A stretch of 64,000 nucleotides of DNA, taken from NCBI GenBank assembly GCA_025917655.1, contig CP084611.1, forward strand, positions 3,100,001-3,164,000. Direction: 5' to 3'. Source of the DNA: Chlorella sorokiniana. Its lineage: Eukaryota > Chlorophyta > Trebouxiophyceae > Chlorellales > Chlorellaceae. Shown here one piece after another: positions 1-64,000 of the stretch. A program made the position numbers and the translations under genes. Under the pieces are notes generated by a model. It saw nothing but the letters and a program-made list of their open reading frames with translations, made no database searches and was not told the origin of the DNA. Position 1 is the first letter of the stretch. Every line of letters starts with the position of its first letter.

Positions 1-174
1 GGCCCCAACCCACCCTGAAAGTGCTCGTCGAAGCCCAAGAGACGCGGGATCAAAAACTGCAAACGGGCGTCACCACATGTCGGAATCACATTGCCTGGAG
101 GCGGTTAAGAACTCATCAGCATCACATAGCCAACATGAACCCCTGGATGCCAAAAGGCACCACAGGTTCTGAAG

Positions 175-1149
175 CTAGCCCACCGTGAACAGCGTCTTCA
201 CCACCCGGAGCTCAGTGTCCGTCACATTGCACGAAATTTGGACAGGCGCGCCGCTCTGATTGGAGTTCAGGGTGAAGAACCATCCTCTGTCGGGGCCGGG
301 CGCATACTGCATTGGCGCAGGGAATGGCCTCACTGTTGTGAGCAGCATGGCGACAACTCCTCATCAGCCAGGACCTCAAGCAGGCGCCCGGGGCAACATG
401 TGCTGGGCGTGAAACCCACGCGAGCTGTTTGCGTGTGGTGCCCTCCCCAGCGCTGTTCTTGTTGGGGTCGTGGTAGGCAGACCACTCCTGCCGCGCATCC
501 GCGGCATCCAGCACGCCCGCGCACTCCACGGCGCTCAAAGCAAAGGTCTGCAGACGGCAAGCCATGGCCAAATATTGTTTGCAAAAGCTTCTGTAACTTA
601 ATCTTCTTTGAAGCAAGTCCTCGGGCATCGGCTGCCCATTGGCGGGCGCACCTCCTTGCGACTCCAGTCGTACGTCTGCGTGCCCACGTTCGGGGCAAAC
701 TCCAGCAGCACCGTGCCCTCACGCTGGATTGCCAGCCCACTGCTCTTGGCCTCCCAGGTGGGTTTGATGACCTTAATTGCCATGGCTGCCTTGCCCTGCG
801 GTGTGGTTTGCATGCGGACACAGAGAAGGTGCAGACCTGCCCAGGAGGCGGACAGGAGGGGGCGGGAGGCGGGAAGCGCTGCGATGCGGTGCTGGGGAGC
901 CTTGTCCCTTTCAGCCACCTTGTAGATTGTGTAGTCGGTGTACACGTTCAGCCGGCTCTTGGTGTCGTCGTCCCAGTAGGGAGCAGCGGTGGACTGCACC
1001 CGCAGCGTGTGGCCGGGCGACCGATGCTGAACCGGCTGCACTGGCAAGATCCATGGCAACGTGGATGGGCGCAACAGCCTAAGCGCAGGTCCAGCGCCTG
1101 CAGTTCGCACAGTGCTTCCAAACGTTTGAAATAGGCAAGGGAACGCCAT
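175..1149 (-). CDS. WHY: Whirly family single-stranded DNA-binding protein
   Basis: Whirly proteins bind single-stranded DNA in plastids, mitochondria and nucleus and protect organelle genome stability. Four exons fit with phase-0 GT-AG introns: 1149-919, 795-652, 547-416 and 306-175, giving about 212 residues, normal for the family. The conserved start VYTDYTIYK is followed across the first intron by GKAAMAIKV, which rebuilds the family's KGKAA DNA-binding motif. Later come LLEFAPNVGTQTYDWSRKE and LSAVECAGVLDAAD, then a short C terminus ending KTLFTVG. The first ~65 residues are rich in R, S, A and P and look like an organelle transit peptide. An in-frame ATG further upstream (1242) exists, but the one at 1149 gives the more transit-like N terminus. 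The third donor (GTTTCA) is weak, but that join keeps the family's spacing. Confidence 0.85.
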
Positions 1150-1320
1150 GGCCGTTGTTGTAAAGCAGAAAGTCAGGTTGTTGACGCCATCAGAGGGAGT
1201 TGGACTATTGGTTTGGCCTGGAGGAGATGGCGGCGCCGCCACTTGGTACAGCTGGCATATGAGCTACACGCTAACGCTTTGCCACGGATTCCTCTTTCAA
1301 ATCAAAGCTTTTCCATGGTT

Positions 1321-2140
1321 TCAATCAAACCACCGCTTCAATGCGGCACCTGGGCTGGCTGCGGCTCCCCCTCTCTTGGACCCAGCGGCGGCTGGCGCGT
1401 CAAATAGCTTGGCCAGGTACTGCGTGGCAAGCTTGTCAACGTTGTCCGTCGCCTCCTTCTTGCGCATCTTCCTAGACCGCACCTCGCCTGCACAGCATAC
1501 GGTGCACAGCTTCACTCCAGGCCTGCCTGGCTCCCAAACCAGGCAACACTGATGCACCACCATGTCAGGCAGCACCGGGTACATGCACAGCAAACAAGGC
1601 TCACCTGCAGGCTCAGCATCTGCCAGCTTATCTATCAACTCATCAGCTGAGCGCTTGCGCTGCCGGGCCTGCTGCTCATGCTGCAAGGCCGCCTGTGCCT
1701 TGGCCGCCCTGGTGTTCACACCAGGCTTGGCAGGCCGCTGCTGCTGCTTTGAGCCCGCGCCCTTGGCCAGCTGGGCTGGCTTGCTGGCGGACGCAGCTGG
1801 GGCCTTGCCTGCGGGCACTGCATGGGCGGGCCCTGCAGCAGCACCCGGCTGCCCCTCCAGCTTGCGCTTCCGCTGCTCCCTGCGCTTGGCAGCCCGGCTC
1901 TTCTCCCCTGCGTGGCTGCTCCAGTGGAGGCACCCACACCTTCGCCCTCCTCCAGGCTTTCCTGCTTGCGCCGCTCCTTCAGCATGAGGCGCCGCTCCTT
2001 TCTCAGTTGGCGCTTCGACTTGGGCGCGGGCGGCTCCTCGCCCTCGCTGTCGCCTCTGGCCTGCTGCCCCTGCATGGCGGTGGCACGCGCCCCTGCGGCG
2101 GCACTCCCTGCCGCACCGTCCGGCCCACCCGCCTCCTTGC

Positions 2141-2179
<39 letters not shown>

Positions 2180-5100
2180 GCTGCTTGGCAAGCTTGGCCT
2201 CCCGCAGCTTCAGCGCTTTGACGTTCTCCAGGGCAAACTCCACGATGGGGCGCTTGTCCTGCGGGGGACGTGGGGTGCCGCGGTTGGTGGCAAGGAGGGG
2301 GCGGGCATCCCTTGGCATGCAAGTTGCATGCACGCAACCCCAGCCTGCTGGACAGGAGCCTGCCTGCCCGGGCGCCCGCCAGTCCAGCTGCCGCACCTTG
2401 GTGAATGTGGAGGGGTTGTTGTTGAGCTGGCGAAGCGCGCACAGCGCATGTTCGTGATCCGTGAACTCGACAAAGCCGATGCCCTTGCTGCGTGGAACGC
2501 CGTCGGCGCCTGCCCGCTCCTCGTCGACCAGGATCTTGGCCTGACGCACCACGGGGCGGCCTGCCTGGCGCGCTCCTTGACCTGCGGGCACGAGGCAGGG
2601 CGGGCGGCGAATGCCAGGTTTGAGGGGACGGGAGGGTGCCCCGACCGGCACGCGGCTGGTCGGCTGTCGGGCCTGCCGCCATGCGGCCGGGCCGCACACA
2701 CTCACCGCAGCAATGAAGCAGGCCTTGAGCTGCTTCTCGGTCCAGGAGGGCGGGATGTTCCGCACGCTCAACCGGGTGTCGCTGACCACAAAGTTGGGGC
2801 TGCGCAGCTTCAGCTTCTTTTCCTCTGGGGTGGGGCAACAGCGGCGCAGGCAAACGCGTGACGCGCAACCTCCACCTGCGTGGCGCTGCCCAAGGCCCGG
2901 CTGCTGGGCGTGCGCGCTCCCGACCCACGCAGCTGGCCAGCAATGGCCGCCCCGCGCGCCCCTTCCTCTTCACCCCAGCCACTCCAGCCAACACACACCT
3001 GCCGCGCGTTTGCGCTTGGCCCTGTCCCCTGCCGCCATGTCCTCCCAGGCGGGAGACCCCTCAGCAATCTGGCCCTCCTTGGCCAGCGCCAGCGGCGGCT
3101 GTCCCGAGGCCCCCGCTCAGCAGCCTTTGCCGCCGCCAGCGCGCGCACGTCCTGCTGCCCCAGCGCCAAGTCCACCTCGGCCACACGCCCCGCTATGACA
3201 ACCCCAGGGCCCTGCTTCAGCCTGCACAAGGGGATGGCAGCGCAGCAGAGCCTGTGGAACCAGCAACTGTGTGTGCCCCACGCACGCTTTCCCAGTTCTC
3301 TCCGCCCCCTATGTGTGCAGCCCACTGCGCTTCTGGCCTGTGCAGCAGCACCCACCTGCCCTTGGCGCAAGCCTCTGCCGCCTTGTCCGCTGCCGCACGC
3401 GTGTAGTAGTCAACAAAGGCGGTGCCCTTGAGCTTGCCCGACGCCTTGTCCACCACCAGACGGCAGGAACGCACGGGGCCATAGGCCTACAAGGGAGGGC
3501 ATTTTAACGGCTGTAAGAACCAGCGGGCAACCCAAAGTGCGCAGTAGCCGCACAGCATGACCAGGCACACGAGGCCTCCCCCTCCCACACTCCACGCAAC
3601 CCCACCTTAGCATGCCCACCCACCCCACCTTCATCTTGGTGAAAACCTGCTCCTTGGTCACATCTAGCGGCAAGCTGCGGATGAACACGGTGGCGCCCTC
3701 CTCAGGGGTGCTCGCCCAGGCTGCTGCCCGCCCGGCACCCCGCCGCAGCCGCAGCACCAGCCTTTTCTTGCAGCTGCTTGCGGCTGAAGGGATCGGCGGC
3801 CGCAGCCTGCTGAGCCACACCCCTGGCCTTCCCGTCGCCCTCCTCTTCCTTGCTTCCCTCCTCGCCGTCTTCGCTGTCCAGATCGCTGTTAGCGCTGGCC
3901 TCCTCAGCGTCATCTGCTTCGCTATCCGAGAGCTCCGCTTCCTCATCTGACTCATCCGACACCCCCGCTCCGGCTGCCTCCTCCCCTCCCTCGTCAGCCT
4001 CCTCATCAGAACTCAGAATGCCGTCAATCACGCTGGCCAGCATGCGCCGCTCCTGCTCAGGCTCCACGGCGGTTGCAGCCCCTCCGTCTTCCTCCTCGTG
4101 CCCCTGTGTGGCAGCACAGGCAACGGGCACATCAGTTGTAGGCTGGCGCAGCGAAAGCACCACCCAATGTTGAGAGATGCTCAGACCATGCACAGCCAAC
4201 GGCATTCGTGCATGGTTGGTGCCATAATGGGGTGGGGTGGGGTCGCTCTGGGTGCGTGCCAGCTCACCAGCGTGGCCGGCGGGCCCGCCCCTCGTCATCC
4301 GAGTCGAGGCCCAGCGCCTCCGCAATCTCCTGCCGCCGCAGGCCAGCCAGCTTGTCGTCCAGGCTGGCTGGCGCCTCCTTCGCGCTCTCCCCGGCTGCGC
4401 CGCAGGCCCATACTGAGCCTTGCTCAGCGCCCAGTCCACCGCCACGGGCCGCCCCGCGATGGCTGTGCCGTTGACCAGCTGGATGGCGCGCTCGGCGTGC
4501 GTCCGGCAGGTGAAGCCCACAAACGCAAAGCCGCGGCCGCGGCCGCCAGTGCTGCGCGGCAGGGTCAACTCCCACACGAAGCCGGCGGGGGCAAACGCCT
4601 GCCGCACAAGATCTTCGCTTGTCTACAGCAGAACGGGGAGGGACAGAGGGTGGTGTCTGTTGTGTGCATGTGGTTGGGGATCAGGGGTCGCCTGCAATTA
4701 ATAAGCTGTCGGAGGGCGAAAGTGACAGACGAGCTCCTTCTCCCACATACAGGGCCGCACCCACACAGACCAGGGCCACGCCTACCGTGAACGGCAGGTT
4801 GCGCACAATCACGCGCCAGCGCTTGTGGTGCAGCCCATCCCCAGACAGCTGCCGCGCCCAGATGGGGCAGCCGGTGGCGGCGACGCTCTTGCCGCCCTTC
4901 TTGCCCCCTGCAAGCGGTCGCCGCCCGCGGTCTGTCCATGCAGTTTCGTCACGGCGTCGGTGGCCTGCTTCACCGTCTTGTACACCGCCAGGAAGGCCTC
5001 GCCGCTGCAGCCGTCCCGCTGCAGCATGTACTTGCTGGCCATGCCGTCGGGCACTGCCTCAATCACCTCCTCCACCTCCCCCGCTGCATGGGCCATCTGC

Positions 5101-5740
5101 ATCGCCACTGCCATTGCCTCCTGCGTCAGCCCACCAACGACCACTGTGCGCACCCACTTGTGCTTGGCCTCCGCCGCCGCAGCTGCTGCAGGGTTGGCCT
5201 TGGCGGCAGGCCTGGACGCGCGTGGCTTCTTGGCAGCAGGCGGCTGAGAAGCTACATTGTCTGCTGCTGCTTCACCCGGCTGCTGGTCCTGCTGCTGTTG
5301 GGGAAGGGCGACCGCAGCCTCCTGCTTGCGCTTCTTGCGCTCTTCAAACGGGGCGCGCTTCACTGCTCCCTCCACCTGCAAGGAATCGCATCATGCATGG
5401 TGGGCGCACACGGCACAGCTATCCGCGGCCGCAGCGGATAGCTGTTAATGGAACTGAAGGTTGCAGAGCCATACATCTTGGCAGGTCATTGCGCAGCGCA
5501 CCTTGAGCTTGCGGCCAGCGAGCTCCTTGCCGTGCAGGTCAGCCGCCGCCCGTGCGGCGTCCTCTTGCACGGAAAACTGGACGAAACCAAAGCCGCGATG
5601 CGGCCCATCTTTGCCTCTCTTGACCAGAAAAGCCTTCTTCACGGGCCCAACCTCGCTGAAAAACTCTTGCAGCTGCTCGTCCGTGACACTGGCATCTATG
5701 CCCCGCACGAAGACAGTCCGCGGATCCTGTTTTTGCTGTC
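1321..5740 (-). CDS. RBM28/Nop4-like nucleolar RNA-binding protein, multiple RRMs
   Basis: Likely a ribosome-biogenesis factor of the RBM28/Nop4 family acting on pre-60S particles in the nucleolus. RRM units appear in order: VFVRGIDASVTDEQLQEFF with RGFGFVQF (about 5720-5500), a second with TVVVGGL (about 5150-4900), a third with WRVIVRNLPFT and GRGFAFVGF (about 4820-4420), a fourth with TVFIRSLPLDVT and GTAFVDYY (about 3690-3390), and a fifth with LSVRNIPPSW and GIGFVEF (about 2780-2400). A long D/E/S acidic stretch lies between RRM3 and RRM4 (about 4050-3830). The tail is lysine/arginine rich, has a Q12 run, and ends LKRWFD, matching the RBM28 C-terminal signature. A stop lies just upstream of RRM1 in frame, so a first exon exists beyond an acceptor near 5731; I could not place it. 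The frame slips once at the CCCC run 1905-1908. Confidence 0.8.
2142..2177. repeat. (CTG)12 triplet repeat, polyglutamine on the minus strand
   Basis: Twelve uninterrupted CTG units. On the minus strand they read CAG and encode Q12 in the lysine-rich C-terminal region of the RBM28-like gene. Confidence 0.9.
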
Positions 5741-6329
5741 TTCAGGCATACTGACAACGAAGATGACGTCTCAAGTTTGTTGCTGGCTTGTCAGTGCGAG
5801 ACAACATGCATGGAACCAGCATGCATGAGCGCCTGGGGGCGATGTAACTCGCCCTTACGTCATTCAGGCAGTGCCTCTCATATACAAAACCGTGTGCGAC
5901 GACCCCAGCATTCGTTGTACCCCTCCTTTTGTACTGCTTGCCAACCGATGTCCCACTCATGGCAGAAGGGCAGCTTGTGTATCCGTACGCAAGATACAGT
6001 GCACATGGCATTGCAACTCGAGGTATCATTGAACACTGGCAGAGAAGTAGCACTGTCGCGTCACTGGCTGAATGTGGCGGGCGCGACTAGCGACGTGCAC
6101 ACTGTGCGTGGCAGGCTCAGCGGGCTACTGGCCCTAGCCCCCGAGGCGCGCTAGAACTCGCGTGATTATCAAGCTTTATTTATGTGCCAACATTTGATTG
6201 AGCCAGCTTCACTCTGGACTTTGCGGATCACAAGTGCACTTGAAGCGACAGCATTGTCACCATTGCAGCGGTGTTGGGGATAAGGGACACTATTAGATTC
6301 AATTGCCGTCACCGATTGTGCCACTAGGG
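5741..6329. promoter_or_regulatory. Divergent intergenic region, RBM28-like (-) / capping enzyme (+)
   Basis: About 590 bases between the first recognisable RBM28 exon and the capping-enzyme start. It must hold the unplaced first RBM28 exon and both promoters. It is less GC-rich than its flanks. I see no clear TATA box or repeat. Confidence 0.4.
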
Positions 6330-9300
6330 ATGAAGCGGGGTGCGGAAGATGGCCCCGCTGAAGAGGGTCTGGCAAAGCGAGGGGCGGTTGAAGGTCTGGA
6401 GGTGAGAATGTAGAGTGCTGAAACGGACAATGCTGGTAGCGCCGGGCGCCGCGCCTGTGCACCTCTTTGCCGCCCGCCCGCTGCCACCGCCGTTCCGACT
6501 CGCACCCTGCGGCTTGCGCCCTGCCCACAGGGGGACCCGGCGGCGCCGGCAGCACATGATCAGGGCGATGATGAGCTGGATGACATGGGCATCCCTCAGG
6601 GCTGGCGCGAGTGTCCTGCTATGGGCCGCCTCGTGGAGCGCTTGATCCCCATGAAGGTCCCCCTCGCGCGCGCGCTTCGACAGCCACATCGCTGCTGAGC
6701 ACCGCTTCAACATAGACGATGCTGTGGCCATGGCGCGGCGTGCGGTCAAGTACGTGAAATTTGAGGCTGTTGTGCAGCCGGGGCCAGACGAGGCGGCAGG
6801 GCCTGGAGGCCAGCCGCCCGCGCCGCGTCGGGTGGAGCTGCCAGCGGAGGTGGCCCTGGTCATAGACCTGACCAACAGCTCACGCTACTACGACGCACAG
6901 CAGTGGATGCACCACGGAATACAGTACATCAAGGCAAGCTGCAACAACTGCAGCACGCGCTGGAGGCGCCCCCGCCGTGGCTTTCGCAGCGCTGATGAAC
7001 TGCGCGCCGCCGGTCTTCCCCCCGCACCTGCAGATCCCGTGCCGCGGCCGAGGGCAGCCTCCGCAGCCCGAGGCAGTGAACGACCTGTGCTGGGAGATTC
7101 GCTCCTACATGAACCGCTGCCCGCAGGGCGTGGCCCTCATCCACTGCACCCACGGCTTCAACCGCACCGGCTACATGGTGGCCTCGCTGCTGGCCCGCAG
7201 CTTGGGCTGGGTGATACCCAAGTGCCTGGATGTCTTCCGGAGGGCTCGTGAACCAGGCATCTACAAGCATTTCTACATCAGGTGGGCCACCGGCTTGCGA
7301 GTTTGCGGGGATACCGGCTTGCTGCGTGGGGTCTAGAGCAAGCCATGGAAGTGGGCAAGCAGCCTTACATGCTGGTGATAGTGGGGAGGGGAATGTTGTG
7401 TGGGGTCGACCTGCTGTTTGAGGCGTGTGCCTCAGCAGGAAGATGCACAGCGGTTTCATCGATGCTGTGGTTGTCTTGCCCTGCAGGGATCTGTTCCGGT
7501 ACTACCACGAGCGCCTGCCCAGAAACTTTCCCTTCCCCAGCCAGCCGCCCTGGAAGGCGGGGGACTCACCAGAGCACGAAGATGAGGTGGAGGAGGATGA
7601 CCCGCATGCGGAGCTACGCCACGACGACCCGCTTGGGGAGGGGGTGAGCTTGGGGAGGGGGTCAGGAGGGGCCCACTGGTGCAGCATAGCGGGGCGGAGC
7701 AGTGACCTGCGCAGCAAGGTCACTGGTGCTCATGGAGCAATCCCTTTCAACTCTGTGCGCCCGCTGCCCCTGCAGGTGGATATCCCCGAGGCGCAGGATG
7801 TGCAGCAGACCATCATGAACCTCATCCTGGGCTTTGACCCCTACCGCACCCGGGTGTGGCTGCCCGGCTCCCAGCCCGTCTCCTTGGACTCCACCAACCT
7901 GAAGCTGCTCAAGGAACTCAACTACTGGTGCGTGGAGGGGTGGTGGGGCTGCCCGCGCATTCTACGCATGCAGCCGTCCGTCTTGCGCTGCCACTATGTG
8001 CAGTCGATGATGTTGCAATCCTAGTGTTTGTCGCACTTGCTGCTTCCCTCCTGCCATGGACCGTCCTGAGCCAGTTCCTCTGACCTCAACCAGCCTGCCC
8101 TCCTGCCCCAGGGTGACCTGGAAGGCCGACGGCACGCGCTACATGCTGCTGCTCTGCCGCTACGGCACATACCTTGTGGACCGCAAGTTTGCCGTCACGC
8201 GCGTGCAAATGCGGTGGCCCACGCCGCGGGTGTCGGGCAGCACCTGAAAGGCCCTGTGGGGCCCTCACACCATTTGGTGAGCGTTGTTCGCTGCGTGCCC
8301 TCTTGCCAGCTGTTGGCCACGTTCCAACAGCAGCCAGCCCACCCTCGCAAACCCCGTTATATGACATCCACACTTAACCCCCCGCCCCCTCCCTTCCCTT
8401 CCCCCGGCTCTCCACTCTGCAGACGGTGCTGGATGGCGAGATGGTTGTGGACGAGGTGCTGCAGGAGGGTCGGTCGGAGCGCCGCTTCCTGGCCTACGAC
8501 ATCGCCGCCCTCAATGGGATGCCCCTGGTGGACAGGCCCTTCATGGTGGGTGCCATGCCCCGGAGGGGGAGGGGCGGGCTGCCGCGCGAACTGAACGGAA
8601 TGGTTGCGCTGCCGTCCTATGCTGTGCGGGAGCGCACATGCAGCACTTCACCCGCTCGTGCTGCTGCCGCTTGGCTGCTGCCGTGTGCAGGAGCGCTACA
8701 AGATGATCCAGAAGTGGGTGATCGAGCCGCGCAAGGTGGAGGAGGCCGCCATAGCCAAGGGAGAATGGACGTGCCAGTACCAGTATCACAAGGCAAGCGC
8801 CATAAGCCACTCTGTGAATCCGTGAGCCGCCACCCCTGGCACCCCACCTCACGCCGCATGCAGCTGCAATGACAGGGGGCCTCCTTCTTTGCCCTTCGTA
8901 CTGCTCAAGCCCCTCTTCGCCATGTTGTTTGGGACATGGCTGAGTTTCTCATTGACAAAGTGGGCGACTGGAGGCCAGATGGCAGTCCAGATGCAGGGCG
9001 TACGCGCCCCCAGCTGACGTGCAACACCCTCATTGTCTTGTGCCGCTCTCCTTCACCCGGTGCAGGAGGCATTCCGTGTGCGGCGCAAGGGCTTCTGGCC
9101 CCTGACCAAGACTGCGTCCCTGCTGCACGACTTCTCCAAACAGCTCACTCACGAGTCTGACGGCCTCATCTTCCAGCCGGCCATGGTGAGAGCCCCTCCC
9201 CACAGTCAGCCAAATTTGCCAGCTGCACTTGCGCTGCTTGCTTGCTTGCTTCTTCTGTCAGCTGGGGCAGGTTCTGCCTGCTGGGGAGCTGCTGCCCACG

Positions 9301-10126
9301 TGCGCCCTGCGTCCCCGCCCCAGCACAGGAGCCCTACGTCCCGGGCACCTGCCAGGAACTGTTGAAATGGAAGTACGCCGAGCTGAACAGCGTGGACTTC
9401 CGCCTGCGCAACCACCCCCAGCACGGCTGGCAGCTGGAGCTGCTGGAGACGCGGCGGGGAGGCTTGCCCGAGGGGCGCCACCGAGGCTACAACGCTCTGC
9501 CAGGTGGGGGCGCGGGTGGCCCCGCTTTGGGGCCGGCAGCTGGCAAGCGTCGCTGCGTGCCTGGGCTGGGAGCTGCCCGGGCCCCGGGGGTATGGCAGGC
9601 ACGTAGCCAGGCAAGCCTTGCAGCTTTCCACCCTCCTTTCCCCCGCTCCCCCCCCCCAGGCGCGCGCGTGGAGTTCCCCGAGGGCGTGGAGCCCTCGATG
9701 TACGACATGCGGATCATCGAGTGTTCGTACGACGCGGAGCAGCAGGTGGGGCTGCTGGGTCTTGGGGCAGGGCGCCCTGCAGCCGGAGCCTCACCATCGC
9801 TTCATCGATTGCCTCGCCGCTCGCAGGTCTGGCGATTCTTGAGGGAGCGGCACGACAAGGACACCGCCAACGCGTACCACGTGTATGAGTCGGTGGCGCG
9901 CAGCATAGAGGTGTGTGGGCGGGGGGGCGCGTGTGTGTGGGGTGGGTGGGTGGGTGGGGGCGACTGCGGACCCTGTGAAAGCAGCTGTGCACATGGATGA
10001 CCATGCCCCTCCCTGCACCTGCAGGACAACATCCAGGGGGAGGAACTGCTGCAGTACATAGACGAGGCGTTGCAGCTGCCGCTGTATGACCAGGAAACCG
10101 GGCGGGCGGGGCAGCAGGCGGGCTAG
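6330..10126 (+). CDS. mRNA capping enzyme: RNA 5'-triphosphatase plus guanylyltransferase
   Basis: Bifunctional nuclear enzyme that removes the gamma phosphate of nascent mRNA and then transfers GMP to form the cap. Exon 1 (6330-6401) starts MKRGAEDGP and joins in phase 0 at 6531. The N-terminal domain carries GWRECPAMGRLVERLIP, VIDLTNSSRYY and the cysteine-phosphatase loop HCTHGFNRTGYM (about 7142-7177), the catalytic HCx5R. The C-terminal nucleotidyltransferase has TWKADGTRYM, whose lysine (codon 8121-8123) is the expected GMP-linked residue, then VLDGEMVVDE, FLAYDI, SDGLIFQP and LLKWKYAELNSVDF. The last exon ends QAG and stop at 10124-10126. This is the metazoan/plant architecture, not the fungal tunnel-type triphosphatase. 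Frame breaks once in the (GC)5 run near 6666-6675, between KVPLARA and FDSHIAAEHRF; one GC unit missing would restore it. Confidence 0.88.
9939..9960 (+). other. Intronic G-quadruplex-type motif
   Basis: Five G-runs (4,3,3,3,5 bases) separated by single T residues, on the transcribed sense strand inside the last intron of the capping-enzyme gene, preceded by a GT-rich tract. It fits the usual intramolecular quadruplex rule with one-base loops. Confidence 0.7.
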
Positions 10127-10512
10127 CGGCAGGATGCAGGGGACAGCAAACTGTGATGCACATGGCTTTGTGCACCCTGCATCGCAGTCTGTTTGAGGTG
10201 ATGCGTTCCCCCTTTGCGCACTCCTCCTGTGGGTTTGACTCAAGACCCTGAGATCTGTTCACAGCGGGTGGTCATGGTTACATTTAGAAGGTTGTCTTCA
10301 AGACGATAATTGCGGCGGCAGGGATGAAGAGCGTGGTGGCACAGCAGTGAAAACGCGCCGTCAGAGCTGGTCAATGCATGGAGCCTGTCCTAAACCTGGG
10401 GTGAATCTGTCTGGGTAGCAATCCAATGGTCATGTGGGTCTGCCTGCAGTAGTGTCTGCCTATGCGCCTGGCCCAGCGGCTGTACCGCCTCAGTACACCT
10501 GCAGCGCCAGAT

Positions 10513-13500
10513 TCATGCCTTGAGTAGGGCGAAGGCATACAGCATGCCCAGCAGCCAGACAGCCCACTTGAGTGCGGCTGGCGGCAGACACCCATCCCGC
10601 CCCCTTTCCTCCCCCAAACGCGCCAGGAGCAGGCCTGCACCCCCCTGCTCACGTCGTACGACATGTGCACCGTGGTGTCGTTGTCTGCCAGCAGCTTGTG
10701 GGCGCGGTCCGAGTGCTGGGGCAGGGCCAGGTCCTTGTTCTGCAGGTCGTTGCCCATGGAGCTGGTCAGCACCGTCTTGAAGAAGCCGTCCATGTGGGCC
10801 AGGGTGGCGGCCGCGCTCTGCCGCCCGCGCCACGCATCCTGGGGGAGGCGGGGGCGGCGTGTGTGTGGCATGCGGCAGGGTCGAGGCGAGGGGTTGGGCG
10901 ACGGCGTGCAGGGGCATCCTGCTGGCAGCTGCGTGTGGGGGCGCGAGGAGGTGCGCTCACCCGCTGCCCTCCGCGCCCCTCCCGCAGGTCCTCCGTGTAG
11001 TCCAGCACGTCCTTGGCGGTGAGGTCCCACAGGCCGCGCGTAAGCGCCACAAACACGCGGTTGTCCAGCACGTTGGACAGCCAGTGCAGCAGCTTCTCCA
11101 CCTCCTCCATGATGTGCATGAGCTGGGTGTGTGTGTGTGTGTGGGGGCGCGAGAAACAGAGCAGCTGAGCACGTCAGCTGGGCAGGCGAGGCTCCAGCCG
11201 CTCCAAGATCAAGATGGTGCAGGCAGCCCCTGCAAGCATGGCCGCCTGCGGCCCGCCCTCCCGCCCCCTGCCCCCTCACCGCCACAGACAGCTGCTGCGT
11301 GGTCGCAAAGACGCCGTTGCGGCGCAGCAGCTGCACCACGCTGGTGGCCTCCATCTTGGCCAGCTCCGCGCCAGGCGCTCCGCGCACAGCGTGATGGCGG
11401 CAAAGTACTCGGAGCGCAGCTCCTTCACCAGCTGGGCAAACTGGGCGCCCAGGTTGGGGGCGGAGCGGTGCTGGCGGCCGGCGGCGGCGCCGTCGGGGCG
11501 GAGGCCTGCGCGCCGCGCAGCCCCGCCGCCAGCGAGTCGGCCAGCGGCTCCGCGCACCAGCGCTTGAGCTCCTGCTCCATCTGGGGCGACACCTGGAGCA
11601 GGCGGCGCAGGCTGTTGAGCAGCAGCGCCTGGTTGGGGTTGATGCCCAGCTGCAGCACGATGGGGCGCCGCGGTAGGTGGCCGGCACTGCCGCGCGCTCC
11701 GCCACGCCCTGCGACACCCAGCGCCACGCCGCGCGCCCCCGCGCGCGCCGCCGCCTCGGCGCCGCTCCGCTGCTGCTGCGCGCCGTACGGCTGGATGGCC
11801 AGGGGCTCTGGGGACTGCCCGCCCTCCTGCAACAGGGCAAGGCCGGGACCGGCAGAGTGGTCGGCAGTCCCACCACTTCTTGCCACTGCGCTGAGCAGCC
11901 AGCCGTGCGACAGCAGCTGGTCCCCCTTCCCCCACAGCATGCGCATGCAAGTCCCCCAGGCGGCGGCACACCTTGATCTGCACCAGGCCGCACTGCCGTG
12001 ACACGCCCAGGGTGGCCTCGCGCAGCGCCCCGTCACCGCGCGCTCCAGGTCAGGGCCGTACATGGGCCAGTAGGTGATGATGCGCTGGTACCGCCCCATC
12101 TCGCTCTGTACCGCGTTCAACATGTCCTCAACCAGGTGGGCCACCTTGCTCTTGCCTGCAGGCAGGCAGGCGATGGGGAGAGGATGTGGGTGGGGCAGCC
12201 CGGCGGCCAGCCGTTGGCAAGGCATTCAAGCAACACAGCAGGGCAGGCAACAGGTCCAGCCCACCGCCCAGGCTGCGCATCCTGCTGCGGCCGCCCCACC
12301 GTCGGTTGCAAACTCCTGCCAGCCGTGCTGCCCCGCGCCCTGCTCCAGCCGGCGGCACCGCAGGCTCAGCTGCGCGGCGCTGCTGTTGATCCACTCCAGC
12401 ACAAAGCGGCCAAAGATGTCGCGGTTGTTCAGCCGGCTGTTGGCCTCGGCGTACTTGTGGCGGTGCTGCACAGGCGGGCGGGGCAGGGAGCGTCGGCCCA
12501 GGCTGCGTGACCACCTCCGCGGATGGGCAGGCAAGGGGTGGCTGGAGGCAAGGGCACAGACAGCGCGTGCCAGGTGCGGGCAGCCGGCGCGTGCTCCCAC
12601 CACAAAGTTCTGCAGCTTGCCCACTGCCTCCACCAGCCGGATGGCGGCCTCGGTGGGGGCGGGTGGCGGGTGGCGCCCCAGCACCTTGCGCAGGTGCTTG
12701 ATGATGCCCTGCGGGGGGGGGATGAGCGCGGCGGGCGGGTTTCTTCAGCCGCGGAGGCATGGCTGGCAGCGTTTGACCGCAGCTCACTTTGACAGCCATG
12801 CACCCTGCACACGCACGCGCGTCAGGTAGGCAAGAGAGGGGGTGTCATGCGGGGGCGGCCCCTCACGCTGACGTACTCCAGGGCCGTGGTGTCGGGCAGG
12901 TGCAGGAAGGCGGGCAGCACGCGAGCGTCCCGGATCTGGTCGTCCGCCCGCAGCTCGTTCATGATGGCGCGGCACAGCTCCTCCAGCCGCCCGTACGCCG
13001 CCACCGCCTCCGGGCTGTCCACCTGGCCCTGCCGCGCGTCGGTGGCGCGGCGCGGCGACGACGGGCGCTGCAGCTCCGCCGCCGTCAGCAGCGCCTGGTA
13101 GCGCTTGCGGGCGGCCACTCGGAAGCGCTCCTGCAGCCACTCCCGGTCGGCGGGGCTGGTGGCGTCGCGCACCAGTGCTGCAGGGGAGGGGCAGGTGATG
13201 GGTGCGTGCAAGGGGCGGGCGGGGGCATCGCCGGAAGCAGGCTGCATGAAGTACGCGAGGGGGCCGTTTCCACATTGAGGAGGCGGCTGCACGCCTGCCC
13301 ACTCACCAAACAGGTGCACCGCTGGGCGCATGACCGCGGGTATGCCCGACCGCACCGCCAGCGCGCCGTCCATCATGCCGCTGGCCGTGTCCTCGCTCAG
13401 CATGAAGTAGTTTTCAAACGCGGTGTGCAGCAGCTCCTCGATGCGGGCAGACACCTGCGCCTGCACGCCCAGCTCCCCCGACGACAGCCCCTCCACCTGC

Positions 13501-16500
13501 GCCGCCTGCTGCAGCGCCACCATGTCGCGCAGCAGCACGTCGAAGCAGTCGGCGGTGAGGGTCGCGTTCTCGGGCGCACCACCCACTTGAGGTAGGACAG
13601 GCGCGCGTAGTTGCGCCCCACCGCGTACGCCCGCGCAAAGCGCCCCAGCAGCCAGACCCAGGGGCCGTGCAGGGCGAGGTTGCGGGGGCCGCACCCCACC
13701 GCCCTCAGCGCCGCCTCCAGCACCTCGTCGTACACCTGCAGGCTGCTGACCTGGGGGGGGGGAAACAGAAGGGCGGGCAGGGGCCGGCTGGGGGGAGCGG
13801 GCCGCAGGCTGCCGCAGAGCCGGGCTGCAGAGCAGCAGGCAGCCGACACGCCGCGCGTGCATCCGCAGCAGGCCGCCCTGACTTGCCTGCAGGTAGCCGC
13901 CCGTGGCGGTGGCGGGCGCCTTGCCGCCGGTGCCCGGCGTCAGGCCGGACGTGGTGGGGAAGGCGGGGACGGGCGGCACCGGGAGGCCATGGGCGGCAGC
14001 ATGGCCAGCGGTGGGGCCATGGCCGGGGGACACCGGCTCCTGCTCGACGCTCGGGCGTAGGTGTCCTCCGACGGTGCGGCAGCGTAGCCGCCGCGCTGGC
14101 GGGAGTCCCGCGAGGGCGGCCCCATCAGGCCCTGCACACCGCCAGCGGGGAGCGGCAGCGGCTCATACGCGAGGTGTGTGCAGGAGGCGTGCAGGGGGAG
14201 CAGGGCAGCACGCTGCTGCCATCCCTGCTGGCTGCAGGCGCTTGCGTGTCCCCACCCGCCCACCCACCGCGGCGTGCAGCAGGGCCATGCTGACGCGGGC
14301 GGAGAGCACGGCGTGGCCCGCCACCCGCCCCTCGTCGTCCACCAGCTTCACCCACGCCATGGAGCCGCCGCTGGCGGAGGAGCCGCCCTTGCGCAGGCAG
14401 GGGAAGATGGACTTGAGGAAGCCGGGGGAGGGGCCCGCGTCAAACAGGGCGTCCCCCTGGTTGGCAATCTGCGGTGTGTGTGCCATTCGGGGAGGTAGAC
14501 GCGGCGGTGGTGGTGAGGGAGAGGGGTGGCGTGCAGGGTGAGGCAGGGCAGACTCCACTGTCAACGTGGTCGGCGGCGTTGGGGCCAGCTTCTGTGTGAG
14601 CCGCTACCGTGCGCGCCCGGGCCCCAGACCCCCCCCAGGGCCCACCTTGTGCAGCTCCGCCACTTGCACCGTGCCCAGCGCCACCCCCGCCCATCCACAC
14701 GCAGCTCCGCGGTGAACGTCTGCTGCTGCCCCGAGTCGCTGGGCAGGCGCACCACCTCCTGGTCGTGCGCGTTGCCGTCGCTGCCAATCTTGGTGTGGGC
14801 GCAGCCGTCGGCGGCTGGGAGGGAAAGGGCAGACGGACAAGGGGGCGGGAAGAGAGTGAGGGGCGTGGCAAAGCCTACGTAAGCCTGTGGCAGCCCGGGG
14901 AGCCCAGAGGCGTGGCTGAGCGGTGTGGCCATGCTGGGAGGCGCCAGCTGCCTGCGTGCCCCACCTGGCCGGCTGCCTGCGTAGGTGACCACGGCAAAGT
15001 CCCTGCCCGTGATGCCGTTGGTCAGCAGCTCGCACCCCACCACGCGCATGACCGTCACCTCCAGCGCAGGCCCGCTCGCTGCCCGCCCGCCCCCTGAGCC
15101 CCCGCTGCCGCCGCTGACGCGGGCCAGCGCCTCGCCGCCCTGCCGCAGGGACAGCTGCGCAACGTCGCGCTCCATCCGGCGCTGCTCCTGCTGCCGCCGG
15201 CGCTCAAGCTCGCGCTGTTGCTCCTCCATCTCACGCTGCTGCTTGGCATACAGCTGCTGCTGCGCGGCCTCGCCGGCGCTGGGGCCCCCAGGCCCCGGCT
15301 GCAGGGGGACCTCGCCCGCCAGCGACACATCCTCGCGGTCGTCCCTGCAGGGGGCCATGGCAGAGGGGTTGGGAGCGCTGAGGGACGGGGTGGTAGTGAT
15401 GGGGGGTTGGGGGGGATGCAGCCAGGGGCCCATCGCTTGCAACAGCTGCCAGGCATAGCATTGGTTGGTTGTGCAACAGCACCAAGATAGAGACCCCTTG
15501 GTGTCTGCCCCTCGCGCCCAGCTATCCAGCCAGCATGCACACCAGATGCAGTGCATGCCGTCCTGCGTGTAGAGGCTGGGGTCAGCGGCGTGCTGCACCA
15601 GGAACAGCTGCTCCAGGCCCAGTGCCTTCTTCAGCGTGCTGCAGCCGTTGGCGAGGAAAGCGGTGGCCGTGTCCTCGCCGCCTCCCAGCAGCTCATCGAG
15701 GCACAGCTGCCAGCAGCCCTGCAAGCCAGACCACCAGAGCGGTGACACGCCTCCAGTGCAGCCTCACAGCCTGGGAGCCAGCAGGCACGCCTGCGGCAAT
15801 CCCACTCAGCCCCGTCCCCACCTCATAAGCCAGGTACTTGAGGTAGGCCTGGCGCTTGCCCAGCTTGAAGGCAGCGCCTGGCTTCTTGTCCAGCGCACGC
15901 TTGCCGCCGTGGGACACGCCGCTGGCGCGGTGGCGGTTGGCACTGCCGGGCGTGGTGTGCACAGCGGGGATGTTCCAGTGTTGCTGCTGCTGCCGGGGCT
16001 GCTGCCGAGGCGGGGGAGCCAGCCCGTCCTCTTCCTGCTGCACGTCGCCCATGTTAGGGACGCCATCCTTGTCAAGCTGGGCCTGCATCTGGTAGGTGAC
16101 GGGATCGGAGGGCGCCGCCCCCACGCCAAACCCGCCAAGCCCGCCGCTCAAGCCGTCACCGCCTGCCCCAAACAGCCGAGCCGCAGGCGCGCCACCTCGG
16201 AAGCTGCCTGGCCCAGCAGCATTATGTGTTGAAAGCCCTTCCTGCTGCTGCATCGCCGGCTGATTGCCGTCGGGGCACTAGTGTTGAAGAGGCTCTGCAG
16301 GTGCCCCATGCGACCGCTGGTGTTCAGCCCCTGCTGCGACAAGCGGCCTGCTCGAGCGCCTGGTGCCTGGCGGGCGAGAGGCTGGTCCTCAGCATCCAGG
16401 AATTGCGAGGCACCCGGAGGCAGTGGTGACTTGGATGGCGAAGATGCGCGACTGCTGGCGTCTTCTTCTTCTATAGCGCCATTGATCTGCAACCCAGCAG

Positions 16501-16678
16501 CGCATGGCTCACCAACGGCACTGCAGCAACCGCAGTTGTGGGCAAGCTTTATAGAAGGGCGCACGATAACATCGCTTTCCTACCTGCGCCCCTGCTGGGA
16601 GAGGAGACCCCCAAACCCTGTCAAGTTTGGCTGCTGCTGCTGCTGCTGCTGTTGAGGCTGCCAAGAGTCTGCCTGCAT
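10513..16678 (-). CDS. Munc13-like protein with MUN/MHD homology and a possible C2 region
   Basis: Munc13/UNC-13 relatives tether and prime vesicles for SNARE-dependent fusion. Start: ATG at 16676-16678 opens MQADSWQP plus a short Q run; the donor near 16584 joins in phase 2 to AVGEPCAAGLQINGAIEEED. A disordered N-terminal segment follows, then LKYLAYE, a coiled Q/E/R stretch (about 15290-15150), and ALEVTVMRVVGCELL with SGQQQTFTAELRVDG, which could be a C2-like beta domain. The second half is helical: FGRFVLEWINSSAAQL and KVAHLVEDMLNAVQ (MHD1-like), then RVFVALTRGLWDLTAKDVL, HMDGFFKTVL and DLQNKDLALPQHSDRAHKLL (MHD2-like). Frame slips at 16272-16275, near 13576 and near 11367-11372. The 3' end is uncertain: a stop at 10513 follows a hydrophobic tail (AVWLLGMLYAFALLKA), but simple phase-0 splicing would read on to 10371. 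The family call rests on pattern memory. Confidence 0.6.
16631..16651. repeat. (CTG)7 repeat in first exon of the Munc13-like gene
   Basis: Seven CTG units read CAG on the minus strand and make most of the short polyglutamine run near the predicted N terminus. Confidence 0.8.
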
Positions 16679-17301
16679 CAAGAGGTTGAAATGCAGAGGG
16701 TGTTGACTGCTGTGAAGACAGCCGCTGAACGGTGGGCACGCAGCGGGAGGTGGGACGGGCACGCCATCCTTGGAACACACCTCCCTGCTGCCTTTCTCAC
16801 CCACGCTGGCTTTCGTCCCCGCCGACCGAGAGTCTGCTGCTGCTGTTGGGGGCGGTGTCCACGCCTGCCTGCCCGGGCCTTGAGCCCCACATCGCGGTGC
16901 TGCTGTCTAGAGAGTCCGGCCTCGCAAAACAGCAAGCATCGCTACTGCAATATCGCGTCCCGACTGGACAAGAAAATTGGAGGCGGCTGTCAGTGCCACC
17001 CTCCCAACAGCCGTCAACAGTTTTAAGTTTGAAAGCGCGGCGCGGCGCCGGAACTCGAACTCACGACCACTCACGCTTACGGGCTCATGAACAGAGCTTC
17101 AGCGGGGAGACCACACTCGCAGTACACCTTAGCACTACACAACGCCTTTTCGCTTTATGAGTTAATGAGTTTCATAGTCAGTCGTTTCGGTGTCTGCACC
17201 ACTCAAGAACCCTCTCCTCGACGGCTGCATAAGTCCCACATCCTGCGATCGAAAGCTGCTGCAAACCTCTAGTTCACTGCAGCGTTCATTCAGACAGCAG
17301 A
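16679..17301. promoter_or_regulatory. Divergent intergenic region, Munc13-like (-) / DNAJC9-like (+)
   Basis: About 620 bases between two predicted start codons, presumably both promoters and 5' UTRs. It contains a tRNA B-box-like stretch on the minus strand (about 17049-17061) that does not fold into a tRNA. Nothing else is recognisable. Confidence 0.4.
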
Positions 17302-18703
17302 ATGGTAGATTTGCAGGGTAAGACGCTTTACGAGGCGTTGGGAGTGTCCAAAGACGCTACCCAGGTGAGCAGCCGCCGCAAGCAGCACAACGGCGTGCCA
17401 GCCGCTCTCCCGATGTATGGAATTTGGCATGCCGACCCGCCTTCTCTAACCATACCAGGCTGAGATTCGCAAGGCGTACATGAAGTTAGCGCTGCAGCTG
17501 CACCCTGACAAGAACCCAGGCGATGAGTCGGCCAGTGCAAAATTCCAGACGCTGCAAAAAATTTACAGCATTGTGTCTGACGCAGACAAGTGAGCATCAG
17601 CTGGCCAGGCTGATATTCTTATGCGAAAGGGCATTGCAGTTCAGCAGTATTTCACGGATGGTATGCAGGTTGCCCAGGCACCAGCATAGCAACTTTTGTG
17701 AGCAGCGTCGTTGCGTTTCATTTGGCAGCGCTCGCTGACCTGAACGCTTGCACCGCCTGGTTAACACAGGCGCAAGGTCTATGACGCCACTGGGTCCATA
17801 GAAGATTCAGAAGAGCTGGCAGGCGACAAATTCAACGAGCTCTACAACTTCTACCGCTCGATGTATGCCAAGGCAAGCACCAGCCTGCGCGGGCGGTGCA
17901 GTGGCCGCACAGCCATCAACATCATTCCACGGCGGCCTGTCTGCATTGCCCCTGCTCTGCTGCGGGAGTTGAGTTCTCACTGGTTACTGCCCTAACGCAC
18001 CCGCACGCAGGTGACTGAGGAGGATTTAGACTCTTTCCACAGCAGCTATCGCGGCAGCCAGGAGGAACGTGGCGATGTGCTCAAGTACTACCGCCAGTTC
18101 AAGGGGGACATGCGCCAGGTGCGCTTCACGTGTTGGAGTTCAGGGTTTCTTGTTACAGTTGCAGGGGTGGGGGCACCCGTCAGCACTGGCATGTCAAGAG
18201 CTTGCAGACCAGACTCCGCCAAGCCCACTTGCGCCTCTGCCCTCACGTGCCGCCAGGTGTTTGAGTGGGTGATGTGCAGCGACGAGGCAGCCGATTCGCA
18301 CCGCTACATGGACCTGCTGGATGCTGCCATAAAGGCCAAGGAGGCACCCAGCTTTCTGAAGTACGCTGCCTGGGCCAAGAAGGTGGCTGCAAAGCCGCGG
18401 CCAGCCGAGGGAGCAGCGCATGGCAGCAAGGGCAAAGCGGGCAAAGGCAAAAGGCAGCAGCAAGAGGCGGAGGCGGCGTTGATGGAGCAGATCCGTGGGC
18501 GGCAGCAACGCGCGCTGGCAGTGCCCGCTGGTGGCGTGCTCGGCAGGCTGATGGCTGAAATGGAGAACAGCGAGCCCTCAGAGGAGGACTTCCAAAAGGC
18601 TAGGCAGCGGCTGGATCAGAAGAAGGCAGGGGGCAAGCCGCAGAAGCAAAAGGTAGCAGGCGCAGCGGTAGGCAGCAATGGCAGCAAGCGGGCAAAAAAG
18701 TGA
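17302..18703 (+). CDS. DNAJC9-like J-domain protein
   Basis: DNAJC9-type proteins pair an N-terminal J-domain with a histone-binding or nuclear role and act as HSP70 co-chaperones. Five exons: 17302-17364, 17459-17589, 17770-17872, 18011-18118, 18257-18703. The J-domain spans the first ~70 residues: LYEALGVSKDAT, RKAYMKLALQLHPDKNPGD (intact HPD), FQTLQKIYSIVSD. Then come FNELYNFYRSMYAKVTEEDLD, FHSSYRGSQEERGDVLKYY and MCSDEAADSHRYMDLLDAAI, matching the DNAJC9 core. The C-terminal third is K/Q/A-rich and ends NGSKRAKK, like a nuclear signal. Every frame is open without correction. The third intron starts with GC rather than GT (AAG followed by GCAAGC at 17873). The stop faces the SCO1 gene 167 bases away. 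Confidence 0.85.
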
Positions 18704-18870
18704 GTGCCGTTCGAAGCAGTGGACGGCTAGGCCAGCTTGACCTTCAGCAGGCAGCAAGTCCTTGGCCAGGCATTGGCTTTAAATGACATGCTCACATGAG
18801 ATAGGAAGCCCATTGGGATAAAATTTGCAATAGCAGGCGTGAGCCCAAGATGAGCCTCCAAGGCCTTCCC

Positions 18871-20193
18871 TCAAGGCTTTGGATGGTCCGCTTGCCAGCG
18901 CTGGATGTGGTCTGCAATGTTCTTGGCCATATCCTCCGCGGTGAAATTTTTGCCGTAGAACGTCATGAACTTGCCCTGCTCACCCGGCAGAGGCAGCAGC
19001 GCTGCGTCAGCGGCTGAAGGGCAGAGTGCAGGCTGCCGCATGGCTGAGCAGCACCCACCTCTGGGTTGACCAGGTAGGTGATGATGGAATGGTCCACCAG
19101 GTAGTCATCTTCGCTGTCCTGCGTTTTGCTGAAGTACACGCGGTACGCCTTGGCCGCCTCCGCCACCCGCTCGTAGGGTCCTGTCAGGCCCACCATGCGC
19201 GGGTGGAACTCCTTGACATAGTCCCGCACCTGCTCCACCCCGTCCCGCTGCGGGTCCAGCGACAGGAAGACAGGGACCACCTGCACGCCGCTCAGCTTCT
19301 CTGCAGGGTGGGGGCGCGGCTCGCCATCAGCAACATGCGGTGGCGCTGACGGTGACTGGGCAATTGAACAATGCTCGTCACAGCTGTGGCCACCCAGGTG
19401 GCTGGGGTCCCCACCCGTGAGGTCTGTTGCCGCCGCAATCTTCTGCAGCTCCTCCGGGCAGATGTCCGGGCACCAGGTGAAGCCAAAGTAAAGCAGCGCA
19501 AAGCGGCCCAACAAATCCTTGTCGGTGAAGCGCTTGCCCGTCTGGTCTATCAAGTCAAAAGGGCCGCCAATTGCCGCCTGTGAACCAAGTGAGGGCATGC
19601 TCACGAGAGCTGGGTGCAGCAGCAGGCGAACAGGCCTGCTGCAGGCTTCATGCCCAAGGGCACAGTCGCCATGCATCCATGCCTACCTGGCCCACAACCA
19701 CTGACGACTTCCCCTCTCGTGATATATCCTCCAGCTTCTTATCCTTCTCATGGTTATACCACCATAGCAGCCCAGCGCCAGTGCCCACCGTCAGGCCCAG
19801 GCTCATGTATGAGACAGGCTGCAGCGGGCAGAATGTGTTGCAAATTGAGGATGCTTGGGCATGCACTGCAGCGTAATTGCGGAGTATTGTGCGCACGATA
19901 ATAAGCTCACTGCTGCGCGGCCTGATGCTCACCCCTCGAGTCTGGGGAGCTGCTGTCGAGAATGCCCGCCGGTTGGACGTCGCTTGCTGCCATGGTTGTG
20001 CTGCTCGACATGCCGCTCCCTGCAACAAGCAGCAGCCCTTAAATTGTCAGCATTTGGTGCCGAGGCAGGATGCCTGCTGAGGCAATGCACATGGAAGCAC
20101 CAACCTGACCTGCTGAGGTTCCGCTGACGGTAGCCCTTCTTCCGCGAATGTGCGCCACAGCCGGCGTGCTGCTCTGGCTGCAGAACGTCTCAT
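18871..20193 (-). CDS. SCO1: SCO1-like mitochondrial copper chaperone for cytochrome c oxidase
   Basis: SCO proteins sit in the mitochondrial inner membrane and help deliver copper to the CuA site of COX2. Six exons fit cleanly: 20193-20110, 20022-19933, 19818-19687, 19577-19415, 19300-19059 and 18975-18871. The start gives MRRSAARAARRLWRTFAEEG, a basic amphipathic presequence, followed by RRAFSTAAPQTRG. One membrane segment follows (LGLTVGTGAGLLWWY), then the thioredoxin-like domain: GRFALLYFGFTWCPDICPEEL, where CPDIC is the copper-binding CxxxC, then VQVVPVFLSLDPQRD and YLVDHSIITYLV with the third copper ligand His. It ends MAKNIADHIQRWQADHPKP. All frames are open without correction. It is head-to-head with the RNF113A-like gene. 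Confidence 0.92.
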
Positions 20194-20576
20194 GACCGGT
20201 GTAGCAGCTACTTTTGCAATGGACCCAGCTTGCTCTCTGGGTTTTGGTTCAGCGAGACTTCCCTGCCGTCAACCGGTTGGTAGAGGCCGTGAGACTGGCA
20301 GTGTGTACGTTTCAGCTATGCAAGAAACCTAATTGTGCTTTGGGATTTAACGCTTGTCAATGCTTCGCTCGAAGAGACAGCAGGGTCTGTACTGCCATGA
20401 TGCCTGCTGAAGCTTTTACGCAAGTTCATTCACGATGGAGCCCTTCCGCACATCACTAACAAGGTTCGGTGCGCAGACTCACACAGACGTGTTGGAAGTC
20501 TGCAATTAGTTCTCTCAGAAACTTCGCAAGCGCGGTGTGTCGTTAGCGCAATACAGTAAGTTATACTGGGATAGCA
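20194..20576. promoter_or_regulatory. Divergent intergenic region, SCO1 (-) / RNF113A-like (+)
   Basis: 383 bases between two start codons, noticeably lower in GC than the flanking exons. It should hold both promoters. I see no repeat or recognisable motif. Confidence 0.4.
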
Positions 20577-22015
20577 ATGGAGCAAGCGCCGCAGCAGGGA
20601 GCTGCTGGCCCTGGGGCTGAACAGCAGTCGGCAGCGGCGACGGCAGCACGCGAAGCCGCCGCAGCAGCACCAGCCGGTTTCGCCAAGCGGAAGAGTCGCG
20701 GCAACATCAGAAAACGTGCAGCCGACTCTGACGACGATGGCAACGGTGGCATGGCGGTGGCGATGGCGGCGGGGTGGTGCGGAAGGCAGCCAAGGGGAAG
20801 GATTCATCAATGGCCTTCACCACCAAGCGCAACGACCGCGCAGAAGTGTTTGCGTTTGAGAGCAGCGGCATGGTGCAGCAGCGGCAGAGCGACGCCACGC
20901 GAGCCAATGAGCAGGAAACGGCACACGATCGTGACGCAAGGTGAGGACCAGCAAACAGTTTGTGTTTTTATCATCACTGCTCTGCACCTGGTTCAAGACG
21001 AGGTGCTGTTACTGGTTGGACTAGTTTGGGTGGCTTGAAGCGTAGTTTACCTTCCGTGGTTCCATGCCCCTGCCACTGTTCACCTGCAGGGCGCTGCGAG
21101 AGCAGGTGCTGTCGCAGGTGGTGGAAGGCGCCCCCGTGTCTGGCGAGGACGGCGTGTACCGCGGCATGAACAATTACCGTGACTTTCGGGCCGGCTTCCG
21201 CCGCGAGCACACTGTGGGAGCGGAGAAGGGCAGCGGCGCGCATGGCCCGCTGCGTGCGTCCACCAATGTACGCATGACGGTGCGCTTCGACTACCAGCCC
21301 GACATCTGCAAGGACTACAAGGAGACCGGGTACTGCGGTTACGGCGACGCATGCAAGTTCATGCACGACCGGGGGACTACAAGTCGGGCTGGGAGCTGGA
21401 TAGGGTGAGCGCCACCGCTTAGCCTGCGCAGAGATTGCGTGCTGTTAGTGTTGAGCAGTGCAGCAGGACAAGGCAGCCTTCATCAGCCGAGATGCTTCTT
21501 GGGTTGATAACGGGTTGATGACGGGCAGCAATTCGCAGCAGCGCGTTGATCCCTGTGCCGCGCTGTGCCCTGCAGGATTGGGACCAGCAGCAGAAGGAGA
21601 AGCGGGAGCGCTTGCTCGCAGGGTGGAAGCCTGAAGACGAGGAAGGGGAGCAGGAGGAGTCAGGTGGGGACAGTGGCTGGGCGGCGCCCATGCTGCTCTA
21701 CTTAGCAAGGCTTCCTGGGCTTGCCTGTCTCAGGCTCTGCCAGCAGGCTCACATCCCACTCCCCATCCCCCTCCTGCAGAGGAGGACGACGAACTGCCAT
21801 TTGCGTGCCTGATCTGCCGGCGACCCTGGGCGGAGGCGCAGGACCCGGTGGTCACCCGCTGCAAGCACTACTTCTGCGAGCAGTGCGCCCTGCAGCACAA
21901 TGCCAAGACCAGCAAGTGCTTTGTGTGCGAGCAGCCTACCGGCGGCATTTTCAATGTTGCGCACGACATTGTGCGGCGGGAAAAGGCGCGGCAGCGAAAG
22001 GCGGGAAATGGCTGA
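20577..22015 (+). CDS. RNF113A/Cwc24-like splicing factor: CCCH zinc finger plus RING finger
   Basis: Cwc24/RNF113A joins the activated spliceosome; the RING can act as an E3 ligase. Exon 1 opens [13 protein letters not shown] and has the conserved [20 protein letters not shown] region. Exon 2 (from about 21091) carries [20 protein letters not shown] and the CCCH finger [20 protein letters not shown]. After a short linker ([17 protein letters not shown]) the last exon has the C3HC4 [43 protein letters not shown]. It ends [12 protein letters not shown]. The frame slips twice: a G appears lost between 20750 and 20751 in a GGC/GAT repeat, and one G is missing from the run 21371-21375, just before [10 protein letters not shown]. 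The order CCCH-then-RING is diagnostic of the family. Confidence 0.88.
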
Positions 22016-22292
22016 TAACCAGTCCCAACCTGCTGTGCTTGCAAGCTGCTTGTCATCAATGACCCGTGTGATTACATTCCACTCAACATGCCATTTATGG
22101 ACATCTGTGCCCTAAAACATGGTTTACCGCAAGTGCAAAATTCAGCCATATACTCGGTTGTGCAAAATCTCCTTGTGGTGAAACACGGCGCTCAAGCCTC
22201 ATCAACATACCTGCAAACAAGAGAAGCAGAGCATTCAGAGCCTGTTAAGCCTATGCAGGATGGTTGACAGCACACGCCCTCATTCCGTCAAC

Positions 22293-24543
22293 TCACACAG
22301 TCTCCTGCTGGATGCCAAGCAGGCCCAGGAAGCCACCGCTCTTCTTCTTCTCCCCAGACACCTCCTCTTGCGCAGGCTGCTTGCGAGCGGGCGCCTGCCG
22401 GGGTGCCGGCTGCTCGGGCTCGGCTGCAATGGGGTTGCGGCCGCGGATCACGCGGCGGGGGCCGGGACCTGCTCCGCCGCCTCCTGCTGCGCTGCCCGGC
22501 TGCTGGTGGTGCCGAAGCGGAAGCCGCCCTTCTTGGGAGCAGGCGCCTCTTCTTCCACCTCCTCAACCTCGGCCGCCGTCTGCTCCTTGCTCAGCCGAGT
22601 GGTGCCAAAGGAGAAGGCTTTGCGAGCAGGCTTGGCCCGGGCCTCCTCCTGTTCCACCACTGCAACCGCTGCAGGCTCGGCAGCAATCTTGCGGGTGCCG
22701 CCTCCAAAGAACGCAAATGCGGGCTTCTTGGGAGGCACAGGGGCCTCCTCTGTTGGCAAGGATACAAAGATGGTGGCCCTCAGCTCACAAACCCGCCTTG
22801 CCAAGCCGCCAGGCCGCATAAAGCAGCATTGCGCCCAAGCACCAGGCTGCACTCACCCTCCTCCTCCTCCTCCTCCTCCTCCTCCTCCTCTTCCACCGCC
22901 ACAGGGGCCTTCTTCTTGCCGCCAAAGCCAAAGAAGGGAGCAGGCTTGGAGCGTGCAGGTGCAGGAGTGGGCGTCGCCTCCTCTGCATCCTCCTCAACAG
23001 CGGGCTGCTTCTTCTTGCCACCAATTGTGAAGAAGGCGGGGGCGGCCTTGGCGGGCTTGGCAGGAGCCTCCTCCTGCTCCTCATCCTCAACCTCCTGGCC
23101 ACCCGCCAGCGCCTGGGCCACCTGGCTGGCCACGTCCTGGGCAGGGGCGGAGGGCGATGCGCCCACCTCCAGTATGGCGGAGCCGCGCACCTGCGCCATG
23201 GCAGCCGCAACCACGGACGCCACCTGCGGAGACGCACGCGATGCAGCACGGCCGTCAACCACCCGCGCATGCTCGGAGGCACAGCTGGCACCGCGCATCA
23301 CTGGCCTGCGCCCGCAGCCGGCCCGATCCGCCAACCTGCGCACGCGAGGCCTGCAGGCCCGAGGGCAGGCCGCCCAGGCCCTCCACCACCACGCCCGCCT
23401 CCTCGCCGTACCGATCGCTGACACGGTCGCTGGGTGCCGCGCGGACAAGCACGTACGGCACGCCGCTGTCTACCACACGCTGCTCCAGCGCGGACAGGCG
23501 AGCGCCGCCACGTGCGCTGCCGCGGCCGCCACCAAAGAACATGGTGCCGCCGCCGGCGCGCCCAGCGGCGACACCACCACCAGCTGACCAATGCGGCCGC
23601 TGTTCTCCAGCAGCGCATCCAGCACAGCTTCGTACACGCGCATGTCGGGCGGCGGCTGCCAGCCTGCAGCAGAGCGGCAAAACAACAGGTCGGTCAGGCT
23701 GCACAGCGATGCAGAGCAGCAGGAGCAGCGCTTCTCAACAACCGATCGTGGCAGTTCAACCCCTGGCCAGCCAGGTCCCTCCCTTGGCTGCCATGTCTGC
23801 CGTTCGTCTGAGGCCCACCGCCCACAGCCCCACCTGGTCTCCCACTACCAGCACCACGCGGCCGCCACGCTTGATGGCTGCGCCCAAGTCGTCGGCGTCC
23901 AGCGGGTTGAACTCCGCCAGCTTCAGGCTGCCGGCCTCGCCCGCAGTCAGGATGTCCACCTGCCACACCATGCCGGGACAAGGCATGGAATGATGCGTGC
24001 AGGAGCAGCATGCTGTGCTCACACACCATGGTGATCCTTGCTCAATGAACCAACCTGCTTGGCAAAGTTGACAACCTCGCGAACCTCCTCCACATCGGTG
24101 TCAACGCCTGCGATTAGGGAGTGTTGGTGCAGGATCGCAGTGATTCGACACATGAGCGGGAGGCAGCGGGCCGAAGCCTGCAGACGCAAGGGCTCGTAGC
24201 CGCAATGACTGCCCAACATTGTGGGGCTGCGCCTCGCAGCACCTGCAGTGACCTTGAAGCCGGAGCGCAGCAGCGACACGATGACACGTGCAGCCGTCTG
24301 TCCGCTGCTGCCAATGACCAGGGCATCTCCTGCCGCCGCCGCCACACGGGTAGCAGAGCGGCGGCCAGCGGGCTTGGTCGCCAGCTTCCGCTGCTGCATC
24401 ACCCTTGTCGGTGCGCTGGACCTCGAAGAACTGGAACGCGGAAGGCCTGGGTTCGCACTGCGCTGCGGCCCGGCCCGAGGGGCCTGGCCAGGGGCCAGTG
24501 CAGCAGGCCTGGAGATTGCAGAGGGCGCAATGGTGGCCTGCAT
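22293..24543 (-). CDS. Plastid-type NAD(P)-binding Rossmann protein with C-terminal F/G-basic repeats (Tic62-like?)
   Basis: The N terminus (MQATIAPSAISRPAALAPGQ) is S/A/R-rich and plastid-transit-like. The atypical SDR fold follows: GDALVIGSSGQTAARVIVSL (Gly-rich nucleotide loop), LAEFNPLDADDLGAAI, RVVLVVGDQV, IGQLVVVSPLGAP, VPYVLVRAAPSDR and AILEVGA. The C-terminal third is acidic linker alternating with short repeats: AFFTIGGKKK, PFFGFGGKKK, FAFFGGGTRK, FSFGTTRLSK and FRFGTTSSR, ending GGFLGLLGIQQETV. Tic62 and TROL in plants also couple an SDR-like or other domain to C-terminal repeats that bind ferredoxin-NADP reductase, but those repeats are Ser/Pro-rich, so this is an analogy, not a match. 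A (GAG)11 run ends one exon just before its donor. One C appears missing at 22457-22461, where the frame would otherwise stop. Confidence 0.65.
22858..22890. repeat. (CTC)11 triplet repeat, polyglutamate on the minus strand
   Basis: Eleven CTC units read GAG on the minus strand and encode a glutamate run that abuts the splice donor (GGTGAGT) of an exon of the Rossmann-repeat gene. Confidence 0.9.
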
Positions 24544-24737
24544 GGCGAGAAAGGCTACAACACGGATCGATGGTTCCCTCTCAAGTACCCAAGAGCAGAG
24601 GGTAAGATGGTGCTCAGCACGCAGCAGGAGAAGAACAAAACCCCCTGTCTCAAGTGGCGTTTCTGCTGCAGCATACGATCACAGATGATGCTTCTGCCGC
24701 GATGTGGGCTTCGTCGCTGCGCCGGGGGCTCTCCCAT

Positions 24738-25593
24738 ATGCAGCGGCGTTGCAGCCAGAGACAGGCAATCCCAGGACATGCAAAAACAATACAGGAGTTC
24801 GATGGTCAGTTTCGAAAACTTCTCATGTGATGCATGGACGTCCGTGCCTGACTTGCCGCTCGCCGCCTTTGTGCCGCCGCTTACCGTCTGCTGGCCCAGT
24901 TACAATTGCAGAGCAAATCTATGGTGGCTGGAACAGCGCCAAAATGCTATTTGGTGATGAACCGCAGCAGCGCCAGTCCTTGGTCGGCAGGTACCAGCTT
25001 CTGCTTCTGACCCATTTTTTCGCCATGTCTGCCTGTTGCTGAGTAGCCAGCACTGTTTTGCGCAGGGCTGACTGGCACGCAGTGCAGTTTCTGCTGGCGT
25101 TAATACCACCTGGAAGTGAGTTTTACTGTTGTTGGGAAATAAAGCCATACAGCACTGATAGCCCATTGTAACAACCCCTGCTTCCTTGATGCAGTGGCGC
25201 TGCTGCTAGTTCGCTGGGCTGAGAGCGACATGAAGAAGTTGGATGCCATGCTGCAAGAGAAGGTGTGGCTTTGTTTGGACTGCAGCCAAAGTGCCCTTAC
25301 TTTGCCACATATATCCTGTTGTACCCTGGGATCCTTGCATGCTTTGCAGGAGGAAGGAGAAAAGCTTGCCATGCATCAAGCATCCGACGTGCAGGCTGGG
25401 CTCTCTGACACGGCTCGCGCCCCTGCCAATAGCAGCGATGTCGAGCGACGCCTGCGCCAACTAGAAGAGCTTGTCACAGTATTGCAACATCATCTGAGGC
25501 TCCGCGGGCAGCTGCCAATGCTGGTGTGACCGCACGGCCTTTGGTACACGGGGAGCCGCAGGAGCTTCAGCAGCAGCACCAGCAGCGACAGCA

Positions 25594-25631
<38 letters not shown>

Positions 25632-25990
25632 CATCCTGGGCACGCTTGAGGACACTGTTGGGTTCTGCACGGCGTTGGATGAGCAGCAAAGAAAACCTTG
25701 GGCAGCCTGCTGGTGAGGAGCAGCCCAGCAGCGTGCCACACGCAGCAGCAACTCCTGGTTCGACACAAAACCATGCAGTAAGCGCAACACCAGCAGCCAG
25801 TTTACGCAATCCTGATGATGATGCCCAAGTAAGCCCCCTTGCCTACAGCACCCGAGCACCATCATCTCATGTGGAGGGGCAAACGGCTGACCACAGCAAA
25901 CCCCCTGCCACCACCGCCAATCTTGCATTGCATGCACTGGGGCAGCCTGTACGTTGGGTGCAGCAACTTGTGGACAGGCACAAGAGTTGA
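24738..25990 (+). CDS. Unknown protein with polyglutamine tract
   Basis: I do not recognise this gene. A consistent model has exons 24738-24804, 24900-24990, 25066-25115, 25195-25262 and 25350-25990 with matching phases. It begins MQRRCSQRQAIPGH and continues IAEQIYGGWNSAKMLFGDE, then a hydrophobic segment DWHAVQFLLALIPPG next to ALLLVRWAESDMKKLDAML, a coiled-coil-like stretch VERRLRQLEELVTVLQHHL, and a Q-rich low-complexity tail ending QQLVDRHKS. Joining the coiled coil to the Q-rich part needs one extra base at the GGG run 25506-25508; without it the protein stops at QLPMLV (25529). Near the hydrophobic segment it may associate with a membrane. It starts 194 bases from the divergent Rossmann-repeat gene. 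Confidence 0.5.
25598..25630 (+). repeat. (CAG)10 plus CAA: polyglutamine tract
   Basis: Ten CAG units and a CAA, following a more degenerate CAG-rich lead-in from about 25569, all read as glutamine in the unknown gene. Confidence 0.9.
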
Positions 25991-26482
25991 TTTTACACAG
26001 GGCACTGACTGCTCTTCGTGCTCCATGTCCTGAGGAACCGATGAAGGGTTATTCCCAGCCTTTAACTGCAAGAGTTTGCCTTTCGATGTAGATACATGGG
26101 TGTGTGCATGTTATGCCAAAACCAGCAGCATCAGCTGCCAACAGCTGAAGAAGGACATCCCAGGCAAGTGCATTAGACCTTGCGACGAGGTGGGATCAGA
26201 GGTGGATGAGGGGAGGCGAACAAAACCGGGGTTGCAAGGGCAAGGCACGCGTTCCAAAGAGATGTAGTGGCGACCGGCAGGTAAGCAAGCCTCGCACACG
26301 GGCGTCAACAAGATACTAGCTGCAGGCAAACTATTGTGCAGCTAGGCGGATTGTACAGGCTGCGGGTGGTGGTACATGGTGTCTGGCTGATACAAGGGCT
26401 TCAAGAGGCACCGGCTCAGGGGCGGGAGGCATACTTTGGCTCCATGATTTGTGACAGTAAGGGTGATTGCCTCAGACGATGC
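25991..26482. other. Convergent 3' intergenic region
   Basis: About 490 bases between the stops of the unknown polyQ gene (+) and the Yippee-like gene (-). It would contain both 3' UTRs. No ORF, repeat or RNA gene stands out. Confidence 0.5.
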
Positions 26483-27480
26483 TCACCAGGATCCTTCTTT
26501 CTGCACTTTGGCCTGCACCACAGCGGCAGCGCTTCACAATGCAATTCCAGCAACCGGTCAAACTGCCAGTACACACCATACACACCTTTTCCAAAATAAA
26601 CTTTCCTTCCTTGTACTTTTGGCTTTCCTCAAATGCAAACTGCATTGCAGGCATTGCCATCGGGGCTGTCTCAACCCAAAGGCATTCCTCGAGCTCCAGC
26701 GGCATGCACAATGTGGTCGAAGGCAATACAGGCAGTTTGTGGAACCACTCTCTGCCCTGCGCACCTCGTACTTCCAGCCTAGCACGCAGTTGCACGTGAT
26801 GCAGTAGATGTCACACACGGTGTGCAGGCCCGTGATGAGCATGCGGTCCTCTCGTGGGCCCAAGGTGACATTCACGCTGCACTAGAACAATGAAGGGAGG
26901 ATAGCTGATGTGAACAGCAGCATGTTCTCGCCCACGTAGATACCTCTCACAGCCAGAGGATCTGGTCAGAAACAGAAGCACTTTCGCCATTTATAAGCAC
27001 TCACACGTCGCTAAAAAGATAGGCACGGCCATGCCGTCCTTGGAACGCCTGCAGTCACTCTCGAGTGATGATGGGGCTGAACAAGTTCGCAGCAGTCGCA
27101 TGGCGTCAAAATGCCCATCGTGCATCCTCAAAATGACGCATGCACATATTATGGCACTCGACCATGTGTCTGTTATCTTGTGAAGCAAGCCTGACATCGA
27201 CAAAAGGAACACCAAGAGCCTGGGAACTGGCGCCGGCGCCTGCTATCAAAGGCCCTTGCCGCCCGCCGGCGCACCTTGCTAATCATGTTGGCGTGATCGC
27301 TTAGGTTGGTCTTGCACTGACTGCATGTGTAAATTTTATCGCCTGAGAGGTACTGCGCGAGCCAGGGAGGAGAAACGAGCTCACAGCATGTTAGTCCCTC
27401 TCTCGCCGCCTCGCTCAGTTTGCCACGCCATAGACTGCCGACATTGATTTACCATGTACCTGTTTGAACAGCACCCCCAT
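26483..27480 (-). CDS. Yippee-like (YPEL) zinc-binding protein
   Basis: Yippee proteins are small, highly conserved eukaryotic zinc-binding proteins linked to nuclear and cell-division structures; their biochemical role is unsettled. Six exons give a perfect 112-residue product: 27480-27460, 27352-27275, 27048-27005, 26876-26765, 26639-26586 and 26512-26483. It starts [20 protein letters not shown], then [61 protein letters not shown] and [14 protein letters not shown], ending AKVQKEGSW. The two CxxC pairs (CSQC and CITC) that bind zinc are intact. The tiny first exon encodes only seven residues. All frames are open without correction. Confidence 0.95.
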
Positions 27481-27804
27481 GGGCGAGACCTAGGGCGGGA
27501 ACAGGGCGGGATAGCTAGGGGTTGCCCGCAGCGTGACCGTGTGATGCAGTGTAAGCCCGGCGCGTCTGTATCTGTGCACTTGGACACCGCAACGCAAACT
27601 ATACCGAGATCAGCGGCCAAGCGAGCAGTTTTGTTGGACGCCACCTCAGCATACTACTCCAGGTTTGGTTTGGCCCCTCAACGCCAGCAGTGGACTTTGC
27701 GCCTAAGCTAAGAGTGTACACGTCGGCTGACAAGTACTGCCTGGCATGGTGAATCACAAGCCTCACTCAGATCACTTGTGCAGCCGGGGGAAGGGGAGTG
27801 AGAC
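27481..27804. promoter_or_regulatory. Divergent intergenic region, Yippee-like (-) / SWSAP1-like (+)
   Basis: 324 bases between two start codons, expected to hold both promoters. No distinctive motif was seen. Confidence 0.4.
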
Positions 27805-28976
27805 ATGCATTTGGCCGATTTTCTCGGATATGATGCCGCTGAGCACTCCAATGTGCAGCAGCAGTTGGCAGCGCTGCCGCCATTTCCGCCTGGCGCCCGA
27901 CACTGCCTGCTTACTGGGCCTGAGCGCAGCGGCAAGACGTCGCTGCTGTTTCAGGCTGCTCTATCAGTCGCTCGCCGTGGCGATGACGTGATACTGCTGT
28001 GTCGCAGGTGCGCACTCGCGGAAACGCACAGGGAGGGGACTGGTCCAGTGGTGCACGTGTGCGCTGCTGGTCCATGTGCTCATGTGTGCCCCTTTTGCAG
28101 GAAAAAGCTGGAACAGGTGCCGCCGCTGCTGCCGGTGGGCGTGCCCGTCTCGGACGCTGCCTGGCAGCGGGTTCACATCAAGTATGTAGCCAATGGTGGG
28201 TGGATGCTGTGAGCGACGCTTTGACGCCGTCCATGCCTTCTCCATAACAGGCTGCAGGTGCTGAGCATCGGGCACGTGCGCCCTTGGCCCTTCATCCGTG
28301 TGCCGACCGATTGAAACTGCAAGGAACCGTTGCTTCCAATTGCCGCAGGCGCAGAGCTGCTGCGCTTCGTGTCGCTGATCCATGTTTTGCCGGGCGGGGC
28401 CCCTGCCCTGCTTGTCGTCGACGACCTGCACGCCCTGGCCGACCTGCCCGCTGGCGACCGCCCCCGCCCCCGCGACATGGCCCTGTGCCGCATCCTGGCA
28501 GCGCTGCACGAGGCCGTGGTGAGCACCAGGCACAGCTGCTTGCCGTCTTCTGTTGGTGGGCATCATGACGCAGGCACGAGGTGCAGCGCTTCAGCGCCCT
28601 GTCCACAGCTGGTGGCCCCCACTCTCATCATGGACTCGCAGGATGTGGCTTCTCAGCTGAAGGGCAGCCCCTGCCAGCTCCTGGTGTCAGAGACCAGCCA
28701 CGCCGATGGCCCCCGCCTGCTTTACATCCTGCAGCGCTGGCTGCCGCTCGTGCTTCACATCCGACGTGAGCCCGACTGCTGCGCCAAAGTGCGGGGTATG
28801 GAAGCTGGGCATCGCTACTACATGTTCACTGCCCCCTGCCTGCTCCCCCTGCAGCTGGCGACCACGTCAACACGCTGGCCCTCCTAAACCCAAAGCCAGA
28901 TATCCCACCCGGCTGCTTGGTGCAGCTGCGGTTTTCTCTGAACCATGGTGCGCTCGCTCTTGAGGGCCTTGCATAG
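27805..28976 (+). CDS. SWSAP1-like RecA-family ATPase
   Basis: Probably a homologue of SWSAP1, the RAD51-paralogue-like ATPase that partners SWS1 in homologous recombination. It starts MHLADFLGYDAAEHSN. Walker A is LLTGPERSGKTSLLFQAAL, followed by GDDVILLCRRC, a spacing like that of human SWSAP1. Exon 2 (from about 28101) has KKLEQVPPLL and DAAWQRVHIK; exon 3 gives LQVLSIGH. The next block holds GAELLRFVSLIHVLPGG and Walker B ALLVVDDLHAL. Then LIMDSQDVASQL, LLYILQRWLPLVLHIR, and a C-terminal exon GDHVNTLALLNPKPD ending LNHGALALEGLA. The junction near 28600 upstream of LVAPTLIMDSQDV is not clean. A minimal RecA core without long extensions favours SWSAP1 over RAD51 itself, but another RAD51 paralogue is possible. 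Confidence 0.6.
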
Positions 28977-29372
28977 CTGCTGAGCTCGACAAGTGGTGAC
29001 CCCAGCGCCACTCGCTCACCATCGCTCACGTCAGTTGCACTCTGGGCTCAAATTCCAGCATGCGTGGAGGCCCTTGAAATAAACACCCTTGAAAATAAGG
29101 TCAAGTTGTGAGAAGTACAGTATCGGCAGATGTCGCACGACACAGAGCACAGTCATCTGGTTCATTCAGTCAGGCACAGAATGGGGGCTTCTTGTCCAAT
29201 GAAAGGCGCATATACAAGCATATCTGTGAAGTGCTTGCACAAAGGGGAGAACGTGTACACAAGCAGAATATAGCGGGATCATGGTGGTGATTGTTTATTT
29301 TGGAATGCCAGAGCGGGCGACGTTGGGTAGGTCTTGGGGCAGCTGCTGCAGGTGTGGCGGCCCAGCCATGGG
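28977..29372. other. Convergent 3' intergenic region
   Basis: 396 bases between the stops of the SWSAP1-like gene (+) and the DGAT2-like gene (-), with locally low GC. No gene or repeat recognised. Confidence 0.5.
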
Positions 29373-30827
29373 TCATGGGCGATGCACCACCAACCTGACG
29401 TCCCGGTAGCCAGGGAACTGCGGGGCGTGCGCCGCCCACAGCTGCTCCAGCGCTTTGTAGAAGGCGGCGTGCTGCTCGTCCACCTCTGCCTGGGTGGGCT
29501 CGCCCTCGCGCTGCAGCTTCAGGGCAGGGATGGGGGCGCCCACCACAAACCTGCAAGGGGGGCAGCGCAGGGCGAGCCAGGGTGTGGGCGCGAAACTGCT
29601 GGCCATGCCAAGCCTTGCGTGTGCAGCACGCAAAGGTGCGGGTGCTGGCTGTTCCACCGGCTCACTTCAGGTGCGTCCTGGCAGGGAGCGGAAGGCACCA
29701 GCGCCCACCAATGACAAACGGGATGGGAAAGCTGCAGTGAAGGAGCCGGTAGCAGGGGAGGGGCACTGACGATGAGCAACATCTTGAGGCCGGCCAGCAG
29801 CAGGAGTGTGGCAGCCAGCAGGGCCATGCCGCTCACCCCAGCTTCTTGGTACACCAACGCTGCAGAGACGGCCACTCAATCAGGTTGTGCAGGCTATCCG
29901 CCTCGCCCAGCGCCAGCACTGGCACCAGCGCGGCACCATGCTGCAGCGCGATGCGCACAAAGCCTGCGGGGTGGGACAACAGGGACCAGTTAGCCACACG
30001 ATGAGCCGACCCGCAGGCCGCGCGCTGGCGTGGTGCGCTTGCTGGGCCCCGCCCCTGGCCCCCGCGTCCTGCCAGGCAGGCGCTGCCCACAGGGGCGCCC
30101 GCTCACCCTGTGCCCCGCGTACACCGTGAACTCCTGGTGGCGGTGCAGGCGGTTGGTCAGGCACATCTCGGCCTGGCCGCCCGGGCAGATGAGCACCGCG
30201 CCACGCTCGCGCAGCGTGTGCTCAAACGTGCGCCGGCTGACGATGCGCACGCCGAGCCAGAGCGCGATGTCGCGCAGCAGCGGCACCGTGACGCAGACCG
30301 AGGCGGTGAGGGTGACGGGGCGCACGGGCACCAGGCGGCGGAAGGAGGGCAGGAAGGGCAGGTAGCCGGCGCCCAGGGGGTAGAGGCCGTGGTGCACAAA
30401 GCCAAACACGTGGCGGCTGCGCAGGTCAAACTGCTGCGCAGCGGCGGGACCGCCGTCCAGCGCCACCTCAAAGGAGCCTGTACAATGCGAGGATGAGGGG
30501 AGTGCGTAAGGGTACAGGGGCTTGTCAAGCCGAGCCCGGCTGAGCGCAGAGCCTGAAGCGCACAAGGTTGCCAAGATCCATGCCCCGCCATGCTCTTAGC
30601 CCCTGCCTGTGACCCAGGCGCTCACCCAGCCACGCGGGCAGGAACCGCTCCAGCTGCTGCCCCAGCCAGGCCTGCATAGCTGGCCACTCGCGGCGCCCCG
30701 TGTGCTCCGGCTGCCCAAACGCGGTGACCGAGTAGTAGACAAAGAGGCCGCCGCTCCACAGCGCAACGGCGTGGGCAGGCGGCAGCAGGAGGAACGTCAG
30801 GAGCGCCACCGCGGCAAAGATGTGCAT
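29373..30827 (-). CDS. DGAT2-like (LPLAT superfamily) membrane acyltransferase
   Basis: DGAT2-type enzymes acylate diacylglycerol or related alcohols in the ER to make neutral lipid. The segment starts MHIFAAVALLTFLLLPPAH, a hydrophobic hairpin typical of DGAT2 N termini. Then HVFGFVHHGLYPLGAGYLPF, LLRDIALWLGVRIVSRRTFE, AVLICPGGQAEM, EFTVYAGHR, GFVRIALQHGAALVPVLALG and RFVVGAPIPALKL, ending DVRLVVHRP. GFVRIALQHGA and the GG-x2-E motif are good DGAT2 signatures. The catalytic block is HHGLYPLG where the family usually has HPHG, so one expected residue differs. The ATG at 30827 directly follows a strong acceptor (CTCCCTCCCACCGCAG), so this may be an internal exon of a larger gene with the upstream membrane segment, or follow a 5' UTR intron. 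Confidence 0.7.
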
Positions 30828-30885
30828 CTGCGGTGGGAGGGAGAGCAGTGGACACGTGGCACGTGCGAGTAGCCAGCCAGCTCAC

Positions 30886-32518
30886 GCGGCTGCCAGGCAA
30901 GTCTGGTTCCAGGCTGCGGCAGTGACGTCAGCGCCCGCTGCCGCCACTGCTTGCGGCAGCGCCCCACCGGCACGTAGAGGATGGCGATGACCAGCGCATT
31001 CATCAGCCGCTCCCGCAGCCCCACTCTGAGCCTCAGCGGCGCCGACAGGTGCTTGGCCGCGGACAGCAGGCTGCCACGGTTGAAAGTGAGCAGCGACAGC
31101 GCCAGGCACACCTCGGAGGTGAACATGGCGGCGCCGGCAGCCACCGCCCAGCAGCGCATGCTGCGTTTGGAAGTGGCGGCGGCAGCACGGGCACTCAGCA
31201 ACCTGACTGCGAGTGGATGTGTGAGGCTCCGCTGCAAGGAAAAGCGGCTTCTGCCCCATCCCTCCCTCAGCACTGGCCGCCCCTCACCAGTAGGCCACAC
31301 CCGCCACAGCTTGCCACAGGAGCCACAGGATGGCCACCAGCGCAGACGAGTACAGCGCCCAGCCCAGGGCCTGCACAGCGAGGGGGGCACGCGGCGTTGC
31401 GGGGTACACATGGGGCAGGCCGCGCCTGGCGCGGGCAGAAGACAGGCAGCCATAACGAGCAGGTGCGCGACAGCCGGCTGAGCCGCCCTGCGCCCCACCT
31501 GCGCAAGCACAAAGGCCGTGCCGCCGCGGAAGGGCTGCCAGAAGCGCCAGACGGCGCGCGCCGCCGCGGCGTGTGCGCGAGCTGGCGCCGGCGGGGGGCT
31601 GTGGCTGAGGAAGCCGGCCAGGCCGTGGGTGGTGAAGGCGCCGCAGGTGACGCAGGCGGCGGCCAGGGCGTAGTAGGCTGCCAGGGAGAGGCGGTCGGTG
31701 AGGAGCTCGGTGGCCATCAGCAGCGCGCCGCCCAGGCCCACCCACAGCAGGCCGATGCCGCCCATGATGTAGGCGCGGGCGGTGCGCGACGGCAGGTGCG
31801 ACACGTCCCAGCGCAGGTCAGCGGCGCCCGACTGCAGCGCGCGCACCAGCAGGCGCGGCGGGGCTTGCACGGGGTCAAACACCAGCCTGTGAGCGGAAAC
31901 AAATCGCGTGATGGTCACTTGGATGATTCGTGCCACCGCCTGCATGCCTGCAAGAGCGTCGTTGCTCCCAGCCCCACTCACAGCGCCTTGAGTTGGAACA
32001 GGAGGGCGCAGTATGCCGCCAGCGCCATCGCCGCGGGCAGCACCTCGGGGTGCGCCGCCTGGGGCGCCTGCTGCCAGCGAGCATGCAGCACCGGTACAGC
32101 CACTAGTAGCGCGCACAGCCATAGGGCCTGCGTAGGGGGCCACCACCGAGCGCGACTCACCAGCTGCCGTCAGCTGCCAAGTCAGACGACGGCCGGTGCG
32201 CAGGCGGTGCAGTGGCGAGCAAGGGTACGCCCACTGGTCAATGGCAGCTCCCCGCCCTTACACACGCCCGATACTTACAAACGACAACGCTTGAAGCACG
32301 ATGTGGCGAGGCCCGCCGCTGAGCACAAAGGCGAGCGAGGCGCCCCGCCGCCGCACGCTGGCGCTGGCTCCCGAGGTGGCGCCAGCCTCCTTGGGACGGC
32401 ACAGCGCGACGCCAGCCAAATGTGTCAGCGGTGTGGCGATCCCGGCCACGCCCCACGCTGAGAGCAGCGCATCCTCGGTGACCGATTTCAGGCAAGCAAG
32501 GATGACGGAAGAGGCCAT
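30886..32518 (-). CDS. Polytopic membrane protein, possibly wax-synthase-like; perhaps the N-terminal part of the DGAT2-like gene
   Basis: Exons on the minus strand encode many hydrophobic helices: the start MASSVILACLKSVTEDALL (32518), then ALWLCALLVAVPVLHARW and MALAAYCALLFQLKAL (about 32140-31980), YIMGGIGLLWVGLGGALLMA (about 31760-31700), LGWALYSSALVAILWLLW (about 31360-31310), and VCLALSLLTFNRG with LMNALVIAILYVPVG (about 31110-30960). Between them lies DLRWDVSHLPSRTARAYI, which recalls the RG-x-W-x-V-x-x-LP motif of wax-synthase (MBOAT_2) proteins, and VWRFWQPFRGG. The last exon meets a GTGAGC donor at 30885, only 58 bases before the DGAT2-like exon, so fusion is possible; the phase does not match unless one base is adjusted. 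A separate gene ending near 30882 or 30797 is the alternative. Family assignment is weak. Confidence 0.45.
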
Positions 32519-32746
32519 CACACCTGCATTAATGCTGCAAACGTTTACCCGGTGTTTCAACCTAGCGTGTATAGGTGTCTCGGAGACTCGCTCTTGACCG
32601 CCACAGGCATCGGCACAACATGGCTGTACTGCTTAGCATTTGGGTGCAACCGTGAGGGCGGCGGTTACTGACACAGGCACTTGATCATCACTTCAGGTTA
32701 GCTTGCGTCAGGCGATCAGCTTGCCCGGAGAGGGCTGCCCTCTAAA

Positions 32747-35700
32747 ATGGAGCCGCGCCCACCGGTGGTGGCGGTGGGCAAACGAAATGGAAATGTACAA
32801 ATGGAGTTTGTGACGGTGAGACATTACGGGGTCTCCCTGCACCCGCCTGTTCGTGTGCTGCTGGGCTTGATGGAACTCATTGCGCTTCTCGACGCCCTTC
32901 TTTGGCTTCCATATGCAGTCCGAGGACAATCTCAAGCATCTTGAGCCCCTCGTACAGCATCTCAACGGGCGCAGCACCGGTCCCAAGTTCGATCGAAAAA
33001 ACCTGGCACTCATGCTGGCTGGCCTGCAGCAATTCATGGAGGATGCGCTGGGTGTGAACGTAAGGCCGCGCAGCGTGCTGGCTTGTCAGCCTCGAGCTTG
33101 ACAAGGACCTGCCCGTCCTGGTGACACGCCTCTGCACTTGTGCCTGGCCATACTGCGTCTGTCCTGCTGCTTTCCCTGCAGGCGCTTTACAAGCAATTCA
33201 TGCGGCTGCCTGCGCATTTGATGCAAGATTACGCACCAGATGGGCCGCTGGCCATCATCGCCATCGCCTGCGGAGATTTTATGAAGTCACGCGGCTTGAA
33301 GCGCATTGACTGGACAGCACCCAACTTCCGCAACCAGGCGCGGCGCCCAGCCCGTTCCTTGCCGCTCGCATGCAAAGCACAGCCTGCAGCAGACTCTGCC
33401 ACGCTGTGTGCTTGCTTGCAGCTGCTGCGCATGGCGGTTGCAGCCTGGCCCATGCATTTTCTGCATAAACGTGCTACATGCGCCCCCCCCTTCCCCCACA
33501 GTATGTGGAGCTCTTTGGTCGCATTCGATCCGAGCTGCTGCGCGGCGGCCACGTGCGCACGCCCCAGGTGTACGTGCACCCCTCCAACGGCCCGGCGGTG
33601 CCGCGCCTGCAGGAGGTGGTGCGCGGCCTGAAGGCCGACGTGGCCCAGTCGGAGGGCGGCAGCAACGTCACGCACGTGGTGTACCCGGTAGCCCCTGGTA
33701 CAGAGCCCGACGACAGCCAGCGCTACGCCCGCACGCTGGAGGTGTGAAGGGGTTGGGGGTTGGCTACCATCGGCAGCAGCGCTAGTGGCGTCGCCGGCGC
33801 ACAGCATTTAGGCCCAGGCTGAGATGCCTCATGATAGCTGCTGCCTCCGGGTTGCCTGCCTGGTGGTGCAGCTCGCTAGCTGCTTGTACCTACCCACAAC
33901 GCAGCCTTGCTGCATGCGTGGCGCAGGTGCGCGGCGCCCACGCCCGCATTCATTGGCTGCACAAGCCTGACAGCTATGACGAGTGGGTGCCGGCCTCAGC
34001 CACCCCAGGCGTGGCCGACCCGCCGCGGCGCCCGCCCGGAGGCCCCTGGCATGTGAACGCGCGCTGGCTGTTGGATAGCGAGCGGTACAATGAGTGGATG
34101 AACCCAGCAGACTACGAGACGCCCGAGGCGGCGGAGGAGGCCAAGCGCAAGCGGGCGGCAGGGGAGGAGGATGCAGGGCGCAAGGTGGGGCAGGGCAGTT
34201 GCTCCGCTGCTTCAATGGCCTCGCAGCAAGGCAATCGGGCATGCCTTGGCAGGGCAGGAGCTGGTGAATTCTGAGTTCGCTGCTTGGTTCAAAGGAGGAG
34301 TGCGGCTGGCTGTCCCGCGGCACAGCCAGCTGTCTGCTCCGCTGGCCCTGCCTGTGGGCTTCCACCGCGCTCCCAACCACGTCCATCACGTGTTCTGCGC
34401 AGGCTAAGGCTGCCCGCGTGTCCGGGCCGCTCACCGAGATCCAGCAGGGCGCAGGGGAGGCGGTGGCAGACGGCGTCATACGGCAGCGGGTGCTGCAGCC
34501 CAACCGCAAGGCCATGGAGGCCTCCGCGGCGGTGGAAATCTCGCAAGGGCAGCGTGTAGAGGGCGTGCTGATGCCTGGGGCAGCGGTGCAAGTACCTGCA
34601 GAGGTTGTGGCGCGCTTGCAGCAGGGCAGCGAAGGCGAGGCTGCGCGGCCACAGCATGGAGCTGACGGGCCGCAGGGCGGAGCGCAGGCGGGCAGCTCTG
34701 ACCTGGAGCCTTACTTGGTGCCTGCCTGCGCGGCTTGGTTCCGCTGGGATGCGCTAGCGGAGGTGGAGGAGGCGCACTTCAAAGATTTTCTGGCGCTGGA
34801 GGAAGGCAATGCTGAGCGGTACCGCCAGTATCGCAATGCCATCATAAACAAGTACAGGTGGGGACCGGGGTCACTTTCATCGCTTCTCGTAGGACCCAAC
34901 AGAGCAGCGACGCAGCTGGGAAAGCTGAGCCTTAGCAGCCTTGCCCGAAACCTGGTGCCAGGCCTTGCTTGTCCCCACCTCACCCTTGCCTCTTCCTCTG
35001 CGCTGGCTGGTGCAGGGAGGACACGAGTCGGGAGCTGACGTTCACCGAGGCACGGCGGGCCCTTGTGGGCGACGTCAACCTGCTGCGCCGCATCTGGAAG
35101 TTCCTGCACTCCTGGCAGCTCATCAACTACCTGGCGCGACGGGCGCCCCAGCTGCAGGGGGCGGCCGTGGTGCCTGCAGGCAGCGCAGGCGAACCAGACA
35201 CGCCGCTGGGCAGCCGAGAAGGTGAGCGCATGTTGTTTCTTTGCCAGCCTGCAAGCAGGCGTACCACCTGCTGTGTGCTTTTGTGTGGCGATGGCAGGCA
35301 GCCTTCACCGACCACCGCTCGTCTCTTGCCTCTGCTGGCATGCAGGTGTGGCGGGACTGTCATCCTCAGGTGTTGACGCCCTGTTTGGCCCCCACGCCGC
35401 GCTGCCCCTGAGGCTGGTGCTGCCGCTGCTCTTACTGGCACAGCCGGCGGCTCTGCATCTGTGCGCATACGCTCCAACGTGTTTGGCAGCTGGGCTCGTC
35501 AGCCAGCGCTTGCCACCAAGGTGCGGGATGCAACGCTGCAGACTCTTGAGAGCATGAGCTTGCCAGGCAGCTCCAGACAGCAGGCTCTCTGGTCTGAGTG
35601 CTTCATGGCAAGGTTCCCAAAGCCCCCGCCCCTCTCTCACCCTCCTTGGCAGGCGGAGTTTTACTGCCGTGCCTCAGATTGCGGCACTCTGTGCACCGCG

Positions 35701-37653
35701 CTGCGCTACCACTGCCTGAAGCAGGCTGACGTGGACCTGTGCCCCAAATGCTTCAAGGGTGAGCGGTGGGGGCTGGGGAGGGAAGGGGGCCGGGCGCACC
35801 ATCAGCAAAGGCTGTCCAGCAGCTCGTCAAAGACCTCCTTGCCCTCCCAGCATCGCCTGGGGAACCAAGCGGCACCCCTCCCTCCTGTTTCCCCACCCCA
35901 GAGGGCAAGTTCCCTGCGGGCATGTGCGCCAAGGACTTTATCCGACTGGAGGCCAGCGAGGCGGTGCCGGATGAGTCTGGGTGGACCGACCAGGAGACGC
36001 TGCTGCTGCTGGAGGGTGCGCGCCAGCCCGCGACCATGCTGCCTCGCCTTGCCTCCTGCAACATGCGAATGCCCTGCCTTCCCCTCTGTCCAATGGTGTG
36101 CCGCTCCTCGGCTTCCCTGCCCAGGCATTGAGCGGTACGGAGAGTCGTGGCAGCTGGTGGCCGAGCACGTGGGCGGCAAATCGGCCATGCAGTGCGTGGC
36201 TCGCTTCCTGCAGCTGCCCACGGAGGAGGCGCTGCTGGCGGATGCCGTGCCGGGGCCCCACAACCATGGGCTGGTGTGTGCGCTGGGTCGGTGTGGGTGT
36301 GGTTTATAAAGTGGTGATGGGTGAAGTGGGGTGGCTGCGTTGGGGGCCCTAATCGCCCAGATCTGTTCTGTCAGGAGGGGGATGAAGCCCCGCAGCAGCG
36401 CATCCTGCTCTGCTGCCCCGCTCACTCACCCTGCTGCCCTTGCCCTGCGCAGGTGCCCATTCCGCCGCCTGGTCACCCGGGCGGGCTGCCTGCTGCGGCC
36501 GAGATGCTGGCGGGGGTGCTGCCCTTTGCCGACGTGGCCAACCCGGTGCTGGCGCAGGTGGGGGAGGTGGTGCGCGTGTGCTGTTGATGTTGGCAATGAT
36601 GGTAATGATGGTGGTGATGCCGGCCTTGTACACGTGTTTGCCTTCAGGGCTTGACGTGTGCAGGAAGAATGAGCTGTGCGCAACCCACCCATCCACGCTC
36701 ATACCCAAGACACAGCATCACACAACTGTCTGCACCCTGCCCTGCCTGCAGGTCTCCTTCCTGGCCAACATGGTAGGACCCAAGATTGCCGCTGCTGCAG
36801 CACAGCGTGCGCTGGAGGTGCTGGCGGAGGAGGATGCAGCGGCGGCAGAGGCTGTGGCGGCACAGGCGGCACAGGCTCATGGCGGCGCCGGGGTGGAGGC
36901 AAACGGTGCTCCGGTCAAGCAGGAGGGTGGCGGCGCCAGTGGGTCTGACGCGGTGAGAGCTGTCTGGAAGCAGCTCGTTGGATGGTCTGATTAAGGAGCC
37001 CTTGCTTTGCCAGCTGCTGCGCTTCTGACTGGGGCAAGCGCTGCGCCCTTGGTTTCTTCCTGCTGTGGCTCACCCCTCGCCCGTACCCCCCATCTCGCAG
37101 CCCCTGTCTGCTGCCAAGCTGCGCCTTGCCGCTGCCACGGGCTTGGCTGCTGCGGCGGTGCAGGCCAAGCTGCTGGCCGACCAAGAGGAGCGCGAGGTGC
37201 AGCGCCTGGTGCTGGCTGCCATAGAGGCGCAGTTCAAAAAGTGCACGCCAAGCTGCAGGTATGCTGGGCGAGGAGGGGTCGGCGGCAAAGTTGTCCGGGC
37301 TGGGGGTGGGCACCGCCAGCAGCGTCCATGGCTCCCGGGGTGGACCATTTTGCCTGCCTGCGGCTGCCCTAACACATACGCACACATATAACACTCTCAA
37401 CGGATTCCCTCCCCGCGCATCTCGACAGTACCTTGAGGAGCTGGACAGCGTGATGGCCTCCGAGCGCCTGTCCCTGGAGGCCATGCGCGGCAAGTTTGTG
37501 GACGAGTACCAGCAGGCGGTGGCAGACAACGCAGCAGCGGGGCTGCCGCCGCCAGGCAGGCCGGCGTCAGCAGGAGCTGCAGCTGCACCGACCACAGGGC
37601 CTGCGACCACAGCTGCGGAACCAGCCGCCACCAGTGCAAGGGAGCAGCTTTAG
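32747..37653 (+). CDS. SWI3/SMARCC-type subunit of SWI/SNF chromatin remodeller
   Basis: Scaffold subunit of the nucleosome-remodelling complex. It starts MEPRPPVVAVGKRNGN 228 bases from the divergent membrane-protein start. N-terminal exons (LKHLEPLVQHLNG, DFMKSRGLKRIDWT, YVELFGRIRSELL, SNVTHVVYPVAPGTEPDDSQ, HVNARWLLDSERYNEWMNP) match the SMARCC N-terminal module. Next is the SWIRM domain: AWFRWDALAEVEEAHFKDFL, YRQYRNAIINKYR, VGDVNLLRRIWKFLHSWQLI. A ZZ-type finger follows (FYCRASDCGTLCTALRYHC), then the SANT domain DESGWTDQETLLLLEGIERY. The C-terminal coiled coil contains LVLAAIEAQFKK, VHAKLQ and YLEELDSVMASERLSLEAM. One base appears lost at about 37241, between FKK and VHAKLQ. The end is A/P/T-rich, stopping after AREQL. 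SWIRM then ZZ then SANT is specific to plant-type SWI3 and SMARCC. Confidence 0.92.
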
Positions 37654-38000
37654 GCGGCGGTCCATACCTGTTTCAGCACTTTGCTGCCTCGTCAATGTTT
37701 TTTCATCCCCTCTTACACTCTATTTTCCCATGTGCACTGTTATTTTTCTTACTCTTACATCATGATAATCATGAATACTGTACAACACTGCCACAGCATC
37801 AATGACCAACAGGAAGAACAACTAGGGCAGGGAAAGCCCAGTACAATGCATGGATGACAAGCAAGCAACCGGTTTGACTTGGCATTGCAAAGCGCGCGCG
37901 AGGGCAAAGCATGCTGTGGCATAACTCAGGGGCACACAGGCTGTCCATGCTTTGTTGGTTAATGAGGGATGCGGCAGCCCATGTCAGATGGAGGCTGGGC
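37654..38000. other. Convergent 3' intergenic region with a small palindrome
   Basis: 347 bases between the stops of SWI3 (+) and HSP20 (-), locally AT-rich. It contains TCATGAT-A-ATCATGA (37760-37774), a perfect 7-base inverted repeat, about 107 bases after the SWI3 stop. Nothing else was seen. Confidence 0.5.
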
Positions 38001-39113
38001 TCACTCGGACACCTGGACGTCGATCTCCTTGGGCTGGGCCTCAGGCCTCTTGGGCACTGTGAGGGTGAGCTCGCCGTTCCTCACTGAGGCCTGAATGCCT
38101 GCGGGTGGACCAGGAGGCCGATGCACAGCATGGTGAGCAAGGGATGTTCACGAACACGAGCACCACATTTGCGCAGCCCCTCATTGCTGCCGCAGAAGCC
38201 CCCAACCCCCCCCCCCGCCTTAGCCTTCCAGATGACATGGACCAACAAACACAGCCCACCTTCCACATCCACACTCTCTGGCAGGCGGAAGCGGCGCATG
38301 AAGGAACCGTAGCTGCGCTCCACCCGCAGGTTGCCCTCCTCCTGGCTCCCCTCCTTCACCTCTGTCCTGCGCTCGCCACTGATGCTGAGCACGCGGTCGG
38401 GGGAGACCTGAAAGAAGGAGCCGGCACGCATTTGAGGTGAGCCATCTGCCGACAAGAGGCGGGCTGCCAAGCCAGCAGAGCGGCGGTGCTCATCCAAACC
38501 CTCCCTCCCCCTACCTGGACCTTGATGTCCTCCTTGCTGAGGCCCGGCACGTCGGCGGAGATGACCAGGCTGTCGCCCGCGTCCTTGATGTCCACCGCCA
38601 GCGCGCGGCCCAGGGCCGGCATGTCGGCGGATGGCAGGTCGGTGAACAAGGAGGGCATGCTGAGGGAGGGCATGCCAAACGCGTGGGACAGCGCCGACAT
38701 CTCGCGCTCCATGTCGTGCATCATCTTGCGATGGGGGAAGGGGTGACAGGCTCCAGTCTCAGCCAACAAGAGCGCGGGGCTTCCGGAACTGCTGGCCGGC
38801 CTGTTGGTAGGCCTGTTGGACGGTAACACATCCAGCCACGCATTTGAGCTTCGTTTACCTGGCTCATACGACCCCAACTGGGTGTCAGGCTGTCAAAAGC
38901 GGGCGTGGAGCGTGGGGCTACAGTACGCTCCGGGCGCGGCTCCGAGGGCGGCTGAGCCGAGGAATCATTCTCGCCCTGCTGCGCATTCACGGAGGCCCTG
39001 AATGACCTACGCCCAGTAACAGCCTGTGGGAGCGCGTGACGCTGGCGAACAGCCAGGCGGAGACTGCTTGGGGCGGCCCGCACTGCTGGGGAAGTCAAGA
39101 GCTTGGCCATCAT
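38001..39113 (-). CDS. Small heat shock protein (HSP20, alpha-crystallin domain), plastid-type
   Basis: ATP-independent chaperone that holds unfolding proteins. Four exons: 39113-38859, about 38723-38515, 38407-38260 and about 38100-38001. The start MMAKLLTSPAVRAAPSSLRL, with RRSFRASVNAQQGE, looks like a plastid or mitochondrial transit peptide. A methionine-rich segment follows (MMHDMEREMSALSHAFGMPS), like the Met-rich arm of plastid HSP21. The alpha-crystallin domain has LVISADVPGLSKEDIKVQ, VLSISGERR, YGSFMRRFRLPESVDVE and IQASVRNGELTLTVPK, with the conserved LTLTVPK end, then KEIDVQVSE. The second-exon acceptor is CGCAAG rather than CAG. All frames are open without correction. It diverges from the dehydratase-like gene. 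Confidence 0.9.
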
Positions 39114-39550
39114 GTCGGAACACTGCCGGGTGTGTGCTCAAAACGAAAAATAACGATTATTTTGATTACAAATAGTGCCAAGAGTCGATTCGTGAAGGGT
39201 TTGGCCTTCACGTGCTGTACACTAGTGCTGTACAGGGCGGTCGTCTTCTCAAGGCTGTGGAACACTTGTTTTCAGGCTTCGAATAACCGCATGAGCTTCA
39301 GTAAGTGCGCCGACGGCATTTCCGAGACCAGCGCAACATGCCAACACCACTTGCTTTAACCCGTTGTGGAACGGTGTGGATGGTCCCCAGGTCGCGTGCA
39401 CTGAGATCAAAGACACACATGGTGGGTGCAGTCATGCAATGAACCTGCCAATTTGCAGCAGCCCTGTGCCACTGCCTCCTGGGCAACTGAGCTTCTGGAT
39501 TTGTATTGCATGATTGGTTAATTTGCCCGCAGCAAACACATGTTAAGGTG
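39114..39550. promoter_or_regulatory. Divergent promoter region, HSP20 (-) / threonine dehydratase-like (+)
   Basis: 437 bases with an AT-rich patch at about 39143-39178, close upstream of the HSP20 start and a plausible core promoter. A perfect inverted repeat and a direct repeat lie at 39191-39233. I looked for a properly spaced heat shock element (alternating nGAAn units) and did not find a good one. Confidence 0.45.
39191..39233. repeat. Inverted repeat plus tandem direct repeat in the HSP20 upstream region
   Basis: CGTGAAGG (39191-39198) and CCTTCACG (39205-39212) form a perfect 8-base inverted repeat with a 6-base loop. Immediately after, GTGCTGTAC occurs twice (39212-39220 and 39225-39233). 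Function unknown; they lie about 80-120 bases upstream of the HSP20 start. Confidence 0.7.
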
Positions 39551-41022
39551 ATGGCGAGCGTGGAGACGCAGCATCTCTTCCAAGACAGGGTGGCGGCCAT
39601 GAGTTGGAAGCCGAACTTCCGGGTAGGGCATTCGTCCATTGGCCTTGATTAGCAGGCTGCCTCCCCCTTCCCCCTCCTAGCTTTCATTTCCATGTGCCTT
39701 GCTACAGGGCATGCATCCTATTGCCCAGGAGGCATGGGCCTCCATCCACAACATCTATGCCCACGTATTTGAGACGCCCCTGATGCCAGCACCATGGCTG
39801 GCAGAGCTCGCCGAAGGCAGCACTGTGCACCTGAAATGCGAGAACCGGCAGGCAACGGGGTCGTTCAAGGCGCGGGAGCGGCTCACAAGCTGTTTTCGAT
39901 GAGCGTAGAGGAGCTGGAGCGTGGTGTAGTGGCTGCCAGCACTGGGAACCACGCAGTTGCCGTGGTGTCAGCAGCCAAGGCGGCTGCTGCACAGCGCAGA
40001 GCAGCCATCCCCGTGTCTATCTACCTGCCTTCCACCGTGAGCGCCGCCACAGCTGACCGGCTGCGCAGCCTTGGCGCAGAGGTGACGTTGGAGGGTCGCG
40101 ACTGCGTTGAGGCGGAGCATGCGGCGCGGCAGCATGCACAGCATACTCACGCCACCTACGTGTCGCCTTACAACGACCCTGCTGTGGCCGGCGGCCAGGG
40201 CTCCATCGCCATTGAACTGCTCATGCAGCTGCCACGGGGTGTATGGACACCGGTGGGTGTGCTAGCATGCGCGCTGTCCATGCTGGCGGGCTTCCGCAGT
40301 CGGTGCCCGCCCGCTGCCTGTCGCAGCAGTGGCCTGCGCTTTCCCCACCCCACCAATGTTTGCCCTCGCGCAGTGTTTGTGCCTGTGGGCGGTGGTGGCC
40401 TCATCGCTGGCATCGCTGCTGTCCTAAAGGCGGCAGACCCAGACATTCACGTGGTGGGCTGCCAGCCCACGGCCAGCGACGTGATGCGGCACTCGGTTGA
40501 GGCGGGCAGAGTGGTGGAGGTGGAGTGGCAGCCCACGCTGTCGACCGCGACAGTAGGAGGGCTAGAGGCTGGCACAGTCACATTGGAGCCCTGCTGCCGA
40601 TTTGTGATGGTAAGGCTGGCTTGTAGATTGCAGCGTGCTACACGCACCAGAACTGATTTTGTCCTGTCGCCCACCTTTTCAGAATGGGTGACTGTGTCGG
40701 AGGATGAAATAGCGCAGGCGGTGATAGAGACGGTGACGCACAGCGGCATGCAGGTGGAGGGTAAGAAAAACGTATCTCTGTCGAGCTTGCAAGGCCTTCC
40801 CGGGTTTTGCAGGCTGCCGCCCCACTCCCCCACGACTTGCCACCCTTCCCCGCTCCCCACCCATTACCAGGCGCGACGGGTGTAGCGGTAGCGGCTTTCC
40901 ATAAGCTGGCACCAAGCATGCACAGGAAACATAGCGTTATCATAGCCTGCGGTGGCAACATATCGAGGGCAGGAATGGAGGAGGTGTACAGAGTTGCGGG
41001 CAGGGCACCCCCGCCACAATAG
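39551..41022 (+). CDS. PLP-dependent threonine/serine dehydratase or serine racemase-like enzyme
   Basis: Fold-type II PLP enzyme expected to deaminate threonine, serine or hydroxyaspartate, or to racemise serine. Exon 1 (39551-39622) is MASVETQHLFQDRVAAMSW. Exon 2 from 39708 has IYAHVFETPLMPAPWLAEL and the PLP-lysine motif ENRQATGSFKAR, then GVVAASTGNHAVAVVSAAK, IPVSIYLPSTVS and SPYNDPAVAGGQGSIAIEL. Later exons carry VFVPVGGGGLIAGIAAVLK (phosphate-binding glycines) and VIIACGGNISRAGMEEV, stopping after RAPPPQ. No ACT regulatory domain follows, so it resembles the short catabolic/racemase class. The N terminus has no clear transit peptide, suggesting cytosol. One G is missing at 39874-39876, right after SFKAR, where the family has SFKxRGA. 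The exact substrate cannot be told from motifs. Confidence 0.82.
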
Positions 41023-41311
41023 AAGCCAGCAGCGCGCCAGCATTATGATGCAGCAGGTATGCATGTAAACAGTTCATATAATGGAACTCTGCAACGCATG
41101 GGGACAATCAGCAGGAAAAGTTCTTGATGCACGGTGGGTGTATCATGGGGACGTCGTAGTACGGCAGCGATACCCATTGAGCAAGGCAAACATCAGCAGT
41201 GCCATCTTGGGCAGGATTTAAACTGTAGCGGTGCAGCTGCATCTTGCAGCACCGTACGTGCTACGTGCTCTAGTGTAGCCGCAACAGCTCACGCCAGTCT
41301 AAACAAGCAAC

Positions 41312-44300
41312 ATGGAGGAATTGGAGGACTCCCTACCCTCGCTGCCTGGGGCCTCACAGGGCGAAGAAGTGGCGCAGCTGCCACGCAAGTTGGGGAGGCT
41401 GCGTAAAGCAAGAACCGCGGCCGAGAATGCGCAGCCCAACCTGAAGGCACCCTCTATGAGCCCAGCCAAACCCGCACTCAGCGACGAAGCTGACGTTGCT
41501 CTTGACGAGGGCGAAGAGCAGCCCAGCAGCCCTGCTCTAGCCGAGGAGGAGGAGGGGCAGGCGGCGGCTTCGCCTAGCCGACAGGTGGGGACAGCACCTT
41601 GTCTCCTGTCAGCTTTCTGCGACACTCATCAGCAAGTGATGAATGTGCAGGAAGAAGATGTATATTATGATGAGGAAGACGAGCTGGAGCAGCACTTTGC
41701 GCGCACACAGCAGGCACAGCCTGTGTCTGAGGGTGAACCGCTGCACTCCGTGCCTGGGTCTTTGTGCACTTCTGTGCTCTTCTTGGGGAAAATCAGCAGC
41801 CCTGCCGGTTGCTGAATAGCCCAATGAAACTTGCAGACGGCGATGGAAGCCTCAAGGACGGTGGGCATAGCAGCGAACCCGAGGCGTCAGGCGCAAGTGG
41901 GTCGCCCTGCGGGTCTCCCGGCACGCTGGAACTTCTGGCCGCCGACACCCAGCGTATCCTGCGGGGTGAGCATGGCTGGGGCGGCCAGTGCAATACACTC
42001 ATCATCCCAAGTTATGCCTTCCCAGATAAAAGTTTGAAGCATACCGATACGCTTGTTGCTCTGCCCGCAGAAACGGCAGCACGTGACCGACTTGGCAAGG
42101 GACACAAGATTGAGATCAAGCCCCTGAGCAGCATTCTCGATCGCATCAAGCAGCGGCAGGCGCTGGCCATTGCCAGGTGTGCCTGGATGCAGTTTGCGAA
42201 TGAGCCCTGCTGGCCTGGGCTCCCATCTGGCCTCCCGCCTTTCTCGCCAGCGCGCACACTGCTTGATCCATGTTCCCCGGGATGCAGAGCGCCCAAGCCA
42301 GCTCTGCCAGATGTGGGCGATTTTGACGACATTCTGGATCAGGCCCGCCAGCAAGCAGGCGTTCCAGCAGCAGATTCGTCAGCGGGTGCCGCAGATCAGG
42401 GGGCGCGGATGCCACTGCCGCTGAAGTCGCGGGTGGGGCTGACCCCGCTGGCGAGAGCCAGCAGGCAGGCGTTGACGTCGGCGATGACGGCGCTGACGAC
42501 CTCCTCATCATGAGCTCCGACGACGAAGGGGCAGGGGGCTTGGGTGCGCGGCTTGTGGAGCTGCCCAGCACCGCCAAGAAGCCCAAACGAATGCCCTTTG
42601 TGCGCACACAGGTGTGGCCTGGCAGCCAAGTGCCGTGTCATGGCAGCTGCACGCCGCGGGACCTGCTGCCACAGAACATTTGCAGTCCTGCATCAGGCTG
42701 GTGATGCTGCGCATGCTGTGTTGGTCATGCGGCACAACAGGAGGATGACTTCGAAGATGTGCTCATTGACGACGGGTACAACAGCGCGGAGGAGGAGGAG
42801 GAGGAGGAGGAGGAGGGAGAGGAGGCGAACGAGAGCGAGGATGACAGCGCGGTCGATGCCAGCAGCGATGTTGAGGACGAGGAGGAGCGCACGGAGGGCG
42901 GCAGCCAAGGCCGCACCAGGGCGCAGTCACCTGCCGCATCTGCCGGGCAGGCTTTGCCAAGTGGCAAGCGCATGCCTGAGGCAGCGCAGGGTTCACCCCC
43001 TGATGGCCACGCGGAGGAGGGCAGTGCCTGCCCGACTTCAAGCGGAAGCCAGGAGGAAGGCCCACGTGAAGCGCAGATGGATGTGCAGGGTGGGCGAAGC
43101 GCTGCCTTGTTGTCCTGTGCTGGCAGTTGAGCCTTTGTCCCAGCCACAGCATTCACACACTCCTCCCTGCCTCACTGTGGCGCAGCAACAAGCGACGCGT
43201 CCGGGAGGCCACCGCCCCTGCTGCTGCGGCTGCTGTCAGCCACAAGGCCGCCAGAGTGCAGCGCGCGTTCCTGGACATGGAGGCCGAGCTGAGGCGAGCC
43301 TGGGCTGCGGCCCTCTCTCGCCGCCGCAGTGCTGCCAGACCACCACGTTGGGCAAGGCCAGCCTCCCTTGCCGGCAGGCCTGCTCGTGCCGATGGGCAGA
43401 GCGCCACCCCGGTTTGACCAACAGCCGATGCGTTGCGTGGCCCGCCTGCCATGCAGCGAAGAGGAGGCGGCGGCGCCAGTGAGGACGAGGAGGAGGACAT
43501 GGACGACCGCGGGGAGCTGGTGAGGGGCTGGGGAGCGCGCCGGGCATCAGCCCCATCCTGCTCTGATGCACGGCCGTGCCCGACCGCTGCTTGGGTCCCC
43601 CTGCTGCCCGGAACACGCTGAAGACTGCCCTTGACCTCCATTGTGCCCAGCCCTCCTCCCCACCCACCAGCCCCGTCGCCTGACCTCCGTCCCTCCTGCA
43701 GGCCGGCCTGATTGGTGAGGCCAAGGAGACGGGCAGGGACCGCAAGATGCGCCAGCTGCTGCACCGCCAGTGGGCCGAGGCTCAGGATGAGAAGGAGCTG
43801 CAGCAAGTCATGCGCGGGCTGAAGAACGGCTTCAGGCGGCGGCGAGGGGCCGGCTTCCTGGATGACGATGTGAGGTGGCGGGGAGGGGAAGGGGAGGATG
43901 GTGCTGGGGTCAGGCGACGCATCTCCCCGTCTTCTGGAACGAGATTTGTTTGCAGTTTATTGAGCCAGCATCTCCTTCGGGGGGTACTGTGCGCCCGCAG
44001 GAAGATGAGGGGGCTGGGCGGCGCCGCCGTGCGCGTGCCGAGGATGAGGATGGCGAGGGCGGCGGCCCAGCCCTGCCCTGGCCCTCTCCCTTTGGCGACG
44101 TGGTGGGCAGCGACGAGGAGGCTGAGGATGCGGAGCTGCTGCGCAAGGCACAGCAGGGGCTGCTGCTGGCGGGGTCAGAGGGGATGGAGGTGGAGGGGAG
44201 GGGGCCGGGTACGGCTTGGCCGGCAGCGGGTCCTTTGCTGGCAGCATCCCCCTGGATGAGGACAGCCAGGAGGTGCTGGGCCTGCTGGCCCGCTCCTGCG

Positions 44301-44931
44301 GCTCCGAGCCCCAGCTGGGCGGCGGTGCTGGCAGCGGCTCGCTGCCGCGTTCGCGCTTTGCGCCGCCAGGCGCCGCCGCTCCGCTGGCCAGCTTTGGGTC
44401 GGACCCGACGGCCGGCCGGCTGCCGGGCGGCACTGCACCCAGCCTGTCCCGAGGGCCTTCATTTGTGGGGCGGCAGCCCACCGCGCAGCGTACTGCCAGC
44501 TGCAGCGGGCTGGGCGGCGGCCGCTCTTTTGTGTTTGGCCGCGACGACAGCAACAGCGCGCTGCCGCAGGACAAGGTGAGCCCACGGGGGCGCTAAGCTC
44601 TGTGTTGCTGCCCCTGTTTTGGGCCCTCGGCGTCGCTCATGATGTATAACCCACGATCTGTTGTGCACGGTGCAGGGCAAGCAGATGGACGTGGCAGGCT
44701 CCACCGGCGACACCGTGGCTGCTGGCCCCACCAGCTTTGCCAACCTGCGCCAGATGGCAGGCATGCCCCCAGCACCGCAAGCGCGCCGGCGCCACGCTTG
44801 TGAGCCGCCTCAAGGCGCCGGCGCGCCGCACCGGCAAGGAGCCCGCAGGGTCGCAGCCGGAAGGCGTCAGTGCAGACGCGGCTGCAGCAGCTGTCGCACT
44901 GATCGCGGGCAGCGCCAGAGGCGGCCATTGA
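41312..44931 (+). CDS. Claspin/Mrc1-like replication checkpoint mediator
   Basis: Claspin/Mrc1 travels with the replication fork and links ATR/Mec1 to the effector kinase. The protein is large, acidic and low-complexity, starting MEELEDSLPSLPGASQ. Conserved pieces: HKIEIKPLSSILDRIKQRQA (about 42100-42160), DDLLIMSSDDEGAGG, a D/E/S-rich block with a GAG run (42760-42900), then the Mrc1 core EDMDDRGEL with AGLIGEAKETGRDRKM and LKNGFRRRRGAGFLDDD (about 43490-43870). C-terminal exons hold FGDVVGSDEEAEDAELL, RSFVFGRDDSNS and LVSRLKAPARR. Several frames need repair: one G missing at 42399-42403, one base near 44208, and the last exon does not join in a single frame near 44766-44770. Assignment rests mainly on the Mrc1 core. 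It follows the dehydratase gene in the same direction by 289 bases. Confidence 0.62.
42788..42816 (+). repeat. GAG triplet run, polyglutamate
   Basis: About nine uninterrupted GAG units encode a glutamate run in the acidic central part of the claspin-like protein. Confidence 0.85.
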
Positions 44932-45134
44932 TCTGGAGGTTCCTGCTCACGCAAGCAAGGGTTTCGCCACTCACAAAGCACCTCGTGAGCTGCGCTGCAA
45001 TCAAACAAACAAATGTGTTTCACTGTCATGCGGAAGGCAACAGCAGACCGAAGGCGTGAGCCCATGTCGGCAAACAATGGGGTGGTGACACGAAGAGGGG
45101 GATGCCACGGAAGGACGCGGCGAACGGCTTGCGC

Positions 45135-45725
45135 TCAGTAATAGAAAGGGGAGGAGCCCTCGTTCTCGCTGAAGAACTGCCATGCCAGGACGGTGCCCCC
45201 AAGCACACCCATGGCTGTCAGCTCCATGAGCAGCGCCCCTCCCGTGATCTTCTGTGCATGGTACAGGATGGCTGGGATGGCCACCGCCGCCACCGCCGAG
45301 AAGCCGACCAAGAACTTGCCGGCATCCTGCCAGCTGCTGGCCAGATTACTGCCGCCGGCGCCGCTGCCAAAGAAGAGGTACGGCTGTGAGGGGGCGGGAG
45401 AAGGGGCAGGTAGGGGCAGCCAGTGAAATTCATGTCAGCGAGCCAACTGCGCTGCAGAACCTGCCGCTGCCATGGCTGCCGCAGCCCTCGCCTCACCATG
45501 GGCACAAGTACGTAGACAAAGGCCGTCAGCATGGGCCACCAGTTGTGCCAGAGCGCGCAGCCCAGGAACTGCAGCAGCAGGCCCAGCGAAGGCGGCCGCC
45601 AGGCCGCCGAGCCTGCAGGCCGCAGAGCGGGGTGGTGAGCCTGACTGGGACCGCAGCTGCAGGTCGCAGCAGCTCTCGCGCAATGACCAGGCAGCGACTC
45701 ACACTCGCACGTCTTGTATGGCCAT
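45135..45725 (-). CDS. VPS55: VPS55/LEPROT family endosomal membrane protein
   Basis: VPS55 (animal LEPROT) is a four-span membrane protein that pairs with VPS68 for late endosome to vacuole traffic. A short first exon (45725-45705, MAIQDVR) joins a second carrying LGGLAAAF and then LLLQFLGCALWHNWWPML, FVYVLVPM; the last exon has PYLFFGSGAGG, DAGKFLVGFSAVAAVAIPAI, GALLMELTAMGVLGG and ends FSENEGSSPFYY. GCALWHNWWPML corresponds to the plant ACALYNNWWPML, and the loop and terminal segments line up at full length. One base appears missing at about 45585-45587, inside the first membrane segment. It diverges from the cytochrome b5 reductase gene. Confidence 0.88.
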
Positions 45726-46145
45726 GGCTGCTCTTCAAAGCTGGCTGCTGCACAAGCGGGTTCCAACGTGCGGGTGGCGGCCGCCGGGCGGGAGGTGGTG
45801 GCGCGCTCTTCGCGCTGCTTCACCCAAGTGGCACTGTCACAGGCTCGCAGCGGTGAGCTCGAGCTTCAAGCTGGCCACAGAAACAGTTTGGCAGTAAGAA
45901 TGCGAGGGAATGGATTTTCGGGGTGGATCACAAGCGTAAACCAAGGTCGACGACGGGCCGCCCAAGAGCCACAAGTCGAAAGTCAGGAATGGATTTAAAA
46001 GGCTTTGGCAGAAGTCCACCATGGTGTGAGGTGGAGGCGTTCTGGCAGAACCCTTCCTAGTGGCATCATCGCCCTTGTTTATTCACTTGATCACGGATCC
46101 TGCAGTGTCAAAAGTAATCGCAAGATTGTTGGCTCGCCTCGCTCT
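45726..46145. promoter_or_regulatory. Divergent intergenic region, VPS55 (-) / cytochrome b5 reductase (+)
   Basis: 420 bases between two starts, presumably both promoters. No repeat or strong motif identified. Confidence 0.4.
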
Positions 46146-47923
46146 ATGTTGCGGCAGCTCGTTCGGAGGGCCCCTCTTTTCGGGGCTCTGGCTGCAGGAA
46201 GCGCACTTGCGGGTTGGAGTTTGGTGAGGCATGCCACGCCGATAAATTGTTGCTCTGGCAGGATGCCAATTGCCCCCGCACGGCTGACTGACTGCTATCG
46301 TCGGCAAGGACGCCACCTGCTGCAGGCATCCAGGCAGCCTGCGCATGCCAAGGCGGCAGCTGCCGCTCTGTCCCCCGATGAGTGGCGCAGCTTCAAACTG
46401 GTCAGTTGACCACAGCGCAGGGACCCTGCTGCGGTCGAGGGCAGTGACGGGAGGTGTGTGCGCCCTTTCCCGTGCAGGTGCACAAGGAGGCGCTGACCAA
46501 GGGTGTGGCAAGCCCGACGGTGCTGTTCAGGTTTGCTCTGCCCTCGGAGGACATGGAGATTGGGCTGCCGGTGGCGTCTTGCCTCCTCACGCGTGCCCCA
46601 ATCGGCAGCGAGAAGCCTGATGGCTCCCGCGCATTTGTAATCAGGTGGGGAGGAGCCGCGGCATGCGAAGCGTGGGGTTGCATGCAGACCCTGCAGGCCT
46701 TTGCCCTGTCGGCTGAGCCAGCAGCCCCGACGTGTGGCAGACCAGCGGCTGCGTCTGCTCCACAGCTGGTCTGCCGCATGCGCTGCAGGCCCTACACCCC
46801 CATCTCCACCGAGGCCCGGGGCCACATGGACCTGGCGGTGAAGGTGTACCCCGAGGGCAAGATGGGCCAGCACCTGAACCACCTCAAGGTCGGCGACGCG
46901 CTGGATTTCAAGGGTGGGTGGGCGGGTGGGCGGGCCGCTTAAGAAGGCAGCTTGCCATTGGCGCTCACTTTTGCAATCAACGTGTAAGCATGTGCGTGCC
47001 GTCCATGGCTCTGCACAGGTAACCACCACTGATAACCTCCCCCACCCATCCCCACAGGCCCGCTCATGAAGATTTCGATTGATGAGCTGTGCAACCGGCG
47101 GCGGCTGGGACTGATTGCTGGCGGGAGTGGTCTTACTCCAATGTTGCAGGCACGTTGGGTGCTTGCTGTCTAGTTTGGTGGCATGTCGCGTCTACCAGTG
47201 GCGCCTGTGTCGCACCATTACCCTCCCTGCAAGCGCCGCCATACCCGCCACAAACGTAGCCCTGTTGCCTGGACTTGCTGCAAGAAGGACGCCCGGGCAC
47301 GGTGAATGTGTGCATGAAGTTGGGCGCAGGTGGCGGAGGAGGTTTGTCGGCTAGGCAAGCCGGTAGAAATCAGCATGATATATGGCAACGTGTCCGAGGC
47401 AGACATCATTGCCAAGGTGTGCTGGTGCAGCGGGCAGGGCTCGGCTGGGGGAAGGAGGCGGCATGCAGCACCTGCTGGCTTGGATCGAACAGCTGTGGAT
47501 GCATAACAATCTGCAACGTGCCTCACTCATCTGCCGACCACACCGCTCAGGACCGGCTGGATGCGCTGGCCAAGGCTCACAAAAACTTCACGGTCCATTA
47601 TATCGTCGATCACACTGACAACAAGCAGTGGCAGGTGGGGCACTGCTGGTGGGAGTGGCGGTCGGGTCAGAGGCCCTTGCCTGGCCAGGCTGCTGACTGG
47701 GTGCACTGCCCTGTGCTGGCAGGGAAGCGTGGGTTTCATCACGCGCGACCTGCTGGCCAAGCAGATGCCGCCCCCTGCCGACGACAGCCTCATACTGGTG
47801 TGTGGCCCGCCGGGCCTCATGAAGTTCATCAGCGGCGACAAGCTGCCAGATAAAAGCCAGGGGCCGCTTACGGGGATCCTGAAAGACATGGGCTACACTG
47901 AGCAGCAGGTGTTCAAGTTTTGA
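46146..47923 (+). CDS. CBR1: NADH-cytochrome b5 reductase
   Basis: FAD enzyme passing electrons from NADH to cytochrome b5, supporting desaturases and sterol synthesis. It starts [20 protein letters not shown], a basic patch plus one membrane anchor, fitting the mitochondrial outer membrane or ER form. The FAD domain has [38 protein letters not shown], then after an intron PYTPIST (RxYTxxS motif, with R at the exon end). The NADH domain has [35 protein letters not shown] and [11 protein letters not shown] (CGPPxxM), ending [11 protein letters not shown], the usual aromatic C terminus. All exons join in open frames without correction. Length is about 310 residues, normal for the family. Confidence 0.93.
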
Positions 47924-48346
47924 TCTCGGCACCAGTTTGGACCGCCCCAACTTCATCCGCCCAGCACCTGCGGATAGCGACCAACCCTACCCTGAGGCGG
48001 CTCCTTTTAGCATGTAACATTTGATCAGGTTCGCGTGGCATGCTTACTGTGCAGCAGGGGTGGCAGATCAGCCAAAGCACCAGCAGCTGGAGCTATCAAG
48101 CAGAAGGACACATGAATGAAATTGTCATAGGAAGAGATTATCGAGCCATCATGTAAGTTATAAACGTCGGTAGCATGGGTTCTCACTTTCATGCCCAGAA
48201 GCTGAGAGTGGTCAGGGCTTGGCGTTGCGGTTCTGCGAGGAGGGCAGATGCCAAGACGTCGGAGGTGCAGATGCGCTGGCACAAGACCCACGTCTGCTGT
48301 TTCCTTCCTGTCCCGACTGACAGCCTGGCGGGGGCCGCCGGCTCAC

Positions 48347-49275
48347 CTTCATGCGCAGCACAAACGTGTTGCCCTTGTCGCCGCGGGACACGCGGAGGTC
48401 CTCATCCAGGTAGGTGACCTCCAGGCGGCCCACCGCAGACGGCGGCGCCGTGATCGGTATCAGGCTGAGCAGCTGCAGGAGGGAGGCGGTGCGTGCTTGG
48501 GAACCGCGCAGCAGAGCTGCTCAACGCAAAGCGGGATGCGCGGAACAGCAGCGCTACATACATGGAAACGCTGCCTGTCCCTCCATGTGTGAACCTGCGC
48601 TCACCTTGAACTGCTTGAACTGCACCTTCACCCGTGAGCTGGACTCAGGGATGAGCTCGGCAGACACCTGGTTGAACAGCGGCACTGTCTCCTGGTTGCG
48701 CGCACGCAGGGTGGTGGCATCTGCACATGCAGGGGGCGCAAGATGAGCAGAAGCAGCGCCGGAAAGGTGCAGGCCCGAAGATGTTTTTGCAGCGCACCAA
48801 TGATCTGGTAGATGGGGCCAAGGGGGCGCAGGAAAGGAGGCTTGTTGGTGCCCAGAATGCTCTCGCTGGTGGTGTACAGCAGCTCCCACTGGCCATTGAT
48901 GAGGTCGGATGCCAGAGGCTTCTTTGTTGGGTTGAGGCGCTCCAACTGGCGGGCCAGCTTGTCAATGCGCTGCTGGTCGTCTGGAGTGGCAGTCAGGCCT
49001 CGACGCAATGGCTTGATGGCATCTAGCAGCTGCATCAAAGTTGGATGGATGGCAAGAGACACACATCCAATAAACTTGGATGTCAGGACCGAAAGGAGAG
49101 GGCGCGCGCGGCGGCGGTGGCAACAGCAGCCGCAGTCTGACCTCCTCTTTGGCTTCCGCGACGCGTGCAGAGTTGTTTCCGAATCGTAGGCCGAAAATAG
49201 CCATCGGCTGCACTGCTCTCTGGCGCACTGTGGCTGTGCGGCTCGCCGAGAGCTTGGCGGAGAGCTGTGATTGCA
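48347..49275 (-). CDS. Plastid lipid-associated protein / fibrillin (PAP family)
   Basis: Fibrillins are lipocalin-like plastid proteins of plastoglobules and thylakoids that bind lipids or quinones. The start [20 protein letters not shown] is a good transit peptide. The family core follows: [59 protein letters not shown] (the [11 protein letters not shown] block), [30 protein letters not shown] and [19 protein letters not shown] with NTFVLRMK (the [17 protein letters not shown] end block). Splice joins are simple. After the last recognisable exon a donor follows (AAG then GTGAGC at 48346), so a short final exon should lie between about 48020 and 48340; I could not identify it. The gene starts 205 bases from divergent CSE1. 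Confidence 0.85.
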
Positions 49276-49480
49276 TTTGAATTGGCTTGAAATAGATTAT
49301 CCGTGACAATTCAACACTTCCTGTGGTTGATTGTGGTCTTTAATGAAAAGGAGGAACACGACAGGCTGGCAGCGACATGAAGACTCCGTCGGGTTCGACT
49401 GCTGAGCTCTCGGTCTGCAATCCGCACCTCAATCGTATGCTTGGGATTAGGTGGACGCGCGAGGGGCCCCTAGCCGGACG

Positions 49481-52400
49481 ATGGATCCTCAACTTCAGCC
49501 TCTGCTGGATGCCTTCACTCAATCGCTTGCTCCAAACCCGGTGCGCAAACATACTGTCATTGAAAGGCTGCTGTTCCCCGAGCACCCCGCCAAGCCGACA
49601 GGCAGCTGTTCCTTCTCATCACCGTGACTGATCGAGGTGTCTGGTTAATGCAGGAGCTCATCAAGCAGTCTGAGGCCTTCCTGAAACAAGCATCGCAACA
49701 ACCCGGATACAGCATCATGGTGTTGAAGGCACGCCGCTGCCGCTTCACTCGTGGCTTTCAGCCGGCCTGCCGTCGGTTTCTAATGGATGTTGTACTGGGC
49801 TTATGGTAGATTGCACGTCACACACGCAACAACTGCATCTGTGACATTGCTCAGGGCACACCCCTCCCATCAATGTTGCGTGCAGCTCATCACCCTAGAC
49901 AGCGTGGCGGTGGAGGTGCGCCAGGCGGCTGCGGTCAACTTCAAAAACACCATCAAGTATCACTGGGTGCGCTCAACCGGAAAAACAATCCAGCAAAGGG
50001 GGAGGGGGCGGGCGGCGCGCGCTTCCTACACGCCCAACGCCAAATTTGGGACCCGGCCTTAGTAGGCGCTGCCCGGCTGCGCCACAGCAGCACCTCACCC
50101 ACCTCAGCCTAGCCACTGCCTGCAGGTTGCACGGGATGCCGACGGCCTGGGCGCGCCTCCCTTCGTGATCCCTGACGGCGAGAAGGAGCAGGTCAAGGCT
50201 CACATCACGGACCTGATGCTGAGCGCCCCGCCCCGCGTGCGCGCGCAGCTCAGCGAGGCGCTGTCCATCATCTCCTCCCACGACTTCCCCGCGCGCTGGC
50301 AGGGCCTGCTGCCCCACCTGGTGGCCAAGCTGGGCAGCCCCGACCCGCAGCTGGTGGCGGGGGTGCTCAGCACCGCCGATTCCATCTACCTGCGGTACAG
50401 GTGTGTACTGAAGTGTGTGGGTGGGTGGGGGGGGTGGAGTCGCCTGAGATCGTGTGTTCGTGTCAAGGGTGCCTGCCAGGTGGCGGTCAGTCTGTGCACG
50501 GGCACCCAAGCGTAGGCTTGCATTTGGGAGCCTGATTAATGTTGCTGCAAGATGCATGGGGCTCAACACCCTGCTCCAACCCTGCGGCGAGGCTGAACAT
50601 GGTGCTGTGCTGCATGGCCCGAGTGCCGCGCAGTGCGTTCATCCCCCACCCGCCCACCCATTCGCAGGGGCCAGTTCATGACGGACCAGCTGAGCGAGGA
50701 GCTGCAGTACTCGCAGGCTCTGGTGCAGCCGCTGCTCGCCTGCCTGCAGGCGCTCAGCAAGCAGGTGGCGGAGGCCAGCGCGGCGGGCGCGGCTGCCACC
50801 GACAAGCTGCGCCTGCTGCTGTCCAACGTGCGGCTGGCGGCATCCATCTTCTACTCGCTCAACTCCCCAGGCCTCACAGACGTGAGCCTGGGCTGGGGTG
50901 GGGGCGAGGGCAGCGTCGCGAGCAGCTTGTGAGGGCTGGCGGGCTGCTGGTGGCACCCAACGCCATCCCAATGACCCGGCCCCTGCGCTGCGCAGGCATT
51001 TGAGGAGACGCTCGACGCGTGGATGGCTGAGTTCCACACTTACCTGGCCCTGGATGCGCCCGCCCTGGCTGAGGCCGACCCGGACAAAGAATCGGTGGTG
51101 GACGCGGTCAAGGCGCAGGTGGGGGCGGGGTGGGCATGCCCGTGCAGCCCGGGCGCCGGTTGGGGGCAGCTCTTGTCGCAGGGCCGCTCTTGCTGGGCGG
51201 CGCCGTCCGCTGCGTCAAGCTGCCAAGCCCAGCAACCTGCTCTCCCCCTCCACACCCAGGTTTGCGAGTGCCTCATCCTGTTCATGGAGCGCAACGAGGA
51301 GGAGTTTGCCAAGTACCTGCAGGCCTTCACCCAGGATGTGTGGACGCAGCTGATGAAGGTGTCGCAGGCGCCGGGGCAGGTCAGTGTGTGCGCGTGGGGG
51401 GGATGCATGGGCTCGAGGCGACTCCATGGCTCTGTCCAGCCCCTGGCTGCTGCCTCCAGCCCTGCCCTTCCATCGACAACCCAACTCACCGTGCCCCTCC
51501 CCCCCCCCCACCCTCCTCCTCACGCCGCCGCAGGACAACCTGGCCCTCCACGCCATCAACTTCCTCACCGCCGTCTCGCGCTCCGTGCACTACAAGCTGT
51601 TTGAGGGCGCGGACACGCTGCGCCAGGTGTGCGAGTCCATCGTCATCCCCAACCTGCGCATGCGCGACGACATGGTGAGATGCGGTGGGGGGCTTCAGGG
51701 GCTTGGGGTTGTGTTTGCATGTGTTTGATTTGATCTGGGGTGCCTTGTGCAAGCGTCTCCCCCAGCTATCTGCATGCCGGTGCCCAGGGCCATGACGCAT
51801 GGGCCGTGCGAAGCCCTCAGCCATACGAGGGCGTCCAGCCATGCTGGCGCCGTGTGATCCCCGCGCCCACCCGCCCCGCGGCGCAGGAGGAGATGTTTGA
51901 GATGAACTGGGTGGAGTATGTGCGGCGCGACACCGAGGGCAGCGACTCGGACACGCGCCGCCGCGCTGCCTCGGAGCTGGTCAAGTCGCTGACAGACAGG
52001 TTCCCGGAGCAGGTGCGGAGACGCACCTGTGGGACGCTTCCGCCCCCGCCAATACAACAACCAAACACCCACGTCCCGCCCGCCCCCACCCCAACTCACC
52101 ACCCGCAAGGCTACGCCCCCGCCCGGCGCAGGTCACCCAGCTGTTCAGCGGCTACGTCGGCGCCATGCTGGCGGAGTACGCCGCCAGCCCCGCCTCTGCC
52201 TGGCGCGCCAAGGACTGCGCCCTGTACCTGGTGTCGGCGCTGGCGGTGCGCGGCAAGACGGCGCCGCGGGCGCCACCACCACCAACGCGCTGGTCAACCT
52301 GCACGACTTCTTCGGCCAGCAGGTCGCCCCGGAGCTGGGCGCCGCCGCGGTGGACGACGCGCCGGTGCTCAAGGCGGACGCGCTCAAGTTTGTGACCACC

Positions 52401-54839
52401 TTCCGCTCGCAGCTGCCCAAGGACACTCAGCTCAGCCTCTTCCCCGCGCTCATCAAGTGAGCGGGCTGGGGGCCGGCGGCGAGGCGGCGCTGACTGAAGG
52501 AGCTGTGCCCCGCTGTGCGGCCCTGGGAACGCAATCGCATCCATGCCCCCCGCCCCACCCACCCGCAGCCTGCTGGGCAGCCAGTCCAACGTGGTGCACA
52601 GCTACGCCGCCATCGCCATAGACCGGCTGCTGGCCATGCGGGAGCCGGGGGCGCAGCCCAGCGCGCCGCGCTTCCAGCCGGGCGAGCTGGCCCCCGTGCT
52701 GCAGCCGCTGCTGGAGAAGCTGTTTGCCGCCTTCAAGCTGCCCGAGTCGGGGAGAACGAGTACGTGATGCGGGCGGTGATGCGCGTCATAGCCTTTGTCG
52801 GTGAGGCGGGGGAGAGGGGAGGGGAAAGGAGAGGAGGGAAAGAGGGGGCGGCGGGGGATGAGGGCGTTGGAAACTTCTTGTTTCCATCACTCCTAGGCAG
52901 GTAGTGCTGTGTGGGGCCGCAAGCACCGACCCAACACACCGCATGGGCCCAACCGCTGCCCCCCCCCCCCACACACACATACACCTGCCCCCACCCCGCA
53001 GGCAAGACGATAGCCCCCGTGGCGCCTGCCTGCCTGCAGCAGCTCTCAGCGCAGCTGCTGGTGGTGTGCAAGAACCCCACGCAGCCCGGCTTCAACCACT
53101 ACCTCTTCGAGTCGGTGGCGGCCCTGGTCAGGTGCGGCGCTGGCACCCCAGCCTGCGTGCGCCCAGACCCCTCCCCGATGAGGCGCCCGCGCCCCCACCA
53201 CTCTCGTGCCCACCTGCTGGCGCTGCCCCCACCCCCGCCCCACCCCACACATGCTCAGGTACGGGTGTGAGGCGGACCCGGGCGCTGTGGGGCAGTACGA
53301 GGCGCAGCTGTTCCCGCCCTTCCAGGTGGTGCTGAGCGAGGATGTGCAGGAGTTCCACCCGTGAGCCGCGGGGGCGCGGGCCGGGGGCGAGGGCGAGCTT
53401 CATGACCTGCAGCAGCTGTGGGCGTGTTCCTGTGCCAACTGGACGGGCTCCTGCAACCTGGCAGGCCCCTTCCACCCCCACCCTACCCCGTCCCCCTCCC
53501 TGTACCCTCCCGGTGCCGCAGCTACGTGTTCCAGATTTTTGCGCAGCTGCTGGAGGTGCGCCCCCGGCTCCCCCTGCCCGAGGCCTACCACGCCATCTTC
53601 CCCCCTGCTCACCCCCACCTTCTGGGAGCGGCCAGGCAACGTGCCCGCCCTGGTGCGCCTGCTGCAAGCCTACATGGAGCGCGCCGGCAGCGAGGTCGTC
53701 AGCCGCGGGTGCCTGCAGGTGGGCGGAGGGGGTGCGGGTGCAGGGGGTTGCTGGGCCGCGCAGCCTTCAGCAGCCACGTGTTGGCAGGCCTGCACGCAGG
53801 TTCTCTCCCCCGGCTGCAAGGTGCGCTCCCTCCCCACCCTCCGAGGCCGCAGGCGGTGCTGGGCGTGTTCCAGAAGCTGGTGGCCAGCCGCGCCCACGAC
53901 CACGAGGGCTTCCGCATCCTGGCCACCCTGGTCAGCCAGCTCGACTACGCGGGGTGCATGGCGCAGGCAAGGGGGGCTGCCGCGCGCCGTGCACCGACGC
54001 CGGGGTGGGCTGGGCGGCAGGGCCTGAGCGGCAGCTCTGGCGAGGTGCACGGTCAACAGGAATGTTGAGACGACGTCGCCCCCACCCCCCTCCCCCCCCC
54101 CGCCCGCAGTTCATGCCGACCATCTGGCAGCTGCTGTTCAGCCGTCTGCAGTCGTCGCGCACCGCCAAGTTCACGCGCTCCCTGCTCCTCTTCCTGTCCC
54201 TCTTTGTGTGCAAGCGCGGCGCGCAGCTGGTGGCGGACAGCATCGACGGCGTGCAGCCCGGCCTGACGCTCATGCTGCTGCAGACGGTGTGGCTGCCCAC
54301 GCTGCCCACCATCAGCGGGGGGCACGAAGAGAAGCTGGTGGCAGTGGCCACAGCTCGCCTGCTCAGCGGCACCAAGCAGCTGGCGGCCCCCGAGGCGGCG
54401 GAGCTGGTGGGGCGCCTGCTGGCTGCGCTGGTCGGCAGCTTGGAGGGCGGGGCTGCGTCGGGCGGCGAGGAGGGCGGGGACGACGGCGGCGCGGACGAGG
54501 AGTTTGCGGCGGGCGGCTACTCTGCGGCCTACGCGCGCCTGCACAACGCGCACCGGTGAGGCGGAGGGCGGGCTGCTGGCCTGGGCTTGTTGGCTGTGCT
54601 CCCTGCCTCCCCCTGTGCCAATGCTCCCTCGACACCCTGCCCCGCTCCTTGACCCCAGGCCCGAACGGGACCCACTGCCCGAGGTGGCGGACGCCAAGCT
54701 GGAGCTGGCTGCGGCGCTGGGCAAGCTGGCGGCGGGGCAGCCAGGGCGCGTGCCGCAGCTGGTGCAGGCTGCACTGTCGCCTGAGCAGCAGCAGAAGGTG
54801 GCGGCGTACTGCGCTGCGGCAGGGGTCGCCATCGCGTGA
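49481..54839 (+). CDS. CSE1: Exportin-2 (CSE1/CAS), importin-alpha re-export receptor
   Basis: HEAT-repeat karyopherin that returns importin-alpha to the cytoplasm with RanGTP. It starts [20 protein letters not shown], then [40 protein letters not shown] (importin-beta N-terminal repeat), [20 protein letters not shown] (a typical CSE1 block), [20 protein letters not shown] (CSE1-specific: DxEGSDxDTRRR), [75 protein letters not shown] and [19 protein letters not shown]. It ends CAAAGVAIA. About a dozen introns, many short and GC-rich. Three frame slips: near 52264-52265, at GGGG 52749-52752, and two bases at the C run 53600-53605. It converges on HIRA 183 bases away. Confidence 0.93.
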
Positions 54840-55022
54840 TGCTCCTGGATGCAGCCCTGCTACCGCCCACCCCCTTGGCCCCTCGCGCTCCCTTTGTGCT
54901 CGCTCACAGCTCCCCCTGCGCTCCACTGCTGCTCCCCTCTCCTGCCGGCTCTTATGTTCCTCTCGATTCGTTTCATGATGCAAGACTGATGGCAACCGTT
55001 GCGCCTTGAAGGTTCCGCTATA

Positions 55023-58000
55023 TCAGGGCGAGAGACGCGATGAGCACAGCTGGGCCCGGCCCGGCCAACAAGGCTGCTGCTGCGACTCACGACGGCGCCG
55101 GGGCGCCGCTGCACCATCCTGGGCCGCCTGTGCTGCTGCTGCTGAAGCGAGCGGCACTGGCGCGGTCGCCTGCGCTGCTGCCGCAGCAACGGTGGGCGCT
55201 GGCGCCGCCGCTGGCGCCTGTGCGCGCTGCAGGTCGGCGAGGGCGTCGTTGTACGTCTGCGTGGTGCGCTGCAGGGCGCGGTTGCGGCTCATCTCGCGCA
55301 GCACCTCCTGCAGCAGCGCCCGTTTGTCCAGCCCCAGCACGCACGGCTGCCAGGCCGAGCCGGGTCCCCCCGCCGCCGCCTGCCCCGCTGCGCTGCCGTC
55401 CGCGTCCGCCATGCGCGCGTCGCCGTCGCCGTCGCCGTCCCACGCCTGCGCTGCGCTGCCCACGGGCCCCAGCAGCGCGGCGCACACCTCCGCCAGGCGC
55501 CCCGCGTCGGCCTGCTCCGCCAGGAAGCGCGCGTAGGCGGCCAGCCAGCGCCGGTACTCCCGGCCGAGCACAGGGCCAGGGCCGCGGCCAGCGAGGCCTC
55601 CAGGTGGGCGCGCGTCAGGCCGGGCGCCGCCGCCGCACCGCGCACTTGAAGGCCGGGCAGCGCGGCGCGGGGCACGGCGGCCCGCAGCACCTCCGCCTGC
55701 AGGGCGCTCACCTCGCCTGAGGGGGAGAAGGGGGGATGGGGGCTTGTTGTCAGAGGGCACCCTGCCTCTCACCGCCCGGCCCCCCTTGCCTCACGCGCAG
55801 CCAGCAGCAGACGAGCTGCAACATCAGCGGGCTGGCCCCTCCTGGCGGTCCGGCAGCCCACCCTGTCCGGGCAGGCTGAGCAGGGGTGTGAAGTGCGAGG
55901 CGGCCAGCGAGTCGTCGGCCACGCAGGCCCAGCCCTGCAGGTCGTGGCACCAGGCGTAGGCGCGGCAGCTGGACAGGGTGACCAGCGGCACGCCCTGCCG
56001 CGACAGGCGGGCGTCCAACACTGCGATGGAGGGGGAGGGGAGGGGGCCGGGCTCAGCGGCCTGGAGGCACCGGCAGGCAGGCGCAGGAGCGCAGGTTGCG
56101 CTTGAACGGGCACGGGTTGCAGTAGGTGCAGCACAGGTGCCGCCCGCCCACCTGTGCAGCCGTCCTCCAGCAGCGGCGCCAGCGAGGCGGCCAGCAGGGA
56201 GCGGGGACCCTCCACGTCAAACACGCGCACCATGCCGGCGGTGGTCAGGGCCAGCAGGCGCCAGGCGGCGCCGCAAGCCAGGGCTGCAATGCCGGCGCCC
56301 AGCTTCAGGGGCGCCCACAGGTGGCGCCCAGCCGCAGAGTAGAGCTGCGTGGGGGGTGCCGGGGGTGCCGGGCACACAGCGCTGGCAGCTGTCAGTGCGC
56401 ATGCGGGGGAGGCCGGGCGGCGAGGGGCGGCCTTGGCAGCATGAGATGCAGGGGCAGAGCAGCCATCCGCCCCCCCCCCACACACACACCCCACACACAG
56501 GGAATGACACCTCACACATGCCAGCCTCCAGGCACGGCCACCCACCACGAGCTGCCCATCCGCCAGCCCCACCGCCGCAAAGTTGGGGGTGCCGCAGGCC
56601 GCCACCGCCGCCCCCTGCAGGCTGTCGCTCCACACCACCTCCCGGCCCTGCAGGCAGGCCACCTCAGCCTGCTGCCGCGCCCGCCCGCCGCCGCCGCTGC
56701 CGCCCCAGCCCACTCGCGGTTGGTGACGCGCAAGTGTCGGTGCGGGACAGAGGCGCCAGAGGTGGCCGGGTCCTCAAACAGGCGGGGGCGGGACCCAGGT
56801 CAGCCGTCACCTCGGCAGGCACGTCGCCCCTGCGCAGCAACACCGGCGGCTGCGCAACTCCCGCGACCCCAGCGCTGGCGCCGCCGGCGACGGCGGAGGT
56901 GGTTGGAGCGCCGCGGCCTGAGGCAGCCGCTGCGCGCCCGCTGCCTGCTGCTGGCGGCCCCGCCTCTGGGCGCTGCCGCTTGGCCTCCTGCTGCTGCCCG
57001 CCCGGCGGCCGCACCGCGGCGGCGGCGGCGGCATGAGGTCGGCGGAGGAGGGGCGAGCAGCTGCGGTGGGCGCTGCCGCCGGTGCGGGGGTGCGCCCAGG
57101 GGCTCGGGTGCGATGCGCTTGCGCCCTGCACGGTCAGCAGGCGCCGGGGCATCAAAGCCCTCCTGCACCTCTCCTCCGCCCATGCGCCCGCTCAGCCGAG
57201 CGCTGAGCGCATCCATGGCGTGCTGGGTCGAGGGCTGCGCCGCCCGCTCCAAGGCTACCTGCTGCGCCGCCGCCACGGGGGGGCGCTCCCGACACCGGCG
57301 CCCCCTGCTGGGGCGCTGCCGCCGGCGTGAGCGCTGCGGCAGCGGCCGGGGCACGGGCAGGCGACCCCGCCTTTGCCGCCGCCGCCTCCAGCGCCAGCTG
57401 GTCCGCGCTCTCTGCAAACAGGCGCTTGCCGTGCGCCCCCTGCGCGCTGCCGTACAGCTGTTGGAAGATGGCCTCCAGCTCTTCTCGGCTGTGCGCCCGG
57501 CCCAGCTCGGCGGGGGAGAACTGGAAGCTGGCCACGGTGCCTGCGGGGCGGGTGGGGGCGGCGACAAGCGGGCAGGCGGCTGGGCTGGGGGCGGAGGCTG
57601 GGTGGGTGGGTGGGGTGGGTGGGGGGCGCGTGTGTTGCCGCGGGCACCGGCCAGGCTGGCACGGGCGCGGGCGGGCGGCTGCGTGTGCGGCGCACCGTCG
57701 CTGGATGCCGCCAGCGCGGTGTAGCCATCGGGGACCAGGCCAGGTCGGTGACTTGGTTGCGGAAGAGGCGCTTGCCCACCAGCAGCGGGGTGGGCTGCGC
57801 GGCGGCCCACACTGCGGTTGTCAAGGGGTGGGTGGTATGGCAGCGGGCCAGCGGTTTAGAGGGCGTGACCTTGCATTCGCACGCAAAGGGCAGCGGATGG
57901 GCTGAGGGTCGCGCGCGTGCCTCCCTGCCCGCCCCACCCCCGCCCCACCCGACACGCGCTTGTCCTGTGCTCCCAGCATGAAGACGCAGCTCAGGCGCGA

Positions 58001-59979
58001 GTCCACCTCCCCCGCCCCCCGCCGCCCTTCTTGGGCAGGTGGAAGAGGCGGGGGTTGAAGGCCACGCTAACCACGCAACCTGGGGGTGGTAGAGGGGGAG
58101 GTGGGGAGTTAGGGTCAAGCATGATGGAGAGGGCGGGGGTCAGGGTCAACAATGAATGAATGGCGGGGGCCAGGGTGTGCGTATGTGTGTGGGGAGCGGG
58201 AGTGGGTGGGGTGGGGTGTGGGGCCCAGCCGCGCTCACCCTGGTGCCCGCTGACCAGCATGTGCTCCCTGTCCTCGTTCCAGCGGCCCCGCTGGATGACC
58301 ACCGCGGCGTGGGAGGCGCCCTGGTAGCTGTTGCCTGCAGGGGCGCCAGCCAGCCACAGGCCTGATGTGGCACACGCACTGCCGCCTGCCGCCGGGTGGG
58401 GCTGACCTGCATGCAGGGACGCCTCCTGCCCCCCCAACACACGCACCCTCCCCCGCATGCCGTCCTCTCCCCCCACCGCACCCGTGGCCAGGAACGAGCC
58501 GTCTGGGCTCCAGCTGAGGCGCGTGGAGAATGTGGAGGTGACCATCTTGGCGTAGGGCGCCCGCACCGCGGCCACCACGCTCCAGTCGTCGCACCGCCAG
58601 ATCACCACGCTCTTGTCCTCCGCCTGAGGGTTCAACGCAGGGCTGCCAGCATGGGCTGCCAGCCCCCACACGAGAGGCACGACCGGCGCGAGGGCCTGCC
58701 CATGCAAGCACGCCGCAATGCGCAGGGCTGCCTTGCGCTGCTGGGCCCCCGCCGCCTGCCCCGCTTGCGCGCCTCGCTGTTCCCCTGCAGGCCGCCGCCG
58801 CCGCCCACCTGCGTGGCCAGGTAGGTCCCCACCGGGTCCCAGGCCAGCCCCTTGACAAAGGAGGTGTGGTAGTCGAGGGTGTGCAGGCGCTGCCCGCTGG
58901 ACGCGTCCCAGATGCACACCGCGTTGTCGAGGGAGGCGGAGGCGAGGCGGGAGTCGTCGGGGGACCAGCCCAGGTCCACCACGTTGTTGGCGTGGCCCCG
59001 CAGCACCAGCCGCGTGCGCCAGTTCTCAACGCTGGCGCCGCCGCCGCCCAGCGTGGCGCCGCCGGGCCCTGGGCGGTGCTCATAGATGCAGATCATGCGG
59101 TCGTCCGCGCCTGCGGGCAAATGCCGCATGCTTGGCAGGGCCAGATGGCGGATGCCAGTGCAGGCGTTCTGAGGCGGTCACTAGGAATGCAGCCATCAGA
59201 GCAAAGCCAGATGGGTGCACACGTTGCACCCATCTGCGTGCACAGTGCACATGCGCGCGGCACTGCACAGTGGCGCAAGCCAACGGCCCCGTTTGCTCCC
59301 CACACGCTCCCGCCAGCAGCCCACCCCGCGGCGGCGCACCCGAGGCCAGGTGTTTGCCGTTGTTGCTGAAGCGCACGGCGTTGACGGTGGAGGCGTGGTC
59401 GCTCAAGGTGGCCAGCAGCAGCTGGCCGCCCTTCTCCCGCTGCGCATCCATCACCGCCGACATGCCCCACACCTTCACCAGCGAGTCCGCGCCCCCGTGG
59501 CGAAGCGCAGCCCCGTGGCCTGCACATGGACAGTGTACACGCCGCCTGCAGGGCGGACGACGGCAGCACGCACGTCGGCCAAACGGTGTTGCGTTTGGGA
59601 ACAAACGGATCCTGCTGCGCATGGGAGCCTGCTGCATGCGAGCTGCCACAGGAGTGATGGCCATGACTGAAGCATGCAAGCCATGGGCAAGGCTGTATTG
59701 GACACAATGTTCCCAGGACTGTGCAGCGGTCAAACAGTCCTGACAACCACCGTGCGGCAGCTAAACCGCCGGCAGTGGAACATGATAAGCGCAACAGCGA
59801 CTTTGTTGGTGCCTTCCCCCGTTGCAAATAGCTTCCAGGCTGCCTGTGGCGGACCAACAGGCCTGTAGCTCCCGGCGGCGCCAAAGTATTCATCGCCGAA
59901 TCTGATCACGTGTCGTGTTCAGGGCAAACTTGTGCTGTCTCACCTTCATGGCTGCACCAGGGTATTTTTCGATCAACAT
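55023..59979 (-). CDS. HIRA: HIRA-like histone chaperone (WD40 plus B/Hira domains)
   Basis: HIRA deposits histone H3.3 outside replication. N-terminal WD repeats: GVYTVHVQATGLRFATG, SLVKVWGMSAVM, STVNAVRFSNNGKHLASG, MICIYEHRPGPGG, GHANNVVDLGWSPDDSRLAS, AVCIWDASSGQRLHTLD, SFVKGLAWDPVGTYLATQ, VVIWRCDDWSVVAAVRAP, TRLSWSPDGSFLATG, VSVAFNPRLFHLP and VTDLAWSPMATP. The C-terminal Hira domain has TVASFQFSPAELG, LWAPLKLGAGIAALACG, LLALTTAGMVRVFDVEG, RAYAWCHDLQGWACVADDSL and EYRRWLAAYARFLAEQADAG. The last exon ends about 55023 in an A/P-rich tail. The first exon is tentative: 59979-59944 reads MLIEKYPGAAMK before a GTGAGA donor, recalling MIAEKP of HIRA, but its join to GVYTV is unproven. Frame slips at CCCCC 59492-59496 and near 55562-55565. 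Confidence 0.85.
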
Positions 59980-60432
59980 CGCCGCCCTCCGTTCGGCAGC
60001 CCCACGGAGGGGCCTTCTTCAACCAGGCTTCACAGTGAAGGCGCAAGCGTTGGGTCCAGCTTTTCACCAAAGCGATGCGCGCTGGATCACCAGAGGAGCA
60101 GAGCACGGGCCTGCAGCTGTCCAGCTGTACTGATTTCGCACCTCAGCATGGATGGTGAACGCAGGCGGCAGCCAGGCCCATCTGTCATCTGCTTAACTCT
60201 GCTTGAGGAACGGATGTGTCCATTGCAGCAGTTGCGACTGGATGTAAGTATCGGGAGTGCGTCAAGGAAGAGCGATACATGTGAAGCAGCATGAAAGGAG
60301 CGGGAGGCCAAGGGGCGGGGGCGGATGCGATACAGTGCCGTGCAGACATGGAGAGCAAGGGAGGCGAGTTGCACACACGTATTCATGCGTTGTCATGGGT
60401 CACACCGTGCATGGGCTGGACCAGCAGACACC
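59980..60432. other. Intergenic region, HIRA 5' end / UROD 3' end
   Basis: About 450 bases between tandem minus-strand genes: HIRA promoter and UROD 3' UTR. A plus-strand ORF of 72 codons overlaps the tentative HIRA exon but has no family features. Confidence 0.4.
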
Positions 60433-62339
60433 TCAGACCGCGGCGGGCTCGAGGCTGCTGTACTTGAGCTTCTTTGACAGGTCAAACATGAAGGCCACGT
60501 TGTCCTCGGGCGTGCCCACCAGCACGCCGTGGCCCAGGTTCAGCACGTGGCCGCGCCCCCGCCTTGGCCAGGCAGTCACGCACCGCGTCCTCAATGGCCG
60601 CCTGGGAGCCAAACAGTACCACCGGGTCCACGTTGCCCTGCAGCCGCGGGGGAGAGGGGGTGGGGACGTCGGCAAGTTGTCAGCCCGCATTGCAGGAGGC
60701 GCAGCGCCGTAAGCTGTGCACCCCACTTCAGGCTGGACGCCGACGCAGCACCCCAGAATGGCTGCTTACCTGCACTGACACATCAGCGCCGAGGCGGCGG
60801 CGCGCGTCGGCCATGTCCACGGTCCAGTCCAGCCCGATGACGTCGGCGCCCGTGCCCGCCATGCGCTCCAGCATGCCGCCGCTGCCGTTGGCATACAGCG
60901 TGAGCGGCGTGCGCGGGTGGCTGGCCTTCACCTGCCGCACAATGCGCTCGATGTAAGGGCGGGACCAGCGGTCCCACTGCTTGGGCGGTAGCTGGCCGCC
61001 CCACGAGTCGAACATCATGATGCAGTCGGCGCCGCTGTCAATCTGGTACTGCACGTACACCGCAATCTGGTCTGCAATGTGGCTCAGCAAGCCATCCAGC
61101 AGCTGGGGCTCTGCGAATGAATGGGACGCCATGCCGTGGGGCACACTGTTGGCAAGGCACAGGAAGGTCGGGCAGCGCCAGCACCACTTCTCTGAGGCGC
61201 CCAGGCACAGGCAGAGGGCGGTGTGAGGGGCAGCCAAGCTGCGGCGGGCCAGTCCCCTCCCTGCACCCACCGTTGAACATCATGGTCTTGATGTTCTTGT
61301 AGATGGAGGAGGAGGCGCCCTCCACCACGTACGTGGCCAGGGTCCAGGGGCAGCCCACGAAGCCCAGCACAGCGGCGCGCCCCGCCACCTCCTGACGGAT
61401 GAGCCCCAGCGACTCGCCCACAAACGACAGCTGCTGCAGGTCGATGGCGTGCAGCTGCTTCAGCTGCTCCATGCTACGGATGGGGAGTCCAGCAGCGGTC
61501 CCTTGTTGTCGTCAATCTCAAAGGGGATGCCAAAGGCCGGCAGCGGGGTGAGGATGTCGCTGCAGCAAGGGAAGGGAGGGAAGGCATGCGTGCACACGGG
61601 TTAGACGCCGTCTCGCATTGCGCGCACTTCCAAGCTGCAGGGGCGCAACATCGCCGCCGGTTCGGCCTGCGTTACCCACCTGAAAATGATCACGCCATCC
61701 GGCTTGAAGGAGTTCCAGGGCTGCAGGCTGATCTCCACAATCAGGTCAGTGTTCTCAGAGCGCTCGCGAAAGGACGGGTGCTTGAGCGCCAGATCGCGGT
61801 ACACCTTTTGGTACCTGCCCGCCTGCCGCATCATCCTGCACGTATGGGCAGAGCCAACAGCTCGGAGCAGTGTTGGCACACTGCTCCTAGGCGGCGCATT
61901 CCCCATCCACGCTGTGAGAACCGTGCCGTGGTGCGTCAGGGCGAAGGGAAGCAGGAAGCAGCTGATACTTTCACACCTAAGAGCGTGCCACAGATTGATT
62001 TGTACGTTGGCTGCAAACAATGAAGCAGAACAGGGCAGCAACCAACCCAACCAAGACTGCCACAACTCACCAGCACGGTGCACGCCGACCGCCTCGCCGC
62101 GAGCAGCACGCACCATTAGAGGCTCTGCGGCAACCACAGCAGCAAAGTCGGCTCTAGGCCATGATTCAGGATGCACGGGGTGAGAGGTGCGTCTCGCACC
62201 CAGCCGTCCTACCTTCCTGAGCCGCTTGGCACACGACTGCTAGCCGAGCATTCCTGGCACGTACATTGCTCCCTGATGACCGTATGCTTGATGCAGCGCC
62301 ATTGTAGGCGCTCCGCAGGCTGGCCACGCTCGCCGACAT
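60433..62339 (-). CDS. UROD: Uroporphyrinogen decarboxylase, plastid-type
   Basis: Removes four acetate carboxyls from uroporphyrinogen III to give coproporphyrinogen III in heme and chlorophyll synthesis. ATG at 62337-62339 opens [20 protein letters not shown], a plastid-transit-like N terminus. Family blocks in order: [20 protein letters not shown] (catalytic MRQAGR), [123 protein letters not shown] and [19 protein letters not shown]. It ends [11 protein letters not shown]. The first core Arg region and the GLDW and GHVLNLGHG substrate-site residues are intact. A two-base loss is likely in the C run 60556-60560, just before GHVLNLGHG. It diverges from the choline-transporter-like gene. Confidence 0.95.
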
Positions 62340-62702
62340 TGCCTGCCCAGTGCTGTGGGGCGTTCCAGTTGTCTTGAAGCGCAGCAACTAACAGTGTGCC
62401 GTTCCCACAATGCTATGAATGCACGAGAAGCACGCCATCTTGACACCCTCATCTCCTGCTGTGCTGTGACTGCCCCTAGCGCGCCAAGTCCCGCTCGGGC
62501 GGCCCTGACTTACGTGCCGTTACCTAAGCTTTGCACGTTCGCCTCAAAAGTTGGTCTCTCTGTGCAGCCTGCGACGTTCATTCTTCGGTTCTCTGTCGCG
62601 TGTTCTCGACTCGCCGGCCTCCTCATTAGCAAGTGCAGTGCCTCCCAGGAGCCAGCAATTGGCACCTGGTGACCAGCAAGCAGAGGTACCAAGCGAATCG
62701 AC
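62340..62702. promoter_or_regulatory. Divergent intergenic region, UROD (-) / choline transporter-like (+)
   Basis: 363 bases between two starts, presumably both promoters. No distinctive element seen. Confidence 0.4.
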
Positions 62703-64000
62703 ATGGGCAAAGACTGGCGTGACCCGCCCACTCCGCCCCTGGGCGGGGTGCCGCACTTCCAATACAGCCGTGTCCCCCGTGACCGCCTTTGGGCGGTGTT
62801 GTTTGCGCTGGTGTGGGTGGGAGCCATAGCTGGCGGCATTTATGCCATCAAGAACAGGTGGGAGCCGCTCTGCGGTGGCTTGGAGGTTGCTGGCACCTTT
62901 GCTCCCCACCTCGCGTGAGCCCTGCATCTGCGTGTGCCCCCCGCCACTGTGATGCAGGAGTCCCGCCTTTCTGCACACTGATTTCACGGACCCCGCCAGC
63001 TGCCCGCTGACGCCCAACGAGGCACACCGGAGGCTGCTGGAGGACCTGGCCGCCAAGCACAAGGGCGACTTCAGCTTCTCACAGTTCATGCACTTCACGG
63101 GGCGCTGGCTGGCGGTGTCGGCGGCGCTGGCACTGGGCCTGGGCGTGGCCTTCATCCACCTGTTCAAGCACCACTCGGCGGTGATGACGCGCGTGACGAT
63201 CGGGCGCAGGTGGCGGTGAGTGCTCGCTGCGCCCTGGAACCAGTTGCGGGTGCTGGCTAGCTGGGAGGGACACTTCTGAATTCCCCACCTACCCCGGCGG
63301 CTGTTCCACACCACCCTCCCGCCGTCCTGCAGTTCCCGGCCACCATGGCGCTGGCATGCCTGCTGACGGGGCAGGCTGTTGGGGCGCTGACGTTTGGCTG
63401 CCTCGCCGCGCTGGCGGCCTTCGTGTTCTACCTGTGGCGCGGCCAGATCGAACTGGCCACCCGCCTGCTGGGCGTGTCGGCGCACGGCCTGGCGGCCAAC
63501 TCCGCCATCATTCCCGCCACCATCCTGCTGAACCTGGCCTCCCTGCTGGCCATCTCGCCGCTCTGCGCATTCCTCGGCTTTGCCTACATGAACGGCGAGG
63601 TGGTGCCCAACCCGGCACGGGCGGGGCCGCCGAGTGCGTCAACAGCCAGGGCGACAAGGTCCTCTGCTGCAGCTGGCAGCCCAACGCCTTTGGACAGGGA
63701 TATATGAGTGAGCGGCTGACTGTGACTGTCGCTAGTTGCCGTGCCGGCTGGCCAAGCATGCTGCCACGGCAGGCAGCAAGCTCTGCATGCCAGCCGGCGA
63801 CCCCCCCCTTGTGTACCTATCCTCGCAGGCGCTTGCGCAATCACTATCCTCTGGACCATGCTGCTGGCCAACCAGGTCCGCGTGTTTGTGACGTCGGGGG
63901 CGGTGGCTCAGTGGTACTTTGCGCCGCCGGGCGCGCTGAGCGTGCCGCGCGGCACGACCTGGGCCAGCTTCCGCCACGCGCTGGGCCCCTCCTTTGGCTC
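62703..64000 (+). CDS. Choline transporter-like (SLC44/CTL, Pns1) membrane protein, 3' truncated by window
   Basis: CTL proteins are about ten-span membrane proteins; some carry choline, others have unknown cargo. It starts MGKDWRDPPTPPLGGVPHFQ, a hydrophilic head, then the first membrane helix AVLFALVWVGAIAGGIYAI. Exon 2 (from about 62958) has FTDPASCPLTPNEAHRRLL and FTGRWLAVSAALALGLGVAF. Exon 3 has FPATMALACLLTGQAVGALT, AAFVFYLWRGQIELATRLLG and ATILLNLASLLAISPLCAFL. The last exon has ILWTMLLANQVRVFVTSGAV followed by AQWYFAPP and the family block SFRHALGPSFGS, where the window ends. VTSGAVAQWYF and RHALGPSFGS are the best SLC44 signatures. One G appears missing at 63202-63204 and another at 63623-63626. 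Confidence 0.85.

Follow-up and report, generated by a model that had tools for sequence, protein, structure and literature searches.

Broken reading frames in a Chlorella sorokiniana genome assembly are very probably uncorrected long-read consensus errors

Conserved proteins encoded in a 64-kb stretch of the Chlorella sorokiniana genome (hereafter the window, meaning the whole stretch that was analysed) repeatedly continue from one reading frame into another, raising the question of whether these frames are broken in the alga or only in its assembly. The contig that carries the window is 5.25 Mb long and belongs to a 38.8 Mb assembly with 15 contigs, including one mitochondrial and one chloroplast contig. 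A preliminary description had listed 21 such breaks, nearly all as apparent losses of one or two bases, with consensus error as the simplest explanation. Reading all 21 listed sites in three frames showed that frame breaks are genuinely present in the sequence as given, and combining this frame reading with Pfam and PDB matches confirmed ten of them (in RNF113A, CSE1 three times, HIRA twice, UROD, SWI3, a PALP dehydratase and the mRNA capping enzyme), while two received weak support, six were plausible and three were left without support. A break was taken as confirmed when one family match runs over it into a different frame and the junction is too tight to hold an intron. In the joining test, the two frames were placed side by side with an X at the junction, and the Pfam bit score or PDB match of the joined fragment was compared with those of the halves tried.

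The three breaks in CSE1 (all + strand) illustrate the pattern. At 52264, a one-base frame change in a CG-rich context without a run, positions 244-289 and 290-353 of the Cse1 profile adjoin in two frames (244-351 with 112.9 bits once joined), and yeast Cse1 (PDB 1wa5_C) matches at 394-438 and 441-501 in two frames separated by 5 bases, without any joining. A one-base change at a run of four G (52749-52752) interrupts CAS_CSE1, which is matched over 1-56 with 53.4 bits when joined versus 1-40 with 16.8 bits for the upstream half, the half compared. At a run of six C (53600-53605), the joined fragment matches CAS_CSE1 136-194 with 79.3 bits, versus 25.4 bits (136-162) and 37.8 bits (164-194) for the halves. 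HIRA, on the - strand, is hit by one-base changes both in its C-terminal part beside a short G run (55562-55565), where the Hira profile is matched over 172-217 with 40.9 bits joined versus 24.5 bits for the downstream half and no match for the other, with PDB 5yje_A 272-317 also spanning the site, and in its propeller at a run of five (59492-59496). The latter is confirmed at a moderate level, as the CAF1B/HIR1 propeller profile scores 35.8 bits (31-88) joined versus 27.3 bits (41-88) for the downstream half, the half compared. In the uroporphyrinogen decarboxylase gene (UROD; 60556-60560, - strand, run of five), tobacco UROD (PDB 1j93_A) is matched without joining over 291-321 in one frame and over 318-353 in a second that overlaps it, and the URO-D profile over 285-342 once the frames are joined.

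The remaining four confirmed breaks lie on the + strand. A one-base change at a run of five G directly after the CCCH finger of RNF113A (21371-21375) is spanned by joined matches to RNF113A itself (PDB 5z56_M, 157-234) and to CWC24 (PDB 5gm6_a, 125-175). The phosphatase domain of the mRNA capping enzyme changes frame in a CG dinucleotide tract (6666-6675), over which the joined fragment matches PDB 1i9s_A 6-46 with a modest score, and a break was called at 6668 by our homology-free decoder. In the SWI3/SMARCC-type gene a one-base change follows a run of five A, with an intron close behind (37241); with this following intron omitted from the joined fragment, SWIRM-assoc_1 scores 52.0 bits (2-51) versus 36.7 bits (2-35) for the upstream half, the half compared. 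Finally, a one-base change in the threonine-dehydratase-type PALP gene (39874-39876) splits the unjoined profile match into positions 4-41 in one frame and 51-183 in another, with 29 bases between them; once joined, 5-105 is unbroken. Net frame changes at the ten confirmed sites amount to one base short in seven cases, and to two bases short or one extra in three (6666, 53600 and 60556).

Ordinary introns are numerous in this genome and some lie near listed sites (63202 and 37241), so one could suppose that tiny introns, or else real mutations in pseudogenes, underlie the breaks. At CSE1 52264, UROD 60556 and PALP 39874, though, the matched frames overlap or are separated by 5 to 29 bases, a gap that fits the number of residues between the matches, and this leaves no space for an intron. 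The same holds outside the window, where frames overlap or nearly abut: an HSP70 gene on another chromosome (C3:1270819-1271083) changes frame with a 5-base overlap, mitochondrial cox1 is spread over three frames with changes at one run of five T and one run of five A, and two mitochondrial nad-type genes and chloroplast psbB show frame changes with overlapping matches. Pseudogenization would moreover demand the simultaneous death of many essential-type genes across three genomes, and we regard tiny introns or real mutations as extremely unlikely.

Support was thinner at the other listed sites. At VPS55 (45585-45587, - strand), adjoining a CG-rich stretch, joining raises the Vps55 score by 2.6 bits (4-39, 42.5 bits, versus 10-39, 39.9 bits, for the downstream half), and at a CTL-type choline transporter with an apparent one-base change at a run of four G (63623-63626, + strand) it adds 4.0 bits (Choline_transpo 3-95, 34.4 bits, versus 3-75, 30.4 bits, for the upstream half, the downstream half having no match); both are graded weak because one half by itself scores nearly as well as the joined fragment. 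At six plausible sites, each an apparent one-base change, an open frame gives way to another open frame and none is covered by a family match. These are the tail of an RBM28/Nop4-like gene whose RRM domains lie elsewhere in the gene (1905-1908, -, run of four; decoder break at 1926), two genes for which Pfam returned no match (11367-11372, -, decoder break at 11369; and 13576, -, decoder break at 13577), the low-complexity N-terminal part of RNF113A (20750-20751, +), a gene likewise lacking a Pfam match (22457-22461, -, run of five; decoder break at 22451), and a gene named claspin in the preliminary description, for which no convincing family match was found at the site (42399-42403, +, run of five G). 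The earlier names "Munc13-like", given to the gene at 11367, and "Rossmann repeat" drew no Pfam match either. Three sites are unsupported: 16272-16275 (-) has no clear continuation in either frame, the nearest decoder break being at 16184; the frames at 25506-25508 (+) are low-complexity only; and at 63202-63204 (+) the frame stays open up to a GTGAGT donor, so a shift is unnecessary.

Judged by the decoder, the window is not special in its breaks: it holds 64 events in 64 kb, versus 210 in 190 kb elsewhere in the assembly. For 9 of the 21 listed sites, a decoder break lies no more than about 30 bases away. The calls lean only mildly towards deletions, with 37 to 27 in the window (12 to 4 under a stricter penalty) and 115 to 95 elsewhere. 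A G/C run of at least four lies within 8 bases of 10 of the 21 sites versus 16% of random window positions (p ~7e-4), an excess to be read knowing that the sites may have been placed on runs when they were listed. An Rfam search of the sequence gave no match at the gathering score.

The distribution of run lengths bears on the cause without reference to any gene. In a 254 kb sample of the assembly, G/C runs of 4, 5 and 6 number 2023, 949 and 109 (successive ratios 0.47 and 0.11), compared with 1398, 457 and 108 (0.33 and 0.24) in cyanobacterial loci of high GC content totalling 161 kb. G/C runs thus pile up at five and fall at six, with a 5-to-6 ratio of 0.11 versus 0.24 in the control. The drop is present whichever label our own decoder gave a stretch, with ratios of 0.10 for coding, 0.15 for intergenic and 0.14 for intron sequence. 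Controls were picked by GC content, 10 of the 80 fetched loci having at least 58% and 14 of the 80 at most 44%. A/T runs fall between 7 and 8, the successive ratios going from 0.66 to 0.19 in the mitochondrion and from 0.51 to 0.20 in the chloroplast (about 2.5 kb of chloroplast sequence was counted twice; without the duplicate, the counts go from 48 to 9); this result is less clean because the low-GC control also weakens, from 6 to 7 (0.20). G/C runs are therefore hit at a shorter length than A/T runs (five versus seven), thresholds that come from different compartments since long A/T runs are scarce in the nuclear sample. In cox1, the breaks sit at runs of five A or T, shorter than those at which this A/T drop occurs. 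Dinucleotide tract lengths show no clear drop, and the involvement of CG/GC contexts accordingly rests on the ranking given below and on site 6666.

To relate runs to coding frames, we asked whether the codon phase changes across a run, keeping only runs flanked on both sides by sequence that was confidently coding on the same strand (103 of the 949 G/C fives). In the 254 kb sample, G/C runs of five showed a frame change in 41 of 103 cases, runs of six in 6 of 10 and runs of four in 44 of 186, as against 102 of 700, 446 of 3162 and 1276 of 8417 (~15%) at runs of three, two and one. This ~15% baseline includes introns and nearby breaks, from which the intron-free bacterial control is exempt; that high-GC cyanobacterial control changed frame at 1 of 207 runs of five and 0 of 50 runs of six, with a slight rise at runs of four (11/669 vs 0.9%). 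For G/C runs of at least five taken together, 47 of 113 frame changes compare with 22.0 (sd 3.8, maximum 36) in 2000 permutations, performed within blocks because neighbouring positions are not independent. With the window excluded the frame still changes at 27 of 73 G/C fives. Longer flanks raise the baseline to ~25% at 105 bases and ~40% at 150 bases, with G/C fives at 48% and 59%, a contrast that is smaller but present. Among 40 ranked 4-mers, CCCC/GGGG comes first (33%), followed by CGCG (25%) and GCGC (22%), against a mean of 17%.

Widespread programmed ribosomal frameshifting, or another form of recoding, might be invoked for the alga, considering that the frame is conserved before and after the confirmed breaks and that run-like sequence is common to many breaks. 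Recoding nevertheless does not fit the spread of the breaks: both frame classes occur, with no single direction; contexts are mixed (G, C, A and T runs, a CG tract, no run at all) and share no slippery site; nucleus, mitochondrion and chloroplast are all hit despite their separate ribosomes; and the run-length drop reaches intron- and intergenic-labelled stretches, beyond translated sequence. The probability of this explanation is, in our estimation, close to nil. Some breaks do fall outside runs, with 52264 among those confirmed, and we consider it very unlikely that even a minority of breaks, such as those in CG-rich sequence away from any run, reflect genuine indels or recoding in the alga itself.

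The original attribution to consensus error is thus borne out by the G/C drop from 5 to 6, its presence in non-coding sequence, the codon-phase test and the organelle breaks. The breaks are almost certainly uncorrected long-read consensus errors, most likely from nanopore sequencing without adequate short-read polishing, and the real genes would be intact; we infer that reads would restore the frames. A basecaller would under-count G/C runs longer than about five and A/T runs longer than about seven, sometimes shorter ones, and could also slip in CG/GC dinucleotide tracts, and such under-counting and slippage would remove one or two bases and so break coding frames. Single-base losses and many broken frames are to be expected of any under-polished long-read consensus, so that the source could be a fault in polishing or another platform, such as PacBio continuous long reads, instead of nanopore. 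The sharp drop at a fixed length (G/C five, A/T seven), with G/C worse, nonetheless matches the nanopore profile reported in PMC8486125, and PMC7500977 states that its concern over homopolymers does not cover PacBio-only fungal genomes, which makes another platform an improbable source.

The phenomenon itself is a known artefact. According to PMC8486125, nanopore reads homopolymers well up to about five (four for high GC), and loses accuracy above that length, with C/G worse than A/T, as here; the errors there are mostly deletions, and short repeats are hit too. That study set reads against references, whereas our signature comes from an assembly without a reference. In nanopore-only fungal assemblies of Drechmeria coniospora, as reported in PMC7500977, fewer than 1/6 of 305 conserved genes were initially full length, mostly owing to homopolymer errors. 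That case resembles ours in being a eukaryotic chromosome-level assembly with conserved-gene frames mostly broken before short-read polishing, but over-long runs were commoner among the errors there after long-read polishing, whereas runs look mostly too short here, and here organelle genes are shown to be broken too. Kastor (PMC12007338) likewise is reported to detect frameshifts from long-read errors by comparing known genes, although that tool is meant for small genomes. Such assemblies can be recognised quickly, and without a reference, by the fall in run lengths together with the codon-phase test. Users of this assembly should be warned that gene models are split and stop codons look premature, and that apparent pseudogenes, tiny introns and losses of conserved genes are untrustworthy without reads.

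Unbroken matches also occur. In the organelles these comprise psaA, psaB, psbC-type, petB-type and cob domains and a stretch of rpoB. Among the window genes previously described as intact, SCO1 is indeed matched in a single frame; for the DNAJC9-like gene this holds for the part of the gene found in one frame, and two cytochrome-b5-reductase-type domains lie in one frame in a gene that is perhaps the one earlier called CBR1. HSP20 is matched in three frames, all weakly, with intron-sized gaps. Separately, and outside the count of 21, the PAP_fibrillin gene (48784 to 48670) can be read with either an intron or a shift.

The preliminary description had listed 21 sites in the window at which an apparent loss of one or two bases breaks a conserved frame, and had named consensus error as the cause. 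We read all 21 in three frames, scanned most of the window against Pfam (three read-through frames on the strand judged coding) and compared several of its genes with solved structures as well. When the two frames at a break were placed side by side with an X at the junction, a single family match spanned the break at 10 of the 21 sites (RNF113A at 21371; CSE1 at 52264, 52749 and 53600; HIRA at 55562 and 59492; UROD at 60556; SWI3 at 37241; PALP at 39874; capping at 6666), and the joined scores were clearly above the one-side scores in all five cases tried as halves. Without joining, the yeast Cse1 match falls in two frames lying 5 bases apart with 2 residues between them, the tobacco UROD match is in two mutually overlapping parts, and the two parts of the PALP match are separated by 29 bases, or nine profile positions. 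Joining gained 2.6 bits at VPS55 (45585) and 4.0 bits at CTL (63623), which we grade as weak and on which our confidence in the cause does not hinge, and at six sites (1905, 11367, 13576, 20750, 22457 and 42399) the reading frames make a frame change plausible without a family match. The remaining three (16272, 25506 and 63202) found no support with frames read at all 21 sites; 63202 requires no shift, because the reading frame there runs on unbroken to a GTGAGT donor. Judged from the sequence, the listed observation is right in kind and about half confirmed site by site. The labels "Munc13-like" and "Rossmann repeat" gained no Pfam support in the frame-by-frame scan. The same scan gave zero matches in two long coding-like stretches, 10301-16300 and 22201-27100 (minus).

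The breaks are not peculiar to the window, which spans 3,100,001-3,164,000 of contig C1 (5,253,104 bases) in an assembly of 38.8 Mb and 15 contigs that we take to be a green alga's. A homology-free codon model, started from nine family-verified seeds, trained unsupervised and decoded with introns permitted, called 64 frame changes in the window versus 210 in 190 kb elsewhere on ten contigs (about 1 per kb in both); stricter penalties lowered the window count to 44 and then 16, many single calls being uncertain. On another chromosome, an HSP70 gene (C3:1270819-1271083) provides an independent example, its two matches overlapping by 5 bases at a frame change.

Run lengths were counted in 254 kb of nuclear sequence (the window and 19 further 10 kb stretches; about 65% GC, introns numerous), with 161 kb of cyanobacterial DNA of high GC as control. 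G/C runs of 4, 5 and 6 numbered 2023, 949 and 109, so that the step ratio goes up to 0.47 and then down to 0.11, compared with 0.33 and 0.24 in the control, and the drop is seen across decoder-labelled coding, intron and intergenic stretches. For A/T runs the drop comes between 7 and 8 in mitochondrial (ratio 0.19) and chloroplast (0.20) stretches, the chloroplast counts falling from 48 to 9 once double-counted bases are removed. Since longer A/T runs become scarcer in a low-GC control as well (0.20 between 6 and 7), the run-length inference leans on the nuclear result.

We then compared codon phase across each G/C run having confident coding on both sides (75-base flanks). The frame changed at 14 to 15% of runs of one to three, 44 of 186 runs of four, 41 of 103 runs of five and 6 of 10 runs of six; for runs of at least five, the 47 changes in 113 exceed the permutation maximum of 36 (within 2 kb blocks). 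The high-GC control gave about 0.9% at short runs, 11/669 at four, 1/207 at five and 0/50 at six. With the window excluded, 27 of 73 runs of five still carried a change. Among 40 strand-merged 4-mers, frame change was 33% at CCCC, 25% at CGCG and 22% at GCGC (mean 17%). The confirmed sites lie mostly at G/C runs; site 6666 is within a CG tract, and 52264 is in CG-rich sequence that has no run. CGCG and GCGC, ranking just behind the G/C runs, are a possible second error context, and dinucleotide tract lengths alone had no clear drop in the 254 kb nuclear sample.

Organelle genes are broken too. The genes cox1 and cob are on contig C14 (77,013 bases, the first 10 kb at 34% GC); on C15 (117,793 bases) are psaA, psaB and psbB-, psbC- and petB-type genes, the names inside each family being our assignment. 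Mitochondrial cox1 is spread over three frames, and its two switches fall at five-base runs, one of T and one of A, both shorter than the A/T drop. Of two nad-type genes, one switches frame twice and the other once, with matches overlapping at each switch, and chloroplast psbB has two frame changes in addition to an intron-sized gap; no break is seen in the psaA, psaB, psbC-type, petB-type and cob domains or in an rpoB stretch. With one core subunit of respiration and one core protein of photosystem II broken just as the nuclear genes are, technical error is by far the most economical explanation. A near-full-length nad-type (Proton_antipo_M) match at C14:21407-22264 (minus) contains one in-frame TAG, which could be either an error or real.

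Run lengths, codon phase, 4-mer context and organelle breaks thus support consensus error as the cause. A published nanopore error profile describes homopolymer counts that are good to a length of about 5, or 4 in high-GC genomes, with C/G worse than A/T, bases mainly lost and short repeats affected too (PMC8486125); the platform used here was very probably nanopore. A report on nanopore-only assemblies of a fungus describes like gene damage that short reads repaired, although runs there were more often over-long after long-read polishing (PMC7500977). The finding is an ordinary artefact of known kind, and its value is as a quality flag on the assembly.

Absent from the 21 listed sites is a frame change inside the PAP_fibrillin match at 48356-49032 (minus), where the profile advances from 91 to 110 over 113 bases, which would fit either an intron or a shift. 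A DGAT2-type acyltransferase (DAGAT, PF03982) at 29385-30430 (minus) matches across three frames with intron-sized gaps.
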